From Chitinophagaceae bacterium UBA7600 (GTDB lineage: Bacteria > Bacteroidota > Bacteroidia > Chitinophagales > Chitinophagaceae), in contig DLKC01000004.1 in NCBI GenBank assembly GCA_002478885.1, positions 35,236-99,235 of the forward strand: DNA of 64,000 bases. Reading direction: 5' to 3'. Positions 1 to 64,000 of this stretch are shown in pieces; within the stretch, counting starts at the first letter, position 1, and each line of letters begins with the position of its first letter. Under the pieces are notes generated by a model. That model did not search any database. It worked only from the letters and a program-made list of their open reading frames with translations, and had not been told where the DNA came from. Made by a program: the position numbers and the translations under genes.

Positions 1-111
1 GGGCATATTATAGCGGTAATTGGTGCGGCCATATTTTAGGGCAGCAGGAAGTTTGCTTTATATTCCGGAGCAGTTGCTGATTGATTTTATTTAAAGACAA
101 CAATCCTCCAG

Positions 112-2472
112 TTGAAAAACCTCCCGTTTTATATTTTTTGTTTTGTTTGCATACTGTTTGCCACAAGTGCGCCGGCGCAATCCACCGGAACACTTCCTTC
201 CGCGAAAATGGGCATTCTCGATCTCCGGAACGAGCATTTACGAAACAATGGGGTTGCCCTCAATGGTGAGTGGATTTTTTACTGGAATGAGCTTATCAGC
301 CCCGATTCGCTGCAATTTTATCAAAAAAGTTTTGCCCGGTTGCCGATGTTGTGGAACGATATGCGCAATGCCGACAGCCGGATAAGTTCATCCGGTTATG
401 CCACTTATGCGCTACGGGTGTTGCTGCCCGCCACGCATATACCACTGGCCCTGCAGTTGCCCGATGTATACAGCAGTTACCAGGTTTTTGTAAATGGTAA
501 ATTGTTTGCCGAAGATGGCAAGGTTGGCAAGTCTCCAGGTGCCTATACGCCCCATTGGTCGGTAGGTTATAAAGCGTTGCCTACCGGTTCCGATACCCTT
601 GATATTGTATTGCAGGTTGCGAATTTTAGTCATTATAAAGGTGGGGTTTACAAATCCTTGTCCGTGGCTGGTTTGCATTCCTTGTCCACGCAACACACCA
701 GGTCGCAATCCATAGACTTTCTTTTAAGCGGGTGTCTTTTTATGGGCGGCCTTTTTTTTCTTGGCCTTTATTTGTTTGGCCGGCAAGACAAGGCGACCCT
801 GTTTTTTTCTCTTTTCTGCATGTGCTACAGTTACCGGATCATTGGCACTTATCCTTATGTTTTGCATAATCTTTTTGAAACGGTTCCCTGGGCAGTCACC
901 CTTCACTTTGAATACCTGTCGCTGTATCTTTCTGCCATATTTTTTATGAAATATACCCGGCATCTTTACCCGGAAGACACCAATGATGCACTGATAACTT
1001 TTCTTATTTGGGCAGGCGTGCTTTTTGTTGGCACCGTGATTGTTTTTCCAACAACAACGTTTACCGGGTTTATGAGTTATTTCCTGATCCTGCTTTTTGT
1101 CTACATCAGTTATGCATTGTTCATCTATATAAAAGCTGCGAGCAATAAGCGAACCGGGGCGAAAGCGTCTATGGCCAGTGTGTTTATAATGATCATGGTA
1201 ATACTCACGCTTAACCTGCATTATTTTAATATTGTCGGCTCTTTTACCTACCTCGTTTTTGCCGGCTATTTTTTCTATTTTTTCCTACAGTCGCTTATCC
1301 TGTCGTACAGATTTGCCACCAGGTTGCGATCGGCTAAAGAGCAAGCCGAGCAGGCGCTGAAAGCCAAATCTGAATTCCTGTCGGTGATGTCACACGAAAT
1401 AAGAACGCCGTTAAATGGCGTTATCGGCATGACGCACCTGCTGATGAAAAAAGACCCTAAAGAAAATTATGATAAGGAACTTGCTGTAATGCTTTTTTCT
1501 GCTAAAAACCTCTTGTCGATCGTAAATGATATTCTCGATTTTAACAAGATAGAAGCGGGTAAAATACAGTTTGAACCAATGCCCACCGATGTGCACGGCG
1601 TCATAGAAAATATTATTCAAACATTTGAGACAGTCGCAGAAGAGAAAATGGTAAAGCTGGTGTTTGAACCCGACAAGACTTTAGACGTAGCACTGGTACT
1701 TGATCCGACAAGGCTTTCACAGGTGTTGAACAATCTTGTTCACAATGCCATAAAATTTACAGAGGAAGGCAGTGTAACAATTGCAACAAAGGTAGAAGCC
1801 CGGACAGAAAAAGCAATTGCACTCACGATTAGTGTAAAGGATACCGGTATCGGCATTGCACCTGAAAAACAAAAAGCCATTTTTGAAAGGTTTACGCAAG
1901 CGGACAATTCCACCACAAGAAGCTTTGGCGGAACGGGGCTTGGCTTATCCATTTGTAAAAGCCTGCTCGATTTGCAAGGCAGCCAGCTTAAGTTAAGCAG
2001 TAGCCCGGGGCATGGCTCCACTTTTTATTTTACCCGTAACTGCGATGTTGCAGGCAAGCTGGAAATAAAGCGCGAGGAGGCTGACATGACATCACTCGTA
2101 AACGAAGCGCCACTCAAAGGCATTCATTTGCTCATGGCAGAAGACAACGAGTTTAATGTAATGGTTGCGCTAAACTTTTTGGAAAGCTGGGGTGCGGTTG
2201 TTGATGTTGCGGAAAACGGCCAGGCTGCGTTGGATAAGTTTGATGCGTTAAAACATCGCCTCGTGCTGATGGATCTTCATATGCCTGTTATGGATGGCTA
2301 CGAATCCATCCGGCGGTTAAGGGCAGCTGGTTTCGACCTTCCCGTGATTGCGCTTACAGCAAGCAGCAATGCCAATGAAAACAACCGGCTATCCGACATG
2401 AACGTTATGGATATTGTACTTAAGCCTTTCGAGCCGGAGGTACTGCTTGCCGCCATTTTAAAATATATATAA
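112..2472 (+). CDS. 7TM-DISM hybrid sensor histidine kinase with C-terminal receiver
   Basis: Membrane sensor kinase that should autophosphorylate on His and pass phosphate to its own receiver. The 786-residue protein starts at a TTG directly followed by a signal peptide (about residues 1-23, ending in SAPAQ). A 7TMR-DISMED2-like extracellular beta-sandwich follows (about 40-180), then seven hydrophobic segments (about 200-405). The HisKA H-box [10 protein letters not shown] has the phospho-acceptor at H428. The HATPase_c domain shows an N-box (NAIKF), DTGIGI and GGTGLGL. The receiver (about 675-786) has the acidic pair in MAEDNE, phospho-acceptor D721 in [11 protein letters not shown] and the conserved Lys in LKPFEP. 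There is no DNA-binding output domain and no adjacent response regulator, so the output partner is unknown. The extracellular domain resembles carbohydrate-binding folds, so a sugar-like ligand is possible (inference). The start is uncertain by a few codons. Confidence 0.9.
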
Positions 2473-2480
2473 GTGATTAT

Positions 2481-2523
2481 GCTTTTGTGCCACTATCGGC
2501 TTCGTTGTGTCACTCCCTTGTAC
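2481..2523 (+). repeat. Dispersed GTTGCGTCGCAC element, copy 1 (short form)
   Basis: Core at 2504-2523 reads GTTGTGTCACTCCCTTGTAC, a variant of the family core GTTGCGTCGCACTCTTGTAC. It lies just downstream of the kinase gene. A facing copy on the other strand is at 2974-3028. Confidence 0.75.
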
Positions 2524-2623
2524 TTTCTTTTGTTAACGCGGCTTTTTGCATGCGCATGACAATCCCCATCCAGTATGCGGCGTGCATCTGCAGGGTGTAC
2601 GATAACCTTATTTGAAGAAACGG

Positions 2624-2731
2624 TTAGTCCATTATAAGCAAGCTTACAATAACGATGGCTGCCATTGCGAGAAACAGCATGCCCATGAGCGCCAGGAATT
2701 TTGCTACGTTCAGATCTTTTTTGTTGTTCAT
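2624..2731 (-). CDS. Small single-pass membrane protein, 35 residues
   Basis: A 35-codon frame from ATG to TAA. The N-terminus is hydrophilic and Lys-rich (MNNKKDLNVAKF) and is followed by one strongly hydrophobic segment of about 22 residues (about 10-32) ending in MD. The layout of a charged head and a single helix is typical of small inner-membrane proteins. It sits alone between copies 1 and 2 of the dispersed element. No family is recognised and coding status rests only on the amphiphilic pattern, so it may be spurious. Confidence 0.4.
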   Translation of the reverse strand: MNNKKDLNVAKFLALMGMLFLAMAAIVIVSLLIMD

Positions 2732-3070
2732 TTTGTTGGTTAAAACTTTTTGAATAGAAGAGCAGTCAGCTCATAAGATAAGCCTATTTTAGTCCATTGC
2801 CGATTAATATTTATACATATACTGAAACAACAATCACGGGTTTTCTCAGTGGTAGCCGAAGCTTCCGGGTTAAGATGATCAGCAGTGTAGCAGCGCCGGC
2901 CTTTTATAAGGAATGCAAAGTGTTGCATGAGTGATAGCGGCATTTGCTGTATGCTTATTAAACAGCGATAGCTGAAGTGTGCGACGCAAGGGACGATGCT
3001 ATGGCATACAGGTGCCGGGGACAAAAAGTATTCCCTCACTTTGCGAACATTGAATTGCGGGTAATATTGA
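2732..3070. other. Intergenic stretch with one dispersed element
   Basis: About 340 bp without a convincing gene. A 99-codon open frame on the minus strand is largely a translation of the repeat and has no protein-like features. The only structure seen is the minus-strand element copy at 2974-3028. Confidence 0.5.
2974..3028 (-). repeat. Dispersed GTTGCGTCGCAC element, copy 2 (short form)
   Basis: On the minus strand it reads T-run, CCCCGGC box, ATGCCATAGCATCG, then CTTGCGTCGCACACTT. It faces copy 1 across the small ORF at 2624-2731. Confidence 0.8.
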
Positions 3071-3454
3071 TTATGCTACCATTTCTGCATAAAGCTTATC
3101 CAGGGTATTATTCATGTCGCTGCACAGGCCAGGGTGCACCGGTGATGTTTGTATAACGGTACTTCTTGCCGCGGTTAGCCAGCGAAAGCGGGAACTTAAT
3201 GGCAGTTGCGCGATGGGGCCGCCCTCTGCTGCGCCCTTGCATATTTGTTCAAAAGCATGAAGGATCTGCGTGAGTTCGTTGAATTCGATTTCCGGGGAGA
3301 GCGCCAGCAGCCTTTCTTTGTTCAAAGCATATTTTATTTGAAGAAAGCTTTTCGATGCACAATAAAGGATTACCCCAACGTTGAGGAATTCGCCTCTTTC
3401 AACGCGTGGCACCACCCTTATAATGGCATACTCAAATAATTGCTTTTCTTGCAT
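3071..3454 (-). CDS. DUF3037 family protein, partner of the HipA-like kinase
   Basis: A 127-residue cytoplasmic protein matching DUF3037 along its length: the N-terminal YAIIRVVPRVERGEFLNVGVIL block and the C-terminal region ending in LDKLYAEM are typical. The biochemical role of the family is unknown. Its 5' end overlaps the 3' end of the upstream HipA-like gene by 23 bp (3432-3454), which implies one transcript and probably translational coupling. DUF3037 proteins are commonly found beside small HipA-like kinases in Bacteroidota and Proteobacteria, so the two probably act together, perhaps with DUF3037 as substrate or regulator (inference). Confidence 0.85.
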   Translation of the reverse strand: MQEKQLFEYAIIRVVPRVERGEFLNVGVILYCASKSFLQIKYALNKERLLALSPEIEFNELTQILHAFEQICKGAAEGGPIAQLPLSSRFRWLTAARSTVIQTSPVHPGLCSDMNNTLDKLYAEMVA

Positions 3455-4229
3455 TGATTGCTTCTTTTACAAAAACTCCGGAAGCGTTAAGCCTTGTGGT
3501 TAAAAATTTTTGATAGACCATTCTTTTTTCGTCGGCGCTTTCAGCGGAACCGTCTTCCCTGAGCCATTCTCCGGGAATCAAAGAAACAATTGCCGCAAAG
3601 ATTTCTTCGTTTAACAGCGCCCGGAATTTTTCATCACTCTTTTCTATTGCTGAAGCCTGAGGCAACAGCACGTGGTCTTTCACCTGTAGAAAAGGTTTTA
3701 TCGCCTGCTCTTCGAAGTTTTGCCACGCGTGATGAAAATACAACGATGCGCCGTGGTCGATCAGCCACAGATCTCTTTTCCACATTAGCATGTTTGTGTT
3801 GCGGGCAGTGCGGTCAACATTGGTAATTAAACAGTCAAGCCACACAATGTCAGACGCCAATTGTTCATCGGGTATTACTGTTACCGGGTCGTAGGTAACA
3901 GCACCCTGCAGGTAATGGAGTGCGAGATTCAGGCCTGTGCTCGCTTTCAACAAATCCTGTATTTCTTCATCCGGCTCTGTTCTGCCAAATGCAGCCTCAA
4001 GATTGGCGAACACAATTTCAGGAACCCTTAACCCCACCGCTCTTGCCAGTTCACCGCCGATAAGTTCTGCGATCAATGCCTTTGGTCCCTGCCCGGCGCC
4101 GCGAAACTTTAACACGTACATGAAGTCGTCATCAGCCCCTGCAATAGCAGGCAAGGAGCCGCCTTCGCGTAGTGGGGTTACATAGCGTGTTACATTTACT
4201 GTTCTTATTTCGGGAGTATAAAATGGCAT
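3432..4229 (-). CDS. HipA-like Ser/Thr kinase domain protein
   Basis: A 265-residue protein resembling the kinase core of HipA but much shorter than full HipA (about 440), and without the N-terminal HipA domain. Visible kinase features are a likely ATP-binding Lys in YVLKFRG (K41), the catalytic-loop-like NVDRTARNTN (137-146, with D139 and N144), and a DFG-like IDHG (D158). No HipB-like helix-turn-helix gene is adjacent; instead it overlaps the DUF3037 gene downstream by 23 bp. It may phosphorylate a protein target as HipA does for glutamyl-tRNA synthetase, but the substrate cannot be read from sequence. A CotH/phosphatidylinositol-kinase-like role is an alternative. Confidence 0.8.
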   Translation of the reverse strand: MPFYTPEIRTVNVTRYVTPLREGGSLPAIAGADDDFMYVLKFRGAGQGPKALIAELIGGELARAVGLRVPEIVFANLEAAFGRTEPDEEIQDLLKASTGLNLALHYLQGAVTYDPVTVIPDEQLASDIVWLDCLITNVDRTARNTNMLMWKRDLWLIDHGASLYFHHAWQNFEEQAIKPFLQVKDHVLLPQASAIEKSDEKFRALLNEEIFAAIVSLIPGEWLREDGSAESADEKRMVYQKFLTTRLNASGVFVKEAINARKAII

Positions 4230-4235
4230 GCGTTA

Positions 4236-4269
4236 AAGAAACAGGTTCCCGTTAAGAGCCGGGAACCTG
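4236..4269 (-). terminator. Intrinsic terminator of the DUF1080 gene
   Basis: Perfect stem CAGGTTCCCG / CGGGAACCTG with a short loop. On the minus strand it is followed by a T-rich tract (TTTCTTTAA). It lies directly downstream of the stop at 4276. Confidence 0.75.
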
Positions 4270-4275
4270 CGTAAT

Positions 4276-5238
4276 TTATTTTGCTGTCGCAATGGTAATA
4301 TTCCTGAATTCGATCGGCCCGTGATCGCCCTGGAAATAGATCGGTCCGGGCTCCCCTTCCTTACTGTCGAGTGCACCGCCGGTAATACCTGGTATTTCCT
4401 GGTTATGCACCACTTCTTTTCCGTTTACGGCAATGGTAACGAACCTGCCAACGAGTGTAATATCGTAGCTCTGCCATTCGCCCGGGCCTTTTGGTGCTAC
4501 CTCGCTGGGAGAAATAAATCCGTATACAGAGCCCAGTGAATCCCTTGTTGTTTCGGGCCCGGTGCAATCAATGATCTGCACTTCATAACGGCCACGCAGG
4601 TAAACGCCGCTGTTGCTTTCGGCAGGGTAGCGAAATTCAACATGCAGTTTAAAGTCTGAGAACTTTTGATCGGTGGCAATATTGCTGCCCGACTTCGGGC
4701 TCTTCAGCACACCATTGTCTACCACCCATTGGTTAACGGTGCCGAGGGCATGCCAGCCCGTTAAATCTTTCCCGTTGAAAACCGGGACTGGCTTTCCCCA
4801 CTTTACTTCGCCGGAAGGGCGGAGTGCCGGCGCGCGAACTGCTGTCCATTTCATTATACTGCCATCAGTGTATGTTAAGGAGCCGCTGATGTTTTCTCCC
4901 TCCAGCGTGCCTTCAAAAACCAGGTCTTTATCACCCCTGTCCCATTGTGGCGGAACAGCAAAGCTGAGTTTGCCGTCGGTAAAATTTACGCGTGCTACAG
5001 GCCTTGCGCTGCCAAAGTTTATCACCACCTGGCCCACGAGCATGTTGGTGCCTGAGTGCCTTACTTCGAGCCAGCCCGGTGCAGGTTTACCGTTCCAGTC
5101 AATCGTCATGTCCCAGCGGCCTTCCAGCGGCGATTTGCCTGCTGCCTTAACCCCGGTAACGGTTACAAAAAGTACTGTTGCGAGCATCAGCATGGTGCGC
5201 CATGCGTGTTTCCTTCGTGTTGAGCATTCTTTTTTCAT
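4276..5238 (-). CDS. Secreted DUF1080 (3-keto-disaccharide hydrolase-like) protein
   Basis: The 320-residue form starts at the ATG at 5238, because a signal peptide begins there (MKKEC... then LATVLFVTVTGVKAAG). An in-frame extension to 5355 adds unrelated sequence ahead of the signal and is not preferred. The N-terminal part (about 40-125) is a small beta domain (LEGRWDMTIDWNGKPAPGW). The C-terminal part (about 130-318) is DUF1080, a concanavalin-like sandwich, with FNGKDLTGWH, GVYLRGRYEVQI and GPIEFRNITI. The family includes enzymes acting on 3-keto-glycosides and many of unknown substrate. Expected location is periplasm or outside. It stands alone, with a terminator 7 bp after the stop. 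Confidence 0.85.
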   Translation of the reverse strand: MKKECSTRRKHAWRTMLMLATVLFVTVTGVKAAGKSPLEGRWDMTIDWNGKPAPGWLEVRHSGTNMLVGQVVINFGSARPVARVNFTDGKLSFAVPPQWDRGDKDLVFEGTLEGENISGSLTYTDGSIMKWTAVRAPALRPSGEVKWGKPVPVFNGKDLTGWHALGTVNQWVVDNGVLKSPKSGSNIATDQKFSDFKLHVEFRYPAESNSGVYLRGRYEVQIIDCTGPETTRDSLGSVYGFISPSEVAPKGPGEWQSYDITLVGRFVTIAVNGKEVVHNQEIPGITGGALDSKEGEPGPIYFQGDHGPIEFRNITIATAK

Positions 5239-5338
5239 GATATGCAATTGGGCTTTTGCCCGGGTTAGAAAAACAATTAATGTATCACGTAAATGTAAGC
5301 CCTTGGTATGATTGCACATAAAGAAACCCTGATATAAA

Positions 5339-5396
5339 TTTTTGTTGCCCGGCATTTGTTTTTCATGGCAGCTTTACTTGCGTCGCACACTTGTAC
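5339..5396 (+). repeat. Dispersed GTTGCGTCGCAC element, copy 3 (short form)
   Basis: T-run, TTGCCCGGC box, CATGGCAGC, then core CTTGCGTCGCACACTTGTAC at 5377-5396. One of the best-preserved copies. Confidence 0.85.
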
Positions 5397-5477
5397 ATAC
5401 TATCTGTGAATGGTCAATGATGAATAAAGCGCTTAGCGGCAACGGTTTTGTTGGATAAGGGTCACCAATATTCGAAA

Positions 5478-5561
5478 GTATAAGAGAGCAATCCCGGATC
5501 GTCCCTCCCCGGGACAAGCGCAACGGAAGATGTCCAGGCGGTACAGCCGGGCTCCAAAAAA
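5478..5561 (-). repeat. Dispersed element, copy 4 (hairpin-insert form)
   Basis: On the minus strand: TTTTTTGGAGCCCGGC, a spacer ending CATCTTCC, then GTTGCG. Next comes a 28-bp insert containing the stem CCCGG / CCGGG, and the core resumes as TGCTCTCTTATAC. The insert sits exactly between the GTTGCG and CGCAC halves seen in the short form. Confidence 0.75.
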
Positions 5562-5601
5562 TCTGCGTGGTCAGCAACAGAAATACGTTTAACTTAAGCG
5601 C

Positions 5602-6510
5602 ATGAAAAGAAAAATTCAATGGTTGCTTTGGTCATTTCTGCTGCTGTTTAAACTGTTGCCTGCGCAAACATCGCCTGTGCAAAAACTTTTTCCGCAGGGT
5701 ACGGTCATGCACAGCAATATCAATTATGCAGGAGATGCATCTACAAAACATTTGCTGGATATTTATCTCCCGGCCGGTGATAAGAAAAACCTCCCTTTAG
5801 TGGTGTGGATACATGGCGGCGCGTGGATGGTTAATGATAAGTACGCGGACATGAGTTATATGGCCAACACGGTGAAAGGTTTTATTGCAAAAGGCTATGC
5901 ACTTGCATCGATCGACTACCGTTACAGCACCGAGGCTGTTTTTCCGGCACAGATACAAGACTGTAACCAGGCATTGGAATATTTATACCAGCACGCAAAG
6001 GAATACAATATCGATCGCGACCGGATAGCGCTGGTCGGTTTTTCGGCCGGCGGCCATCTTGCATGTTTGACCGGTTTGTCGAACAATAATGATGTGAAAG
6101 ATTTTTATCCAAAAGGGGCAAAGCCGCATTTTAGAATAAAGGCAGTGCTTGATTTTTATGGTCCTGCAGACCTGTTGATGCTGGCAAATAACCCGGATAC
6201 TACCGTGAACGGGTTAAGCAGCCCGGTTGCCCGGCTACTTGGCGCAACCCAAATTGCAAGGCCCGATCTTGCAAAGCGTGCGAGCCCGGTTACGTATGTT
6301 GATAAGAACGATCCACCGTTTCTTATCGTGCAGGGCGAGAAAGATGAGTCGGTGCCCAACACACAATCCAAAGTGCTCAGTTCGTGGCTTACCCTCAACG
6401 ATGTAAAGAATCAATTGATTGTTGTTCCCGGTGCGCCGCATTATGGCGAAATGTTTGATGCGGATTATATAAGAACTGCGTTGTTTGCATTCCTGGAAGC
6501 GCATCTCTGA
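5602..6510 (+). CDS. Secreted alpha/beta hydrolase (BD-FAE/carboxylesterase-like)
   Basis: A 302-residue esterase with an N-terminal signal peptide (about 1-21, ending LLPAQ). The oxyanion-hole motif HGGAW is at 71-75, the nucleophile elbow GFSAGG places Ser at 148, and the probable acid and base are D248 (KDESVP) and H280 (APHYGE). Length and motif spacing fit the BD-FAE / hormone-sensitive-lipase-like group that removes acyl or feruloyl groups from plant polysaccharides. The true substrate cannot be assigned. The gene is monocistronic, upstream of the alcohol dehydrogenase. Confidence 0.88.
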   Translation: MKRKIQWLLWSFLLLFKLLPAQTSPVQKLFPQGTVMHSNINYAGDASTKHLLDIYLPAGDKKNLPLVVWIHGGAWMVNDKYADMSYMANTVKGFIAKGYALASIDYRYSTEAVFPAQIQDCNQALEYLYQHAKEYNIDRDRIALVGFSAGGHLACLTGLSNNNDVKDFYPKGAKPHFRIKAVLDFYGPADLLMLANNPDTTVNGLSSPVARLLGATQIARPDLAKRASPVTYVDKNDPPFLIVQGEKDESVPNTQSKVLSSWLTLNDVKNQLIVVPGAPHYGEMFDADYIRTALFAFLEAHL

Positions 6511-6514
6511 TTAC

Positions 6515-6547
6515 TTTGTCCGGCCTCGTTAAGTTCGCCTATTTTTG
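6515..6547 (+). promoter_or_regulatory. Bacteroidota-type promoter of the alcohol dehydrogenase gene
   Basis: TTTG at 6515-6518, 21 bp spacer, then TATTTTTG at 6540-6547. This fits TTTG-N19-21-TAnnTTTG recognised by the Bacteroidota primary sigma factor and predicts a 5' leader of about 80 nt. Confidence 0.6.
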
Positions 6548-6636
6548 AACGATATATAAAACAAATGCATGAACTGTTTGTTTGTGCAATACTTACCCCT
6601 GGTTACTCTAACAAAAGCAAAACTAAATTTTAGATT

Positions 6637-7683
6637 ATGGCAACAGCAACGAAAGCTTATGCGGCGCAGACGAACACATCGCCATTAGCGCCGTGGAATT
6701 TTGAAAGACGTGAGCCTAAACCTCACGATGTACAGTTTGATATTTTGTATTGTGGTGTTTGTCACTCAGACCTTCACCAGATCAGGGACGAATGGTTTCC
6801 TGGTATTTTTCCAATGGTTCCCGGTCACGAGATCGTTGGCCGTGTTACCCGTGTTGGAGACCATGTAAAAAAATATAAAGTGGGCGACCTTGTTGGTGTT
6901 GGGTGTATGGTTGACTCCTGCCGTACCTGCGAAAACTGTAAGGATGGCCTCGAGCAGTATTGTGAAAATGGCAGTTCACAAACTTACAATGGCACCGAGC
7001 AAGATAAGGTAACGCCGACTTATGGTGGTTACTCCAATATCATGGTTTGTCATGAAGATTTTGTGCTACGTATTTCTGAAAAGTTAGATCTCGCCGCAGT
7101 GGCACCTTTGCTGTGTGCCGGCATAACCACCTACTCTCCGTTGCGTCATTGGAAAATCGGCAAAGGGCATAAAGTAGCTGTGCTTGGCTTAGGCGGGCTT
7201 GGTCATATGGCGGTAAAATTTGCAGCTGCATTTGGTGCGGAAGTTACCATGCTCAGCCATTCTCCATCAAAACAAAAAGATGCCGAAAGATTGGGCGCTC
7301 ACCATTTTGTATTAACAAGCGACAAAGAACAATTGAAAGCGGTTCGCAACAGTTTTCATTTTATCATCGACACGGTTTCGGCGCCGCATGACTACAATAC
7401 TTATCTCGGTTTATTAAAAACAAATGGCGTTCAAATTTGCGTGGGCGTGCCGCCGACGCCACTGCAAATCCATGGTTTCAGCTTGCTGGGCAACCGCAGA
7501 AGTATTGCCGGCTCCGGTATAGGAGGCATTCCCGAAACACAGGAGATGCTTGACTTTTGTGCCGAACACAATATTGTATCTGATATTGAACTGATCGATA
7601 TCAAGGACATCAATACGGCTTACGAAAGAATGCTGAAAGGAGATGTGCGTTATCGTTTTGTAATTGATATGGCAACTCTGTAG
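6637..7683 (+). CDS. Zinc-dependent NAD(P) alcohol dehydrogenase (cinnamyl-ADH family)
   Basis: A 348-residue medium-chain dehydrogenase that interconverts alcohols and aldehydes with NAD(P). The catalytic zinc ligands are C42 (GVCHSD), H64/E65 (GHEIVG) and C160. The structural zinc Cys are C95, C98, C101 and C109. The Rossmann motif GLGGLG is at 184-189. The sequence is closest in pattern to the YahK/CAD group, which reduces a broad range of aldehydes with NADPH. Cytoplasmic, probably for aldehyde detoxification or fermentation (inference). It has its own promoter and terminator. Confidence 0.93.
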   Translation: MATATKAYAAQTNTSPLAPWNFERREPKPHDVQFDILYCGVCHSDLHQIRDEWFPGIFPMVPGHEIVGRVTRVGDHVKKYKVGDLVGVGCMVDSCRTCENCKDGLEQYCENGSSQTYNGTEQDKVTPTYGGYSNIMVCHEDFVLRISEKLDLAAVAPLLCAGITTYSPLRHWKIGKGHKVAVLGLGGLGHMAVKFAAAFGAEVTMLSHSPSKQKDAERLGAHHFVLTSDKEQLKAVRNSFHFIIDTVSAPHDYNTYLGLLKTNGVQICVGVPPTPLQIHGFSLLGNRRSIAGSGIGGIPETQEMLDFCAEHNIVSDIELIDIKDINTAYERMLKGDVRYRFVIDMATL

Positions 7684-7703
7684 TACAGTCCTGTAAATAT
7701 TTT

Positions 7704-7732
7704 AAAGCACAACCGGGAGGTTGTGCTTTTTT
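7704..7732 (+). terminator. Intrinsic terminator after the alcohol dehydrogenase
   Basis: Stem AAGCACAACC / GGTTGTGCTT with loop GGGA, followed by TTTT. Confidence 0.9.
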
Positions 7733-7740
7733 GTGTTATG

Positions 7741-7791
7741 TACCCGGCACCGGCAATACTATGATGCTTTGGTTGTGTCACTCACTTGTAC
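7741..7791 (+). repeat. Dispersed element, copy 5, overlapping the end of a gene
   Basis: CACCGGC box, CTATGATGC, then core GTTGTGTCACTCACTTGTAC at 7772-7791. The last 11 codons and the stop of the minus-strand gene at 7759-8256 lie inside this copy. Confidence 0.8.
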
Positions 7792-8256
7792 GTTCTTCAA
7801 GTCATTCAGCAGGTCGTATTGCAGGTCTTCATGCAAACCGGCGATAGCAGCTTTTATCTTTTTTAGCTGCTGCTGAAAAAGATTATTGATCATCGTACTT
7901 TTCTGCAGGTTGATGCCCGAAGCCTTCAATAGTTTGCAATAGTAAATAAGCAATGCAGCTTCGGTTTGTTTATTGCCGCTGTACTTTATGTTTTTGCTTA
8001 GCTGCCTCAAAATCCGGCGAAGATTCTTTTTGGCAAAATAGAGATTGGTTGTGTGTATTTCTTTAAATGCTTCCTCCAGCATTTGTTTTACGCCTGCTGT
8101 GTAGGCTTCTTCATCCTGTGCTTCAAATAAAAGGTATGTAAGCAACTCCTTGTTTTCTTTTTTAAATCTCGCCAGCTGCAGGCACAACTCCATAATCTCT
8201 TTGTCAGACCGGTATTGCAGTTCCTGTTTCAGTTCACTTATGCTTGCTGTCTTCAT
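7759..8256 (-). CDS. Hypothetical helical protein, C-terminus encoded by a repeat
   Basis: 165 residues from the ATG at 8256 (MKTASISELKQ). A longer in-frame start at 8334 adds no protein-like sequence. The protein is charged and almost entirely helical by pattern, with no signal peptide, membrane segment or Cys motif, so it is probably a cytoplasmic helical bundle. It resembles uncharacterised proteins of Chitinophagaceae but no function is known. The terminal residues NVQVSDTTKAS and the stop are a direct translation of dispersed-element copy 5, so the ancestral C-terminus was probably replaced or extended by element insertion. Confidence 0.65.
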   Translation of the reverse strand: MKTASISELKQELQYRSDKEIMELCLQLARFKKENKELLTYLLFEAQDEEAYTAGVKQMLEEAFKEIHTTNLYFAKKNLRRILRQLSKNIKYSGNKQTEAALLIYYCKLLKASGINLQKSTMINNLFQQQLKKIKAAIAGLHEDLQYDLLNDLKNVQVSDTTKAS

Positions 8257-8446
8257 GAGGATAAAAATAATGGATTTGCCATTCCTGTGGCAGCCAGGTT
8301 GATTTTTTGACCAATGTAATCGCGGGTTATACAAGGAATGAACCGGCAGGTGTAATTTTTTAGCTACATTTTACCTTCTTCCGTTCCCTGCATAATTTGT
8401 ATTTTCCCTGCTTTAAAATAACAGATTTATACATTTAAAGTCTACC

Positions 8447-10540
8447 ATACTCGATAGCCCTATTGAATACCTGAAAGGGGTGGGTCCTCTCCGTGGCGAC
8501 CTGCTCAAAAAAGAGCTTGGCATATTTACCTTTCGCGACCTGCTTGATCATTTTCCCCTGCGGCATATCGATAAAACGGTTGTCAGCAACATCAGCGATA
8601 TCAATTACCAAACCGATTTTATCCAGGTGTCGGGCAAACTGGTATATGCTGAAGTGATGGGGGAGCGGTCTGGCAAAAGGCTTGTTGCCGAAATAAGAGA
8701 CAGCAGCGGCAGGATAGAACTGGTCTGGTTCCAAGGTATACATTGGGTACAAAAGATACTGCAGCCCGGGAGTGATTACCTTGTCTGGGGACGGGTAAGC
8801 TTCTTCAATGGCAAGCCGCAAATGAGCCACCCGGAAATAGAAGTTTTTGCCGAAAGCAAATCAGACGGAAAAAATTTCCTGGAACCGGTTTACCCCACCA
8901 CGGAAAAGTTAAAGGCAAGGTCGCTCAATGGCAGACAACTTGGCAAATTGATGGCCGCTTTACTGCCACAGGTAAGCGAAATAGACGTGCCCGAAAATCT
9001 TCCCGCGGAAGTACTCGGTACAATGAAACTCACCGGCAGGTACAGGGCTTATTGCGATCTGCATTTTCCTCCTGATGCCGGGGCTTATGAAGCAGCGGTG
9101 AAAAGACTGAAATTCGAAGAACTTTTTATTGCCCAGACGCGTTTACAACTCGTGCGTATTAACCGGCACCGCAGCAGTCAGGGTGTGGTATTTGAAAAAG
9201 TCGGCGATTTCTTCAATGATTTTTATAAAAATCATTTACCATTTGAGTTAACCGGTGCACAAAAAAGGGTGATGAGAGAGATAAGGGCCGATACTGCTAT
9301 GGGCCACCAGATGAACCGGCTGCTGCAGGGAGATGTCGGCAGCGGAAAAACCATTGTGGCATTGTTGTGTATGCTGCTTGCTGCTGACAATGGGTACCAA
9401 AGCTGTATGATGGCGCCAACTGAAATCCTCGCCCGCCAGCATTACGAAAGCCTGCATACACTTTTGCATAAAATGCCTGTGAACATTGCCCTGCTTACGG
9501 GCAGCACCAAAACCAGGGAACGAAAAAAAATATTGGAGGCGCTTCTCGACGGAACCATACAGCTTGTCGTGGGTACGCATGCAGTCATTGAAGATAAAGT
9601 GCAATTCAAAAACCTGGGTTTTGCTATCGTTGACGAACAGCACCGCTTTGGTGTGGCACAGCGTGCAGAATTATGGAAGAAAGCAACTATACCGCCACAT
9701 GTGCTTGTGATGACGGCAACACCTATCCCGCGTACACTGGCAATGACTGCCTATGGCGATCTCGATTACAGCGTAATGGATGAGCTGCCTCCCGGCAGGC
9801 AACCAATATCAACGGTGCACCGGTTTGAGACGAAGAGGGCGCAGGTAATGGATTTTATTAGAGCGGAGATCGGAAAGGGAAGACAGGCCTATATTATTTA
9901 CCCGTTAATCGAAGAGAGTGAAAAGCTGAGCTATGAAGATCTGATGCAAGGTTACGAGCAGGTGAAAGGCTTTTTCCCTGAATCAAAATACAGCATCAGC
10001 ATGGTGCATGGGAGAATGCCTGCCGAACAGAAAGACGTAAACATGCAACGTTTTGTTAGAAACGACACACAGATCATGGTGAGTACAACGGTTATAGAAG
10101 TGGGCGTGAATGTGCCAAATGCCAGCGTTATGGTAATAGAAAGCGCCGAAAAGTTCGGACTTTCGCAGTTACATCAATTACGCGGAAGAGTGGGGCGCGG
10201 CGTGGAAAAGAGTTATTGTATACTTTTAACGGGCAGTAAGGTAAGTAACGAGGCACGTGCACGCATTCAAATCATGTGCGACACAAACGACGGGTTTGTG
10301 ATCGCGGAAAAAGATCTTGAACTACGGGGACCGGGAGATATAGAAGGAACAAGACAAAGCGGGCTATTAAACTTTAAGCTGGCCAGCATTGTTAACGATA
10401 AGGCATTGCTTGAAAAGGCGAAAGCACTCAGCGAAAAAATACTTAATGCCGATGAAAAGCTCGAAACCGCTGCCAACCAGCCACTGAAAGACTATCTTAT
10501 TTCACAAAAAGGAAAAACTGCCTGGAGTAAAATTTCGTAA
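8447..10540 (+). CDS. recG: ATP-dependent DNA helicase RecG (start codon unclear)
   Basis: RecG remodels stalled replication forks and Holliday junctions. The wedge/OB domain is N-terminal, Walker A GDVGSGKT lies near residue 290, the helicase box DEQHRFG follows, and VMTATPIPRTLAMT and the TRG-type C-terminus GPGDIEGTRQSG are all present. The first canonical start is a GTG at 8480, but it lies inside the conserved peptide SPIEYLKGVGP. The reading frame and conservation continue upstream to about 8447 (codons for LDSPIEYLKG), where only ATA or ATT could initiate before the in-frame stop at 8414. The start given is therefore an ATA, and either a rare start codon or a small sequence error is likely. 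With this start the length is about 697, normal for RecG. Confidence 0.9.
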   Translation: MLDSPIEYLKGVGPLRGDLLKKELGIFTFRDLLDHFPLRHIDKTVVSNISDINYQTDFIQVSGKLVYAEVMGERSGKRLVAEIRDSSGRIELVWFQGIHWVQKILQPGSDYLVWGRVSFFNGKPQMSHPEIEVFAESKSDGKNFLEPVYPTTEKLKARSLNGRQLGKLMAALLPQVSEIDVPENLPAEVLGTMKLTGRYRAYCDLHFPPDAGAYEAAVKRLKFEELFIAQTRLQLVRINRHRSSQGVVFEKVGDFFNDFYKNHLPFELTGAQKRVMREIRADTAMGHQMNRLLQGDVGSGKTIVALLCMLLAADNGYQSCMMAPTEILARQHYESLHTLLHKMPVNIALLTGSTKTRERKKILEALLDGTIQLVVGTHAVIEDKVQFKNLGFAIVDEQHRFGVAQRAELWKKATIPPHVLVMTATPIPRTLAMTAYGDLDYSVMDELPPGRQPISTVHRFETKRAQVMDFIRAEIGKGRQAYIIYPLIEESEKLSYEDLMQGYEQVKGFFPESKYSISMVHGRMPAEQKDVNMQRFVRNDTQIMVSTTVIEVGVNVPNASVMVIESAEKFGLSQLHQLRGRVGRGVEKSYCILLTGSKVSNEARARIQIMCDTNDGFVIAEKDLELRGPGDIEGTRQSGLLNFKLASIVNDKALLEKAKALSEKILNADEKLETAANQPLKDYLISQKGKTAWSKIS

Positions 10541-10587
10541 ACAACATTTAGTGTATCGCTAACGTTATTATCGGATTATTAGTATGT

Positions 10588-10646
10588 TCTTTGGGAGCCA
10601 GGCTTTGGTACGGGTATTAAGCACCGGTTGCGTCGCACTCTTGTAC
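10588..10646 (+). repeat. Dispersed element, copy 6 (short form)
   Basis: Core GTTGCGTCGCACTCTTGTAC at 10627-10646 is the exact consensus. The left arm (GGGAGCCAGGC) is degenerate. It faces copy 7. Confidence 0.85.
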
Positions 10647-10689
10647 TTAAGCAAATGCATTAGCAATTTTGCCATGAAAATGGAACCCT

Positions 10690-10744
10690 GAAACGAGCGT
10701 GGCAACAGGCGATGCCACAGAGAACAGTCGCCGGTAACAAAAAG
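10690..10744 (-). repeat. Dispersed element, copy 7 (degenerate core)
   Basis: On the minus strand: TTTTTGTTACCGGCGACTGT, GTGGCATCG, then a decayed core (CTGTTGCCACGCTCGTTT). The left arm is well preserved and it forms a facing pair with copy 6. Confidence 0.6.
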
Positions 10745-10791
10745 ATGTTTTTATTCAGGCTGATTTTTGTAATTTTTTAAAAAGTAAACTC

Positions 10792-13700
10792 TTGAATTCG
10801 TTTTACAAATTTTGTGCGGTCACCCTTGCACTCTTTTCTGCCCTGGCATCTGAAGGCCAGACACTGGAATTCGTGGAAAACAAAGGACAATGGGACCCGC
10901 AGGTTTCCTATAAAAGCGACTTAGGTGGAAGTGCGTTCTTTCTTCAACAGAAAGGATACATGGTTTTACTCAACAACAAAGATGATCTTCGCGCTATTGC
11001 CTATGCTTATTCGGGCCACGACCACGATAAAAAGATATCTGAAACATCACATAACCTCAGCAGCCCGGGTCCGGAGGGGAAATTGACGTTGCATTCACAC
11101 GCGTACCAGGTAAATTTTGTGGGTGCCTCTGAACATCCAAATATTATTCCCGACAAACCGATCAATACGTATAACAACTATTTCCAGGGGTCGGATAAGT
11201 CTCGGTGGGCAGCGAATTGCAAAATATACCGTGCGGTAGTGTATGAAAATATGTATCCAGGCATAGACGTGCGTTATTATACCGACAAGGGTAATTTAAA
11301 ATATGACCTGATCGTTCACCCCGGCGCTGACCCTGCTAAAATTGCACTTCGATTTGATGGCACACAAGGCATAAGCGTTAAGAACGGCAACCTGGTCGTT
11401 AAAACTTCGCTCGGCGATGTTACCGAAATGAAACCTTATTGCTATGAGCTGAATGATAAAGGCAGGGCCGACGTTACAGCAAAGTTTGTTGTGGAAGGCA
11501 ATACGGTAAAGTTTAAATTAGATGCTTATACAAAAGGAGCCACACTAGTGATAGACCCGGTGTTGGTATTCGCCAGTTTTACCTACAGCCAGTCAGACAA
11601 CTGGGGTTATACCGCAACCTATGACGGATCCGGTAATTTTTATGCCGGAGGTATTTCATTTGGAACCGGTTTCCCGGTGAGCACCGGTGCATTTCAAACA
11701 GCATTTGGTGGCGGTGCCAATGAAGGACAATTGGGCGGGTACGATTGCTCGATTATTAAACTGAGCTCTGATGGCACGCAGCGCCTGTACGGAACATATG
11801 TGGGAGGCTCCGGCAACGAACAGCCGCACAGTCTTGTTGTAGATAACCAGGGCAATTTAATTATCGCAGGACGTACAAATTCAGACAATTTTCCTTCCAC
11901 ACTTCCAATGGTGGGCAAAGGAGGAGCATTTGATATTTTTATCACAAAACTTAGTGTCGACGGAACGGCATTGCTTGCTTCGCGTAAAATCGGTGGAACG
12001 TCCGACGATGGCGTAAACATTCGTTCAAAAGAGATCCCGGGCCCATTAAGCATTTCGCGCAACTATGGCGACGATGCGAGAAGTGAAGTGATCGTTGATA
12101 ATAACAACAATATTTACCTTGTCAGTTGCACGCAATCGAGTGATTTTCCTGTCAGCGCAAATGCGTTTCAACCCTCCTTTGGTGGTGCTCAGGATGGCGT
12201 TGTGCTTAAAGCAAATGCCAACCTGAGCAATTTTGATTTTATATCGTTTATCGGTGGCAGTAGTAATGATGCCGCTTTTTCATTGTCACTTAACCCGGGC
12301 AATAACAATATTTACGTGGGGGGCGCTACTGCCAGTGGTAACCTGCCAGGTACGGGAGTAAATAACGGACCTGTTATTTACAGCAGTTACAGGGGGGGAG
12401 AAAGTGATGGATTTATTGCTATCATTGGCAATACTGCGGGAGCGCCGTCGCTGATCAAATCCTGCTATGTAGGAAGCAGTGGCAATGACATGCTCTATGG
12501 TGTTCAGTTTGACAAGTATGGTTTCCCATATATAACCGGTACAACAACCATCGCTTTCCCCGTGATCAACGCCCCGTTTAACACAGTGGAGCAGGCAGAT
12601 GGTAAGCAGTATATAACAAAGCTTCAGCCTGACCTTAGCGGGGTGGTTTATTCTGCAAATTTTGGTAAGGGGTTGGGTGCTCCGGACATTTCTCCAACAG
12701 CGTTTCTTGTTGACCGCTGTGAAAATGTTTATGTAGCCGGCTGGGGTGGCGGAATCAATTCCGGTGAGGGGTATCCCAACGCAAATACCTCTGGATTAAA
12801 AACCACGGCAGATGCGATAAGGCCAACTTCGGATGGCAGTGATTTCTATTTCTTTATCCTGGAAAAAAACGCTTTAAGCCAGCTATACGGAACTTTTTAC
12901 GGCAACATCGACAACGTTCCGGACGTTGGAGACCATGTAGATGGCGGTACCAGCCGTTTTGACAAAGAAGGTGTGATATACGAGGCCTTATGCGCCAATT
13001 GCGGTGTAATTGGCAATTTTCCCACCACACCGGGCGTCTGGGGTCCCGATAATCCGGCTCAAACAGGTGCGCAATGCAACGAAGCGATGTTAAAAATTGC
13101 ATTTGAATTTGCGGGGGTCGGAGCTGGATTACAGTCGGCCATTGACGGTGTTCCCCGGGATACCGCCGGTTGTTTGCCACTGACTGTTGATTTCAGGGAT
13201 ACCATTGCCAATGGTAAAAAATTTATCTGGCATTTTGGAGACGGCTCACCAGATGTTAGCACAGATGTGCCGTCGACGCAACATACATTTAACAGCCTTG
13301 GCAACTTTAAGGTAAGACTTGTTTCCATTGATTCACTTACCTGTAATATTGCCGATACGGCATACCTTACCATCAGGGTTCGGGATGACAAGGCAGACGT
13401 AAGTTTTACTTCATTAAAACTACAACCCTGTGATTCCCTGAAATACCAGTTTACGAATACTTCGGTGGCTCCGGTGACAAGGCCTTTTGGTCCTGCCAGC
13501 TTCGAATGGAGTTTTGGCGATGGTACGACGCTCATATCAAATGCGCCTAATGTGATACACAGTTACCCGGCCTCCGGAACCTATAATGTAGCATTGCGGC
13601 TTATTGATACCGGTTATTGTAATTCCCCGGATTCTGCAACATTGCAATTGCGCATTGCTGCAAATGTGAAGGCGCAGTTTGAAACGCCTCCTGCCGGTTG

Positions 13701-14433
13701 TGTTCCATACACTGCAGTCTTCAATAATACTTCTTTGGCCGGTCAGCAATTTTTCTGGGATTTTGGCGATGGCACTACTTCAACCGATGTAAATCCTGTT
13801 CACACTTATAATTTTATCGACACGTACACTGTGAGGCTGGTTGTGGTAGATCAGCAAACCTGCAATATTACCGACAGCACTCAGCAAACTATTATTGTGA
13901 GCGCAAAACCTACAGCGGGCTTTACTTTTGGGCCAAAGCCACCGCAGGAAAACACGCCTACCGAATTTACCAATTTCTCCTTTGGTGCTACATTGTACAA
14001 ATGGACTTTTGGCGATGGTGACAGCCTTGTAACCGCTAACAGGGATACTGTTATCAAGCATATCTACAATACGACAGGCACTTTTAATGCATGCCTGGTC
14101 GCTTTTAATCAGTTTGGTTGTACTGACACATTATGCCAGCCGGTGCAGTCAATTATTGTACCTTTAATAGACGTGCCAAATGCTTTTACACCCAATGGTG
14201 ATGGGGTCAATGATAAGGTTACGGTAAAAGGCTATGGCATACAAAAAATGGACTGGAGAATATATAACCGTTGGGGCGCCCTCGTATTTCAATCTGCCAG
14301 CCCTTCAATAGGATGGGATGGCATGTACAAAGGTAAATTGCAGGCCCAGGAGGTGTATGTATATGTGCTTGATGTTACGTTCTCAGACGGTACCAACTAC
14401 AGGAAAAAAGGTGATATAACTCTTTTACGATAG
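10792..14433 (+). CDS. Large secreted PKD protein with T9SS type B C-terminal domain
   Basis: 1213 residues starting at TTG with a signal peptide (about 1-22, ending ALASEG). The N-terminal block (about 24-270, FVENKGQWDPQV) matches the DUF7948 module. Beta-propeller-like SBBP repeats follow (about 270-760; VGGSGNEQPHSL, IGGSSNDAAFSL). At least four PKD domains (about 790-1125) repeat W.FGDG signatures. The gliding-motility-associated C-terminal domain (about 1128-1213; NAFTPNGDGVND, RIYNRWGALVF, GWDG, YVYVLDVTFSDG) is the type B T9SS signal. The protein should be exported by Sec, moved across the outer membrane by the type IX machinery, and held at the surface through the PorP/SprF protein encoded 19 bp downstream. 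A surface adhesin or polymer-binding role is inferred. Confidence 0.92.
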   Translation: MNSFYKFCAVTLALFSALASEGQTLEFVENKGQWDPQVSYKSDLGGSAFFLQQKGYMVLLNNKDDLRAIAYAYSGHDHDKKISETSHNLSSPGPEGKLTLHSHAYQVNFVGASEHPNIIPDKPINTYNNYFQGSDKSRWAANCKIYRAVVYENMYPGIDVRYYTDKGNLKYDLIVHPGADPAKIALRFDGTQGISVKNGNLVVKTSLGDVTEMKPYCYELNDKGRADVTAKFVVEGNTVKFKLDAYTKGATLVIDPVLVFASFTYSQSDNWGYTATYDGSGNFYAGGISFGTGFPVSTGAFQTAFGGGANEGQLGGYDCSIIKLSSDGTQRLYGTYVGGSGNEQPHSLVVDNQGNLIIAGRTNSDNFPSTLPMVGKGGAFDIFITKLSVDGTALLASRKIGGTSDDGVNIRSKEIPGPLSISRNYGDDARSEVIVDNNNNIYLVSCTQSSDFPVSANAFQPSFGGAQDGVVLKANANLSNFDFISFIGGSSNDAAFSLSLNPGNNNIYVGGATASGNLPGTGVNNGPVIYSSYRGGESDGFIAIIGNTAGAPSLIKSCYVGSSGNDMLYGVQFDKYGFPYITGTTTIAFPVINAPFNTVEQADGKQYITKLQPDLSGVVYSANFGKGLGAPDISPTAFLVDRCENVYVAGWGGGINSGEGYPNANTSGLKTTADAIRPTSDGSDFYFFILEKNALSQLYGTFYGNIDNVPDVGDHVDGGTSRFDKEGVIYEALCANCGVIGNFPTTPGVWGPDNPAQTGAQCNEAMLKIAFEFAGVGAGLQSAIDGVPRDTAGCLPLTVDFRDTIANGKKFIWHFGDGSPDVSTDVPSTQHTFNSLGNFKVRLVSIDSLTCNIADTAYLTIRVRDDKADVSFTSLKLQPCDSLKYQFTNTSVAPVTRPFGPASFEWSFGDGTTLISNAPNVIHSYPASGTYNVALRLIDTGYCNSPDSATLQLRIAANVKAQFETPPAGCVPYTAVFNNTSLAGQQFFWDFGDGTTSTDVNPVHTYNFIDTYTVRLVVVDQQTCNITDSTQQTIIVSAKPTAGFTFGPKPPQENTPTEFTNFSFGATLYKWTFGDGDSLVTANRDTVIKHIYNTTGTFNACLVAFNQFGCTDTLCQPVQSIIVPLIDVPNAFTPNGDGVNDKVTVKGYGIQKMDWRIYNRWGALVFQSASPSIGWDGMYKGKLQAQEVYVYVLDVTFSDGTNYRKKGDITLLR

Positions 14434-14452
14434 ACGACTGAATTTTGATGAT

Positions 14453-15478
14453 ATGAAAAATCGTGCGACCATATGTTTGATTATTGCATGTTATGCGGGA
14501 TTTTATACAAATTCAACAGCACAAGACCTGCATTTTTCTCAATATTTCAATTCGCCGCTTTTGGTTAACCCTGCCAATGCAGGTTTTGCTCCCGATGTTG
14601 ATTACCGTGTTGGTATCAACTACCGCAACCAGTGGGCAAGCGTAACCCCTAATCCTTATAAAACAATGGATGTATGGGGCGATGTTCAATTATTCAACAA
14701 CAGGTTCCAGGATGGTTGGGTAGGCCTGGGTGGCTCCATCATAAAAGACCAGGCCGGTAGCGGTGGCCTTAGCTCTACCAAAGGTTTTGCATCTATCGCC
14801 TACCACCAGTTGCTTGGATTTAACAGCCTGCTAAGCGGCGGCTTTAATATTGGCTTTGTCAACAAGCGAATTGATGTTTCCAAGCTTACCTTCGATAACC
14901 AGTGGAATGGGAAATTTTTCGACGTAACAATACCCAGCGGAGAGCAGTTTGCGTATAATTCCGCTACCTATCTCGATTTGCAGGCTGGGTTAAATTATGC
15001 CTTGTTTCCCAGCGACAACGCGTATCTGAACGTGGGTTTTAGTGCCATGCATTTAAACCGGCCCAAAGAAACTTTCTTTTCTGATAATATTGCTGACACG
15101 CGTATTGCGCCAAGGCTCACCCTTTTTCTCAACGGTAGTTTCAAACTTAACGATCAGTGGATCGTTAATCCTAATGTGTATATAAGCCAGATGGGCGGTG
15201 CATGGGAAACGGTTGCTGGTTTAAACGCTCATTACAATCTCAGCGGCGATGGCAGTTCCCAGGTTATCGGCGGCCTTTATGTGCGCGCTAAAGACGCTTT
15301 TATTCCAATGATTGGATATGAATGGAATGACGTTGCGTTAACCATCAACTACGACGCCACGAGTTCTTCGTTGGGTACTTATAACCAAACCCGCGGAGCC
15401 TTTGAATTGTCGATTGTAAAGAGTGGTATTTTCGGCTCGGGCGGTAAAGATGTAAAATGCCCTTCAGTTAAATTCTGA
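14453..15478 (+). CDS. PorP/SprF family type IX secretion membrane protein
   Basis: 341-residue outer-membrane beta-barrel with a signal peptide (about 1-24). The family signature DLHFSQYFNSPLLVNPANAGF lies just after cleavage, and the C-terminus has alternating aromatic strands. PorP/SprF proteins serve as secretion partners for proteins carrying a type B sorting domain; SprF is needed for SprB export in Flavobacterium johnsoniae. The gene follows the type B cargo gene by 19 bp on the same strand, the standard cargo-partner arrangement, so it is probably dedicated to that cargo. Confidence 0.93.
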   Translation: MKNRATICLIIACYAGFYTNSTAQDLHFSQYFNSPLLVNPANAGFAPDVDYRVGINYRNQWASVTPNPYKTMDVWGDVQLFNNRFQDGWVGLGGSIIKDQAGSGGLSSTKGFASIAYHQLLGFNSLLSGGFNIGFVNKRIDVSKLTFDNQWNGKFFDVTIPSGEQFAYNSATYLDLQAGLNYALFPSDNAYLNVGFSAMHLNRPKETFFSDNIADTRIAPRLTLFLNGSFKLNDQWIVNPNVYISQMGGAWETVAGLNAHYNLSGDGSSQVIGGLYVRAKDAFIPMIGYEWNDVALTINYDATSSSLGTYNQTRGAFELSIVKSGIFGSGGKDVKCPSVKF

Positions 15479-15487
15479 ACGTAAAAT

Positions 15488-15506
15488 GCCCCGGCTGTTC
15501 CGGGGC
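15488..15506 (+). terminator. GC-rich hairpin after the PorP/SprF gene
   Basis: Stem GCCCCGG / CCGGGGC with loop CTGTT, 9 bp after the stop. No T-run follows, so termination efficiency is doubtful. Confidence 0.5.
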
Positions 15507-15568
15507 AGATTGCTGTTGATATTTGAAAAGTTGTCGTGATTTTCAGCGTTGGGTTTTATGATATCAAC

Positions 15569-15625
15569 TTTGTTGTAGCCAGCACCAGTAGTTTTTTCAA
15601 CATCCGTTGCGTCGCACGCTTGTAC
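15569..15625 (+). repeat. Dispersed element, copy 8 (short form)
   Basis: T-rich GTTGTAGCCAGC box, then core GTTGCGTCGCACGCTTGTAC at 15606-15625. It lies between the convergent PorP/SprF and coiled-coil genes. Confidence 0.85.
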
Positions 15626-15651
15626 TTACATCTCTGTTAACAACGAATACT

Positions 15652-16476
15652 TTATATCGATTCACCCTCTTTGCCGTCGCTGAAATTGAATTCGTATCCA
15701 TCTTCCTTATAATATTTGCGGTATTTCTCAGAGATTTCTTTTGATTGTTTTGTGCCGTTAATATAAAGATCTCCGCCGTTTTTCCATTCTATACTAAAAC
15801 GTTTGTCTTTATCAATCAGCCCGTCTTTTTGCAGTGCATCGGTAAATTCTTTTAGTTCCTGCAATTGCTTCTTCGCTTTCTCCATTTGTATCCTTGCATC
15901 TTTCATAGATTCCTCTACCTGTTTTTTCCATTCCCCGCTGTTTAGCTTTTTTTGAAGTTCTTTCATTTGCACCTGCACTTTCTCCATGTCAACTTTTTTG
16001 ATCTTCTCCTGTGCTTCTTTCATCGATTTATTTACTTCCTCCTGGATCTTTTCTATATCAACACTGTTGATCTCGACCTGTGCTTCTTTCAGTGAACGGC
16101 TCACTTCATTTTGAATTTTGTCGAAGTCAACTTTTTTCATCTCCTCTGCAATCTCTTTGTTTATCTGCGCCATGTTAAGCTGGCTCATTGCATCCTTTAT
16201 ATTTTTTGAAACCTCGATATTGATATTTTTCAGCTCAATATTCATTTTTTGCAGTTCTATGTCCAGTTCTTTCATCGCATCTTCTATGTCTTTCACTGTA
16301 AATTCATTCTTATCATAATTACGTTGGCCGGGCCGAGTTGTATCTCTGTTCCCGTTGTAGTTCGATGTACTGTCTTGCTTAATTTCATCGTCACGTTGCC
16401 AGGCAGCAGTAATAACAAGCAGAACAAGCAAAGCAGCCACCACAGCAGTTTTTGGGCCCTGGAATACATTTTTCAT
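15652..16476 (-). CDS. Membrane-anchored or secreted coiled-coil repeat protein
   Basis: 274 residues. An N-terminal hydrophobic segment (about 9-26, AVVAALLVLLVITAAW) acts as a signal or anchor. A charged region (about 55-215) follows with repeats of roughly 29 residues of the form MKKVDxxKIQxEVxxSxKEAQ, predicted to form a long coiled coil. The C-terminal tail (about 225-274) contains GGDLYINGTKQSKEISEKY, a segment seen in Chitinophagaceae envelope proteins. No enzyme motif is present. It may be a periplasmic stress or structural protein; function unknown. Confidence 0.7.
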   Translation of the reverse strand: MKNVFQGPKTAVVAALLVLLVITAAWQRDDEIKQDSTSNYNGNRDTTRPGQRNYDKNEFTVKDIEDAMKELDIELQKMNIELKNINIEVSKNIKDAMSQLNMAQINKEIAEEMKKVDFDKIQNEVSRSLKEAQVEINSVDIEKIQEEVNKSMKEAQEKIKKVDMEKVQVQMKELQKKLNSGEWKKQVEESMKDARIQMEKAKKQLQELKEFTDALQKDGLIDKDKRFSIEWKNGGDLYINGTKQSKEISEKYRKYYKEDGYEFNFSDGKEGESI

Positions 16477-16966
16477 GTGTTTTAAAATTTAATAGTTGAG
16501 GTTATTACGAATATGTTCGTAATAAAAGTACGATTGAATTCGTAGAATGTTGTATGCTGGCAGTTCATTTTGAAAAGTTTAACAGATTTCTTTATGGTCT
16601 TTTTATTATTTAGGAGGGTTTTATAAAACGGGTTCCGTTGGGAAAATTCCAAATGAATCGGTCGCGGTTGCAGTATTAAAATTGTGTTGCCATTTTTTAT
16701 AAAAGCGAGAGCGTGCGATGCCGGATAGGCCGGCACTATATTGCAGCGACCAAAGCATGATAGATTGTTGACCGGCTCAAAAAACAAACATCTATTAACG
16801 CTGTTATGTTTTTCGTAGCTTTTTTGTGAAGGGGCATGGCGTTGCCACGCTTTTTAATATAAGCTTTGCGCGAGAGCAAAGTTGTTTTAACAATATCTAT
16901 TAAATTCTATTCGTTATTTGGTTTGTAAATGGCACAGGAATTGGCTTAATTACAAAAACAAAAACC
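16477..16966. other. Intergenic region with one hairpin-insert element
   Basis: 490 bp between divergent genes. It holds the degenerate element at 16705-16786 and a small stem CTTTGC / GCAAAG at 16864-16879 followed by TTGTTTT. No gene is credible; a 101-codon minus-strand frame is repeat-derived and low quality. Confidence 0.5.
16705..16786 (-). repeat. Dispersed element, copy 9 (hairpin-insert form)
   Basis: On the minus strand: TTTTTTGAGCCGG, CATGCTTTG, GTCGCTG, then an insert with the stem TGCCGG / CCGGCA, and the core resumes as TCGCACGCTCTCGC. The insert resembles those at 44263-44304 and 48131-48209. Confidence 0.6.
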
Positions 16967-17542
16967 ATGAAAAAAATAATTCTTTCCGCAACGGCTTTTA
17001 TTCTCTTCAGCGCGATTGCAACGGCGCAGGGTTTTCATGTCGGCGCTAAGGTTGGCGCTAACCTGGACAAGATAAACGGTCAGGCATTTAAAGATGGTTA
17101 CAATCTTGGCTATCATTTAGGTGGTTTTATGGAAATTGATTTCAGCAAAAGTATCGGCATACAGCCCGAACTGTTATTTAGTCAAACAAACACTACTGCC
17201 ACTGACAACCTTGGCGATGTTTTTAAGCCTGGCGATAATATTAAACTGAATTACCTGAATATTCCGATATTATTGCGCATAAATGCCAGTAAATTACTAA
17301 CGCTGAATGCAGGCCCCCAGTTCAGCATTTTAATGAACAACCATGAGACCCTGTTGGAGAATGGGCAGGATGCATTCAAAAACGGAGACTTTGCCCTGGT
17401 GCTCGGCGCGCAGCTGAATCTCAGCTCTTTAAAGCTTTATGGCAGGTATAATATCGGGTTATCTGACATCAATGATATTGGCAGCCAGGATCAATGGAAA
17501 AGCCAGCAATTTCAACTTGGTGTGGGTTTAAGACTGTTCTAA
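16967..17542 (+). CDS. PorT-family outer membrane beta-barrel protein
   Basis: 191 residues with a signal peptide (about 1-20, MKKIILS... TAQ). The rest alternates short hydrophobic beta-strands with glycine turns (FHVGAKVGANLDKI, YNLGYHLGGFMEI, IGIQPELLFSQ) and ends in an aromatic residue (QLGVGLRLF), the usual outer-membrane barrel signature of the PorT/beta-barrel_2 family. Length suits a barrel of about eight strands. The specific role is unknown. It has its own terminator. Confidence 0.85.
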   Translation: MKKIILSATAFILFSAIATAQGFHVGAKVGANLDKINGQAFKDGYNLGYHLGGFMEIDFSKSIGIQPELLFSQTNTTATDNLGDVFKPGDNIKLNYLNIPILLRINASKLLTLNAGPQFSILMNNHETLLENGQDAFKNGDFALVLGAQLNLSSLKLYGRYNIGLSDINDIGSQDQWKSQQFQLGVGLRLF

Positions 17543-17573
17543 GCACTCAATTTCAATTATCGTCATATTTGGT

Positions 17574-17601
17574 AAGGCATCTCTAACGGGATGCCTTTTT
17601 T
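17574..17601 (+). terminator. Intrinsic terminator after the beta-barrel gene
   Basis: Stem AAGGCAT / ATGCCTT around CTCTAACGGG, followed by a T-run. Confidence 0.85.
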
Positions 17602-17637
17602 GCGACATTTTGTTACCACATTGTTGATTATCTTGCT

Positions 17638-17653
17638 TTGGCACTCTAATTGA
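17638..17653 (+). promoter_or_regulatory. Sigma-54-like promoter upstream of lon
   Basis: TTGGCAC at 17638-17644, a 5-bp spacer, then TTGA at 17650-17653. This is close to the RpoN consensus YTGGCAC-N5-TTGC, with A replacing the final C of the -12 element. It would start transcription about 65 nt before the lon ATG. No rpoN or enhancer-binding gene is in the window. Confidence 0.35.
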
Positions 17654-17728
17654 ACTTTTTACACTCCGGTCATATTGCGTATAAAATACTTTCAAGATGA
17701 CAATTTGACTTTAAGCCAGGAGAGAATT

Positions 17729-20137
17729 ATGAACACAAATTATAATAGCTTTTTATTCGGCGCCGATGAAGACAATGATTTTCTTCCCATAATCCCGATC
17801 AACGAAGCTGATACAGAGCAAGACAAAAATCTTATTGTGCCCGATATTATTTCGCTGCTGCCTTTAAGAAACACTGTTTTATTTCCAGGTGTAGTATTAC
17901 CGATAACTGTGGGTCGCGATAAAAGTATAAAAGCGGTTAATGATGCTTACAAGGGAGACAAACTTATTGGTGTACTGGCTCAGAAAGACCCCAACATCGA
18001 AGAGCCTGAATTGAAAGACCTCTGCACCATAGGCACAATAGCCAAAATTGTGAAACTGATTAAAATGCCCGACGGAGGCACTACCATCATTATCCAGGGA
18101 AAAAAGCGTTTCCAGATGACCGCTTTGCTGGAAGAAGATCCCTATTTTAAAGCACGCATTCAATTACTTCCCGAAGATGTGGAAATTAGCGGTGAAGATT
18201 TCAACGCCTACACGTCAACCATTAAAGAGCTGGCAAGCCAGATAATACAGTTATCGCCCAATCTTCCTACAGAAGCTTCCATTATTTTAAAGAACATTGA
18301 GCACGCATCGTTCCTTATCAATTTTGTGAGCAGCAACCTCAATAGCGAGCTGAAGGAAAAGCAGTTACTACTGGAGATAGACGATGTAAAACTACGGGCA
18401 GAAAAACTGATCGAGCTGTTGCAAAGGGAATTGCAGTTTGCTGAGTTGAAGAATAAGGTAACAACTAAAACCAGAACTGAAATTGACAAGCAACAGCGCG
18501 AATATTTCTTGCAGCAACAACTGAAGAGCATTAAAGACGAACTGGGCGGCGACTCCAACGAGCGAGAGATCGCGCAGATGAAGAAGAAAGCCGAACTAAA
18601 GAAATGGCCGGAGTCTGCAAAAGCCTTGTTTAAGACTGGGGTCGAAAAATTAGAGCGTATGCATCCCAGCACGCCTGATTATTCTGTTGTTTACAACCAC
18701 CTGGATTTTATGCTCGACCTTCCCTGGGAAGAGCATACCACAGATGACTACGATCTTAAACGCGCAAAGTCTGTGCTTGACCATGACCACTACGGCATGA
18801 TGAAGATCAAAGAGCGGATTCTCGAATATCTCGCCGTTCTAAAATTAAAGGGCGACATGAAAAGCCCCATCCTTTGTTTTGTAGGGCCTCCTGGTATCGG
18901 CAAAACTTCGCTTGGTAAGAGCATCGCTCACGCTATCGGCAGAAAATATGTACGCGTAAGCCTGGGCGGATTACATGATGAAAGCGAAATACGCGGCCAC
19001 CGTAAAACATATATAGGTGCAATGCCGGGCAGAATATTGCAAAACATTCGAAAGGTAAAATCTTCGAACCCGGTTATGATACTTGATGAGGTAGATAAGA
19101 TCGGCAACGATTTTCGCGGCGACCCTTCCTCCGCCCTGTTGGAAGTGCTTGACCCGGAACAAAACAACAGCTTTTACGACAACTATCTCGAACTGGAATA
19201 CGACCTGAGTAAAGTGCTGTTTATTGCTACTGCAAACAACATACAAAGCATTCAGCCGGCGTTGCGCGACAGGCTCGAAATAATCGACCTCAGTGGTTAT
19301 GCAATAGAAGAAAAAGTGGAGATAGCCAAACGGCACCTTGTTCCAAAACAAAAAGAGGCGCATGGGCTGGCCAAAATCAATTTCAGGATCAGCGACAAAG
19401 TCCTGGAAAAAGTTATTGAACAATATACGAGAGAAAGCGGCGTACGGGAACTCGACCGGCAACTTGCAAGCATTATGCGGTACCAGGCAAAAGAGTACGC
19501 CATGAAAAACAAAATAAAACCGGCTGTCTCACTACCCGATGTGGAAAAGATATTAGGCACAGCGCGTTACAGCAACGAACTGTACAAAATCGCCAATATG
19601 CCGGGTGTTGCCGTCGGTCTCGCCTGGACCTATGTCGGGGGAGATATATTATTTATCGAAACCATCCTGAGCGAAAGCAAAGGTGAATTAAAACTCACCG
19701 GCAATCTCGGCAACGTAATGAAAGAAAGCGCCAGCACGGCCTTTACTTACCTGCATGCGAATGCAAAAAAATACGGGTTAGATCCGGAATTATTCACAAA
19801 GAAAAGCCCCCATATTCATGTGCCGGAAGGCGCTGTTCCCAAAGATGGTCCGAGTGCCGGGGTAACCATGCTCACCTCTCTTGCATCGGCCTATACAGGC
19901 CGCAGGGTTAAGCCTTACCTTGCGATGACCGGCGAGATCACACTTCGCGGCCAGGTATTGCCTGTTGGAGGTATAAAAGAAAAAGTACTGGCCGCAAAAC
20001 GGGCCGGCCTTAAAGAGATCATCCTTTGCTGGCAGAACGAAAAAGATGTAAAAGAGATCGACAGCATCTTTATCAGGGGGCTGCAGTTCCACTATGTAAA
20101 AACAATGCAGCAGGTTCTCGATATTGCGCTACAATAA
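17729..20137 (+). CDS. lon: ATP-dependent protease Lon (endopeptidase La)
   Basis: Cytoplasmic AAA+ protease that degrades misfolded and regulatory proteins. The start at 17729 is chosen because a good Shine-Dalgarno-like AGGAGA lies 5 bp before it; an in-frame TTG 54 bp upstream lacks one. The 802-residue protein has an N-terminal LON domain (about 45-240, LLPLRNTVLFPG), Walker A GPPGIGKTS (near 386-394), Walker B ILDEVDKIG, and the C-terminal protease domain with catalytic S709 (PKDGPSAGV) and K752 (KEKVLAAKRAG). Length is normal for Lon. It is monocistronic with a strong terminator. Confidence 0.97.
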   Translation: MNTNYNSFLFGADEDNDFLPIIPINEADTEQDKNLIVPDIISLLPLRNTVLFPGVVLPITVGRDKSIKAVNDAYKGDKLIGVLAQKDPNIEEPELKDLCTIGTIAKIVKLIKMPDGGTTIIIQGKKRFQMTALLEEDPYFKARIQLLPEDVEISGEDFNAYTSTIKELASQIIQLSPNLPTEASIILKNIEHASFLINFVSSNLNSELKEKQLLLEIDDVKLRAEKLIELLQRELQFAELKNKVTTKTRTEIDKQQREYFLQQQLKSIKDELGGDSNEREIAQMKKKAELKKWPESAKALFKTGVEKLERMHPSTPDYSVVYNHLDFMLDLPWEEHTTDDYDLKRAKSVLDHDHYGMMKIKERILEYLAVLKLKGDMKSPILCFVGPPGIGKTSLGKSIAHAIGRKYVRVSLGGLHDESEIRGHRKTYIGAMPGRILQNIRKVKSSNPVMILDEVDKIGNDFRGDPSSALLEVLDPEQNNSFYDNYLELEYDLSKVLFIATANNIQSIQPALRDRLEIIDLSGYAIEEKVEIAKRHLVPKQKEAHGLAKINFRISDKVLEKVIEQYTRESGVRELDRQLASIMRYQAKEYAMKNKIKPAVSLPDVEKILGTARYSNELYKIANMPGVAVGLAWTYVGGDILFIETILSESKGELKLTGNLGNVMKESASTAFTYLHANAKKYGLDPELFTKKSPHIHVPEGAVPKDGPSAGVTMLTSLASAYTGRRVKPYLAMTGEITLRGQVLPVGGIKEKVLAAKRAGLKEIILCWQNEKDVKEIDSIFIRGLQFHYVKTMQQVLDIALQ

Positions 20138-20220
20138 ATTTTGCAAACAATCTGAACAATAATTTTTTGCGTTTGTTATAATGCAAGTAAATTTTTCATG
20201 TTGGTTGTTTTAAGGGTTAA

Positions 20221-20251
20221 TAATCCTCCATTTTCATGGAGGATTTTTTTT
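20221..20251 (+). terminator. Intrinsic terminator after lon
   Basis: Stem AATCCTCCA / TGGAGGATT around TTTTCA, followed by an eight-T run. Confidence 0.92.
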
Positions 20252-20304
20252 GATGCCGGCTTCATAACAGCTGGCAACATTGCTTGCGACGCTCCGTTCA
20301 TCAC
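20252..20304 (+). repeat. Dispersed element, copy 10 (degenerate)
   Basis: The T-run of the lon terminator is followed by GATGCCGGC, a spacer, then TTGCTTGCGACGCTCCG, a decayed core. Confidence 0.45.
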
Positions 20305-20399
20305 TTTGATCAAATCCCGGCTTTTTTGTTTATCACAAATCTCTTTTGCTCACAGGCCATAATCCTTAACTTCATTTTTCCCAAACTAAAATTGCATCA

Positions 20400-21920
20400 A
20401 TGAAAAAAGGACTGTTCCATTTTATTACCGCCACGCTTTGTCTCATGTGCGTAACAGGGTTGTTCGCACAAAGCGACTCCGTCACCGTTCTTAAACCTGA
20501 AAAGTTTATAACCAAACACAGTATTAAGATTGACAATAAACAGGTCAATTATACTGCAACGGCGGGCACGCTTATTATCAAAAATGAAAAAGATGAAGCC
20601 ATCGCTTCCATCGGGTACGTTGCTTATACAAAAGATGGGGAAACCGAAGCAATCAAAAGACCAGTAACTTTTGCTTATAACGGCGGTCCTGGTTCTTCGT
20701 CGCTTTGGCTGCACATGGGCATTCTTGGGCCAAGGAGAGTGGCCGTTAATGATCCGTCACTAAACGGTCCGGCCCCCTACAAACTTGAAGACAACAATTT
20801 TTCCATTCTCGATGTAAGCGATATTGTTATGATCGACCCCGTGGGTACCGGTATCAGCCGCGCCGTAGGCAAATCGAAGAATGCTGATTTCTGGGGTGTT
20901 GATCCGGATATAAAATCCCTAAGCCAGTTCATCAAATCATATATCACTGACAATGAAAGATGGAACTCTCCCAAGTACCTGCTGGGGGAGAGCTACGGCA
21001 CCTTCCGTTCGGCAGGTATTGCAGATTACCTGCAGTCGGCGATGGGTATTTCTGTAAACGGTATTGTGTTGGTTTCGTCTGTACTGGACATCCGCACACT
21101 TGCTTTTCAGCCATACGACGATTTATCTTATATGCTTAACCTGCCAACTTATGCTGCCACATCCTGGTACCACAATAAGATCGCCAATAAGCCAGCAGAC
21201 CTTAATGCCTTTCTAAAAGAAGTTCGAACATTTGCATCAACAGATTATGCTGCCGCTTTATTAAAAGGCGATAACCTGCCGGCTGAACAGCGAACTGCTA
21301 TCATTAATAAGCTTAGCGCTTACACAGGTTTAGGCAAAGACTATATCGACAAAGCTAATCTTCGTGTTAATCAACCACAATATGCACAGGAGTTGTTACG
21401 CAACGAAGGCGAAGCGGTTGGCAGGCTCGATTCGCGATACCGCGGCATAAGCCAGGACTTGTTGAGTGAATACGCTTTCTCAGACCCGCAGGACTACACC
21501 ATCAGCCCGGCATTCACCGCAGCCTTTATGAATTATTATACAACAGAACTAAAGGTGAGCAAAGAAAAGCAATACAACATCAGCGCCGATGCATTCCCGG
21601 ATTTTCACTGGGATTGGAAGCATCCGCGTTCTTACGGCTTTTTTGGTGAAGGCTCTTCGCCCAACACCACGCCTGATCTTGTAAATGCGATGTCAACCAA
21701 CCCCAACCTGAAAGTGATAGTGCTGAATGGTCTGTTCGACCTGGCTACCCCATTTTACGGAACAGAATATACTTTCGACCATTTGAATCTCGACAAGAAG
21801 ATAAAAGCTAACATCTCTATGAAGTATTACGAGGCGGGTCATATGATGTATATCAATAACGATGTTGCCGCGAACTTTAAAAAAGATGTAGCAGCATTTA
21901 TCACATCGAACCTTAAATAA
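20400..21920 (+). CDS. Secreted serine carboxypeptidase (peptidase S10)
   Basis: 506 residues with a signal peptide (about 1-21, ending GLFAQ). Peptidase S10 motifs are clear: NGGPGSSSLWLHMG near 97-110, the catalytic Ser in GESYGTFRS, the Asp in NGLFDLATPF and the His in EAGHMMY near the C-terminus. S10 enzymes remove C-terminal residues at acidic pH; bacterial members are mostly periplasmic or secreted and probably scavenge peptides. It is a single gene with its own terminator. Confidence 0.93.
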   Translation: MKKGLFHFITATLCLMCVTGLFAQSDSVTVLKPEKFITKHSIKIDNKQVNYTATAGTLIIKNEKDEAIASIGYVAYTKDGETEAIKRPVTFAYNGGPGSSSLWLHMGILGPRRVAVNDPSLNGPAPYKLEDNNFSILDVSDIVMIDPVGTGISRAVGKSKNADFWGVDPDIKSLSQFIKSYITDNERWNSPKYLLGESYGTFRSAGIADYLQSAMGISVNGIVLVSSVLDIRTLAFQPYDDLSYMLNLPTYAATSWYHNKIANKPADLNAFLKEVRTFASTDYAAALLKGDNLPAEQRTAIINKLSAYTGLGKDYIDKANLRVNQPQYAQELLRNEGEAVGRLDSRYRGISQDLLSEYAFSDPQDYTISPAFTAAFMNYYTTELKVSKEKQYNISADAFPDFHWDWKHPRSYGFFGEGSSPNTTPDLVNAMSTNPNLKVIVLNGLFDLATPFYGTEYTFDHLNLDKKIKANISMKYYEAGHMMYINNDVAANFKKDVAAFITSNLK

Positions 21921-21937
21921 GAGGTCATATTAAACGC

Positions 21938-21969
21938 AAAGCCACATGCCTAACGCGTGTGGCTTTTTT
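21938..21969 (+). terminator. Intrinsic terminator after the S10 peptidase
   Basis: Stem AAAGCCACATGC / GCGTGTGGCTTT with a short loop, followed by a T-run. Confidence 0.9.
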
Positions 21970-22405
21970 AATTGAAGAGGGATGATCCGGGATCGTGCCC
22001 TCGTACTGTTGATGTTCAGCGGCGGGTTGCGAGTAGCCTCCCGAAGCCCCGGATTTGCAACTGACAGTTTATGACTGCTCTTTGGTTTAGATGCTGATGC
22101 CCTAAAAAAATAATATGTAAGTCTTAATTATATCTTCTTAGATTTATAGCGATATACTTTTTGATTCACCGCCCTAACTTATCCAAACACTAATTATTTT
22201 TTTCAATTTAATCAGACCCGTTTATGAAAACAAACATAGACCCTGTAGTTGTTGCCTCCTGCGCTGTTTTCTTTGGCCAGGAAAAGGAACGGCGATAGAG
22301 AACCGGCGCGCAAAGCATTCCTGTACCTGCCTTCACAGGTCTTAATCTGCCGATGAGAACAATTGTTATAATCAAAGATTTTACAACATCCCTCAAATAC
22401 AATTC
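21970..22405. other. Intergenic region with a partial repeat copy
   Basis: About 435 bp. Apart from the partial element at 21981-22006 nothing convincing is seen: no long frame with protein-like composition and no strong promoter box. It should contain the promoter of the DUF4907/GloVer operon. Confidence 0.5.
21981..22006 (+). repeat. Dispersed element, copy 11 (3' half of hairpin-insert form)
   Basis: GATGATCCGGGATCGTGCCC followed by TCGTAC matches the insert's right arm plus the core tail of copy 4. The left half is missing or decayed. Confidence 0.5.
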
Positions 22406-22780
22406 ATGAAAAAGATCAGCCTTATTTTACTGCTGCATATGGTACTGGGCACATTACATGCACAGCAACCTCCAATAATGTTGAACCCGGTAAAAGACCA
22501 AAAAGAAATGAACGGATACAGCATCAGGCTAAAAATGGCGCCCGGCAATACCGTTTTGTTCGATTTACTTAAAGATCAACACCCAGTCTTTAACCATTCC
22601 ATGAACCCTGTAACGATGTTGCCACAAGGTTTTGCCAGCAAGGCAGACGCTTATAAAGTGGCAGAATGGATGATTGGTAAATATGGGGCGCAGGGCCATT
22701 TTCCGCCCATGCTGCCACCAGGTGTGGCAAAGCAACTTAATGTAGCCAACTCGTTTCCCAAACCTTTACCCGTGAATTAA
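22406..22780 (+). CDS. Small secreted protein, DUF4907-like
   Basis: 124 residues with a signal peptide (about 1-20, MKKISLILLLHM... HAQ). The mature part has a beta-rich start (NGYSIRLKMAPGN) and the C-terminal pattern GFASKADAYKVAEWMIGKYG...PPMLPPGVAKQLNV, which matches the DUF4907 domain found in Bacteroidota. No catalytic residues are apparent. The gene lies 11 bp upstream of the GloVer-repeat gene on the same strand, so the two are almost certainly co-transcribed. A periplasmic partner role is possible but untested. Confidence 0.7.
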   Translation: MKKISLILLLHMVLGTLHAQQPPIMLNPVKDQKEMNGYSIRLKMAPGNTVLFDLLKDQHPVFNHSMNPVTMLPQGFASKADAYKVAEWMIGKYGAQGHFPPMLPPGVAKQLNVANSFPKPLPVN

Positions 22781-22791
22781 AAAATCAAATT

Positions 22792-25623
22792 ATGAAACGC
22801 GTAGCGATACTCTTCGTCCTGCTGCTTTTTGTTTTACCGGGTGTGCTTTTTTCCCAGCCGACCCTTTACGGGTTAACACCGTCAGGCGGCCAGGGCACCG
22901 GCACAATTATACAATATGAAAGTGCCACCAATGCGCTTACCTCCACTTTTAACTTTCCTAATAGCCCTTTATCCCCGGTGGGGCTTGTACAGGCAAGCAA
23001 CGGTAAACTGTATGGAATGACCAGTGCAGGTGGCACCAGTGACTCCGGTGTGATTTATTCATTTGATCCGGCCACAAATACCAGGGTGGACCTGGTTAAT
23101 TTTAACAGCAGTACCGGGGGCCAACCGGGAGGCTGTATGTTGCTTGCAAGCAATGGCAAACTTTATGGCATGACCAGCACCGGAGGCAGTAACGGTGCAG
23201 GTACAATTTTCACCTTCAACCCGTCCACCAACAAAGTTCTTAAACTGTTTGACTTTAATGGCACCAATGGGGCTAATCCCATTGGCAACCTGATCCAGGC
23301 AACCAATAAAAAATTATATGGAATGACCACTTATGGCGGCAGCCATAATTTTGGGACAATTTTTTCCTTCGACCTCGTCACCAATACGCAGGTAAAATTA
23401 TTTGATTTTGACTCTACCAATGGCGCGTACCCGTTTGCCAGCCTTGTACAGGCCAGCAATGGAAAACTTTATGGTACCACTTTAGCAGGTGGTATTTATG
23501 GCGATGTCTACTCTGGTGGCTACGGAACAATTTTTTCTTTCGATCCTGTTACCAATACGCACCTGAAGTTGATTGATTTTAACCAGGCAAACGGAGCGAG
23601 TCCCGTATGCACACTTATTCAGGCAAATAATGGGAAACTCTATGGCACAACCTATCTGGGTGGTCTCTCTTATTATTTGGGTGATCCGGGCGCCGGAACA
23701 ATTTTTTCTTTTAGTACTGACAGTAATGTATTTACGACTCTTTTTGATTTTGACCTTAATAATGACAACGGCGCCTTTCCAGGATCAGGCTTTGTTCAAG
23801 CCGGTAATGGAAAACTCTATGGGATGACAAGCGGAGGCGGAGCTGCTGGCTACGGCACCATTTTCTCTTTTGACCCGTCCTCAAATTTGCAAACCAGGTT
23901 ATTATCTTTCAATCTCACCAATGGCGGCACCCCCAATCACAGCCTTATACAGGCGACCAATGGCAAGCTTTATGGCACTGCTTCAGGTGGCACCGATCAA
24001 AGGGGCATACTCTTCTCCTTTGATCCTGCAACAAATGCCCAGGTTGATCTGAATGATTTTAAATCTCAAAATGGTTACGGTCCTGCAGGTGGCCTGGTGC
24101 AGGCAGCTAATGGAAAATATTACGGGGTTACTTCGCATGGTGGCACCGGGGTGTGGGGAACGATCTTTTCCTACGATGCCTCAGCGAATACGCAGGCAAA
24201 CCTCTATAATTTTAACGGGGCCAATGGTAGTAGCCCCTTATCCAGTCTCGTAATGGCCGGCAATGGAAAATTTTATGGGACGACTTTTATGGGCGGCAAC
24301 GGCGATTATGGAACCATCTTTTCTTTTGATCCAACCACCAATGCGCAGGCGAAGCTTTTTGATTTTAATTATGGCGTCAGCGGTGCTTATGCCCATGGCA
24401 GCCTGGTTCAGGCCGGCAACGGAAAACTTTATGGGATGGCCCAGGGTGGGGGCAGCGGAGGATTGGGTACAATTTACTCATTCGACCCCAGTACCAATAC
24501 GTTTGCGAAGCTATTTGATTTTAATGGAACGAATGGTAGTATACCTTATGGCAGCCTCGTTCAGGCTACCAATGGAAAACTTTACGGGATGACTTACCAG
24601 GGTGGCGCCAATAATTTCGGAACGCTGTTTTCTTTTGACCCTGCTACCAATACACAAGTTAAATTAATTGATTTTAACACAGCCCAAGGCACTAATCCAA
24701 CCGGCAGCCTTATCCAGGCCAGTAATGGTAAACTATACGGAATGACTTATGGCGGCGGCAGCGGCAATTATGGCGTTATTTTTTCCTTTGATCCGTCTAC
24801 CAATACACTGGTAAAACTGTTTGATTTTGATAATACCCGGGGCGCCTATCCTTTTGGCAGCCTGGTCCAGGCCAGTAACGGCAAACTATATGGAATGACC
24901 TGGAGCGGCGGCAGCACTGACAGGGGGGTAGTATTTTCGTATGACATCACGGGTTCTTCTTTCCTGAAGTTGCAGAATTTTAATTGGGCCAATGGTGCCA
25001 ATCCTTCATTTGATGCGCATTTTACAGAAAAAGTCTGTGTAAATGCAAATGTGAATGCGTTAACCACTACCAACATTACAGCGTCTGGCGCCACACTTAA
25101 CTGGACTGCGCCAATCGACCCTACGCAATGGCAGGTACAATACAAGCCTACCATCGCCGGTACTGCTTATACCAGTGTTTTGCTTTCAGGAGATAAACGC
25201 TCTCTCTCTATTTCTTCGCTGCTCCCCAACCAGGCTTATACCTGGAGAATAAGGGCTAAGTGCGGTAAAACCTTTACTGCTTATACAGCAACGGCAAAAT
25301 TTACTACCCTGGCTACAGGGTTAAACGCAATAGCTTTCAACAGTATCAATGAAGCGGGTGACCAGGCTATCAGGGTTTACCCTAATCCGGCACGAGGCCA
25401 GTTTACACTATCCATGCATATCGCAGACAACACAAACGCCATAGCAAAAATTCTGTTGGTTGATATGGTGGGCAAAAAAGTGCTTACAGATAATGCAACG
25501 ATGAGTAATGGCGCATTGCAAAAAACAATCAGCACGCCTGCGGCCCTTGCGGGTGGATTGTATATCGTAAGTGTAATTGTCAATCAAAAAACTTATATGA
25601 CGCAAGTGATTATTGAAAAATAA
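22792..25623 (+). CDS. GloVer-repeat secreted protein with FN3 and T9SS type A domain
   Basis: 943 residues with a signal peptide (about 1-22). Fourteen tandem copies (about 24-735) of a 45-50 residue GloVer-type repeat follow, each containing LVQAxNGKLYGMTxxGG, GTIFSFDP and TKLFDFNxxNG. They probably form a multi-bladed beta-propeller or solenoid. A fibronectin type III domain (about 745-835, ASGATLNWTAPID) comes next. The C-terminus (about 855-943; VYPNPARGQFTLSM, LAGGLYIVSVIVNQKTY) is a type A T9SS sorting domain, so it should be secreted or cell-surface attached. The high DNA similarity among repeats suggests recent expansion. Ligand unknown. Confidence 0.92.
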   Translation: MKRVAILFVLLLFVLPGVLFSQPTLYGLTPSGGQGTGTIIQYESATNALTSTFNFPNSPLSPVGLVQASNGKLYGMTSAGGTSDSGVIYSFDPATNTRVDLVNFNSSTGGQPGGCMLLASNGKLYGMTSTGGSNGAGTIFTFNPSTNKVLKLFDFNGTNGANPIGNLIQATNKKLYGMTTYGGSHNFGTIFSFDLVTNTQVKLFDFDSTNGAYPFASLVQASNGKLYGTTLAGGIYGDVYSGGYGTIFSFDPVTNTHLKLIDFNQANGASPVCTLIQANNGKLYGTTYLGGLSYYLGDPGAGTIFSFSTDSNVFTTLFDFDLNNDNGAFPGSGFVQAGNGKLYGMTSGGGAAGYGTIFSFDPSSNLQTRLLSFNLTNGGTPNHSLIQATNGKLYGTASGGTDQRGILFSFDPATNAQVDLNDFKSQNGYGPAGGLVQAANGKYYGVTSHGGTGVWGTIFSYDASANTQANLYNFNGANGSSPLSSLVMAGNGKFYGTTFMGGNGDYGTIFSFDPTTNAQAKLFDFNYGVSGAYAHGSLVQAGNGKLYGMAQGGGSGGLGTIYSFDPSTNTFAKLFDFNGTNGSIPYGSLVQATNGKLYGMTYQGGANNFGTLFSFDPATNTQVKLIDFNTAQGTNPTGSLIQASNGKLYGMTYGGGSGNYGVIFSFDPSTNTLVKLFDFDNTRGAYPFGSLVQASNGKLYGMTWSGGSTDRGVVFSYDITGSSFLKLQNFNWANGANPSFDAHFTEKVCVNANVNALTTTNITASGATLNWTAPIDPTQWQVQYKPTIAGTAYTSVLLSGDKRSLSISSLLPNQAYTWRIRAKCGKTFTAYTATAKFTTLATGLNAIAFNSINEAGDQAIRVYPNPARGQFTLSMHIADNTNAIAKILLVDMVGKKVLTDNATMSNGALQKTISTPAALAGGLYIVSVIVNQKTYMTQVIIEK

Positions 25624-25652
25624 ATCAGTGCTGATGCGTAATGATCACTGCA

Positions 25653-25684
25653 AGCCCGGTTGAACGATCAGCCGGGTTTTTATT
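25653..25684 (+). terminator. Intrinsic terminator after the GloVer-repeat gene
   Basis: Stem AGCCCGG / CCGGGTT around TTGAACGATCAG, followed by TTTTATTTT. Confidence 0.8.
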
Positions 25685-25728
25685 TTAATACAATCACCGG
25701 ACTAACTTCCGGTGAGTGGGGAAAGAAG

Positions 25729-25786
25729 TTTTTTGTACCCAACTGTATCGCATAGATGATACATTGGTTGCGTCGCACTCTTGTAC
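25729..25786 (+). repeat. Dispersed element, copy 12 (short form)
   Basis: TTTTTTGTACCC box, GATGATACATT, then the exact consensus core GTTGCGTCGCACTCTTGTAC at 25767-25786. It faces copy 13. Confidence 0.88.
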
Positions 25787-25859
25787 AGCAGTGCAAAGCG
25801 CGGCAAAACCGGGAAGCGTATTTATTTGTTCCGGAAATGTTCAGCAGCATTACTTCTGC

Positions 25860-25931
25860 ACAAGTGTGCGTTCCCGGATCATTCTTCTCGGGACAGGCGC
25901 AACAGCAGCTCAATATTTATCCGGGAGCCTG
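25860..25931 (-). repeat. Dispersed element, copy 13 (hairpin-insert form)
   Basis: On the minus strand: GGCTCCCGG, a spacer, GTTGCG, an insert with the stem TCCCGAG / CCGGGAA, then CGCACACTTGT. The core is split at the same point as in copy 4. Confidence 0.75.
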
Positions 25932-25939
25932 GTACATAA

Positions 25940-25969
25940 ATAAAATGCCTGCACAATTTTGCAGGCATT
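25940..25969 (-). terminator. Intrinsic terminator of the GH-like gene
   Basis: Perfect stem ATGCCTGCA / TGCAGGCAT. On the minus strand it is followed by TTTTATTTAT. Confidence 0.85.
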
Positions 25970-25990
25970 CAATAAAGATGTAATAAAATT

Positions 25991-27991
25991 TTATTGCCTC
26001 AACACTTCAACCCTGTTGAAAATAGTATTGTCGCCGGAAAGATATTTCAACGAAATATCGCAACCATGCTCAAGCTTTTGCGCAAAGTATGCATCGCTGA
26101 GGTAAATGGTTTTGGTGATCCAGTTGCCGCTGTTACCGCAGGTTATTTTGTACGCTTCTTTCTTGCCGGAGGCACCGGTATAATTCAGCGACCATGAACC
26201 ATTGCCTTTATCAAGGTATATAATTTTTATCGCCACATTTTGTGCGCCGCTGTTGCCACCGAAGAATCTTTTGTCAAGTGCGAAGAACATCTCCGTCTTG
26301 TTTTCTTTCGATTCAAAACCACGGGCAAATCTTCCATATGGCTGATCGCCCGGCCCAACGCGCCAGTATCCCCTGCTGGTTGTGTTGGGAGAATACTGGA
26401 TAAGATAGCGGTAGTAATTATCGGGCAAAATATTTACGCCAATGTCGTTGATGACCATGCTTGCTTCACGGCGTTTTTGATAGGCCGTTGCCTTGTCGCC
26501 GCCGCCGCTTTCACCTGCTGCCATTTTTTGTTGCTTTCTTTTGCCTGCATTTTTTCCCTGCCGGTTAGGGTTTTTGTTTTGCTTGCCGGTACTGTAATCT
26601 TCGTTTTCGGCTCCCTCCATTTTTCCGTTGGTATCTTCAGTTATGTCGTTAATGTCGCCGCGTTTGGCGCCATAGGCAGCATACTCATCCACAATCTTAT
26701 TCACCCGGGACGGGTTTAAAAAATCGTTCTTAATATTAGATTCATTAATGCCTTGTTCGCCGGCACCGGCATCGTCATCTTCTTCGTTGTCATTTGCCGA
26801 ATAGCCTTTGCGCTGCATTTGTTTGTTGTATGCATCCATTTGTGCAGGGTCGAGAACCGGGCCATATTTAGATTCCGGAAAACGTTTAAGATCAGCTGCA
26901 TCCAGTCCATCGCGCAGCACACAAAAGGCGCCGGGCGATTTAGCAGGATTTTTTTGCCCCGCATAAAAATTAAAGAAATTGAAGGTGGAGGTGTCAACAG
27001 GGTTCTGCAAATACTTGGAAGATGTGTTGAAAATATCCAAACCAAAATGCAATGCAGAGCTAAGCAGTGCATACATGTTCCAGGCTTCATTCTGGCTGAA
27101 CCAGCGGCCCTGCACGGTTATTTCGCCGCGCAGCCTGCTGGAGTATTCGTTTTGAATGGTTTTGTCCTCCAGCTTCTGCAAGCGGTTATAATATTCCAAT
27201 TCGCCATTGAATTGATAAGTATGCGAGATATTGCCGGCTTTTACCCAAACGTCGGGGAGGTTGGTGGTAAGCCAGTTCAGATACCTGCCATCGTTGGCCT
27301 GGTTTACCAGCAGGTTGATCTTTGGTTTTGCATTTGCGCAAAGATTGTACATGTATTTCCAAACGTCCTGTTTAAAGCTGGTCCATTGCTCATCTGTCAT
27401 GTTATACTTTGAGTCTGTTGGATAGCCTTTGTACGGCGTAATGTCGCCGGTGCTGCCTTCAGCGCTCATCCAGAGAATGATTTTATTTCGAAGGTCCGCA
27501 GGGTATTTTTCAATATGGTCAAATACTGCCTGCATCATGCCATAATACCTTTTTTTGTAGGCATCGCTGAAATACCATGGATAATCCGCCAGTTTCTTTT
27601 TAGTGTTCGTTGTTACTTTAGGAACACCATTACTGTAAAGCCATTCAGGGCTGTGAGGGCCGACCCATACCATAAAGCCGATACTGAGATTGTGAGAGGC
27701 GGCAAACTTCATTTGGTTGTCAAAATAATCCCAATCGAATTTGTCTTTTTCAGGTTCAAGTTGTTTCCACTGGTAAACAATATACCAGCCCTTCAGGTAA
27801 GGATATTGCGACATATCTGTTGCCGAATAATTACCGCCACCCCATACGCCCCAGATATTGCCCCGTCCTGCGCCATCATTGGCCGCTGCAGTTGTGTTGT
27901 TTTCTGCAGGTTTATTCTCCCCGGTATGCACCGAGCAGAAAGTCATGGAGAGCAGGCAAATAATACTCAAGGTTATTTTACTGTAGATCAT
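25991..27991 (-). CDS. Secreted glycoside-hydrolase-like TIM-barrel protein with charged linker
   Basis: 666 residues with an N-terminal signal (hydrophobic 6-17, then CSVHTG; the lipobox is imperfect, with Phe before Cys). Residues about 45-380 look like a GH42/GH5-type TIM barrel: NIWGVWGGGNYS, YQWKQLEPEKDKFDWDYFD, FMVWVGPHSPEWLYSNGVPK, LWMSAEGSTGD (Glu a candidate catalytic acid). Residues about 398-497 are a low-complexity insert, first acidic (DNEEDDDAG) then very basic (GKRKQQKM), predicted disordered. The C-terminal part (about 505-666) is a beta-sandwich-like domain (YWRVGPGDQPYGRFAR, GSWSLNYTG). Substrate unknown. It is monocistronic. Confidence 0.7.
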   Translation of the reverse strand: MIYSKITLSIICLLSMTFCSVHTGENKPAENNTTAAANDGAGRGNIWGVWGGGNYSATDMSQYPYLKGWYIVYQWKQLEPEKDKFDWDYFDNQMKFAASHNLSIGFMVWVGPHSPEWLYSNGVPKVTTNTKKKLADYPWYFSDAYKKRYYGMMQAVFDHIEKYPADLRNKIILWMSAEGSTGDITPYKGYPTDSKYNMTDEQWTSFKQDVWKYMYNLCANAKPKINLLVNQANDGRYLNWLTTNLPDVWVKAGNISHTYQFNGELEYYNRLQKLEDKTIQNEYSSRLRGEITVQGRWFSQNEAWNMYALLSSALHFGLDIFNTSSKYLQNPVDTSTFNFFNFYAGQKNPAKSPGAFCVLRDGLDAADLKRFPESKYGPVLDPAQMDAYNKQMQRKGYSANDNEEDDDAGAGEQGINESNIKNDFLNPSRVNKIVDEYAAYGAKRGDINDITEDTNGKMEGAENEDYSTGKQNKNPNRQGKNAGKRKQQKMAAGESGGGDKATAYQKRREASMVINDIGVNILPDNYYRYLIQYSPNTTSRGYWRVGPGDQPYGRFARGFESKENKTEMFFALDKRFFGGNSGAQNVAIKIIYLDKGNGSWSLNYTGASGKKEAYKITCGNSGNWITKTIYLSDAYFAQKLEHGCDISLKYLSGDNTIFNRVEVLRQ

Positions 27992-28226
27992 AGTTTGCTG
28001 TTTTAGACCGGTATTTTATCAATGTTCGGCCATAAGCCCGGATGAAAGAAACGATTATCATGCCGAAATTAAGCACTGCATTTAAATATAACGCGGTAAA
28101 TAAGACTGTTTTTAGTGAATAAGTTTAACCCCGTGGCAGGGCATTATAAGTTTTGGTTAAGGGCCATTTTCTTTTGATATTTTCAGTATCATTGCTGCAT
28201 AATTAAAATACCAAAACATTTAACCT

Positions 28227-29648
28227 GTGGTTTTTAACTCATTAACGTTCGTCGCATTCTTTATAATTGTTACCACCCTTTTCTTTATTCTGCCACATAG
28301 ATTCAGATGGCTGCTTTTGCTGGCGGCAAGCTGCTATTTCTATATGTATTTTTTACCGGTATACATACTTATTCTCGGATTTACCATTTTCGTGGATTAT
28401 TTCGCCGGTATTTACATAGCAAGAACTGAAGGGCGTAAACGCAAGCTATGGCTGATCTGTAGCCTGGTCGCAAACATTGGGGTGCTGGCTTTTTTTAAAT
28501 ACTATAATTTTTTAAACTACAATATAACCCAGGTAATGGGTGATTTCGGTTATAAGAATCCCATTCCTCACCTGAGTATATTGTTGCCGGTGGGACTCTC
28601 TTTTCACACGTTCCAGGCAATGAGTTATACCATCGAGGTGTATCGCGGACATCAAAAGCCCGAGAAACATTTTGGTATTTATGCACTGTATGTAATGTTT
28701 TACCCGCAACTGGTTGCCGGCCCGATTGAAAGGCCGCAAAACATTCTTCACCAGTTTCATGAGAAGAAATACTTTGACTATGACCGCGTGGTAGACGGCC
28801 TGCGCATCATGCTTTGGGGTTTTGTAAAAAAACTGATCGTCGCCGACAGGCTTGCTACCTACGTTGACGCAGTTTATAATAACGCAGAACACCACAGCGG
28901 CGTTACCATGATTGTTGCCACCTGTTTTTTTGCGTTCCAGATATATTGCGATTTTTCGGGTTATTCCGACATCGCCATTGGTGCGGCCAAAGTAATGGGC
29001 TACGATCTTATGACCAATTTCAGGCGGCCGATCCTTGTTTCAAAAAGTGTACAGGAAGTGTGGCAGCGATGGCATATCTCATTGACAACCTGGTTCAGGG
29101 ATTACCTGTATTTCCCACTCGGCGGCAACAGGCGCGGGCAATGGATCACCATGCGTAACATGCTGATCGTATTTGCTATCAGCGGCCTTTGGCATGGCGC
29201 CAACTGGACCTTTGTGATATGGGGTTTACTTAATGGTTCCTTTATCGTTATCGAAAATATTTTTAAACCGGTTTTTCGGAAAATACACAAGCTGCTGGGG
29301 CCAACCTCCAATTTTTTCAGGGCGGTGGCGACCTTTTTGGTATGTACGTCCAGCGCTACATTCTTTCGTGCAAACACCGTCGGCGATGGTTGGTATATCT
29401 GGAAGTCGATGTTCACACTCAAGCCGGGTAATTTTTATATGGGCGAACCCCCAACATCGTTCGGGTACTATATTTTCGCGGTGGCCCTCCTGGTTATTAC
29501 CGAACATGTAACGGAATTTTATCCCAATATAAAACTGGTAAGAAACGACAATGTTGTAATAAGGTATACAGGCTATGTGCTGATCCTCACCATCATGCTG
29601 ATGGTAGGCGTTTTCAATGGTGGTCAGTTTATCTATTTCCAGTTCTAA
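28227..29648 (+). CDS. MBOAT family O-acyltransferase (AlgI-like)
   Basis: 473 residues starting at GTG, with about 10-12 membrane segments. It transfers acyl (usually acetyl) groups across the inner membrane to extracellular polysaccharide or peptidoglycan. Family signs include KYYNFLNYN, LLPVGLSFHTFQAMSYTIEVYRG, YPQLVAGPIERP, the cytoplasmic QRWHISLTTWFRDYLYFPLGG and the active-site His in GLWHGANWTF (H323). The next gene, starting 10 bp downstream on the same strand, encodes an SGNH-like protein, a common AlgI-AlgJ/PatA-PatB type partnership. No polysaccharide synthesis cluster is adjacent, so the acceptor is unknown. Confidence 0.93.
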   Translation: MVFNSLTFVAFFIIVTTLFFILPHRFRWLLLLAASCYFYMYFLPVYILILGFTIFVDYFAGIYIARTEGRKRKLWLICSLVANIGVLAFFKYYNFLNYNITQVMGDFGYKNPIPHLSILLPVGLSFHTFQAMSYTIEVYRGHQKPEKHFGIYALYVMFYPQLVAGPIERPQNILHQFHEKKYFDYDRVVDGLRIMLWGFVKKLIVADRLATYVDAVYNNAEHHSGVTMIVATCFFAFQIYCDFSGYSDIAIGAAKVMGYDLMTNFRRPILVSKSVQEVWQRWHISLTTWFRDYLYFPLGGNRRGQWITMRNMLIVFAISGLWHGANWTFVIWGLLNGSFIVIENIFKPVFRKIHKLLGPTSNFFRAVATFLVCTSSATFFRANTVGDGWYIWKSMFTLKPGNFYMGEPPTSFGYYIFAVALLVITEHVTEFYPNIKLVRNDNVVIRYTGYVLILTIMLMVGVFNGGQFIYFQF

Positions 29649-29658
29649 ACTCATTATA

Positions 29659-30597
29659 ATGAATAAAGGTTACGGCAAATTCTTTAAAAAATTATTCATC
29701 CTGCTGGTGGTAATGTTTGTGGTTGACAGGGTAGTGGGTTCCATCATCGAGCACTATTTCGAAGATGAGCCGATGGGTGATTCTGCAGCCTTTGCACATG
29801 CCATCAACGATCCCGAAGAAGACGTGCTTATTTACGGCAGCTCCAGGGCAGTACATACCTACGACCCAAGAATATTCACCGATTCATTAGGGCTCTCCTG
29901 TTTCAACTGCGGACGCAATGCCTCCAATGTAATCTATCACTCCGCAATATTGCCTGCAGCGATTAATGGTACGCACAAACCCAAGGCCATTATTTTAGAT
30001 CTCACGCCAAAGGAAATTGCCTGGCGCTCAGGTCCCTTTGGTGCAGATGCTTTAGCCGGAATGATTCTTCCGTATGTGCTAACCAACGAACACTTTGCAA
30101 AACTTGCACTCGACCTGTTCCCTAAAGAGTACTATAAGGCGCAGGTATCAAAACTGTATGCCTATAATTCCCTTATCCTTTCTATTGTAAGAAATCACAG
30201 CCGCACAAAAAACGACAATGTCAATGGCTACCAGCCCTTGCATGGGAGCAAGGTGGCACCAACACCCGATAATGTTACTTCGCTTACGAGAGATTCAGTC
30301 GACCAGTATTCAAAGGAACAACTGGAGTTTTTTGTAAAGTCTGTAACCGAAAAAAACATCCCGTTGTTTGTGATCATTTCGCCAATGTATGCGCAGCCGT
30401 TTGCAGATAACGAAGCCCTCATCCAAAGCAAGGCCATACTCGCCAAATACGGCGTAAAGTTGTGGGATTATGGCACTGATCCGCGCTATGTGCAAAAGCC
30501 GCTCTTTTACGATTTTAACCACATGAATGTTAAAGGTGCGGAAATGTTCTCCCGGGAAATTGCCTCCCGCATTAAGGCCAGCGGCGTGGGTAAATAA
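29659..30597 (+). CDS. SGNH/GDSL-like membrane-anchored protein, MBOAT partner
   Basis: 312 residues from the ATG at 29659; an in-frame extension into the MBOAT gene is not preferred. One N-terminal membrane helix (about 10-30, KKLFILLVVMFVVDRVV) anchors a periplasmic domain. The SGNH block I-like motif is DVLIYGSSRAV (Ser about 61-62), and the late FYDFNHMNVKGAEMF (Asp and His) supplies the other catalytic residues as in AlgJ/PatB-type acetyltransferases. It is coupled to the MBOAT gene (10 bp gap), so it probably completes O-acylation of an envelope glycan. Confidence 0.82.
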   Translation: MNKGYGKFFKKLFILLVVMFVVDRVVGSIIEHYFEDEPMGDSAAFAHAINDPEEDVLIYGSSRAVHTYDPRIFTDSLGLSCFNCGRNASNVIYHSAILPAAINGTHKPKAIILDLTPKEIAWRSGPFGADALAGMILPYVLTNEHFAKLALDLFPKEYYKAQVSKLYAYNSLILSIVRNHSRTKNDNVNGYQPLHGSKVAPTPDNVTSLTRDSVDQYSKEQLEFFVKSVTEKNIPLFVIISPMYAQPFADNEALIQSKAILAKYGVKLWDYGTDPRYVQKPLFYDFNHMNVKGAEMFSREIASRIKASGVGK

Positions 30598-30612
30598 ATT
30601 GCCGTATTAATA

Positions 30613-30670
30613 TTTTTTTGTAGCCGGCATCTGTGCCAATGGCATCGCCTCTTGCGTCGCACACTTGTGC
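30613..30670 (+). repeat. Dispersed element, copy 14 (short form)
   Basis: TTTTTTTGTAGCCGGC box, TGTGCCAATGGCATCG, then core CTTGCGTCGCACACTTGTGC at 30651-30670. It ends 5 bp from the eutC stop. Nearly consensus over its whole length. Confidence 0.88.
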
Positions 30671-30675
30671 TTTCG

Positions 30676-31440
30676 TTATTGTGGCAACAAACCCATATTG
30701 TCTTTTAGTTGCACGCCCGATAACTTCAAGCGCAGCGATTCCTTAACAAGGTAGAATATTTTTTCAGCTGCGTGCGCTACTGTCATGCCTTCGGGCCTGA
30801 TGTTCGAAATACAGTTTCTTCTTTCATCGGTTGTGCCAACAGAAGGTTCATAAGTGAGATATGCGCCCAGGCTGTCGTGTGAGCTAAGGCCCGGCCTTTC
30901 GCCAATGAGTATCAGCGACAGGGTAGCTTTTAACAACGAACCTGTTTCATCTGCCACTGCAACCCGCCCCTGTTCGACCAGGCAAAGTGGTGCAATGCGC
31001 AGGTTGGCCTGCTGTAATACCGGGATCAACAGTTTAATCAACGGAATGGCATTGTCATTAACAGCAGCGGCGGAAAGTCCGTCGGCAATCGTGATGGCAA
31101 TATCATAGCCCCCACTTTCAAACAAGACTAACTGCTTATGCGAATCGGCATGCAGCTGTCTGCCAAAATCTGGTCTCTGTAAATATTTATGCCTTGTATT
31201 TGCACGGCTTTGTAAATAAAAATATGGTATGCGCAAAGCTTCGAGCGCCTGGATGAACAAAACGCTGTTTATTTGGGAATAGACAGCATCCCTGGCATGT
31301 GCATGCGCAAGCCTGAATTCAAGCAATGCCTTTAGCGGCAGCGCAGCGCCTGTTTTACCCAAAGCAATACGGGCAGTAGTATATGCTTTTAATGAAGACC
31401 ACGGGTCTTGTTGAACGGTAATTTTTTTTAATTCTGACAT
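30676..31440 (-). CDS. eutC: Ethanolamine ammonia-lyase small subunit EutC
   Basis: 254 residues, matching EutC throughout: DPWSSLKAYTTARIALGKTGAALPLKALLEFRLAHAHARDAV at the N-terminus, DGLSAAAVNDNA in the middle, and GERPGLSSHDSLGAYLTYEPSVGTTDERRNCISNIRPEGM near 185-230. With EutB it forms the adenosylcobalamin-dependent enzyme that splits ethanolamine into acetaldehyde and ammonia. It is the last gene of the permease-eutB-eutC operon. The 117-bp gap after eutB is unusually long and filled by a degenerate repeat. Confidence 0.96.
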   Translation of the reverse strand: MSELKKITVQQDPWSSLKAYTTARIALGKTGAALPLKALLEFRLAHAHARDAVYSQINSVLFIQALEALRIPYFYLQSRANTRHKYLQRPDFGRQLHADSHKQLVLFESGGYDIAITIADGLSAAAVNDNAIPLIKLLIPVLQQANLRIAPLCLVEQGRVAVADETGSLLKATLSLILIGERPGLSSHDSLGAYLTYEPSVGTTDERRNCISNIRPEGMTVAHAAEKIFYLVKESLRLKLSGVQLKDNMGLLPQ

Positions 31441-31474
31441 TTTGTTGCCGGTAAAAATTGATGACAGGACATCT

Positions 31475-31557
31475 CCTCTGATCGTGCGATCCCGAATCCT
31501 TCGTCCATTACAGGCACAGCATAAGCATCATCCTTACTGCAGTGCCGGGCTCAAAAA
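31475..31557 (-). repeat. Dispersed element, copy 15 (degenerate, inside the eut operon)
   Basis: On the minus strand: TTTTTGAGCCCGGCACTG, GATGATGC, a spacer, then GATTCGGGATCGCACGATC, resembling the insert right arm plus core. It occupies most of the eutB-eutC gap and begins at the eutB stop. Confidence 0.5.
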
Positions 31558-32931
31558 TTATTGTATAATTCCTTTTATCAGTTCGCCCCGGATACTGTTG
31601 AAAGCTGTGCCTTCAGTTATGATACCTTGCTTATGCAACCAATCTTCAAACTCAGGTGCAGGCCTTAGCCCCAACAGTTTTCTTAAAAATAAGGCATCGT
31701 GAAAAGAAGTGCTCTGGTAGTTTAGCAGAATATCGTCGGCACCCGGCACACCCATGATGTAGTTACAGCCTGCGACGGCGAGCAGCACGAGCAAATTATC
31801 CATATCATCCTGGTCGGCCTCGGCATGATTGGTATAGCAAACATCCATCCCCATCGGCAGGCCGAGCAGCTTTGCGCAGCAATGATCCTCGAGCGCAGCA
31901 CGTATAATCTGTTTGCCGTCGAACAGGTATTCAGGCCCGATAAAGCCAACCACCGAATTCACCAGGTGTGGCTTAAAATGCCGGGCCACCGCGTAAGCCC
32001 TGGCTTCGCATGTCTGCTGGTCGATCCCGTCATGTGCATTGGCCGACAATGAACTACCCTGCCCGGTTTCGAAATACATCACGTTACTACCGACGGTGCC
32101 CCTTTGCAGCGATTGCGCTGCATCATGCGCCTCCTGCAAAAGATTGATGTCAATACCGAAACTGCTGTTTGTTTTTTCTGTTCCGCCGATTGACTGGAAT
32201 ACGAGATCCACTGGCGCATTTTGATTGATAAGATCAATCGTTGATGTTACATGGCACAACACGCAGCTTTGTGTTGGTATGGCATATTTCTGGCGTACCT
32301 CGTCGAGCATATGCAACAAAGTGGCTACCGCTGCCGGACTGTCTGTTGCCGGGTTAATGCCGATCATCGCGTCGCCGCTGCCATAGAGTAAGCCATCTGC
32401 AATACTTGCCGCAATACCTCTCGGGTCATCGGTGGGGTGATTGGGTTGTAGCCGCACAGACAGCCTCCCCTTTAACCCGATCGTATTCCGGAACCGGGTG
32501 ATGACCTCACATTTTTGTGCAACACTTACCAGGTCCTGGTTACGCATTAGTTTACAAACCGCGGCAACCATCTCCGGTGTGAGGCCTGCTGCGAGTTGCT
32601 GAAGCGTTGCGGTGTCGGCATCGTCACTCAGCAGCCAGTCCCTGAATTGCCCGACGGTAAAATGGCTCACCGGGGCGAAAGAAACGGCGTCGTGTGTATC
32701 GATGATCAGCCTTGTTACTTCGTCCGATTCATAAGGGATCAGTACTTCCTGCAGGAATTTTTTCAGTGGAACGTCGGCCAGCGCAAATTGCGCGGCAACC
32801 CTTTCTTCATAACTGGCAGCGGTAAGTCCGGCCAACGCATCCCCACTCCTGAAAGGCGTTGCTTTTGCCAGCAATGTTTTCAGATTACTGAATGTATAAT
32901 TACGGTTGCGTATGCTGCAATGGTAAGCCAT
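31558..32931 (-). CDS. eutB: Ethanolamine ammonia-lyase large subunit EutB
   Basis: 457 residues, the usual EutB length. It begins MAYHCSIRNRNYTFSNLKTLLAKA and contains the TIM-barrel substrate and cofactor motifs LQPNHPTDDPRGIAASIADGLLYGSGDAMIGINPATDS, FETGQGS, MDVCYTNHAEADQDDMDNLL and GVPGADDILLNYQSTSFHD. It catalyses the radical adenosylcobalamin reaction with EutC. The permease gene ends 40 bp upstream on the same strand. No microcompartment shell, EutA reactivase or EutE-type aldehyde dehydrogenase gene is nearby. Confidence 0.97.
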   Translation of the reverse strand: MAYHCSIRNRNYTFSNLKTLLAKATPFRSGDALAGLTAASYEERVAAQFALADVPLKKFLQEVLIPYESDEVTRLIIDTHDAVSFAPVSHFTVGQFRDWLLSDDADTATLQQLAAGLTPEMVAAVCKLMRNQDLVSVAQKCEVITRFRNTIGLKGRLSVRLQPNHPTDDPRGIAASIADGLLYGSGDAMIGINPATDSPAAVATLLHMLDEVRQKYAIPTQSCVLCHVTSTIDLINQNAPVDLVFQSIGGTEKTNSSFGIDINLLQEAHDAAQSLQRGTVGSNVMYFETGQGSSLSANAHDGIDQQTCEARAYAVARHFKPHLVNSVVGFIGPEYLFDGKQIIRAALEDHCCAKLLGLPMGMDVCYTNHAEADQDDMDNLLVLLAVAGCNYIMGVPGADDILLNYQSTSFHDALFLRKLLGLRPAPEFEDWLHKQGIITEGTAFNSIRGELIKGIIQ

Positions 32932-32971
32932 ATATCAACGAAGACAAATGTAAGAATCAATCCGCCAGGTG

Positions 32972-34309
32972 CTAAATTTCGGTTGCAGCCTGCATCACCA
33001 GGTCTTCCCGCAATGTCTTGTGTTTTTTTAGCGCAACAAAAATCCAAAGCACAACTACAAGGCCTGCAAAGAATATAATACTGAGTATAAGGTTATAGAT
33101 AATAATAGCAATGAGGCACACCAGTGAAAGCAACAAAGCGATCCATGGAAAATAAGGATAGAAAGGCGTTTTGAATGTTGCCGTTTCCAGCTTTGCTTTA
33201 CTGCGCATTACAAGTAGCGCCACCATGCTGATGCAATACATGAGCACCGCGCCCAGCGCCGATATGATAATCACTTTATCTGTCGTACCGGTAAAAATAG
33301 AGATCAGTCCAACGACCCCGCCTGCGATCAGTGCATTATTTGGCGTGCGGAACCGGTTGTTCAGCCGGGAAAGAAAGGATGGAAGAAAACCGGCTCTTGC
33401 CATCGCAAATATTTGCCTTGAATAGCCAATGATAAGGCCGTGAAAGGAAGCGATTAGCCCAAACAGGCCAATGCCTGCAAATACTTTTGTCCAGTTGTTC
33501 GTTTTGCCCAGCACCATGCTTATCGACTCAGGCAGCGGGTAATCAATATTGGCGAGTTTTTGCCAATCGCCGATACCTCCACTCAGTATCATTACACCAA
33601 GTGTTAGCAATACCAACGTAACAATACCCAGGATATAACCACGGGGAATATTGCGGTGTGGCTCGTGCACTTCCTCTGCCACCATGGCCACGCCTTCAAT
33701 GCCGAGATAAAACCAGACTGCAAACGGCAACGCCGCGAAAATGCCCTGCACACCATAAGGCATGTTGTTATGCATAAAATTATCCACTTTAAACGAGGGT
33801 GCCACAATGCCCATAAATAACAGCAGTTCTATCACAGCGAGAATGGTTACCAGCAGTGTAAAAACGGCTGACTCTTTTATGCCAAGCATGTTGATCGCGG
33901 TAAATAGCACATAGCAGGTGACGGCAGTGGAAAGCACACCTGTTCCGGGATAAAGAAAATGTACATAGCTACCGAGTGCAAACGCGATGGCAGGCGGGGC
34001 AAAAACAAATTCAATAAGGGTGGCATAACCTGCCAACAGCGCGCCTATGGGTCCAAAAGCGCGGTATGCATAGGCAAAAGGCCCACCGGCATTGGGTATC
34101 CCGGTCGTTAATTCTGTAAAACTGAAAATAAAGCATACATACAAAACGGTAACGAGTAAGGTGGCGATTAAAAAGCCCATAGTGCCGGCAACGCCCCAGC
34201 CATAATTCCAGCCAAAATATTCGCCCGATATAACGAGACCAACGGCAATGCCCCATAAATGAACAGGTCGCAAAACTTTTTTTAGTGATACATCGTTGCT
34301 GTTGCTCAT
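32972..34309 (-). CDS. APC-family amino acid/ethanolamine permease
   Basis: 445 residues with about 12 membrane segments, of the amino acid-polyamine-organocation family. The N-terminus (LRPVHLWGIAVGLVISGEYFGWNYGWGVAG) matches ethanolamine permeases, which replace the usual APC GxG(I/A) start motif with the SGEYFGWN form. It is the first gene of the operon with eutB and eutC, so import of ethanolamine is the probable role. The substrate is inferred from context and this signature. Confidence 0.9.
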   Translation of the reverse strand: MSNSNDVSLKKVLRPVHLWGIAVGLVISGEYFGWNYGWGVAGTMGFLIATLLVTVLYVCFIFSFTELTTGIPNAGGPFAYAYRAFGPIGALLAGYATLIEFVFAPPAIAFALGSYVHFLYPGTGVLSTAVTCYVLFTAINMLGIKESAVFTLLVTILAVIELLLFMGIVAPSFKVDNFMHNNMPYGVQGIFAALPFAVWFYLGIEGVAMVAEEVHEPHRNIPRGYILGIVTLVLLTLGVMILSGGIGDWQKLANIDYPLPESISMVLGKTNNWTKVFAGIGLFGLIASFHGLIIGYSRQIFAMARAGFLPSFLSRLNNRFRTPNNALIAGGVVGLISIFTGTTDKVIIISALGAVLMYCISMVALLVMRSKAKLETATFKTPFYPYFPWIALLLSLVCLIAIIIYNLILSIIFFAGLVVVLWIFVALKKHKTLREDLVMQAATEI

Positions 34310-34651
34310 GCTTGTGAAACTACGTTATTCCTGATAAGGCAGAAAAGAAAGCGCTTGTTTTTTTCTTTTGAACCGGGTTAAAGACCTGGCATGAAGCTGG
34401 CGTAGCGCCCGGCAGGAGCGAATCGGATCTGCCGTAGGAATAAGCATCGCGGTTGCCTGCATCGGCTATAAGCAGCGATTTGCAGCATGTGTATAATTAA
34501 TCAAACGGTTGCATTGGTTTTACCGGAAACTATTATTTAATTTATACTGGTTTTTGGATAGGTGCACTGCAGCCGAAGTGTGCGACGCAACAATGTTGAG
34601 CAGCATTACAGGCGCCGGCTACACCAATAAAAAACCTTAACCAGCGATTGC
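34310..34651. other. Divergent intergenic region upstream of eut and GH116 genes
   Basis: 342 bp. It holds element copy 16 (34575-34634). I looked for a cobalamin riboswitch box on the minus strand ahead of the eut operon and saw none. No clear TAnnTTTG box was found. Confidence 0.5.
34575..34634 (-). repeat. Dispersed element, copy 16 (short form)
   Basis: On the minus strand: TTTTTTATTGGTGTAGCCGG, CTGTAATGCTGC, then GTTGCGTCGCACACTTC. It ends 18 bp before the GH116-like start codon. Confidence 0.85.
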
Positions 34652-37288
34652 ATGAAACCAAAAACGGGACGAAGGTCATTCCTCAAAAATATTGGCGCAG
34701 GCAGCGTTACCGCCGCGCTCATTCCTACGGGAGTCTTGGAAGCGGCTCCGCAAAAAGATGCTTCCGGGCAAGCCCGCGACTCGGCGGCGCCCCTGGCATC
34801 GGGCCATCGTTATAACAGTGCTTATACAGGCGATAACCTGAACAGGATTGCATTTCCCATGGGCGGTATGGGTGCGGGGATGTTTTGCCTGGAAGGTACC
34901 GGGGCTATTTCGCATATGTCTGTAAGAAATAAGCCTGAAGTCTTTAATACGCCATCTGCGTTCGCCGCCATTGCGGTGAAGGGAGTGAAGAATGGTGCCA
35001 AATTATTAGAGGGGCCGGTGCCTGACTGGAAAAAATTCGGCACACGCAATGCCGGTAACGGATCAGAGGGGGCCACGATTGGCCTGCCTCATTTTCATCG
35101 CGCTTCTTTTGAAACAAAATTTCCTTTCGCGTATATCGATCTTGCAGATGATGACATTCCCCTGAAAGTTCAACTCACGGGCTGGAGCCCGTTCATCCCT
35201 ACCGACGAACACAATTCCAGTTTGCCCTTTGCGGCAATCGAATACAGCTTTGTAAATAAAGGCAGCACGCCGGTCGACGCGGTGTTTTCTTTTAATACAA
35301 AAAACTTTCTCCGTGTTGATGATGGTTCAAACGCCATCAGGCAAATGGATAAAGGTTTTATTTTATCAGAACAAGGCTTGAAAGATAAGCCGGGGCTTAA
35401 AACCGACTTTGCCGTGTTCACCAATGATGCCGCAACAACTGTTGATCATTGCTGGTTTCGCGGCGGTTGGTGGGACCCGTTGACGATGGCATGGAATGCC
35501 GTAAAAAATGCCGAAGTAAAATCTGTGCCCCCGGTACAAAAGGATGCACCGGGCGCTTCCTTGTATGTGCCGTTTACGCTGGGGGCAGGGAAGGAGAAAA
35601 AACTGCGTTTGATGTTTGCCTGGTATTCGCCGGAAACAGACCTGAACGCCGGTGTCAGCGACTATAAAAAAGAACATTGTGATCCGGCGGCGGGTTGCTG
35701 CAGCTCTCCCGATGTGCTCGGGCTTGACCCTTACGATAAAAACTATTCCGGTAAATTTCACAAGCCGTATTACAGCAGCGTGTTTGATGGTATAGCATCG
35801 GCCAGCGCTTACTGGCAAGGCCACTATGACGATCTCTATAAACGCTCCCTGCTTTTTAGCGACGCATTTTATGCAAGCACCCTGCCACCTGAAGTGATGG
35901 AGGCTATTGCTTCCAATCTAACGATTTTAAAATCACCAACCGTTTTAAGGCAATACGATGGCCGGCTGTGGAACTGGGAAGGTTGTGGTGACGATTGGGG
36001 TTGCTGTCATGGCTCCTGTACCCATGTATGGAACTATGCACAGGCCGTGGCGCATTTGTTTCCCACGCTAGAAAGAAGCCTGCGTGCCACAGAATTCTGT
36101 GAAGACCAGGATGTAAATGGTCACCAGACATTCAGGGCGCCGTTACCCATACAGGCTGCCGATCATTCTTTTCATTCCGCCGCAGACGGGCAGTTGGGCG
36201 GTATTATGAAAGTCTACCGCGAATGGCGTATCAGCGGCGACAACGATTGGCTGAAGAAAATGTATCCCATGGTTAAAAAAAGCATGGATTATTGTATCAG
36301 CACATGGGATCCCCGGCATCACGGTGCGATTGAAGAGCCCCATCACAATACTTACGATATTGAATTCTGGGGACCGGATGGAATGCACACCAGTTTCTAT
36401 GTAGGTGCGCTGACCGCCATTACTGCCATGGGAAAATTCACTGGCGACGACACAAGCGCTTACCAGCAACTTGCAGCGCGTGGCAGGCAGTTGCTTGAAA
36501 CGGAATTGTACGACGGCGAGTTTTTTATCCAGAAGATACAGGTCGACGGCCTCAATGCTTCCAATCCGGCCAACGCAAAGTCTTTCGGTGGCGAGTATTC
36601 CGAAGAAGCAAAAGCATTGCTGATTAAGGAAGGGCCGAAATATCAGTATGGTAAGGGTTGTTTATCAGATGGCATCCTCGGTGCATGGATCGCACGGATG
36701 TGTGCCCTGCCCGATGTGGTTGATCCGGCAAAAACAAAAAGCCATTTACTGGCTGTTCACAAGTACAACCTGAAAGAGAACCTTAGTGAGCACGCCAATC
36801 CGCAACGCCCGGCATATGCATTGGGCGAGGAGGCTGGCTTACTTTTGTGTTCCTGGCCAAAAGGAGGGAAGCTATCTTTGCCTTTTGTTTACAGCGATGA
36901 GGTGTGGACGGGTATTGAGCACCAGGTGGCGGCGCACCTGATGTTGATGGGGCAGGTTAAAGAAGGGCTCGACATAGTGCGCGCCAGCCGTAATCGTTAC
37001 GATGGTAAAATAAGAAACCCCTTCAACGAATATGAATGCGGCCATTGGTATGCAAGGGCGCTTTCCAGTTATGGTTATTTGCAGGCCCTCACCGGCCTGC
37101 GGTACGATGCGGTTGACAAGACACTGTTTGTTGATTCGCGTATCGGCGATTTTACTTCCTTTATCTCAACGGCGACGGGCTTTGGTACCGCCACATTAAA
37201 AGCCGGAAAGGTATCTGTAAAAACCGCCTACGGAAAAATTGATATAAATAAAGTTATGCTTGCTGATAAAGAGATTGCATTAAGCTAA
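34652..37288 (+). CDS. GH116-like (GBA2-type, DUF608) glycosidase with Tat signal
   Basis: 878 residues. The N-terminus carries a twin-arginine signal (GRRSFLKNIGAGSVTAALIPTG), so it is exported folded. The first half (about 50-390) matches the GH116 N-terminal beta domain (NRIAFPMGGMGAGMFCLEGTGAISHMSVRNKPEVF). The second half (about 410-850) is the DUF608 alpha-barrel, with NWEGCGDDWGCCHGSCTHVWNYAQ and EEPHHNTYDIEFWGPDGMHTSFY, the regions that carry the catalytic acids in characterised GH116 enzymes. Those include beta-glucosidases and glucosylceramidases. It is monocistronic, with a bidirectional terminator. Confidence 0.9.
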   Translation: MKPKTGRRSFLKNIGAGSVTAALIPTGVLEAAPQKDASGQARDSAAPLASGHRYNSAYTGDNLNRIAFPMGGMGAGMFCLEGTGAISHMSVRNKPEVFNTPSAFAAIAVKGVKNGAKLLEGPVPDWKKFGTRNAGNGSEGATIGLPHFHRASFETKFPFAYIDLADDDIPLKVQLTGWSPFIPTDEHNSSLPFAAIEYSFVNKGSTPVDAVFSFNTKNFLRVDDGSNAIRQMDKGFILSEQGLKDKPGLKTDFAVFTNDAATTVDHCWFRGGWWDPLTMAWNAVKNAEVKSVPPVQKDAPGASLYVPFTLGAGKEKKLRLMFAWYSPETDLNAGVSDYKKEHCDPAAGCCSSPDVLGLDPYDKNYSGKFHKPYYSSVFDGIASASAYWQGHYDDLYKRSLLFSDAFYASTLPPEVMEAIASNLTILKSPTVLRQYDGRLWNWEGCGDDWGCCHGSCTHVWNYAQAVAHLFPTLERSLRATEFCEDQDVNGHQTFRAPLPIQAADHSFHSAADGQLGGIMKVYREWRISGDNDWLKKMYPMVKKSMDYCISTWDPRHHGAIEEPHHNTYDIEFWGPDGMHTSFYVGALTAITAMGKFTGDDTSAYQQLAARGRQLLETELYDGEFFIQKIQVDGLNASNPANAKSFGGEYSEEAKALLIKEGPKYQYGKGCLSDGILGAWIARMCALPDVVDPAKTKSHLLAVHKYNLKENLSEHANPQRPAYALGEEAGLLLCSWPKGGKLSLPFVYSDEVWTGIEHQVAAHLMLMGQVKEGLDIVRASRNRYDGKIRNPFNEYECGHWYARALSSYGYLQALTGLRYDAVDKTLFVDSRIGDFTSFISTATGFGTATLKAGKVSVKTAYGKIDINKVMLADKEIALS

Positions 37289-37322
37289 ACCGGTTTTAAA
37301 AGCTTATGCATATACCCAGGTA

Positions 37323-37362
37323 AAAAAGAGGCTCCGCAGTAAAATGCGGGGCCTCGTCTTTT
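37323..37362. terminator. Bidirectional terminator
   Basis: Stem GAGGCTCCGCA / TGCGGGGCCTC with A-rich sequence before and T-rich after. It sits between the convergent GH116-like and GIN-domain genes and could serve both. Confidence 0.85.
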
Positions 37363-37393
37363 GAAAAGCGGGTATGTTTCTGCCGGCTCTTGC

Positions 37394-38122
37394 CTATATC
37401 TCTTCGCCTTCTTTCACATGTTTTTTTCCATTGCCTACATTGGTCACTTTGCCCAGGAATGACTGCTGCACAGTGAGGTCTTTCTGCACGTTCACACTTG
37501 CATGGCCAACACCCGAATTGTCAATATCCATCGTTTGCACCAGCAGGTCTTCGCCATCCAGTTCTCCCACGCCGGAATTCTTTATAACAGCATTGGTAGC
37601 ATCGCCGGCCAGTATTATTTTCCCTACACCTTCATTGCGTACGGTTAGTTTTGCCGTGGATATTTTCAGGTCTATATTGCCGATTGCTTTATTTTTTATT
37701 TCAAAAGCATCGCTCTTCAGGGCGTTCTCTCCGCGGATGTTGCCTATCACCGAAAGCTCGAGGCGTTTCAGGGATTTATAACTTACATACACTTTCCAGC
37801 GCAGTTTTTTGTCGTGGTCACCCTGCCCGTCGATATTTATTTCCTGGTCATCCAGCTTTGGCATCGAGATCACCAGCGTACTGCCTTCATTGGTTACACT
37901 AAAAAGCTCCTGCATATTATCATCTGCCTCTATGCGCACAGCCTCTTTGTCGCCCTGTGTAAGTACCAGTTCATAAATACCGGCTGCTTCTATCGCGTTA
38001 AACGCTTGCACGGCGATATTCTTTGTAACAATATTGCCACTTGGTGCCAGCTTTTTTTTCTGTGCCGTTGCCGCAATGGTAAAACTTAGTGCTACCAGCG
38101 ACAGTAAGGTTATTTTTTTCAT
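37394..38122 (-). CDS. Secreted head-GIN-domain (DUF2807) protein
   Basis: 242 residues from the ATG at 38122, where a signal peptide begins (MKKITLLSLVALSFTIAATAQ). An in-frame upstream extension to 38326 is a translation of intergenic repeat and is rejected. The mature part is a DUF2807/GIN beta-helix-like domain with regular short beta repeats (FNAIEAAGIYELVLTQGD, LKRLELSVIGNIRGE, LTVRNEGVGKIILAGDA, ATNAVIKNSGVGELDGEDL). These proteins sit in the periplasm or outer envelope; function is not established. Confidence 0.88.
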   Translation of the reverse strand: MKKITLLSLVALSFTIAATAQKKKLAPSGNIVTKNIAVQAFNAIEAAGIYELVLTQGDKEAVRIEADDNMQELFSVTNEGSTLVISMPKLDDQEINIDGQGDHDKKLRWKVYVSYKSLKRLELSVIGNIRGENALKSDAFEIKNKAIGNIDLKISTAKLTVRNEGVGKIILAGDATNAVIKNSGVGELDGEDLLVQTMDIDNSGVGHASVNVQKDLTVQQSFLGKVTNVGNGKKHVKEGEEI

Positions 38123-38583
38123 GATGCTGTTTTTATTATTAACGAAAAACTTCGTACATGCAAATAAAGTGCTATTTCCCCGCAGCATTTTTGGTTTCTT
38201 GATGAGTGGTAAACAAACAGCAATAACAATGGTAAAAATGAAGTGAAGAATGATGGTCCCGGCTTCAGCAATGCTATGATGCTTTACTTGCGTCGCACTC
38301 TTGTACAGCATAACAACAATGGGCAATGATCCTTCGCGTTATAACTATTTTCGACGGTTCATATTAACCTGGTGGTTGGAGAAACATCAATTGATGAACG
38401 CACGAAAAGTCAGTGCCCCCGGTTTCCTGCGCAACGCCGGCTTGTCAAAGCTATTAAGCACAAGATTGTAGGCCATGTAGAGAGCATACCACACAAAATG
38501 CAAAGTGCTGAATTGTTCATTTTTCGTTGCTCCGGTATGCGTAACATAAAGGATAGAATATCTACCAGGTACGTGTTCCTTGC
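38123..38583. other. Intergenic region with one repeat copy
   Basis: 461 bp between two minus-strand genes. It contains element copy 17 at 38249-38306. The remainder (38307-38583) shows no credible gene; a 124-codon plus-strand frame runs antisense into the fibre gene and looks non-coding. Confidence 0.5.
38249..38306 (+). repeat. Dispersed element, copy 17 (short form)
   Basis: GGTCCCGGC box, CAATGCTATGATGC, then core CTTGCGTCGCACTCTTGTAC at 38287-38306. Confidence 0.85.
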
Positions 38584-40869
38584 TTATTTGCTTTCCAACA
38601 TTTGTTTACTGTCAACCAGTTTACCATCCACGAAAAGCGCATACTGGATCAGGCCTGCGCCCAAATCTGCCGCGCGAACGGTAATAGACCCCTTTCCGTG
38701 GCTGGCGAGTCTTTGCGATTTAACAATAATGCCATTTACAGCATAAAAATTGATATAGGCGCTACTATATTTCGCCGGCAGGCTGTATTGGATAGTGGTT
38801 GTGCTGGTATAAGGGTTAGGCACATTTTGAGCAAGTTGTGCTGCATCAACTATTGCCGGCAATTGCGTTGTTTGGGAGTTGGTACCCTGTTGCAACACAT
38901 ATTTTTTCAGATCGTTCAGCTGTTCCTGCAGGCTATTGATTTGTTTTTGTTGTTTCTCCATCTTTTCATCTTTATCGTCGTTCATTTTGCTCAGTTCCTG
39001 GACAGCCTTCACAAGAGGAACAACAAAATCTGCGTAACGCAATCCATAAAAATCCTTATCGTTTTTTGGTGCGTCTACCCCGCTGAAATCATATTGTAAT
39101 TCTTTGGCAGCTTTTTCCACCTCTTGCGCTACAAAGCCGCTATAGCGCATGTTTTCCTTGGCTTGTTTTGCCAGCATATCTTGCTGCATTGTATTGCCAT
39201 CAGCTTCCTTCTGCTCATTTTCTTTAAGGCTGGCGCTGAGTGATTGCAGGTCGAGATTGTAGGTAACAGGTCTTAATTTGTTGATGAAAGCAAGCCCTGC
39301 CACATCGGTCTTTATATTTTTTTTAAATCTGCCATCAGAAATATTGGTCCAGTTTACAAAGCCGCCGATACTGGTTACACTGATGTTGCCAATTCTTACC
39401 TGGTTGCTGGCTGTAATTCTGGATGTATTCCCCAACGCGGTACTATTGGTAAGGGCGGTGGCAGAGGCATCCGCATCATATCCCAGGAAAGTATTGTAGT
39501 TGCCGTTGGTAAACAGTGTCCCTGTACTGTAGCCTAAAGCCGTGTTGCCGCTGGCTACAGCATTCGCTTGAAGACTAAAGCCTCCTACACCAACATTGTA
39601 CCCGCCGCTGGTGCCGTTGAGGCCGGAATTGTACCCCATGTAAATGTTGTAAACACCCGAATTAACATTCATTCCGCTTCGCCTGCCTACAAATGTGTTT
39701 GCTGAAGCAGTTAATGAGTACCCGGCAGAATCTCCGACTAAAGTATTAAAGCTGCCTGTTGTGTTGCTGTAACCTGCGCTATTGCCGATATACGTGTTTG
39801 AGTTGGCTGTTAGTGCTGAAGTGCCGGCATGCGAACCCATGGCCGTATTATAGCTGCCTGTTGTGTTACCGGCCAGCGACAGGAAACCCAATGCTGCATT
39901 TGCATTTCCGCTGCTGTTATTCTGCATTGCTGACCTGCCGAATGCAGCATTTTGCGAGCCATTGCTGTTGAAAAACATCGCATTGTTGCCAAATGAGCAA
40001 TTTCCAATTCCGGTCAGGTTATTGTGAAGTGAATAATATCCCGATGCCGTATTCTGGTTGCCTGTAGTGTTAAATTGCATGATGCCATTGCCAAATGCAA
40101 CATTCTCCAGGCCACTGCTCGTATTGCTCAAAAGATTGTCGAACCCCACCGATAAAGTATTTGACGTACCTATAAGCAATAACTGTTTTGTTCCCCAGAA
40201 CAGGCCACCCTTCAGATAAATGTCCTTGTATTGCTTCGTGGCGGAGCCAAGGTTGATCGTGTCTGCACCTGGTATGAGTGAACGGTTTACCGCTGTGGTG
40301 GCAAGATTGGACAATGCGGTGTTGGCGCCTCCGCCTCCGCCACTGCTCACCGTTTGCCAGTTCACCACACCTGCCCCATCAGTCTGCAATACCTGCCCGT
40401 TCGTACCGTCTGTTGCGGGAAGAGTATAAGCCCCGATCTTCAAAGTGCCATTGAATACACCATTGCCATTGTTGGCATTTATTTGGAAAACCGGGGAGGC
40501 GCTCCCATTGCGAAACTCGTATTGAGTGCCGCCAGAGTTAAAAAACAATCCAAAATTGCTGTTCCCGGCGGCCTGGAACGCATATTTATTGTTGCCAACG
40601 AGATAACCCCCGCTACCTCCAAACGTGAGTTTGCCGGCTGAGTCTATAGTGGCGGAATTACCTGCGCTGCCAAAAGACCAGGCTCCATTCGTGGCCTGAA
40701 GCCTTGCCCGTTCGGTATTGTTCACTTTCAAAATAAGGTCATGCGCGTCTGTGGTGCCAAGAAAGTTGGCGTTACTTAGGCCGCTGTTTCCCGTGGTAAG
40801 CCAGTTTTGTGCCTGTAGGTAAGAACCTGTAATAACACAACTGATACAAAGAACGATAGCTTGTTTCAT
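38584..40869 (-). CDS. Fibre-like protein: YadA-type repeats, S74 domain, T9SS-like tail
   Basis: 761 residues with a signal peptide (about 1-20, ending GSYLQAQ). A Gly/Asn-rich beta region is followed by YadA-head-like short repeats (about 245-430: NTASGYYSLHNN, NAAFGRSAMQNN, NTAMGSHAG). A Peptidase_S74 intramolecular chaperone domain follows (about 508-640: SDGRFKKNI with the conserved Ser, LNKLRPVTYNLDL, VAQEVE). After it come a coiled coil (about 645-690, KQQKQINSLQEQLNDLKKY) and a T9SS type A-like C-terminal domain (about 700-761: NVPNPYTSTTTIQYSLPAKY). This suggests a trimeric surface fibre. Autocleavage at S74 would remove the sorting tail, which is a puzzle. Confidence 0.85.
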   Translation of the reverse strand: MKQAIVLCISCVITGSYLQAQNWLTTGNSGLSNANFLGTTDAHDLILKVNNTERARLQATNGAWSFGSAGNSATIDSAGKLTFGGSGGYLVGNNKYAFQAAGNSNFGLFFNSGGTQYEFRNGSASPVFQINANNGNGVFNGTLKIGAYTLPATDGTNGQVLQTDGAGVVNWQTVSSGGGGGANTALSNLATTAVNRSLIPGADTINLGSATKQYKDIYLKGGLFWGTKQLLLIGTSNTLSVGFDNLLSNTSSGLENVAFGNGIMQFNTTGNQNTASGYYSLHNNLTGIGNCSFGNNAMFFNSNGSQNAAFGRSAMQNNSSGNANAALGFLSLAGNTTGSYNTAMGSHAGTSALTANSNTYIGNSAGYSNTTGSFNTLVGDSAGYSLTASANTFVGRRSGMNVNSGVYNIYMGYNSGLNGTSGGYNVGVGGFSLQANAVASGNTALGYSTGTLFTNGNYNTFLGYDADASATALTNSTALGNTSRITASNQVRIGNISVTSIGGFVNWTNISDGRFKKNIKTDVAGLAFINKLRPVTYNLDLQSLSASLKENEQKEADGNTMQQDMLAKQAKENMRYSGFVAQEVEKAAKELQYDFSGVDAPKNDKDFYGLRYADFVVPLVKAVQELSKMNDDKDEKMEKQQKQINSLQEQLNDLKKYVLQQGTNSQTTQLPAIVDAAQLAQNVPNPYTSTTTIQYSLPAKYSSAYINFYAVNGIIVKSQRLASHGKGSITVRAADLGAGLIQYALFVDGKLVDSKQMLESK

Positions 40870-41084
40870 GTGGTGAATTAAGCTATTAAGCTAAATATTT
40901 TGAGGAACAGGAACAAAAGTTTTTACGCTGTAATTGTTGCCCCCAGGACCCTCTACTGCTACTGTTGGCTGGTCCGCAAATCAATCGCCCGGTTGCCTTT
41001 TTCGTTAGCGGGACAGTAAACGATATTAGCGGGATAAGTCTAACCTTAAGTCTCCGGCTCAAACCGGCTGCTCAAAGCGATTTT

Positions 41085-41144
41085 GTACGAGTGTGCGACG
41101 CAACGGTAGCTTAATACTTGTTCATTAGCCCGGTTCAAAAAATA
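41085..41144 (-). repeat. Dispersed element, copy 18 (short form)
   Basis: On the minus strand: TTTTTTGAACCGGGC, a spacer, then GTTGCGTCGCACACTCGTAC (41085-41104). It ends 4 bp from the stop of the cytochrome-like gene. Confidence 0.85.
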
Positions 41145-41148
41145 GCTG

Positions 41149-44100
41149 CTACTCCTTCTTTGTAATAAAAGCCAGCAGGCTCGCCATCTGCTCTTTCGAC
41201 AGCGACGACTCGAGCCCAACGGGCATTGCGGAGGTTTCCGAGGTTTCCATGCTGCTGATCTCGGCTCTTGCAATCGTGATGAATTGCCCGCTCTGTGTTT
41301 TCAAATTGATAGCGGCCGATGAAGAAGAATTCATAATGCCGCTTAGCTTTTCGCCATTGGTTTTTGTCACCGTCCACAGGTCGTATTGCGTAGCAATGGA
41401 GCGGTTGGGGTTAAGGATATCTGCCATGATAGAAGCCTTGTCGCGGTTGCTGAGGGTGCTCAGATCGGGACCGAAACTGTTGCCATCTTTACTTGCGTAT
41501 TGGTGACAGGTTCCGCACACGGTTTGAAAAACAATATGCCCCTTTGCGGTATCACCTTTCATAGTCAATACCGGCTGGTATTGTTTAAACACCGCCTCAC
41601 GGCTTTCGATTTCCGGCGCCAGCAGTTGTCTTGCCCTTTCACGGATATTCCTGTCATCGTAGTTCATGAGCTCCACTTTTCTCGGCCAACTGATAGCGGT
41701 TGTTTGTATCCCGCCTGTTTTTACGGCATCAAGCAATACATTCATGCCCGCAGCAGAGGATAGCAGCGCATCCAAAGCTGCATCGCGGGCATCATGCGAA
41801 AGTGTTGGCCAGTTCTTTACAATACAGCCTGCAGCTGCCGTTGGGGACTGCTGATTGTAAATGCGGATGGCAGTTTGCTGCAAAATGACCGGTTGCTTAC
41901 CACCGATGATCTTTTCAAACATGCCGCTGTAATCGGTTTGCTTATTAAGCGCGAGAATTTTCAGGGCGTCGTTCCTGAATGCGGGGTATTGTAAGGTATC
42001 GGGAGCAATGATCTCTGCCGATGCCAGTGTCTCGAACCACTTTTTCATGGGTGTAACGCCCATTAAAGAATAGAGGTCAATAGCTGAACTGCGTACCAGT
42101 GCCGGCGTCATCATCGTAAACTCGTTCAACAGGGCAAAACGCGACGAGTCCATATCACCGGCAGGCAGCCCCTTTATGCGCAAGGCATTGCTTAAGCCAT
42201 CCAGTAACGCTGACTGCCACCAGTCTGAAGCTGCTGCATTCTGATGCGTTGCGAGGCTGATTATTTTTTTTATGTCGCCGGTTCGTTGCGACAGCCCTGT
42301 CACCTGGGCACAGTTCCTGAAGAACAAAGCTTTGCCTTCGCTTTGTTTATTGGTCAATGCCGGAAGTGTTTTTTGCAGCAGGTTCCATTCATTGCCTTTA
42401 GCCGAAGCAAGTGCGGCGATCTGCACCCACTTATCTTCCATGTCGGTTTCCAGTATCTTTTGCTGTGCTGCGGCACTGGCCTCACTGTGAATATCGCCAA
42501 GTGTGCATAGCAACTGAAAGCGCACTTTAGGCGATGGGTCATCTTGCAATGCCAGCAATTCATTGGTTAGCTGCGGCATTTGACCAATATGCAATTCCGC
42601 GATCTTAATAGCATTTTCCCGCACACCATAGGTTGGGTTATGCAACGCTTTTATAAGCGTTGTGGCATCGGTTGCATGAAGCCCTTCAAGTGTCCACAAT
42701 GCATGCACGATGGCGGTGGCAGATGTTGTGGTATCGGCAAATTGCTTTAGCATTCCGGCGGCAGCGTTGTCTTTTTGGTCTACCAGCAAGCGCTGCGCAT
42801 TCCTTCGCCACCAGGTATTGTTGCTCGTTAATGCATTCACAAGTTCTGTTGTCGTTGCCTTGCCAAGATTGATGTTATTCAGCCAGTTCATTTTTGTAGC
42901 ACTCGTTGGCGTAATCCGGTAAATACGGCCTTTGTCAGAACCGTTGTACAATGCGCCGGATTTGATCACCTCTTCACTCAGCCATTCGGGGTGTTCAATA
43001 ATCTGCCGGTAGTAGTCGATAACGTATAAGGCGCCGTCAGGTCCTATATACATCTGCACCGGTCTGAACCAACCATCTGTTGATGCGAGAAATTCTTTTT
43101 GCTTATACATTGCCGAAGCGGTGAATGTTGCGCCCCGTTCAGTGATTTGGTCAGCGTGAATAATATTGCTCACCGGTTCTGCCACCAGTGTTACATTGTT
43201 GAAATTGTCGGGCAATAAACCGCCATTGTAATACGTGATGCCGCATGCGGAAGTGATCACTCCCCTGTCTGTCAGCAACTGGTTCTCGGGATTATGGGTA
43301 ATGGGATATACTTCACATGCATCACCATGATCGGAGATATAATCCGATGCGTCCGCCACCAGCAGGTCAGGATTGCGGCCAAGGTATTTTGCAGCGATTA
43401 CTTCATGAAAAATATGGTCGGCATTTTCCACGCAGAAATGATGGCCCCAATTGTCAAAGCTTTGCCCGTATTGCGACTCGCCTGAAAGCATTTCCAGGTC
43501 ACGACTGTCTGGCTTAAAGCGGATATTCCTTCCGTCTGCATTGCGTGGCAATGTTTTGGCTTTTGGGTCATCAACATAACGCACAAGGTTACCGCTGTCG
43601 ATGAACATCATCGAAACCTTTGGCGTAACAACGCCCATATGTGCAAGGTAGATCCAGTTATCCAGGCCAAAGATGGGCGTGTTGGCAATATGCTGCGGGT
43701 TGGTGAGTGCAATGCCGGTGAGCATCGTTTTTTTGATATCGGCCTTGCCGTCGTTATCCGAGTCTTCGAGGTATAATACTTCGGGCACATCAACAACGAT
43801 CAACCCTTTTTTCCAGCGCATGAGACCTGTTGGCAGCCGCAGGTGATCGGCGAAGAGAGTGCTTTTGTCGGGAATGCCATCGCCATTGGTATCGCTCAGC
43901 AGTTTTATTTTGCCGGTACCGGAAGTGTCCAGGGGGTAGCCATGCAGCTCCAGCACATACATATTGCCATGCTCATCCACTTCCATGGCAACAGGGTCGG
44001 AGATCATCGGCTCACTCGCCACGAGTTCGATCTTTAATCCTTCCGGTAATTGAAAGCTGTTCAACGCCTGCTGTGGCGACAAGCCGGCATAGGATGTTTC

Positions 44101-44178
44101 CGGCACTTGTTCTTGCTGATCGTTCTTGCACGCATAAAAGCAACAGAGTAGTAAAAGCGCAAATGATAATCGTCTCAT
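41149..44178 (-). CDS. Haem c lipoprotein: PQQ-type propeller, HEAT repeats, CxxCH domain
   Basis: 1009 residues with a lipoprotein signal (MRRLSFALLLLCCFYAC). The N-terminal half (about 40-440) is a sugar-dehydrogenase-like beta-propeller of the membrane-bound dehydrogenase/PVC type (LKIELVASEPMISDPVAMEVDEHGNMYVLE, FGLDNWIYLAHMG, GWFRPVQMYIGPDGALYVIDYYRQIIEHP). HEAT-like helical repeats follow (about 450-850). A C-terminal monohaem cytochrome c domain carries CGTCH near 887-891, with a likely Met axial ligand near the end. It probably oxidises a sugar or other small molecule in the periplasm and passes electrons to the chain; the substrate is unknown. Confidence 0.9.
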   Translation of the reverse strand: MRRLSFALLLLCCFYACKNDQQEQVPETSYAGLSPQQALNSFQLPEGLKIELVASEPMISDPVAMEVDEHGNMYVLELHGYPLDTSGTGKIKLLSDTNGDGIPDKSTLFADHLRLPTGLMRWKKGLIVVDVPEVLYLEDSDNDGKADIKKTMLTGIALTNPQHIANTPIFGLDNWIYLAHMGVVTPKVSMMFIDSGNLVRYVDDPKAKTLPRNADGRNIRFKPDSRDLEMLSGESQYGQSFDNWGHHFCVENADHIFHEVIAAKYLGRNPDLLVADASDYISDHGDACEVYPITHNPENQLLTDRGVITSACGITYYNGGLLPDNFNNVTLVAEPVSNIIHADQITERGATFTASAMYKQKEFLASTDGWFRPVQMYIGPDGALYVIDYYRQIIEHPEWLSEEVIKSGALYNGSDKGRIYRITPTSATKMNWLNNINLGKATTTELVNALTSNNTWWRRNAQRLLVDQKDNAAAGMLKQFADTTTSATAIVHALWTLEGLHATDATTLIKALHNPTYGVRENAIKIAELHIGQMPQLTNELLALQDDPSPKVRFQLLCTLGDIHSEASAAAQQKILETDMEDKWVQIAALASAKGNEWNLLQKTLPALTNKQSEGKALFFRNCAQVTGLSQRTGDIKKIISLATHQNAAASDWWQSALLDGLSNALRIKGLPAGDMDSSRFALLNEFTMMTPALVRSSAIDLYSLMGVTPMKKWFETLASAEIIAPDTLQYPAFRNDALKILALNKQTDYSGMFEKIIGGKQPVILQQTAIRIYNQQSPTAAAGCIVKNWPTLSHDARDAALDALLSSAAGMNVLLDAVKTGGIQTTAISWPRKVELMNYDDRNIRERARQLLAPEIESREAVFKQYQPVLTMKGDTAKGHIVFQTVCGTCHQYASKDGNSFGPDLSTLSNRDKASIMADILNPNRSIATQYDLWTVTKTNGEKLSGIMNSSSSAAINLKTQSGQFITIARAEISSMETSETSAMPVGLESSLSKEQMASLLAFITKKE

Positions 44179-44899
44179 GGCTTGCAGTTATGCGTCTAAT
44201 TTAAATGAAAATAAGGAAGCAGAAATTTTTTGTACCGGCATCGGTTCATTATGGCAGCGCCGCTTGCGCATAGTGCCGGCATATCCGGAAACAGGCACTT
44301 GTACCGTTGGTGCTTTACGGGATAATCTACAAACCGGAACGGGGAGATGGGTTTGTCTTGTGCAGGATTATACGAAGCGGATTCGCCGTTTTGTTTGTAT
44401 ATAATGATTTACATAAGCAAGCGTTAGTAGTCAACAGGCGAATAGCAACAATAAATAGTTCGAAAAGTTGAAAAAAATCAACGGATTTAGCTATATTGGA
44501 TAGGCAAAAAATTTGAGTTTATTGCTGACCGGCTGTACATAATACAATGAGACGGCTTTAATGAAAAGGCACCCAGGCAAATTCTCTCTCCGGTTTTATG
44601 TATTGCAAGCACTTTTATCACCAACAAAACCATTAAGTCAACGGTAGCGTAAACGCAATGCTGCAGCTGATGCTGATGATGCGACTGCTATAACAACAGG
44701 CTTTTTCAAAAACTCAGGATAGTGCAGTAAGGTAAATAAACATGCTGCAAAAAGCGCCTGATTTCCAAATGGTCACTGTAGACACAATTCCGATCCTGGT
44801 TGGTTTTGCGACATACCTGAATAGTTATTGGAAGGCAAAAGACATGCTTTTGGTCACCAGTGACCTGGCTTAAACCATGAAACATTTAAAACAAGCACA
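44179..44899. other. 721-bp gene-poor region with a repeat and possible small ORFs
   Basis: It contains element copy 19 at 44225-44304. Beyond that, two short frames were seen: 28 codons from ATG near 44561 (MKRHPGKFSLRF...) and 43 codons at 44742-44873 (begins MLQKAPDFQMVTVD, ends LVTSDLA). Both look protein-like but lack support and may be gene remnants. No RNA gene was recognised. Confidence 0.4.
44225..44304 (+). repeat. Dispersed element, copy 19 (hairpin-insert form)
   Basis: TTTTTTTGTACCGGC box, CATTATGGCAGCG, CTTGCG, then the insert CATAGTGCCGGCATATCCGG, then CAGGCACTTGTAC. A complete example of the insert form. Confidence 0.75.
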
Positions 44900-46303
44900 A
44901 TGCGTACACAACTTTTCTGTTTGTTAGCCCTCACATGCTTATTGTCCTGCGGACAAAATACGAACAGTAAGACTGCAAATGCAGACAACAGCAGTGACAC
45001 CGCAATTATTCAAAATGCAAGGGACGCTTATGCCTTTGCATTTCCATTAGTAGTCATGGATATCACTCGTCGGAAAATGACCGATGCCAACAACAAAGAG
45101 GCGTCCGCGCCAAATGTATTTGCAAACAAATCAGCCTTTCCGGATGCGAACTTCAGGGATGTGGTAAGACCTAATGCCGATACATACTATTCTACTGCTT
45201 CACTCGACCTCAGTGCTGAACCGGTTATCTTGTCTGTGCCGGATACAAAAGGCCGCTATTATATGATGCCCATCCTGGATGCCTATAGCAATGTATTTGT
45301 CTCGCCCGGCAGTAGAACAACCGGTACCAAAGCGCATAAATTCCTGATCTCCGGCCCTGGTTGGAATGGTACGGTGCCTGCGGGTATGGAACAAATAAAG
45401 GCCCCGACGAATATGTGTTGGATAATCGGGAGAACGCAGGTAAACAGCAAGGAAGACGGAGATAAAGTAGTTGTGCCCCTGCAGAAGCAATACAAATTGA
45501 TACCACTGAGCGCTTTTGGGAGCGACTATAAAGCGCCACGGCCAACGCCGGATAATGACTTACCAAAAGAAGATCCTAATACAATCGTGCGGAATATGCC
45601 AACGGACAGCTTCTTTAACTATTTCAACAGCCTGATGATAAAAAACCCGCCAGCCGCTGCTGATGCAAAAGCAATGGAAAAATTTGCTTTGCTGGGTATA
45701 GCACCGGGGGGAAGATTTACGTTGGACAGGTTTAGTATGGCTACACAGGAAGCGTTGAAAAAAATACCGGGAGATTTCTTCGCAGCAGCAAAAAGTTTTT
45801 TCGAAAAACCCAAACAGCTTCAAGATGGATGGAACCCGTTGGGTCATACTATTGGCACCTATGGAACAGACTACCAGAGCCGCGCCTTTGTGGCTTATGG
45901 CGGCCTTGGAGCAAACCTGCGGGAAGATGCCATGTATCCATCGGCGGCCTTTGATGCGAATGGCAATCCGCTGACCGGAGCCAGCAAATATGTTATACAT
46001 TTTGACAAAGGGAAAACACCACCGGCAAAGGCTTTCTGGTCACTAACGATGTACGATCCCGATGGTTATATGGTAGCGAATCCGATAAACAGGAATGCAA
46101 TTGGAGACCGGAGTAACCTGCAACATAATGCCGATGGTTCTACAGATATTTATATTCAACATGATTCACCGGGAAAAGACAAGGAAAATAACTGGCTGCC
46201 AGCACCGGCCGGTAACTTCAACATTTTATTACGCGTTTACTGGCCGAAAGAAGAAATGTTGAACAACAGCTGGCAGGCACCCCCGTTAAAAAAGATCGGA
46301 TAG
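44900..46303 (+). CDS. DUF1254/DUF1214 domain lipoprotein
   Basis: 467 residues with a lipoprotein signal (MRTQLFCLLALTCLLSCGQ). The N-terminal DUF1254 domain (about 45-200: AYAFAFPLVVMDITRRKM, VVRPNADTYYSTASLDLSAEPV, RYYMMPILDAYSNVFVSPGSRTTG) and the C-terminal DUF1214 domain (about 345-455: YVIHFDKGKTPPAKAFWSLTMYD, ADGSTDIYIQHDSPGKDKENNWLPAPAG) are both complete. The family is widespread and often annotated as unknown or as outer-envelope proteins; no reaction is established. Confidence 0.9.
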   Translation: MRTQLFCLLALTCLLSCGQNTNSKTANADNSSDTAIIQNARDAYAFAFPLVVMDITRRKMTDANNKEASAPNVFANKSAFPDANFRDVVRPNADTYYSTASLDLSAEPVILSVPDTKGRYYMMPILDAYSNVFVSPGSRTTGTKAHKFLISGPGWNGTVPAGMEQIKAPTNMCWIIGRTQVNSKEDGDKVVVPLQKQYKLIPLSAFGSDYKAPRPTPDNDLPKEDPNTIVRNMPTDSFFNYFNSLMIKNPPAAADAKAMEKFALLGIAPGGRFTLDRFSMATQEALKKIPGDFFAAAKSFFEKPKQLQDGWNPLGHTIGTYGTDYQSRAFVAYGGLGANLREDAMYPSAAFDANGNPLTGASKYVIHFDKGKTPPAKAFWSLTMYDPDGYMVANPINRNAIGDRSNLQHNADGSTDIYIQHDSPGKDKENNWLPAPAGNFNILLRVYWPKEEMLNNSWQAPPLKKIG

Positions 46304-46461
46304 ATTTAGTTTTTACTTTTCAATGCCTCAATCCTGTTCCCTTGCTGCAGGTCTTCCGGCCAGGCTGCTAACTATCATTGTTGGCGATATAAAATGCGGC
46401 ACCCGGCATACAAGGCAAAATGTTAGTTATGGCGTTGGATGGTATGGCTGACGCCTGCTGA

Positions 46462-47172
46462 TTATTTCCTCAGCACAAGGATCGAATGCATGCCATCAAA
46501 CAAAGCGGGCTCGCTAACGGAAAACCCCGTTTCCCGTAACAGTGTCGTGAGTTTGCCTTTTTCCATGGGAAAGTCATAGGCGCGGATATGGTCTTCGATC
46601 AGTTTGAATTCAAGCTGGTCCAGGGCGATCCATTTGGCGGCCATATTATTGACGTATGCCTCGAGGTATTCGCTTCTCGGCTGGCCGTCGGCCCGCAATA
46701 CATCCACATAAACAAAAACGCCGCCGGGTGCCAGCAGGCGGTCGTAGGCTTCCCGGAAAAAACGGATTTTCTGTTCCTCCTGCAGGTGGTGTATGGCAAA
46801 ACTGCTGTAGACAAGATCGAATGGCTCCTGCTCAATTGTTGTTGCATTTTGCAGGTAATCATTAACGAGGCGGGTATCGGCCTTTAACCCCTGCAGCGAC
46901 GCAGCCGCATACCGCAGCACCTCCGCGGATGTATCGTACCCTACATATAACGCAATGGGCCTCCGTTCCAGCACCTTACTGAACAAAGCGGCATCACCGC
47001 AGCCGAGGTCAAGCACGGTGAGCGGTTGTGAAACGGGCATAGTATCGATAACGCGGTTGATCTCGTTAATAAACTCGCGGTGGAACATGTAATTGTGTGC
47101 GATCATTTTATTATACACGTTCCAGTTTTTTGTAAAAACCGCGTCGGCATCGTTGTTTATTGGTTTGGTCAC
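46462..47172 (-). CDS. Class I SAM-dependent methyltransferase
   Basis: 236 residues with a Rossmann methyltransferase core: motif I VLDLGCGDAALF (about 54-65), YVGYDTSAEVLRYA, then FDLVYSSFAIHHLQEEQK and GGVFVYVDVLR. No signal or membrane segment. The substrate cannot be read from sequence; small-molecule methylation is most likely. It runs opposite to the DUF4476 gene downstream of it on the map. Confidence 0.85.
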   Translation of the reverse strand: MTKPINNDADAVFTKNWNVYNKMIAHNYMFHREFINEINRVIDTMPVSQPLTVLDLGCGDAALFSKVLERRPIALYVGYDTSAEVLRYAAASLQGLKADTRLVNDYLQNATTIEQEPFDLVYSSFAIHHLQEEQKIRFFREAYDRLLAPGGVFVYVDVLRADGQPRSEYLEAYVNNMAAKWIALDQLEFKLIEDHIRAYDFPMEKGKLTTLLRETGFSVSEPALFDGMHSILVLRK

Positions 47173-47405
47173 AGCAGCATGCTTTTTTATGAGTGATGTT
47201 GGTTTAGATTAATGGGTTCAAATGTAATGAAACAGATTGCATTGGTGTTGTTGCGCAGGTTGGTTGGGTAAAAACAGCCTTTAGCTGTTCGAAAAACAGA
47301 TCAATCAATTTGTCGTGGTAATCGCTTTGCTCTTTCTTATCTACCATCTTCAGGGTATATAGCAATTGATGGCGATGATTATTTTTATTGCCGAAACCAT
47401 TTGCG
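47173..47405. other. Divergent intergenic region, possible 47-residue ORF
   Basis: 233 bp between divergent genes. A minus-strand frame at 47204-47347 (begins MVDKKEQSDYHDKLIDLF) ends 31 bp before the methyltransferase start and has plausible composition, but no family is recognised. It could equally be untranslated leader. Confidence 0.3.
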
Positions 47406-48095
47406 ATGAAAGACATTTTATTCAGTCTTTGTTTTATTTGCTCAGCATTATTGTCAGCGGCACAGGACTATGCCGCATTAACCATCAGCACTACGGGTAA
47501 CGGCAACCTTAGGGTTATTGTGAATGATAAAAAATATGCGCTGCAGGACAGGTCGGTCACCATTCAAAACCTGCGGCCCGGCAATTATGATATCAGCATT
47601 TTTCAGTTGCAGCATGTAGGGCGCGCCGATGAAACCTATGAACAGGTTTTCAACGCTACGGTGCAACTGAATCTGGGTCGCCACAAGGAAATTGCCGTGC
47701 TTCGTTTTGGCAAGACCGTCACAGATGAGAGCAGCCTTGTCGAAGATGAATGGTCGGGTGGTTCATATATCAATCCGCCTGCATCGGGTAATGGCTATTC
47801 CGCGAATGGCCCTGTTTCCAATGCGGATTTTGCAAAGCTGAAAGCTACTGTTTCAGCAAACTATTTTGATGATGATAAACTCGCCAACGCAAAGATCGTA
47901 TTGAAAAATAACCTGCTTACCACCGACCAGGTTGCCCAGTTGTGCAAACTGCTTATATACGACGACTCGAGGATCGCGCTTGCCAAATATGCGTATGACT
48001 ACTGTTACGATAAAGGCAATTTTATTTTGATAAAATCTGTATTTACCTATTCTTCAACGCAGGACGATTTTATGGAATTCCTGAGAAACAAGTAA
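47406..48095 (+). CDS. Secreted DUF4476 domain protein
   Basis: 229 residues from the ATG at 47406, where a signal peptide starts (MKDILFSLCFICSALLSAAQ); an in-frame start 18 bp upstream gives a poorer signal. The N-terminal beta domain (about 22-95: NGNLRVIVNDKKYALQDRSVTIQNLRPGNYDISIF) looks like a PEGA-type fold. The C-terminal helical domain (about 135-228: FAKLKATVSANYFDDDKLANAKIVLKNNLLTTDQVAQLCKLL) matches DUF4476. Periplasmic, function unknown. Confidence 0.85.
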   Translation: MKDILFSLCFICSALLSAAQDYAALTISTTGNGNLRVIVNDKKYALQDRSVTIQNLRPGNYDISIFQLQHVGRADETYEQVFNATVQLNLGRHKEIAVLRFGKTVTDESSLVEDEWSGGSYINPPASGNGYSANGPVSNADFAKLKATVSANYFDDDKLANAKIVLKNNLLTTDQVAQLCKLLIYDDSRIALAKYAYDYCYDKGNFILIKSVFTYSSTQDDFMEFLRNK

Positions 48096-48130
48096 GTAAC
48101 TTAAACATGCTCAGCCAATGAAGGAACGGT

Positions 48131-48209
48131 GGAGTGTGCGACGCAGGATAAGCCGGCACTTTCGCGCAGTAAAGCCCGGTGCCCTTACTAAAGCCGGGCT
48201 CAAAAAAAA
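48131..48209 (-). repeat. Dispersed element, copy 20 (hairpin-insert form)
   Basis: On the minus strand: a T-run, GAGCCCGGC, a spacer with a second CCGGGC, CTGCGCG, insert AAGTGCCGGCTTATCC, then TGCGTCGCACACTCC. It lies between convergent genes. Confidence 0.7.
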
Positions 48210-48225
48210 CAGCTTACAAAGGCAC

Positions 48226-48256
48226 AATAAAAAACCGCTGCATCGCTGCAACGGCT
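48226..48256 (-). terminator. Intrinsic terminator of the DUF2795 gene
   Basis: Stem CCGTTGCA / TGCAGCGG, followed on the minus strand by TTTTTTATT. It lies about 50 bp after the stop. Confidence 0.75.
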
Positions 48257-48304
48257 TTAATATTTTGTCTGTGGGTTTAACAATACTGCACCAACAACAA
48301 GAAC

Positions 48305-48526
48305 TCAATACTCATCTTCGTTAAACATAAAATCTTCCTGGCTCGGGTAATCGGGCCAAATATCTTCTATGCTTTCATACACTTCGCCTTCATCTTCCAG
48401 TTCCTGTAGATTTTCGACCACTTCTATTGGTGCGCCACTGCGTATTGCATAGTCGATCAGTTCATCCTTGGTTGCAGGCCAGGGAGCTTCTTCAAGGTAG
48501 CTTGCTAATTCCAGTGTCCAGAACAT
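48305..48526 (-). CDS. DUF2795 family small protein
   Basis: 73 residues from the ATG at 48526 (MFWTLELASYLEEAPWPATKDELIDYAIRSGAP); an in-frame upstream extension to 48574 is less typical of the family. The core ASYLEEAPWPATKDELIDYA...GAPIEVVENLQEL matches DUF2795, and the tail is strongly acidic (EDEGEVYESIEDIWPDYPSQ). Cytoplasmic and probably abundant; function unknown. It runs divergently from lolD. Confidence 0.85.
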   Translation of the reverse strand: MFWTLELASYLEEAPWPATKDELIDYAIRSGAPIEVVENLQELEDEGEVYESIEDIWPDYPSQEDFMFNEDEY

Positions 48527-48683
48527 AGTCTCTAAATTTTTGCGCAAATGTAACTCTTGTGACGAAATAACCAAATCTGCCTTTGGCTTAGGGTTTAAAA
48601 TAATTTTAAAACTTAAGCGGAAGAAAAAAACTTTATTTGCAAACGGCTTTAAGGCCGTCTTTATTTACCAGCAAAAACGCTTT

Positions 48684-49340
48684 ATGCTTACCGCTTCGGG
48701 AATACAAAAACATTACGGCCAGGTTCATGTACTAAAGGGCGTGGATATTACGGTGAACAAGGGCGAGATTGTTTCCATCGTTGGCTCTTCCGGCGCCGGC
48801 AAAAGCACATTACTGCATATTTTGGGCACACTCGATCTGCCCGACAGCGGTACGATGATGCTCAACAATATTCCCGTGCACAATCTTAAGGGCCGCAGGC
48901 TCGCTGACTTTCGCAATAAGCAGATTGGTTTTGTTTTCCAGTTTCATCATTTACTGCCCGAGTTTAGTGCGCAGGAAAATGTTTGCATACCTGGCTGGAT
49001 AGCCGGCCGGCGTAAAAAGGAAGTAGAGGACGATGCCAAACGTTTGCTTAAGTTGCTCGGCCTCAGCGATCGGCTTGATAATAAGCCCAATGAACTCAGC
49101 GGTGGTGAGCAACAGCGGGTTGCCGTGGCAAGAGCGCTGATCAATAAACCTTCTATAGTGTTTGCAGATGAACCTACCGGCAACCTCGATAGCAGCAATG
49201 CCAAAGACCTCCACGATCTCTTCCTGCAATTACGTGCAGCATTGCAACAAACCTTTCTTATTGTTACACACAACGAAGAACTGGCCCGTATGAGCGATCG
49301 CACCCTGCACATGAAAGACGGGTTAATGGTGCCAGCTTAA
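48684..49340 (+). CDS. lolD: LolD-like ABC transporter ATP-binding protein
   Basis: 218 residues from the ATG at 48684. Walker A GSSGAGKST, Q-loop FVFQFHHLLPEF, signature LSGGEQQRVAVARAL, Walker B IVFADEPTGNLD and the switch His (IVTHNEELA) are all intact. The length and the HHLLPEFSAQENV stretch are typical of LolD, which powers release of lipoproteins from the inner membrane with LolC/LolE. No permease gene is adjacent, so the partner is encoded elsewhere; a MacB/FtsE-like role cannot be excluded. Confidence 0.88.
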   Translation: MLTASGIQKHYGQVHVLKGVDITVNKGEIVSIVGSSGAGKSTLLHILGTLDLPDSGTMMLNNIPVHNLKGRRLADFRNKQIGFVFQFHHLLPEFSAQENVCIPGWIAGRRKKEVEDDAKRLLKLLGLSDRLDNKPNELSGGEQQRVAVARALINKPSIVFADEPTGNLDSSNAKDLHDLFLQLRAALQQTFLIVTHNEELARMSDRTLHMKDGLMVPA

Positions 49341-49459
49341 TAGCTCCGGTGCCGGTCGCCGGTTGCCTGTCTTACGTTTCACGCCTCCCGTCCGCCGTTT
49401 GCCGCCCCTGTGGACAATTTGCGATCCTGCCCAAATACCATTCTCTCCACCAATCCCGT

Positions 49460-49467
49460 TATATTTG
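49460..49467 (+). promoter_or_regulatory. Candidate -7 box of the ftsK gene
   Basis: TATATTTG matches TAnnTTTG and lies 18 bp before the start codon. No TTTG was found at the ideal upstream spacing. Confidence 0.4.
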
Positions 49468-49485
49468 TGACCAGTAGAAATAATT

Positions 49486-52077
49486 ATGGCCAACAGGATT
49501 AAAAAGAAAACGCCGCCGCCTCCGGATCCCGATAAACTAAAGCCCGAGAAAGAAGCAGAGGTCACGGTTAAAGAGGTGGTGAAAGATGAACGGACTACAA
49601 AGATTGCCGGTGCGGTTTGCCTGCTTGTTGCTGCCTTTCTTTTTACTGCTTTTGCCTCTTATATATTCACCTGGCAGGAAGACCAGGATAAAGTATTTCA
49701 ATTCGGTGTAAAAATATTCGCGACAGATGATGTAAAGGTCCAGAACATGATGGGCGTGCTCGGCGCCTATACCAGCCATAATCTTATCTATAACGGTTTT
49801 GGCCTCGCTTCTTTTTTATTCTGCACTTTCTTTTTTGTGCTTGGTATTAACCTGCTTGCCGGTAAAAAGGTATTTAGCCTTGCCCGCAACCTGCGCTACC
49901 TGGTTATCGGCCTCCCGGTGCTGAGCGTGGCCCTGTCATTTTTTGCAGGCGATACAACATTCTCTTACGGCGGCGCTGTAGGGGAGCTTATAAAGGCCTG
50001 GCTGGTGAAATGGATCGGCAATACCGGCACCGCGGCATTGATCGGTTTGTCGGTGTTGAGTTATGTTATCTGGCGTTTCAACCCGGTGTTTGCATTGCCA
50101 AAGCGCAAACCAAAACCTGTTACAGCAGAAGAGGCATTGCCCGACGAAATGCAGGAAGATGTAGACGAGGAAGACGTGGGTGTTTCTCCCATTCCATTCT
50201 TTGTTAAAGGAGAAGCCCAGCCCGCTGCCGATCCGCTTACCAATAACAACAAGCTTAAAAACGACGGCAACGTGATGGTCATCATGCCAAAAGAGGAAGT
50301 AGTGCCGGTAAACCCCATGCACGATTTTGCAGTTACGGAAAAAGACTTGCTCACCGATACAGCCACCACCCCTGTCGAAGAACCTGCATATACGGAGCAA
50401 CTCGCGCCGGAAACTTCAGCAGAAATCATTCCTGCAGCATTGCCCGTCAGGAAGGCTTCCGCAGCAAAAAAGCAAATGGCAGAACCGGTGGAACTGGAAA
50501 TAAAGCCACCCGAAAACGAAGATGATATTGCGGATGACAAACATTACAACAGCAATTTCCAGGTGCCGACTTCTGATTATGAGCCATCGCTCGACCTGAG
50601 GGATTATAAGTTCCCCTCACTCGATCTGCTCGAAGGACATGGCAGCGAAAAGATCGTTCATGATCCTGCCGAACTGGAAGCACACAAGAACCAGATCATA
50701 GCTACACTAAAAAATTACGATATCGCGATCCAGCGTATCGCAGCGACCATCGGGCCAACAGTAACATTGTATGAGATTGTTCCTGCCCCCGGTGTTCGTA
50801 TCAGCCGTATCAAAAACCTGGAAGACGACATTGCGTTGAGTTTGGCTGCGCTTGGCATCCGCATCATCGCGCCAATACCCGGAAGGGGCACGATCGGTAT
50901 TGAAGTGCCCAACGTACGCAAGACCGTGGTGAGCATGAAGACACTGCTTTCCTCCGATAAATTCCAGAACAACAATTTTGCCTTACCAATCGCGATCGGT
51001 AAAAGAATCGATAACGAAAATTTCATCGTTGACCTTGCAAGCATGCCGCACCTGCTTATGGCCGGCGCTACAGGCCAGGGTAAATCTGTCGGCGTGAATG
51101 CATTGCTTGTTTCATTGCTCTATAAAAAACACCCATCGCAACTAAAGCTGGTGCTGGTCGATCCAAAGAAAGTGGAGTTGAGCTTATACCGAGCCATAGA
51201 GAAACATTTTCTCGCTAAGCTCCCCGGTGAAGAAGAGCCAATCATCACCGATACAAAGAAAGTGGTGTACACGCTCAATGCACTTTGTATCGAGATGGAC
51301 AACCGCTACGACCTTTTAAAAGAAGCTGGTTGCAGGAACATCAAAGAGTACAACGAAAAGTTTATCAAGCGCAAACTCAATCCGCAGAAAGGGCACCAGT
51401 TCCTTCCATTCATTGTGCTGGTGATCGATGAGTTCGCCGATCTGATCATGACAGCCGGTAAAGAGATTGAAATGCCTATCGCAAGGCTGGCGCAGCTTGC
51501 AAGGGCTGTAGGTATTCACCTGATCATTGCAACACAGCGGCCTTCTGTAAATATCATCACAGGAACCATCAAGGCGAACTTCCCGGCCCGTATGGCATTT
51601 AAGGTTTCGTCAAAGATCGACAGCCGCACCATTCTCGATGCCGGTGGCGCCGAGCAACTGATTGGTAAAGGCGATATGCTCGTAAGTTATAATGGCGAAA
51701 TCACAAGGCTGCAATGCGCCTTTGTCGATACACCCGAAGTGGAACATATCTGCGACTTTATCGGCGAGCAACGCGGCTATCCCGATGCGTTCATGCTGCC
51801 GGAATACATCGACGAAAAAGAGACCGAAGGCAAAGACTTTGACGCAGCCAACCGCGATCCTTTGTTTGAAGATGCTGCGAGACTGATCGTGCAAAACCAG
51901 ATGGGCAGCACTTCCCTCATTCAGCGCCGCATGAAACTTGGTTATAACCGTGCCGGCCGCCTTATGGACCAGCTCGAAGCAGCAGGTATTGTCGGCCCCA
52001 ACCTTGGCAGCAAGGCAAGAGAAGTGCTGGTGCATACCGATGCCGAACTGCAGGAAATGCTCGACCTGATGGGGTAA
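49486..52077 (+). CDS. ftsK: DNA translocase FtsK
   Basis: 863 residues. Four N-terminal membrane helices (about 38-190) are followed by a Pro/Glu-rich linker (about 200-360). Next come the alpha/beta motor (about 390-780) with Walker A GATGQGKS (near 527-534), LVLVDPKKVELSLY and VIDEFADLI, and the winged-helix gamma domain at the C-terminus (SLIQRRMKLGYNRAGRLMDQLEAAGIVG) that reads KOPS-type sequences. FtsK moves chromosome ends through the closing septum and promotes dimer resolution. Length and layout are normal for Bacteroidota. Confidence 0.96.
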   Translation: MANRIKKKTPPPPDPDKLKPEKEAEVTVKEVVKDERTTKIAGAVCLLVAAFLFTAFASYIFTWQEDQDKVFQFGVKIFATDDVKVQNMMGVLGAYTSHNLIYNGFGLASFLFCTFFFVLGINLLAGKKVFSLARNLRYLVIGLPVLSVALSFFAGDTTFSYGGAVGELIKAWLVKWIGNTGTAALIGLSVLSYVIWRFNPVFALPKRKPKPVTAEEALPDEMQEDVDEEDVGVSPIPFFVKGEAQPAADPLTNNNKLKNDGNVMVIMPKEEVVPVNPMHDFAVTEKDLLTDTATTPVEEPAYTEQLAPETSAEIIPAALPVRKASAAKKQMAEPVELEIKPPENEDDIADDKHYNSNFQVPTSDYEPSLDLRDYKFPSLDLLEGHGSEKIVHDPAELEAHKNQIIATLKNYDIAIQRIAATIGPTVTLYEIVPAPGVRISRIKNLEDDIALSLAALGIRIIAPIPGRGTIGIEVPNVRKTVVSMKTLLSSDKFQNNNFALPIAIGKRIDNENFIVDLASMPHLLMAGATGQGKSVGVNALLVSLLYKKHPSQLKLVLVDPKKVELSLYRAIEKHFLAKLPGEEEPIITDTKKVVYTLNALCIEMDNRYDLLKEAGCRNIKEYNEKFIKRKLNPQKGHQFLPFIVLVIDEFADLIMTAGKEIEMPIARLAQLARAVGIHLIIATQRPSVNIITGTIKANFPARMAFKVSSKIDSRTILDAGGAEQLIGKGDMLVSYNGEITRLQCAFVDTPEVEHICDFIGEQRGYPDAFMLPEYIDEKETEGKDFDAANRDPLFEDAARLIVQNQMGSTSLIQRRMKLGYNRAGRLMDQLEAAGIVGPNLGSKAREVLVHTDAELQEMLDLMG

Positions 52078-52080
52078 AAA

Positions 52081-52164
52081 TTTGTGTAGCCGGTGGTAGT
52101 GCATATGGCATCGCCGGTTGTGCTTTAGCTCCGGGAGGCACGATCCGGGGTCACTCACTTGTGC
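52081..52164 (+). repeat. Dispersed element, copy 21 (hairpin-insert form)
   Basis: TTTGTGTAGCCGG, CATATGGCATCGCCG, GTTGTG, an insert with the stem CTCCGGGA / ATCCGGGG, then TCACTCACTTGTGC. It starts 3 bp after the ftsK stop. Confidence 0.75.
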
Positions 52165-52295
52165 AGATGTTTTTCAAATCAGCATGTATTATTGTTAGCG
52201 TAGCTGCATTTTGGCAGCAACAAAATCACGACCTGCTATTAATGCCGGGCGTATCGCATCTTGTATTTCTCATCCCTGCTTTGTAATTTTATTCA

Positions 52296-52901
52296 ATGAA
52301 CACTGAAGTAAGAGAACCTGCTATAGCTTACGGCAAGCAAAAATTCTCTGTTGAAGAATATTTGGCAATGGAAAATGATGCGGTGGAAAAGTATGAATAT
52401 TACCAGGGAGAAATTTTTGCAGTGTCCGGTGCAAAGCTGCCGCATAATACAATCAGCACTAATTTATTGGTTTCGCTTGGCCACAAGCTAAAAGGAAAAA
52501 AATGTAAACCTTACGGTAGTGATCAGCGCATACATATCGAATCAAACACTTTATTTACCTACCCGGATATTTCTATCATTTGCGGAGAAGTAATTACACT
52601 AAATAACGATGATTACAATGTTTTAAATCCCGCTGCAATTATCGAAATACTTTCACCATCCACCAGCAACTATGATCGTGGTGAAAAGTTTAAATTTTAC
52701 CGCGACATACCAACTTTAAAAGAATATATTCTTGTTGATTCCGAAACAATGCACATTGAAGTATTTCGACTGAATGAGCGCAACCATTGGGAATTGGAAG
52801 AATATAATAAAGCCGATGACCTTCTCGAAATAAAAGCTATTGAAGAAACACTCGCCTTGTCAGACATCTACGACGGCGTAAAAATAGATTTGCCTCAATA
52901 G
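52296..52901 (+). CDS. Uma2 family (DUF820) putative endonuclease
   Basis: 201 residues of the Uma2/DUF820 PD-(D/E)xK family: [30 protein letters not shown] near 17-46, the metal-binding Asp in [11 protein letters not shown], the acidic residue in [24 protein letters not shown], and [10 protein letters not shown]. These genes are abundant in Cyanobacteria and Bacteroidota, often near mobile DNA, and their biological role is not settled. This one borders the repeat-rich island. Confidence 0.9.
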
Positions 52902-52969
52902 TAAGTTTCACCTTGAATCTTTAGTGCAATCCAACATACAACCAAAGGGGCACACAGGCCGATTAACGA

Positions 52970-53079
52970 TAGATGCTTCCTTCGTCAGCATGACAAGCTT
53001 AGGAATAACGATAAGCTGAGCATGTAGTATGAGCTTTATTAAAGAGCCATGACTTGTCATGCCGGGGCACGAGGCATCT
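52970..53079. repeat. Imperfect inverted repeat of about 110 bp
   Basis: The left arm (AGATGC...CAGCATGACAAG) pairs with the right arm (CTTGTCATGCC...GAGGCATCT) around a central spacer of about 45 bp. It resembles REP-pair or small MITE structures. Confidence 0.6.
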
Positions 53080-53084
53080 CATTT

Positions 53085-53224
53085 TGGCGCAGGTCTCCAA
53101 ACCTGTGCCTTAAAGTTACTTGACTATTAGCCTGAACGACTAAGAGTTTTATTGGGACTTTGTATCATAACTAAATTAAGGAAACCTTATGCAGTTTGGG
53201 AACTAGTGAGGGGACCTGCGCCAG
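53085..53224. mobile_element. MITE-like element 1 with GGCGCAGGTC terminal inverted repeats
   Basis: The left end is TGGCGCAGGTCTCC and the right end is GGGGACCTGCGCCA, giving 13-14 bp inverted ends. The left end also forms a small hairpin with ACCTGTGCC. The internal sequence differs from elements 2 and 3. No coding capacity. Confidence 0.6.
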
Positions 53225-53246
53225 TGTGAGCCTTTCTACCTCTCCA

Positions 53247-53615
53247 TTAAATATTTTCAGGTTTAAGAGATTTCTTCTTGACACAGAAAACAATAGCAAA
53301 CAAAAGAACATTTACTATTTGCAATAACACGACATAACCATAATCTAAATGGCGATATTGCTGATAATGGCGAGGATATGTTATAATAAACGCTATTAAA
53401 AAAATACTGTGTTGTGACAACTTATAAGTTGTGGAGTGCCTCATTAAATCTAAGAGCTTGCCTTTCTCATAAATTAACAACCCAAAAAGAAGTAGTATTG
53501 AAGAACCAAACCAGATATAATAACTGGTTCTCTCCGAAAGAAGTACAGCAAAATTTGCAATGACCAATACATACATCATTACAAAAAAACGATATGCTTT
53601 ATATTCTTTGCTCAT
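53247..53615 (-). CDS. Hypothetical small membrane protein in the repeat island
   Basis: 122 residues from the ATG at 53615 (MSKEYKAYRF). Four hydrophobic segments (about 10-27, 33-50, 65-82, 92-113) are linked by charged loops and the tail is Lys-rich (CVKKKSLKPE). No family is recognised. The codon use is more AT-rich than the flanking core genes. It lies between MITE-like elements 1 and 2, suggesting it arrived with them. Confidence 0.6.
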   Translation of the reverse strand: MSKEYKAYRFFVMMYVLVIANFAVLLSERTSYYIWFGSSILLLFGLLIYEKGKLLDLMRHSTTYKLSQHSIFLIAFIITYPRHYQQYRHLDYGYVVLLQIVNVLLFAIVFCVKKKSLKPENI

Positions 53616-53694
53616 CTTAAATCTCGTGTTTATAATCAAGCTCATTAGTAAACTGTTCCACAGTAACCTTTGGTAATACTTTATCTGCCACAAC

Positions 53695-53904
53695 GCCTCC
53701 AGTTTAGCCCAGGTCTACTGACCTTTTCCAATATGAGGGATTGACAAATTTATACTTACTGCTCATGGCAATTAAGATACGAATTTCTGCTTTGAACTTT
53801 CTGTTTTTAGCTGCCTTGTTTTGATATCGTGCAATGAATTGAGGCCTTTGTATATTTGAACCAAGTGACGTTTCGGCACGGGTCGGGAGACCTGCGCCAG
53901 AATA
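53695..53904. mobile_element. MITE-like element 2 (about 210 bp, copy A of a direct repeat)
   Basis: The left end GCCCAGGTCTACTGACC and right end GGTCGGGAGACCTGCGCC are inverted. The interior matches element 3 in the same orientation over about 180 bp (shared GGCAATTAAGATACGAATTT and GTATATTTGAACCA). It contains TATATTTG at 53851-53858. Confidence 0.8.
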
Positions 53905-53910
53905 GGGCCC

Positions 53911-54267
53911 TCAAAACGAGGGCTTGCTATTATTGATTATTTCTTGATTTAACTTTCCTGCTTTAATTGCTTTTATTAAATGAAGTATTAAAAGGTCTTT
54001 CTTTTTTATTGATTTTTTCCCTGTAAAAAGCCTTGCTCCTGCACCTATTATATCGAAACCCTCTGCACTAAAATACTCGGTTGCCATAAATTTTGATACA
54101 TCTACATTAAATTTTTTTCCAAAAGCTATTATGTACTCCATTGCATCATCCCCATATATGCCTAAATGTTTTTCTAAACAGGAGCTCTCTTTTACATCTT
54201 TCGGATATCTTCCTGCTTGCTCCTGTGTAAATTCTTTTATAGCATTTAAAAGTTCGTCATCACTCAT
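53911..54267 (-). CDS. DUF1493-like acyl-carrier-protein-fold protein
   Basis: 118 residues from the ATG at 54267 (MSDDELLNAIKEF). The pattern is FTQEQAGRYPKDVKESSCLEKHLGIYGDDAMEYIIAFGKKFNVDVSKF...YFSAEGFD. It fits DUF1493, which has a helical acyl-carrier-like fold but lacks the phosphopantetheine Ser (GDDA instead of DSL). Such genes often occur in accessory and toxin-immunity regions. AT-rich, between MITE-like elements 2 and 3. Confidence 0.75.
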   Translation of the reverse strand: MSDDELLNAIKEFTQEQAGRYPKDVKESSCLEKHLGIYGDDAMEYIIAFGKKFNVDVSKFMATEYFSAEGFDIIGAGARLFTGKKSIKKKDLLILHLIKAIKAGKLNQEIINNSKPSF

Positions 54268-54396
54268 TGCGATTCTTTTATGATTATTTAATATAAACAA
54301 TTTTCAAAATCAAATACTCATAGAATTTAACAATGTTTCTCCAGGCTTGGGTACAGGTCAGGGTATATGCGGCAGTATGGCATGCTACAGGGTTAT

Positions 54397-54765
54397 TCAT
54401 TCAGCTAAATCAAGTTTTGTTGAAGAAAGAACAGGGTTGCGAAGATTTTCTAAATAAAGATTAACCCCGTCTTTAGAAAAGTAAATTTTCAGATAATTTG
54501 GAATCTTAGTAGCTATTTTCCTTCCATCTTTAAAAGTGAATTCTAAAAACTTATTTATAAGTGTGGGGTAAAATAATGGAAGTGGTTTTACATCTTTTAA
54601 TGATTTAACAGAATAAGTGCCTTTTTCCCACAGATTATTAAAGCTAATAACCCCATTGCCGATTTTTATGTCATAGAATTTTTTGTAATAAAGATTAATA
54701 AAAATAAAAATTATAAACGCTATTATCGTTAGAAACAACATGTAGGTTGTGAATTTTAAAATCAA
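54397..54765 (-). CDS. Hypothetical membrane protein, probably 5'-frameshifted
   Basis: 122 residues if started at the TTG at 54765. An N-terminal membrane helix (about 5-28) leads into a beta-rich soluble domain (KFYDIKIGNGVISFNNLWEKGTYSVKSLKDVKPLPLF) that looks PH-like. Upstream, the same frame encodes a second hydrophobic helix (GLLGYFFIIFLIFLI) but no start. A plausible ATG (54863, MKSNYVFESTG) is in the neighbouring frame, so a one-base shift near 54800-54830 may have broken the gene. AT-rich; no family known. Confidence 0.5.
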   Translation of the reverse strand: MILKFTTYMLFLTIIAFIIFIFINLYYKKFYDIKIGNGVISFNNLWEKGTYSVKSLKDVKPLPLFYPTLINKFLEFTFKDGRKIATKIPNYLKIYFSKDGVNLYLENLRNPVLSSTKLDLAE

Positions 54766-54892
54766 AAAAATAAGAAATATTATAAAAAAATACCCGAGAA
54801 GCCCAATAAAGCTATCTGTCCATCTTTATTCCCAGTTGATTCAAAAACGTAATTACTTTTCATGAATCAGTCTTTTTTTTATCTTTTATAGT

Positions 54893-55102
54893 TGCCTCAG
54901 TTTGGCGCAGGTCTACTGACCTTTTCCGGTAAGAGGGATTCACGAATTTATTTTTACTGCACATGGCAATTAAGATACGAATTTTTGCTTTGCACTTTCC
55001 GTTTTTGTTGCGTGGTATTGATGCCGTACAATAAATTGAGGCCGTTGTATATTTGAACCAGGTAACAAATTGAGAGAGGTCGGAGACTTGCACCATGATG
55101 GG
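54893..55102. mobile_element. MITE-like element 3 (about 210 bp, copy B of a direct repeat)
   Basis: The left end is TTGGCGCAGGTCTACTGACC and the right end GGTCGGAGACTTGCACCA is decayed. The interior aligns with element 2 throughout. TATATTTG at 55048-55055 lies about 80 bp before the next + strand gene and could drive it. Confidence 0.8.
55048..55055 (+). promoter_or_regulatory. Promoter-like -7 box inside MITE-like element 3
   Basis: TATATTTG fits TAnnTTTG and is conserved at the equivalent place in element 2 (53851-53858). Confidence 0.4.
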
Positions 55103-55135
55103 GTACACTTTTCGTTGACCACGTAGACAACCAAA

Positions 55136-55555
55136 ATGACGAACATGCAAAAGAAAATAAATCTAATTGTAGGATCAATAATGATCCTGTTTTGCGTGTT
55201 CTGGATTGCAAAAGGTTTCTATACTGATTCAGAATTTAACCACAATTTTAAAATTACTTCTGGCCAAGTAAATCGAGTTACTAATGTTTTACGACAAAGC
55301 GACAATAGAAATATTGAATTTGAATATTATGTAAATGGGGAAAAAATAGTAAGGAATAATATTATTCATCTTTGCAGCAATTTAACAGACGAAAAATTGC
55401 GGCAATTGCTTATAAACAAATCCTTCCCTGTTGCTTACGACTTAAAAGATGCTGACGTAAGTTCGATTATATTAACAAGCGAAGATGCTCATAATTTCGA
55501 TTATAAAATATCAGACTCTTTACTGATTTGTGATTCAATATTGACCTGCAAATAA
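55136..55555 (+). CDS. Hypothetical DUF3592-like single-pass membrane protein
   Basis: 139 residues (the start could be 9 bp later). One membrane helix (about 8-27, INLIVGSIMILFCVFWIAKGF) is followed by a small beta-rich domain (ITSGQVNRVTNVLRQSDNRNIEFEYYVNGEKI), similar in layout to DUF3592 proteins. AT-rich, directly downstream of MITE-like element 3. Function unknown. Confidence 0.65.
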   Translation: MTNMQKKINLIVGSIMILFCVFWIAKGFYTDSEFNHNFKITSGQVNRVTNVLRQSDNRNIEFEYYVNGEKIVRNNIIHLCSNLTDEKLRQLLINKSFPVAYDLKDADVSSIILTSEDAHNFDYKISDSLLICDSILTCK

Positions 55556-55653
55556 TCCTATTTGGCATTAGTCAGGAAAACTTCACCAGTATGGAAAAGA
55601 CCTGTATATACAAGTTATGCTATGTCTCTTTGCCAGGTAGCATTCCTGACGAT

Positions 55654-55706
55654 GAAGTGTGCGACGCAACGAAAGCCCCATGCATGTTTAACAGCCGGGC
55701 CCATAA
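55654..55706 (-). repeat. Dispersed element, copy 22 (short form)
   Basis: On the minus strand: AATTTATGGGCCCGGC, ATGCATGGGGC, then GTTGCGTCGCACACTTC. It lies about 100 bp upstream of aguB. Confidence 0.8.
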
Positions 55707-55806
55707 ATTTTCTGCATCCTAAAATCACCAAATTCCTAAATCCCGCAATCTCAAAATCACCATATCTTCCGATTCGCTAATTTCGCAACCTTATAAAACA
55801 CGATCT

Positions 55807-56682
55807 ATGGCTAAAGTAAAAATAGGGCTTGTTCAAATGAGTTGCACCGGGCATAAGCCCGCCAACTTTGAAAAGGCAGTGAATAAAATAAGAGAAGCCG
55901 CAGCAAAAGGCGCGCAGATCGTTTGCCTGCAGGAGCTTTTTACTTCGCTTTATTTCTGCGATGTGGAAGACTACGAAAATTTCAAACTGGCAGAAGTGAT
56001 ACCTGGTCCGTCAACGGAAGTGTTGGGCAAACTTGCTGCAGAACTGGGTGTGGTGATCATCGCATCCTTGTTTGAAAAACGCACGCAGGGCATTTATCAC
56101 AATACCACCGCAGTGCTCGATGCCGATGGAATCTATCTTGGCAAGTACCGCAAAATGCATATACCCGACGACCCTTCTTACTATGAGAAGTTTTATTTTA
56201 CCCCGGGCGATCTCGGTTATAAAATATTCAAAACAAAATATGCCAGTATCGGCGTGCTTATCTGCTGGGATCAGTGGTACCCCGAAGCTGCACGCATTAC
56301 GGCTTTGATGGGCGCGGAGATCTTATTTTATCCGACCGCGATTGGCTGGCATATTTCACAGGACGAAGCGACAAATACAGAACAATACAATGCATGGCAA
56401 ACCATTCAGCGCAGCCATGCTGTCGCCAATGGCGTACACGTAGTGAGCGTTAACCGTTGCGGTCATGAGCAGAATGGCGCCATGAAATTCTGGGGAGGTT
56501 CCTTCATCGCCAACCCTTTTGGAAGCGTTATTTACAAGGCGTCGCATGATGACGAAGAAGTGCATGTGGAGGAACTTGATCTCAATAAAACAGACAGCTA
56601 CCGCACACACTGGCCATTTTTACGCGACAGGAGAATCGACTCTTACCAGCCGATAACGAAGCGGTTTATTGATGAGGAGTGA
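55807..56682 (+). CDS. aguB: N-carbamoylputrescine amidohydrolase AguB
   Basis: 291-residue carbon-nitrogen hydrolase with the catalytic triad E43 (LQELFTS), K116 (KYRKMHIP) and C153 (LICWDQWYPE). The DQWYPEAARI, YPTAIGW and HVVSVNRCG stretches match plant-type N-carbamoylputrescine amidase, which releases putrescine, CO2 and ammonia. The gene for agmatine deiminase follows 88 bp downstream, so the two enzymes complete agmatine to putrescine. A repeat element lies in the gap. Confidence 0.94.
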   Translation: MAKVKIGLVQMSCTGHKPANFEKAVNKIREAAAKGAQIVCLQELFTSLYFCDVEDYENFKLAEVIPGPSTEVLGKLAAELGVVIIASLFEKRTQGIYHNTTAVLDADGIYLGKYRKMHIPDDPSYYEKFYFTPGDLGYKIFKTKYASIGVLICWDQWYPEAARITALMGAEILFYPTAIGWHISQDEATNTEQYNAWQTIQRSHAVANGVHVVSVNRCGHEQNGAMKFWGGSFIANPFGSVIYKASHDDEEVHVEELDLNKTDSYRTHWPFLRDRRIDSYQPITKRFIDEE

Positions 56683-56699
56683 TTTGTAAGCAAACATAA

Positions 56700-56736
56700 T
56701 AACGCTATTCTGCTTCGTAGTGTCACTCACTTGTAC
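56700..56736 (+). repeat. Dispersed element, copy 23 (between aguB and aguA)
   Basis: Core GTAGTGTCACTCACTTGTAC at 56717-56736. It ends 34 bp before the aguA start codon, so it sits in the leader of aguA. Confidence 0.7.
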
Positions 56737-56770
56737 GATTTGTTCATCACTGATCATAAACTTTTTTTGA

Positions 56771-57826
56771 ATGACTTTTGATAATACAACTTCCCCTAAA
56801 TCTCTCGGCTATTATTTCCCTGCAGAGTTTGCACCACATGTGGCAACATGGCTGAGCTGGCCGCATAAAGAAGCAAGCTGGCCGGGTAAAATTCATACCA
56901 TATTTCCCTATTATAGCCAGTTTATTAAAGAGCTTACAAGGAGTGAAATCGTTCGTATTAACGTGCGTGATGAAGCGATGAAAAGGTTTGCGCTTGATCA
57001 TTTACAAAAAGTGGACGCTGATTTCTCTAAGATTGAATTTTATATGCATCCAACCAATGATGCCTGGTGCAGGGATCATGGCCCGGCTTTTCTTATCAAT
57101 CCCAATGCAGATCAGAAAAAAGTGGTGGTCGACTGGGGATATAATGCATGGGGTGGAAAATATCCCCCGTTCGATCTCGACGATAATATCCCAACACTGA
57201 TTGCGAAGGAATTTGGCTTGCCTGTTTTTTACCCGGGCATTGTGATGGAAGGCGGGTCTGTTGACTTTAATGGAAAGGGAACAGTAATTACATCAACAGC
57301 TTGTTTGTTGAATCCAAATCGTAACCCACATTTAAGCCAGGAACAGGTAGAAAATTATCTGCAACATTTCTACGGGGTGGAGCAGGTGCTTTGGGTTGAC
57401 GATGGTATTGTAGGTGATGATACCGATGGGCATATTGATGATACGGTTCGTTTTATAAATGAAGACACCGTGATAGCGGTGGTGGAAGAAAATGTAAATG
57501 ATGAGAATCATGCTTTGCTCAGGCAAAACCTGCAACAATTAAAGCAAATGCGTTTGCTGAACGGAAAGCAATTGAATATTGTTGAGTTGCCCATGCCGGA
57601 TGAATTGTATTACGAAGACCAGCGGCTACCTTGTTCTTACGCCAATTTTTATATTGCCAACCACGCGGTGATCGTTCCTACTTTCAGAAGTAAGAATGAT
57701 GATAAGGCATTGCAGGTTATTCAGCAGTGTTTTCCCGGCAGGGAAGTGGTGGGTATCGATTCAACAGAAATCATCTGGGGGCTTGGCAGCTTTCATTGCC
57801 TTAGCCAGCAGGAGCCGGCGGTGTAG
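56771..57826 (+). CDS. aguA: Agmatine deiminase AguA
   Basis: 351-residue guanidino-group deiminase of the agmatine deiminase family. Key motifs are PTNDAWCRDHGP (about 94-104), EGGSVDFNGKGT, GIVGDDTDGHIDDTVRF and the C-terminal catalytic Cys C343 in GSFHCLSQQEP. It converts agmatine to N-carbamoylputrescine and ammonia, the step before AguB. The start is an ATG with no clear Shine-Dalgarno. Putrescine made here would feed polyamine synthesis. Confidence 0.95.
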   Translation: MTFDNTTSPKSLGYYFPAEFAPHVATWLSWPHKEASWPGKIHTIFPYYSQFIKELTRSEIVRINVRDEAMKRFALDHLQKVDADFSKIEFYMHPTNDAWCRDHGPAFLINPNADQKKVVVDWGYNAWGGKYPPFDLDDNIPTLIAKEFGLPVFYPGIVMEGGSVDFNGKGTVITSTACLLNPNRNPHLSQEQVENYLQHFYGVEQVLWVDDGIVGDDTDGHIDDTVRFINEDTVIAVVEENVNDENHALLRQNLQQLKQMRLLNGKQLNIVELPMPDELYYEDQRLPCSYANFYIANHAVIVPTFRSKNDDKALQVIQQCFPGREVVGIDSTEIIWGLGSFHCLSQQEPAV

Positions 57827-57881
57827 ATTGATTTGCTGCATATCCCACCCTTCTGCTGAGCGGTGTTGTGAACGGTGAAAG

Positions 57882-57932
57882 GATTGCGACGCAACGAAGA
57901 TGCCACGGAGAACCAAAGCCGGTATTAAAAAT
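57882..57932 (-). repeat. Dispersed element, copy 24 (short form)
   Basis: On the minus strand: TTTTTAATACCGGC, GTGGCATCTTC, then GTTGCGTCGCAATCC. It is downstream of aguA, so the agu pair is flanked and split by three copies. Confidence 0.75.
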
Positions 57933-57940
57933 ATTGCATA

Positions 57941-57972
57941 AAAAAGGGGACCACGGAAAACCGCGATCCCTT
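57941..57972 (-). terminator. Intrinsic terminator of the sigma/anti-sigma/barrel operon
   Basis: Stem AAGGGATCGCGG / CCGTGGTCCCCTT around TTTT, followed on the minus strand by a T-run. Confidence 0.8.
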
Positions 57973-58005
57973 CTTTAATGCACAAACGAGAAAATTTTTG
58001 TATGC

Positions 58006-58881
58006 TTACCAGTTGCTGAATCTTAACCCGATTGTGTAGGGGTATTGTTTAACGCCATACTTGTGCAGCGGGTTGATGCTGTAACTGCCGTACAGTCTTA
58101 CCGGTCCGAGGCCAACCTCTCCAACATAGGCAAAGCGCCAGGGATCGAGATCGAAGCTGCCATGCAGCTTTTGTTTGCCGCGCTCATCGCTTATTTGCTT
58201 GTTGCGGCTGTTATACAAATAGCCTGCGCTCATACCAACGCTGAAGCTTAACCCCTGTCTTTTATTCCTGAACGGGCTTATGTTGATCATAACAGGGATG
58301 GTCACATAATCGGCCGCCAGTTTATTTTTGGAGAACACCACCGAGTCGCGGAAAATATAAGATGGGTTTTTGTGATAACTGATATTGGTCTCATAACGGT
58401 AGTTATACATTTCAAGTCCAAGGCCATACTTAAGATTAACTACCTCGTTGATCACATTCAGCTTTTGCATAAACAGCCAGATGTTTACGTTCGACGATTT
58501 GCCATTGTTGAGGTTAAGATCGCTGCTCGTGAAATCGGGGCCGCCCTGTGCGTTAAGATAACTGTTGGCTTCGGGAGAACCATACACCGTTTTATCGCGC
58601 CAGTTTGCAAAACCAAGGTCGAAGATGAGCCAGTTGGTGCTAACAGCCGAATGATGCCGGTAACTGCCGTAACTGCTGCTGCGTGATTCATTGCCTATGG
58701 TAATGTCGACTGAGTAATGTGTAGTGTCTGCTTCGTATGTTTTTTTGGGTTTATCTTTTTTAATGATAATAAAGCCACCCACCTTTACCGTATCTGTTTC
58801 ATTTGGTTTGGTTGTATCTGACTGGGCAAAAACGCTGCCTCCCAGCAACACAACTGCTGTTGTAAAAATGATCCGTTTCAT
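58006..58881 (-). CDS. PorT-family outer membrane beta-barrel protein
   Basis: 291 residues with a signal peptide (about 1-19, MKRIIFTTAVVLLGGSVFA). A charged linker (DTVKVGGFIIIKKDKPKKTYEAD) is followed by barrel strands (about 85-291; NWLIFDLGFANW, YGLGLEMYNYRYETNISYH, GLSFSVGMSAGYLYN) and an aromatic end (YTIGLRFSNW). It is the last gene of a three-gene operon after the sigma and anti-sigma-like genes (26 bp gap), so it may be part of their regulon. Role unknown. Confidence 0.82.
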   Translation of the reverse strand: MKRIIFTTAVVLLGGSVFAQSDTTKPNETDTVKVGGFIIIKKDKPKKTYEADTTHYSVDITIGNESRSSSYGSYRHHSAVSTNWLIFDLGFANWRDKTVYGSPEANSYLNAQGGPDFTSSDLNLNNGKSSNVNIWLFMQKLNVINEVVNLKYGLGLEMYNYRYETNISYHKNPSYIFRDSVVFSKNKLAADYVTIPVMINISPFRNKRQGLSFSVGMSAGYLYNSRNKQISDERGKQKLHGSFDLDPWRFAYVGEVGLGPVRLYGSYSINPLHKYGVKQYPYTIGLRFSNW

Positions 58882-58907
58882 ATGTTTCTTTGATTGTAAA
58901 ATGATTG

Positions 58908-60047
58908 CTAATTGGTATTTAACTCGAAGTTGGCAACCTGCAGTTTGCCATTTTCTCCCTCAGCGGCGTTTTTTGTTTTTCCTGAAAAAATGCCGCCAAC
59001 TTTTTTCATGATACCACGTACTTTGTTTTTGTTCAGCCCTATGGAGCCAATATACAGGGTGTTACTGTTTGCGTCTTCATTTGGGTTTATCTCTTTGTAA
59101 ACAGCGGGTTTTGCATAGCTGTCATTGGCTGAAGAAAAATCTGAATGGGTATTCTGGTAAGCGTAAATATCTTTTTGTTGTTGTTCGTTCGTATTTGCGT
59201 TGTTGTCAGTTGAGCCGCTGTTGTGATCGGTATTTGCGGCAACAGTGCCGATGCTGATATCAATAGCCGTATTCTTATTTTGCACATCATGATTGTCAAT
59301 GGCCGCAACGGTTGATTGGTCATTGGGTTGTGTTTGCTGAACAGCTACCGGCAATGGTTTATTTTGTTGCTTTACAACGGGTGCTATATCCTGTACTTTT
59401 TGTTTTTCTTTCTCACCGGTTAACGCTATGGTTGATTGCTGAGCATTGTTGTTATCGGGCACCTGGTGGTTAACAGAACTGTCGATCTGTTGAACAGGAT
59501 TGGTAGGCTTCTTTTCCGGCTGTGCCTGCACAATCTGACCCTGCTCATGGGTTTTGGGCAACATCATCCATACCGCAATGCCTATCCCGGTGAATATAGC
59601 TGCAATAGCAAACCTTTTAAGCATTAACGGTATTACCCTCGGTTCTTCTTTCCTGTAGAGTGATTGTTTGTCTTCAAAAACAAGCACTTCGGGTTCAAGT
59701 TTTGCTTGCTTAAGCAGTGTGAATGCTTCCTGGAACTGCGGATGCTGTAACACAAATTTTTCCACTTCCTGGCGCCCGGTCGCATCAAGCTCTTCATCTA
59801 TATAGTTCAGGAAATATTCTTCATGGTTCTCCGCGCCAATACTGCCAGGGCCTTTTAATAAAGCTTCTTTGTTGCCGAAGAATATGTCATCATCAGGTAA
59901 CAACTTTGCCTGTTGCAGCATATCCATTTCACTTTGGAGATCGGGGTTCTGCTGCATAAAAGATTCCACTGCGGCACGTTGCTGGGCTGTAAGCTCATTG
60001 TCAACATACATCAGTAAAAATTCTTCGTAGTTATGCCTGTTAATCAT
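58908..60047 (-). CDS. Putative anti-sigma factor-like membrane protein
   Basis: 379 residues. The N-terminal cytoplasmic part (about 1-150) contains two tandem zinc-finger-like or helical anti-sigma repeats without Cys (NYEEFLLMYVDNELTAQQRAAVESFMQQNP and NHEEYFLNYIDEELDATGRQEVEKFVLQHP). One membrane helix follows (about 152-172, FAIAAIFTGIGIAVWMML). The periplasmic part is a long Gln/Asn-rich low-complexity region. It lies 52 bp downstream of an ECF sigma gene, the standard arrangement for sigma and anti-sigma pairs. It probably holds the sigma factor at the membrane (inference). Confidence 0.78.
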   Translation of the reverse strand: MINRHNYEEFLLMYVDNELTAQQRAAVESFMQQNPDLQSEMDMLQQAKLLPDDDIFFGNKEALLKGPGSIGAENHEEYFLNYIDEELDATGRQEVEKFVLQHPQFQEAFTLLKQAKLEPEVLVFEDKQSLYRKEEPRVIPLMLKRFAIAAIFTGIGIAVWMMLPKTHEQGQIVQAQPEKKPTNPVQQIDSSVNHQVPDNNNAQQSTIALTGEKEKQKVQDIAPVVKQQNKPLPVAVQQTQPNDQSTVAAIDNHDVQNKNTAIDISIGTVAANTDHNSGSTDNNANTNEQQQKDIYAYQNTHSDFSSANDSYAKPAVYKEINPNEDANSNTLYIGSIGLNKNKVRGIMKKVGGIFSGKTKNAAEGENGKLQVANFELNTN

Positions 60048-60099
60048 TTTACTCTTTTTGATAATCTTTTCAGATCCGGTTAAGTTAATTTGTTCTTTC

Positions 60100-60585
60100 T
60101 TACATCACGTTTTCTGGACTAACCAAATAATTCCGCAGTGCCAGTCTCGCACGGTGCAGGTAAACCTTCACCTGTGCTTCATTCAATCCTGTTATTCTTC
60201 CAATCTCCTCATAACTGTAGCCCTCATAATCTTTCAGCATTACCAGGCTTCGTTGTACTTCGTTAAGCCTGTTTAACGCCTCCTGCAAAGCCTTTTTCAT
60301 ATTATTTACCGGCTGCTGGTAAACTTTGGCGGTAGCCGAAAATTCGTCCTGCAGGGTAACACGTTTGCTTTTTCTCAGGTGGTCGATCATCTGGTTATAG
60401 GCAACAGTGAACAAATACGACTTGCTTTTGCCGTTTTCCACAGCATCGCGGTGAAGCCATAATTTTTCAAAAGCCGACTGAACAATATCTTTCGCGTCTT
60501 CTTCGTGTCGTAAATTCTTCACGATAAAACGGAATACATTATCAGCGTACTGGTTTACACATTCATTATATTCCCGTTCGGTCAT
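60100..60585 (-). CDS. ECF RNA polymerase sigma factor
   Basis: 161-residue sigma-70 family protein with region 2 (about 10-75: YADNVFRFIVKNLRHEEDAKDIVQSAFEKLWLHRD, SYLFTVAYNQMIDHLRKSKR) and region 4 (about 105-155: LNRLNEVQRSLVMLKDYEGYSYEEIGRITGLNEAQVKVYLHRARLALRNYL). It is the first gene of a minus-strand operon with the anti-sigma-like and barrel genes, and probably activates its own operon as such factors commonly do. The inducing signal is unknown. Confidence 0.93.
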   Translation of the reverse strand: MTEREYNECVNQYADNVFRFIVKNLRHEEDAKDIVQSAFEKLWLHRDAVENGKSKSYLFTVAYNQMIDHLRKSKRVTLQDEFSATAKVYQQPVNNMKKALQEALNRLNEVQRSLVMLKDYEGYSYEEIGRITGLNEAQVKVYLHRARLALRNYLVSPENVM

Positions 60586-60704
60586 AAACAGCGTTTCTTG
60601 TTGCGTGCATTAAAATTACCTCTGTTATACGTATCGGCCGGTTTAATGTTACATCCCGGCCCCTTTTTTTAATCAAAAAAGCCAAAAACCTTGCCGTATG
60701 GGCA

Positions 60705-60731
60705 AAAAAAAGAGGCTCCTGTTGAGCCTCT
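60705..60731 (-). terminator. Intrinsic terminator of the RRM gene
   Basis: Stem GAGGCTC / GAGCCTC, followed on the minus strand by an eight-T run, 20 bp after the stop. Confidence 0.9.
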
Positions 60732-60750
60732 CACAAGAATCTATAGCTGA

Positions 60751-61056
60751 CTACCAACGGTTATTGGAGTAAGAAGGCTTTCTTCCACCGCCATTCCTGT
60801 CACCACCACGATCTTCTTTTGGTCTTGCTTCATTCACACGGATTGCACGGCCGTCAACAGTAGCGCCATCAAGCTCTTTTATAGCTTTCTGTGCAGCAGC
60901 GTTGTCAGACATTTCAACGAAACCGAAACCACGGCTGCGATTGGTAAATTTGTCCATGATTACTTTAGCAGAAGAAACTTCACCATATTCGGCAAAAAAG
61001 CTTCTCAGGTCTTCGTCCTGAACGGCGAAGCTCAAATTTGAAACATAAATGTTCAT
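60751..61056 (-). CDS. RNA-binding protein with one RRM domain
   Basis: 101 residues: a single RRM (about 1-78) with RNP2 IYVSNL and RNP1 RGFGFVEM, then a Gly/Arg-rich tail (RGGDRNGGGRKPSYSNNRW). Such small RRM proteins are common in Bacteroidota and Cyanobacteria, bind single-stranded RNA and can be induced by cold or stress. The 5' flank (61057-61200) is AT-rich and could be a long leader, as in cold-shock genes (inference). Confidence 0.95.
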   Translation of the reverse strand: MNIYVSNLSFAVQDEDLRSFFAEYGEVSSAKVIMDKFTNRSRGFGFVEMSDNAAAQKAIKELDGATVDGRAIRVNEARPKEDRGGDRNGGGRKPSYSNNRW

Positions 61057-61416
61057 GCTGAAAAATTGATAGATTAAAAATACTTGAGAAAAAAAGCAGA
61101 CGTAAAGAAGACTAAACTAACTATTGCGAAAAAATGCTTAGCAGAAAAATATCATTCACTTAACAAATGCTGTAAGAACTCAAATTGACGCTGCAAAATT
61201 AAGGGATGCGGGGCATAGTTGTTTTTTTATTTTGCCTTTACGGCCTGTTTGCTTGTGTACCCGGCAGCATATCATTGATCATCATCCGTTGCGTCGCACC
61301 CTTGTACGTTCGGCTCTTAACGCCACAGCCGGCAGCATCCCATACACAGAAGCTGGTGGCATAATCTTTTCGCGCGATGCACGGTTTTCGGAAAAGAGAA
61401 CTAATAAAGAAGCTTG
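61057..61416. other. Intergenic region upstream of the RRM gene
   Basis: 360 bp. The first 150 bp are AT-rich and may be the RRM leader and promoter. Element copy 25 lies at 61248-61307. No gene is seen. Confidence 0.5.
61248..61307 (+). repeat. Dispersed element, copy 25 (short form)
   Basis: TGTTTGCTTGTGTACCCGGC box, GATCATCATCC, then core GTTGCGTCGCACCCTTGTAC at 61288-61307. Confidence 0.85.
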
Positions 61417-62319
61417 TTAAACAAGGTAGGTAACCCCTTCCTGGGCAAGCTGCGTGTTGGGGAACGCGGCCGAAGTTTCTGACAGAAAATCATCAAGCAG
61501 CTCGTACTTGCTGCTGAAATGCCCGATCAGTAAGCTCCCCGCATTGGCAAGCCTGGCAATAGCGGCGGCCTGCTCCGTAGTGCTGTGGTGCCTGCTGAAG
61601 GCCCGCTCTTCTGCCTCTTTTAAATAAGTGGTTTCGTGGTAAAGCAGCGAAACGCGATGCACTTTTTCTGCAATGGATTCTTTGAAAAGCGTATCTGCAC
61701 AAAAGGCATAACTCTTAGGGGGCGTTGAGGCAATAGTCACCTGCCCGTTGCCAATAACACGGCCATCCGGAGTAACGAAATCGAGGCCATTTTTAAGTTG
61801 CTCAAAAAAGCTGGCGGGTATTTCCCACTGGTTTGCTTTTTCAATAACGATCTTCCTGGGTTTTTTCTTCTCCCTTATAATAAACCCCCAGCAATCAATG
61901 CGGTGAAAAACCCTGAAGCACTCAACAGCAAATCTTTCTGTTTCTGCAATGATACCCTCATCTCCAAGAGGGTGAAAATGGATCGTGTAGGGAAGCCTGG
62001 TATCACCGGCAGAAAATTGGAGTTCCAGGATTTGTTTAAGTGGCGCCGGTGCATGAATGTGAAGATCCTGCTCCCTGTTCATTAAGCCAAAACTGGTGAG
62101 TAAACCGGGAAGGCCGAAATAATGGTCTCCATGCAGGTGCGAAATAAATATATGGTTGATTTTGCTTCTTCTTATACGGTAACGGCTTAATTGCATTTGA
62201 GTGCCTTCGCCGCAATCGATCAGGAATAGCTGGTCGTTTAATGTGACCAGTTGGGAAGTGGGGTGCCTGTCATGTGCCGGTAGTGCCGAATTATTGCCGA
62301 GGATGGTTACTCCAAACAT
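61417..62319 (-). CDS. rnz: Ribonuclease Z
   Basis: 300-residue metallo-beta-lactamase-fold nuclease that trims tRNA 3' ends. The metal motif HLHGDH is at 61-66 (H61, H63, D65, H66), with FLIDCGEGTQMQLSRYRI just before. Further motifs are CFRVFHRIDCWGFII, LLYHETTYL, and RHHSTTEQAA with the late GHFSSKY. Length is normal for short-form RNase Z. The enzyme is relevant here because the tRNA-Gly gene near the right edge carries no encoded CCA. It runs divergently from the GT2 gene. Confidence 0.95.
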   Translation of the reverse strand: MFGVTILGNNSALPAHDRHPTSQLVTLNDQLFLIDCGEGTQMQLSRYRIRRSKINHIFISHLHGDHYFGLPGLLTSFGLMNREQDLHIHAPAPLKQILELQFSAGDTRLPYTIHFHPLGDEGIIAETERFAVECFRVFHRIDCWGFIIREKKKPRKIVIEKANQWEIPASFFEQLKNGLDFVTPDGRVIGNGQVTIASTPPKSYAFCADTLFKESIAEKVHRVSLLYHETTYLKEAEERAFSRHHSTTEQAAAIARLANAGSLLIGHFSSKYELLDDFLSETSAAFPNTQLAQEGVTYLV

Positions 62320-62437
62320 GTTTTTCCGTTATTGATGATAAAGACCATGAATCGCCTGAATTTGATGCAGCATATACTAAATATCATGCCGCCGTGAATT
62401 TTGATGGCTGCGATTTGAGCATATTGTTGCCAAATGC

Positions 62438-62467
62438 TTGCTCAGAATATTCACTTGCTTATTTTTG
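62438..62467 (+). promoter_or_regulatory. Promoter of the GT2 glycosyltransferase gene
   Basis: TTG at 62438-62440, 19 bp spacer, TATTTTTG at 62460-62467. It lies 16 bp upstream of the TTG start at 62484 and helps choose that start over a longer in-frame extension. Confidence 0.6.
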
Positions 62468-62483
62468 GGCAAATAATTTCTTT

Positions 62484-63512
62484 TTGGCCAAACCACTTGT
62501 TGCAGTTGTGATCCTCAATTTTAACGGGAGAAAATACCTGGAATCATTCCTGCCTTTTGTGCTTGACTCAACTTACGAAAATTTTACGGTAATTGTTGCA
62601 GACAATGCTTCAACAGATGATTCGGTGCCTTACCTGCAGCAAAATTTTCCTGCCATTCAAATAATCGCGCTCGATAAAAACTATGGGTTCGCAGAGGGCT
62701 ATAACCAGGCATTGAAACAGGTGGAAGCAGGTTATTATGTGTTGCTGAATTCTGATGTGGAAGTGGAAAAGGGATGGATAGAACCTGTCATAGACTTAAT
62801 GAACAGCGACGTAAAGATCGCAGCCTGCCAGCCGAAAATACGCTCCTATCACAATCGGGGGTATTTTGAATATGCCGGTGCCGCCGGGGGGTGGATCGAT
62901 TGTCTTGGTTACCCTTTTTCGCGTGGGCGCGTCTTCGATATATGTGAAAAAGACGATGGGCAGTACGACAACATTGCCGAAGTATTTTGGGCTACCGGTG
63001 CAGCCATGTTTGTAAAAGCTGCTGTCTTTCACGAAATGGGTGGGCTCGACGGTTACTTTTTTGCGCATATGGAAGAAATTGATCTTTGCTGGCGCATGAA
63101 ACGGGCAGGCTATAAAATCATGTGCTGTCCGGCATCGGTCGTTTATCATATCGGTGGTGGTACACTGCCAAAAGACAACAGCAGGAAGGTATACCTGAAC
63201 TTCAGGAACAATCTTATCATGCTTAGCAAAAACCTTCCACTGTCACAAAAAATATGGAAGATGCCCCTGCGCATCTTTCTTGATGCCTTATTTGCATGGA
63301 AAAGCCTGCTTTCGGGGTATAGCTCTGCATTCACGGCGGTTTTAAAGGCACAGTTCGATCTGTGCAGGTGGGCATTTAAACACAAGAGGTCGGCGGTGCT
63401 GCCAGGAAAATCGCTGGAACAGTTATCGGGTGTTTGTAATAAATCTTTGATATGGGAATACTTTATAAAAAAGAAAGAACGTTTTTCCGAAATTGTTAAT
63501 AAGAACTTATGA
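62484..63512 (+). CDS. Glycosyltransferase family 2 protein
   Basis: 342 residues from a TTG at 62484, directly before the conserved AKPLVAVVILNFNGRKYLE. A 70-codon upstream extension overlaps the rnz start, has no GT2 similarity, and lies ahead of the promoter. GT-A features: NASTDDS (nucleotide binding), LLNSDVEVEKGW (DXD-like) and FFAHMEEIDLCWRMKRAGYK (ED with the late catalytic region). It resembles rhamnosyl- or galactosyl-transferases (WcaA/RfbN-like) that build cell-surface polysaccharide. The acceptor is unknown. Confidence 0.9.
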   Translation: MAKPLVAVVILNFNGRKYLESFLPFVLDSTYENFTVIVADNASTDDSVPYLQQNFPAIQIIALDKNYGFAEGYNQALKQVEAGYYVLLNSDVEVEKGWIEPVIDLMNSDVKIAACQPKIRSYHNRGYFEYAGAAGGWIDCLGYPFSRGRVFDICEKDDGQYDNIAEVFWATGAAMFVKAAVFHEMGGLDGYFFAHMEEIDLCWRMKRAGYKIMCCPASVVYHIGGGTLPKDNSRKVYLNFRNNLIMLSKNLPLSQKIWKMPLRIFLDALFAWKSLLSGYSSAFTAVLKAQFDLCRWAFKHKRSAVLPGKSLEQLSGVCNKSLIWEYFIKKKERFSEIVNKNL

Positions 63513-63530
63513 TTATTTAGTGCTGCCCCT

Positions 63531-63538
63531 TATTTTTG
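63531..63538 (+). promoter_or_regulatory. -7 box of the small membrane protein gene
   Basis: TATTTTTG fits TAnnTTTG and lies 18 bp before the ATG at 63557. Confidence 0.5.
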
Positions 63539-63556
63539 CACAGCAATATTCTCACT

Positions 63557-63760
63557 ATGGTAAACGAAATTCAGAAACATAAGGATAAAGAATTTGGTTA
63601 TAACTGGGTAACATCATCCAGGTTTCTTTTTTACATGCAGGTGCTTATTGTTATTGCTTTTCTTTTTGGCGGCTGTTTCCAGTTATATGCACATCGGTAT
63701 AAAGGCAAGCCTGATGTAGAAGTTCCGGGCAATACTTTATATACGCCGCAGTATAAATAA
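63557..63760 (+). CDS. Small single-pass membrane protein, 67 residues
   Basis: 67 residues from the ATG at 63557. A charged N-terminus (MVNEIQKHKDKEFGYNW), one membrane helix (about 24-44, MQVLIVIAFLFGGCFQLY) and a short hydrophilic tail (RYKGKPDVEVPGNTLYTPQYK). No family is recognised. It has its own promoter box and is followed by tRNA genes. Confidence 0.65.
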   Translation: MVNEIQKHKDKEFGYNWVTSSRFLFYMQVLIVIAFLFGGCFQLYAHRYKGKPDVEVPGNTLYTPQYK

Positions 63761-63778
63761 AAAAAACTACTAAATATT

Positions 63779-63808
63779 TTTGTGGGAATAGTGAGAACCC
63801 TATTTTTG
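63779..63808 (+). promoter_or_regulatory. Promoter of the tRNA-Gly gene
   Basis: TTTG at 63779-63782, 18 bp spacer, TATTTTTG at 63801-63808; 27 bp upstream of the tRNA. Confidence 0.6.
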
Positions 63809-63835
63809 CACTCCCAAAAAATAGTTCTTGAACAA

Positions 63836-63908
<73 letters not shown>

Positions 63909-63918
63909 CAGAAATTAC

Positions 63919-63951
63919 CCCGTTCGGCAAAAGCAGGACGGGATTTTTTTT
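63919..63951 (+). terminator. Intrinsic terminator between the two tRNA genes
   Basis: Stem CCCGTTC / GGACGGG with a G-T pair, followed by an eight-T run. Confidence 0.75.
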
Positions 63952-63962
63952 CACCATACGGC

Positions 63963-64000
63963 GCCCTGGTGGTGGAATTGGTAGACACGCAGGACTTAAA
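63963..64000 (+). tRNA. tRNA-Leu (TAA), cut by the window edge
   Basis: 5' part only: acceptor strand GCCCTGG, then TG and the long D-arm GTGGAATTGGTAGACAC, anticodon stem GCAGGA and loop CTTAA, giving anticodon TAA. The variable arm and 3' half lie beyond the window. Confidence 0.9.

Follow-up and report, generated by a model that had tools for sequence, protein, structure and literature searches.

A dispersed element of about 82 bp recurs between genes in the window, by which we mean the whole 64-kb stretch of DNA that was analysed, and in the rest of the host genome. We interpret it as a new, non-palindromic REP-like family of non-autonomous intergenic units that would be spread in trans and whose core is kept, a reading to which we give a probability of a little under one half. 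Defined ends, head-to-head dimers, gene avoidance, and abutment of stop codons and of terminator T-runs were all observed, and the element has not been described before. Against this reading, no transposase or recombinase among those searched is tied to the element, and the constancy of its core could also reflect a family that has never moved, with each site kept for its function.

Architecture and copies of the unit

The unit begins with a T-run, which is followed by a CCCGGC box, a 19-bp core (TTGCGTCGCACNCTTGTAC) and a TCAGCAA end box. A logo of 333 copies shows the T-run, CCCGGC/GCCGGC box and core that the initial annotation recognised. A stretch of about 22 bp often containing ATGGCATCG had also been described; this motif is indeed present, but judged by eye the variable part seems to come in two alternative forms, this one and CTATTAAGC. 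The reported likeness beyond the core is borne out. Similarity spans about −40 to +42 around the core and is close to null outside; pairwise similarity exceeds a block-shuffled null within the unit, and the outer flanks remain near that null apart from a few high pairs. Members of a subfamily have the whole unit in common.

The core is semi-palindromic (TGCG-T-CGCA), as is its second subtype, TTGTGTCACTCCCTTGTAC (GTG-T-CAC). It is nearly invariant while the flanks drift, which points to a putative bound protein; core mismatches are not accompanied by a lower flank score in a comparison that favours good cores, the copies having been picked by core. The top base-pair-like covariation joins core positions 3 and 7, which read C-G or T-A in 99% of copies, and a dyad fits this equally well as a stem with a three-base loop.

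Within the window, the core 20-mer matches at eight places with up to three mismatches, against a mean of 0.00 in 100 shuffles. A full-length profile returned 19 places at E<0.01, of which 14 are clear (at most three core mismatches) and five are weak, so that the earlier estimate of about 25 copies, about 18 of them clear, was too high. Additional partial copies were seen by eye near 48146 (minus strand) and at 52131-52170. In the host genome (5.47 Mb), 947 core matches were found at up to one mismatch and none with a reversed-pattern control; a pattern that includes the second subtype gives 1230. The density is far above chance, as had been claimed, and the genome-wide search that had been put forward as a way of refuting the family left it standing.

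Exact cores are carried, all on the plus strand, by the copies at 2463..2546 (core 2505-2523, second subtype; E 5.6e-6), right behind gene 208-2472; 5336..5419 (core 5378-5396; E 2.2e-15); 7731..7814 (core 7773-7791, second subtype; E 2.5e-11), which overlaps the 3' end of predicted gene 7759-8256 (minus strand); 10586..10669 (core 10628-10646; E 2.3e-13); 15565..15648 (core 15607-15625; E 2.4e-10), in a convergent gap; 25726..25809 (core 25768-25786; E 6.7e-15); 38246..38329 (core 38288-38306; E 3.4e-15), which overlaps the start of predicted gene 37394-38311 (minus strand); and 61247..61330 (core 61289-61307; E 1.1e-12). A single core mismatch is present at 30610..30693 (plus strand, core 30652-30670; E 6.6e-16), in a convergent gap, at 41062..41145 (minus strand, core 41085-41103; E 4.8e-14), immediately after gene 41149-44106 (minus strand), and at 56676..56759 (plus strand, core 56718-56736, second subtype; E 3.6e-4). 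Three mismatches are found in the minus-strand copies at 2948..3031 (core 2971-2989; E 3.4e-12), downstream of gene 3071-3454 (minus strand), at 34549..34632 (core 34572-34590; E 7.1e-9), in a divergent gap, and at 55628..55711 (core 55651-55669; E 5.9e-15). The weak copies lie at 20242..20325 (plus strand, core 20284-20302, six mismatches; E 7.5e-5), behind a hairpin and T-run, at 57853..57936 (minus strand, core 57876-57894, five mismatches; E 8.7e-5) and, each with 8-9 core mismatches, at 44175 (plus strand; profile E<0.01) and as minus-strand head-to-head mates of the copies at 10586..10669 (mate at 10722; E 0.003) and 25726..25809 (core of the mate near 25884-25902; E 3e-4).

Position, gain and loss of copies

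The element is intergenic, and its start often lies at a stop codon. Cores within predicted genes number 8 of 333, 4 of 179 and 7 of 139 in three larger samples. The statement that none lies in a gene body was nearly right for the window, where the ends of predicted genes overlap two (7773 and 38288) of the 14 clear cores. When the upstream gene is on the same strand, the core lies 36-45 nt from the stop codon in 76 of 180 copies in genome G000, 41 of 95 in G163 and 23 of 88 in G092, and in many copies the T-run starts within about 8 nt past the stop codon. The upstream gene is on the opposite strand for 134 of 314 copies in G000, and large divergent gaps also contain copies; in G163, a copy is present in each of the 18 convergent gaps measuring 100-249 bp. 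The T-run is equally strong where the neighbouring gene points away, and it is therefore not tied to a gene ending.

Most copies are single. Neighbours no more than 250 bp apart are almost exclusively head-to-head, with 54 such pairs in the host genome (three tail-to-tail, no tandem) and 28 in G163 (no tail-to-tail, no tandem). G163 has an excess of mixed-subtype pairs (p 0.004), whereas G000 shows none (p 0.71). We rejected the idea that pairs are the sole intact units: relative to paired copies, single ones are slightly worse in G000 (p 0.045) but better in the Limnovirga group (p 0.025), and G163 and G081 show no difference.

At syntenic gene pairs, one extra copy goes with a longer gap (median 125 bp; five of six values positive, two of them from the same locus), compared with a median gap difference of −3 bp where copy numbers are equal (n=20). 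The sample comprises eight unequal comparisons, one of opposite sign, and one comparison was scored −2 solely because the copy sits just within a predicted gene end. In these few cases, copies tend to come or go together with blocks of about 60-200 bp; one gene pair, for instance, has a 5-bp gap in G003 as against a 149-bp gap in which the element starts at the stop codon. MITEs of DDE transposons have terminal inverted repeats and a target-site duplication; here head-to-head pairs exist and single copies dominate, and aligned filled and empty sites are too diverged to reveal a duplication.

Within the genus Limnovirga, 10 of 11 copies are matched by one in a second species at 70-78% nucleotide identity, so that positions are largely fixed within one genus, which is slow for a mobile element. 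Across genera, a copy lies downstream of both orthologs in 16 of 68 pairs (odds ratio 5.0, p 0.004, several comparisons pooled); we do not claim cross-genus conservation, since p rises to 0.18 for the 39 pairs in which neither gap is shorter than 60 bp. With up to three mismatches allowed, a core lies in the rpoB-rpoC gap of 5 of 30 unselected genomes and of none of the 12 copy-free ones, the carriers including G012 (four copies in total) and G016 (34 copies; core with three mismatches). This comparison is post hoc, as it was prompted by G145, whose sole copy lies there, and G163 was added in the knowledge that it has one. The earlier suggestion of a selected site is partly upheld by the constant core among drifting flanks and by the positional conservation in one genus. 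A replication-associated signal, also suggested, finds no support: over 20 stretches of the complete genome G163 the copies show no strand bias (93 run with the G-rich strand and 85 opposite to it, p 0.60).

Proposed mobilisation and competing explanations

The host genome has three Pfam Y1 matches (C1, C91 and C72:7499), all outside the window, in agreement, as regards Y1- or RAYT-type genes, with the initial annotation, which had noted no transposase or RAYT-type gene there. Its sole protein above the RAYT cut-off (NF047646), C1:8354-8920, has a degenerate copy about 60 bp upstream and is followed by a different repeated sequence. A search for a RAYT gene flanked by the element had been proposed; the main core occurs at none of 30 RAYT loci at up to four edits, and the second-subtype core, at up to four mismatches, occurs at two (L078 and L101), whose genomes carry 1408 and 151 copies. 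The match at L078, in G081, has four mismatches and lies close upstream of the RAYT gene. A RAYT match is present in 192 of 294 genomes overall and in 18 of the 24 with at least 50 copies (hand count); of the six others, four, with 55-196 copies and 97-100% completeness, gave no match in either the RAYT or the Pfam Y1 search. The closest RAYT (83% identical) is that of genome G252, in which the core has no match and the profile one weak match (E 0.0011). The presence of a RAYT/Y1 transposase does not track the copies. In all, two or three RAYT genes have a degenerate copy close by, in genomes rich in copies. Among low-copy places, one core lies 256 bp from a RAYT gene (G028:C46), the only such case among those listed, and a Pfam scan of 20 of the 67 predicted proteins at 21 low-copy loci returned no mobile-element gene and mostly housekeeping genes.

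Folding of 80 single copies gave a mean z of 0.0 and no hairpin, and RNAalifold on 60 sequences gave 0 consensus pairs. As to a GTAG or CGTC tag beside a stem, CGTC or TGTC does occur inside the core, yet no stem follows. With neither a hairpin nor tracking by RAYT/Y1, the element is not a REP by definition, though it is dispersed like one. The earlier proposal of a REP-like family mobilised in trans thus holds for the dispersal (head-to-head dimers, gene 3' ends, block gain and loss, patchiness between sister species) and fails for the hairpin and the RAYT link. An ordinary REP or REPIN mobilised by RAYT, which the pattern of dispersal and the cores upstream of two RAYT genes would favour, is on these grounds very improbable. 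In the reading we prefer, a putative recombinase or transposase would spread the copies in trans, reading double-stranded DNA at the semi-palindromic core and not a hairpin. After landing, the core would be kept because a protein still binds it; this putative binder would most likely act at transcription-unit borders, and might be the same protein as the mobilising enzyme.

The element may instead be a functional protein-binding site that was never mobile, serving as a hairpin-free directional boundary at transcription-unit ends. We consider this unlikely. RNA polymerase arriving from the T-run side would be stopped by the core-bound protein with the U-tract in the hybrid, and head-to-head pairs would block both sides. 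The stop-codon spacing, the occupied convergent gaps of G163, the orientation of the pairs, the kept positions within one genus and the post hoc rpoB-rpoC result agree with this. Many copies do not have the layout of an intrinsic terminator (a GC hairpin directly before the T-run), as they begin so near the stop codon, at about 8 nt or less, that a hairpin would not fit in between. In a minority, the T-run also belongs to a hairpin terminator. At convergent gene ends of the host, hairpin terminators are rarer where a same-strand copy is present (9 of 62 versus 46 of 121, p 0.001), but neither G163 nor G092 shows this effect, and the tandem gaps of G163 show a positive association instead (16 of 48 versus 10 of 66). 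Also counting against the boundary are the T-runs beside genes pointing away, the copies with opposite upstream genes or in divergent gaps, and the roughly half of surveyed family genomes that are copy-free. Known REPs abut gene 3' ends too (PMC3733652), and little can be concluded from such adjacency by itself. We regard a hairpin-free transcription boundary as possible but weakly supported, and its genome-wide form, in which a protein bound to the core about 33 bp past a stop-codon T-tract halts RNA polymerase at that tract and head-to-head pairs isolate units, is more doubtful still. If true, it would comprise up to about 2,400 sites, including the rpoB-rpoC gap in several genera. RNA polymerase I termination occurs at Reb1/TTF-I sites, and such a system would stand nearer to it than to any bacterial terminator that we know of.

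DNA uptake sequences, which biased transformation enriches in Neisseria or Haemophilus, are abundant, lie on both strands and have a strong core, and the element resembles them in these respects, as well as in its weaker flanks, high density, stationary core quality and lack of replichore bias. Known uptake signals lie within genes as well as between them, whereas the element is rare in genes (8 of 333). It is also gained block-wise, and subfamilies that have the whole unit in common, together with gaps that lengthen with copies, are unexpected of sites arising in place; an uptake signal is accordingly improbable. A structured RNA or small coding element is the least credible alternative and can be largely discounted. 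Some copies are probably transcribed past stop codons, judging from their position, but folding is at z 0.0 and the only Rfam match at gathering level in the window is one tRNA. A reverse-strand frame across the core looks peptide-like by eye, and was rejected as coding since stop codons are at background frequency in all six frames outside the unit.

Relation to known repeats and range in the family

GTAG REPs are described in PMC3733652 as many extragenic copies near 3' ends with inverted dimers and species-level variation. The element resembles GTAG-superfamily REPs with RAYT in all four respects; it departs from them in lacking a palindromic stem, a stem-adjacent GTAG tag and any coupling to a RAYT. 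It also resembles the CGTC-tagged REPs (dRS3, RPE-4, RPE-6), in which head-to-head dimers likewise dominate without a dedicated transposase and CGTC changes to TGTC, as in the core of the element. Heterodimers are preferred in several of those families, which the mixed pairs of G163, not those of G000, parallel. In CGTC REPs, however, the stem measures 8-9 bp and the loop 4-5 bases, and the tail is mostly CCA, whereas the element is a longer unit with no stem following. REPINs consist of two inverted copies with a variable spacer, singles occurring beside pairs. The element shares both traits, but is mostly single, its singles show no consistent sign of greater decay, and it lacks a coupled RAYT. 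A hairpin defines REPs, and a RAYT goes with those of the GTAG group; REP-like dispersal without either suggests that there may be another way of arriving at thousands of intergenic copies. Because the core is conserved, what keeps such repeats in place can be tested directly.

Among the genomes surveyed, the element is restricted to Chitinophagaceae: a draw of 247 genomes from the phylum gave a match in four, all of this family. Across 294 Chitinophagaceae genomes, matches range from 0 to 2382 per genome. A full-length profile built on three genera finds the 82-bp layout in other genera as well, many matches covering positions 2-83 of 84. Copy number differs sharply inside genera. With this profile, G125 has at least 150 matches and its sister species G003 none; G025 has at least 150 and its sister G213 none, with 12 in G144 of the same genus. 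Such sister species, at zero versus hundreds, offer a clean contrast for tracing both the putative enzyme and the putative binding protein. A search of plasmid and phage records with one copy gave no match, and exact cores are present in 21 stretches of viral contigs.

Copy number and anatomy of the repeat unit

The initial annotation reported a dispersed repeat with a 20-bp core, and this core lies far above chance in the window, where it occurs eight times at up to three mismatches (mean in shuffled sequences, 0.00). A search with the full-length profile placed 19 copies in the window at E < 0.01, of which 14 contain the core within three mismatches. Genome-wide, the numbers are well beyond background: in the host genome (G000; 5.47 Mb, 105 contigs) the core of the main subtype, TTGCGTCGCACNCTTGTAC, was found 466 + 481 times with at most one mismatch, and a reversed-pattern control returned 0. 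When the pattern also admitted the alternative core of the second subtype, TTGTGTCACTC, 609 + 621 matches were obtained. A 1.07-Mb sample of G000 that includes the window yielded 333 copies (main subtype with up to three mismatches, second subtype with up to two; control, 2).

Alignment of these 333 copies delimits a discrete unit that spans roughly -45 to +39, counted from the core start, and confirms that the likeness among copies reaches past the core; beyond the unit ends, base use is near random. The unit opens with an A-rich stretch followed by a T-run and (G)(T/A)(A/G)CCCGGC; then come about 20 variable positions with an AGC box ahead of the core, the core itself and a TCAGCAA-like box. 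The two core subtypes account for about 80% and 20% of the copies, and core positions 3 and 7 hold C-G or T-A in 99% of them. No coding frame runs through the unit, a folding signal is absent from 80 single copies (mean z = 0.0), and an alignment of 60 copies drawn from three genera yields no consensus base pairs. Whole-unit subfamilies are common to copies above a block-shuffled null, with, for example, a left-side mean best identity of 0.72 vs 0.63 in the copy-rich genome G081. The means of the outer flanks are within 0.05 of this null, yet a few high pairs occur, perhaps through close pairs or segment duplications (for example a maximum of 1.00 vs 0.80 on the right side in G000).

Placement relative to genes and candidate roles

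Nearly all copies lie between genes, as initially annotated, although the exclusion from gene bodies is not complete: 8 of the 333 fall inside genes called with a hexamer-based predictor made for this analysis, not taken from a published annotation. Distances from the stop codon of a same-strand upstream gene to the core start show an abrupt edge at about 35 nt, and values of 36-45 nt were observed for 76/180 copies in G000, 41/95 in the complete genome G163 and 23/88 in G092 (Limnovirga soli KCS-6). The unit therefore often starts no more than about 8 nt from the stop or, where a hairpin terminator is present, shares the terminator's T-run. Neighbouring copies within 250 bp are arranged head-to-head in 54 cases, tail-to-tail in three and in tandem in none in G000 (28, 0 and 0 in G163), and an excess of pairs that mix the two subtypes is seen in G163 (p = 0.004) but not in G000 (p = 0.71). 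Each of the 18 convergent gaps of G163 that measure 100-249 bp contains a copy; divergent gaps, by contrast, seldom have one below 250 bp (3/25) and often do when larger (19/25). A replication-associated signal, as once proposed, finds no support: this genome has no bias to the G-rich strand (93 copies along, 85 against, p = 0.60).

A role at transcription boundaries is attractive, but the tests are mixed. The orientation of the copies and the saturation of convergent gaps favour it, as does the rpoB-rpoC gap, which contains a copy in 5/30 unselected genomes and also in G145 and G163, picked for having one. Such copies occur in several genera, namely at L438 (G000), L130 (G145), L303 (G163), L461 (G025), L454 (G024), L457 (G016) and L441 (G012); they are antisense except in G012, with an additional sense copy in G000 and G025. 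Those of G024 and G016 have three core mismatches, and that of G145 is the sole copy counted in its genome. Convergent gene ends with a copy have fewer hairpin terminators in G000 (9/62 vs 46/121), but this deficit is absent in G163 and G092, hairpin terminators are commoner with a copy in the tandem gaps of G163 (16/48 vs 10/66), and the strength of the T-run is independent of the direction of the neighbouring gene. Were the element only old mobile DNA, its core should decay with the flanks, which is not seen. The flank scores for zero to three core mismatches are 18.7, 19.3, 20.9 and 18.3. Because the two are unrelated, the copies give no impression of wholesale decay, as relics would, although selection of the copies by core limits this reading. 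The simplest reason for the constancy of the core is a putative bound protein.

Turnover and distribution of copies

Copies can persist at their places. An alignment of G092 with two regions of G171 from the same genus (MAG UBA4407; nucleotide identity 70-78%), read by hand, shows that 10 of the 11 copies within 20 kb are matched by an equally oriented copy at the corresponding position; the eleventh lies past the last aligned block and had no counterpart that we could see. The subtype is switched at one place conserved between the two genomes. In the comparison of G163 with G081, position in the alignment pairs up only 4 of 12 copies, and gene order a fifth. Gaps of syntenic gene pairs were compared in 28 listed cases: the median difference is -3 bp for equal copy numbers (n = 20) and +125 bp for one extra copy (six values, with one locus counted twice and one negative). 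The two reverse cases gave -113 and -243 bp; the latter owes its score of two fewer copies solely to one that falls just inside a predicted gene end. The clearest case pairs a gap of 5 bp in G003 with one of 149 bp in G125, whose element begins at the stop codon.

At least one match is present in 153 of the 294 family genomes, with the highest counts in G230 (MAG GL140_2_metabat_114; 2382), G163 (2191), G171 (2121), G092 (1639) and G081 (1408). In a draw across the phylum, matches are confined to 4/247 genomes, each of them from the family; beyond the phylum, the survey consisted of an exact-match genome scan. Named hosts among the matches listed include Foetidibacter, Segetibacter, Limnovirga (whose place in the Chitinophagaceae gives the family its name here), Pinibacter, Paracnuella, Hydrotalea, Niabella and Lacibacter. 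Copy numbers differ sharply within genera when at most 150 candidates per genome are scored with an 84-position model: at least 150 in G125 vs 0 in G003; at least 150 in G025, 12 in G144 and 0 in G213; at least 150 each in G291 and G004 and one in G126; at least 150 in G090 vs 16 in G170. Exact cores also occur in 21 stretches of viral contigs (L152-L172), possibly as provirus flanks or phage-borne copies.

Comparison with REPs and RAYT genes

According to the REP survey PMC3733652, REPs are found near 3' ends, often no more than 20 bp away, and those of the CGTC type occur chiefly as head-to-head dimers, vary from CGTC to TGTC and have no dedicated transposase. The element resembles them in all these respects, but lacks the stem-loop that defines the group there and the tag beside the stem. 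It is thus REP-like in dispersal, as first proposed, and not a REP. Open-licence full-text literature returned nothing relevant on the core letters or on repeats in these bacteria.

A RAYT transposase gene flanked by the main core was looked for and not found: this core, at up to four edits, is present at 0/30 RAYT loci of the family. G000 encodes one protein above the RAYT cut-off (NF047646, 101.7 bits vs 80) and two IS200-like proteins. A degenerate copy lies about 60 bp upstream of this RAYT gene (contig C1), which is followed by a different repeat in three tandem copies, GCACAAGACCC...GTCTTGCGC (L041:8920-9340), perhaps the RAYT's own REP. The second subtype at up to four mismatches is present at two of the 30 loci, L078 of G081, with three occurrences that include one a short way upstream of the RAYT gene, and L101 of G212; both genomes are copy-rich. 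Counted by hand, a RAYT match is present in 18 of the 24 genomes that carry 50 or more copies, vs 192/294 overall. Neither the RAYT search nor the Pfam search gave a RAYT match in G024, G075, G094 and G245, the last two being scored in the former by absence from its list of matches. This absence rests on both searches together, because the Pfam search misses weak RAYTs (G163 has matches in the RAYT search and none in Pfam). The closest RAYT (83% identity) belongs to G252, yet this genome has no core match and a single profile match (E = 0.0011).

Other repeats were observed as well. Positions 53078-55083 of the window hold a separate hairpin-type cluster, GGCGCAGGT...ACCTGTGCC and variants, which is more like ordinary REPs than the element is; it includes longer direct repeats at 53700-53808 / 54898-55006 (88%) and 53805-53886 / 55002-55083 (76%). 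Repeats of the hairpin type also adjoin or interrupt the element at L379:11061-11225 and L420:10835: a CGTCATTGCGAGG palindrome sits between two head-to-head halves, and a palindrome replaces the left half of a core. The sole Rfam gathering-level match in the window is a tRNA gene at 63836-63908. An ORF at 22792-25623 contains about ten tandem repeats of ~153 bp (51 residues), which we take to be reminiscent of extracellular GloVer-type repeats.
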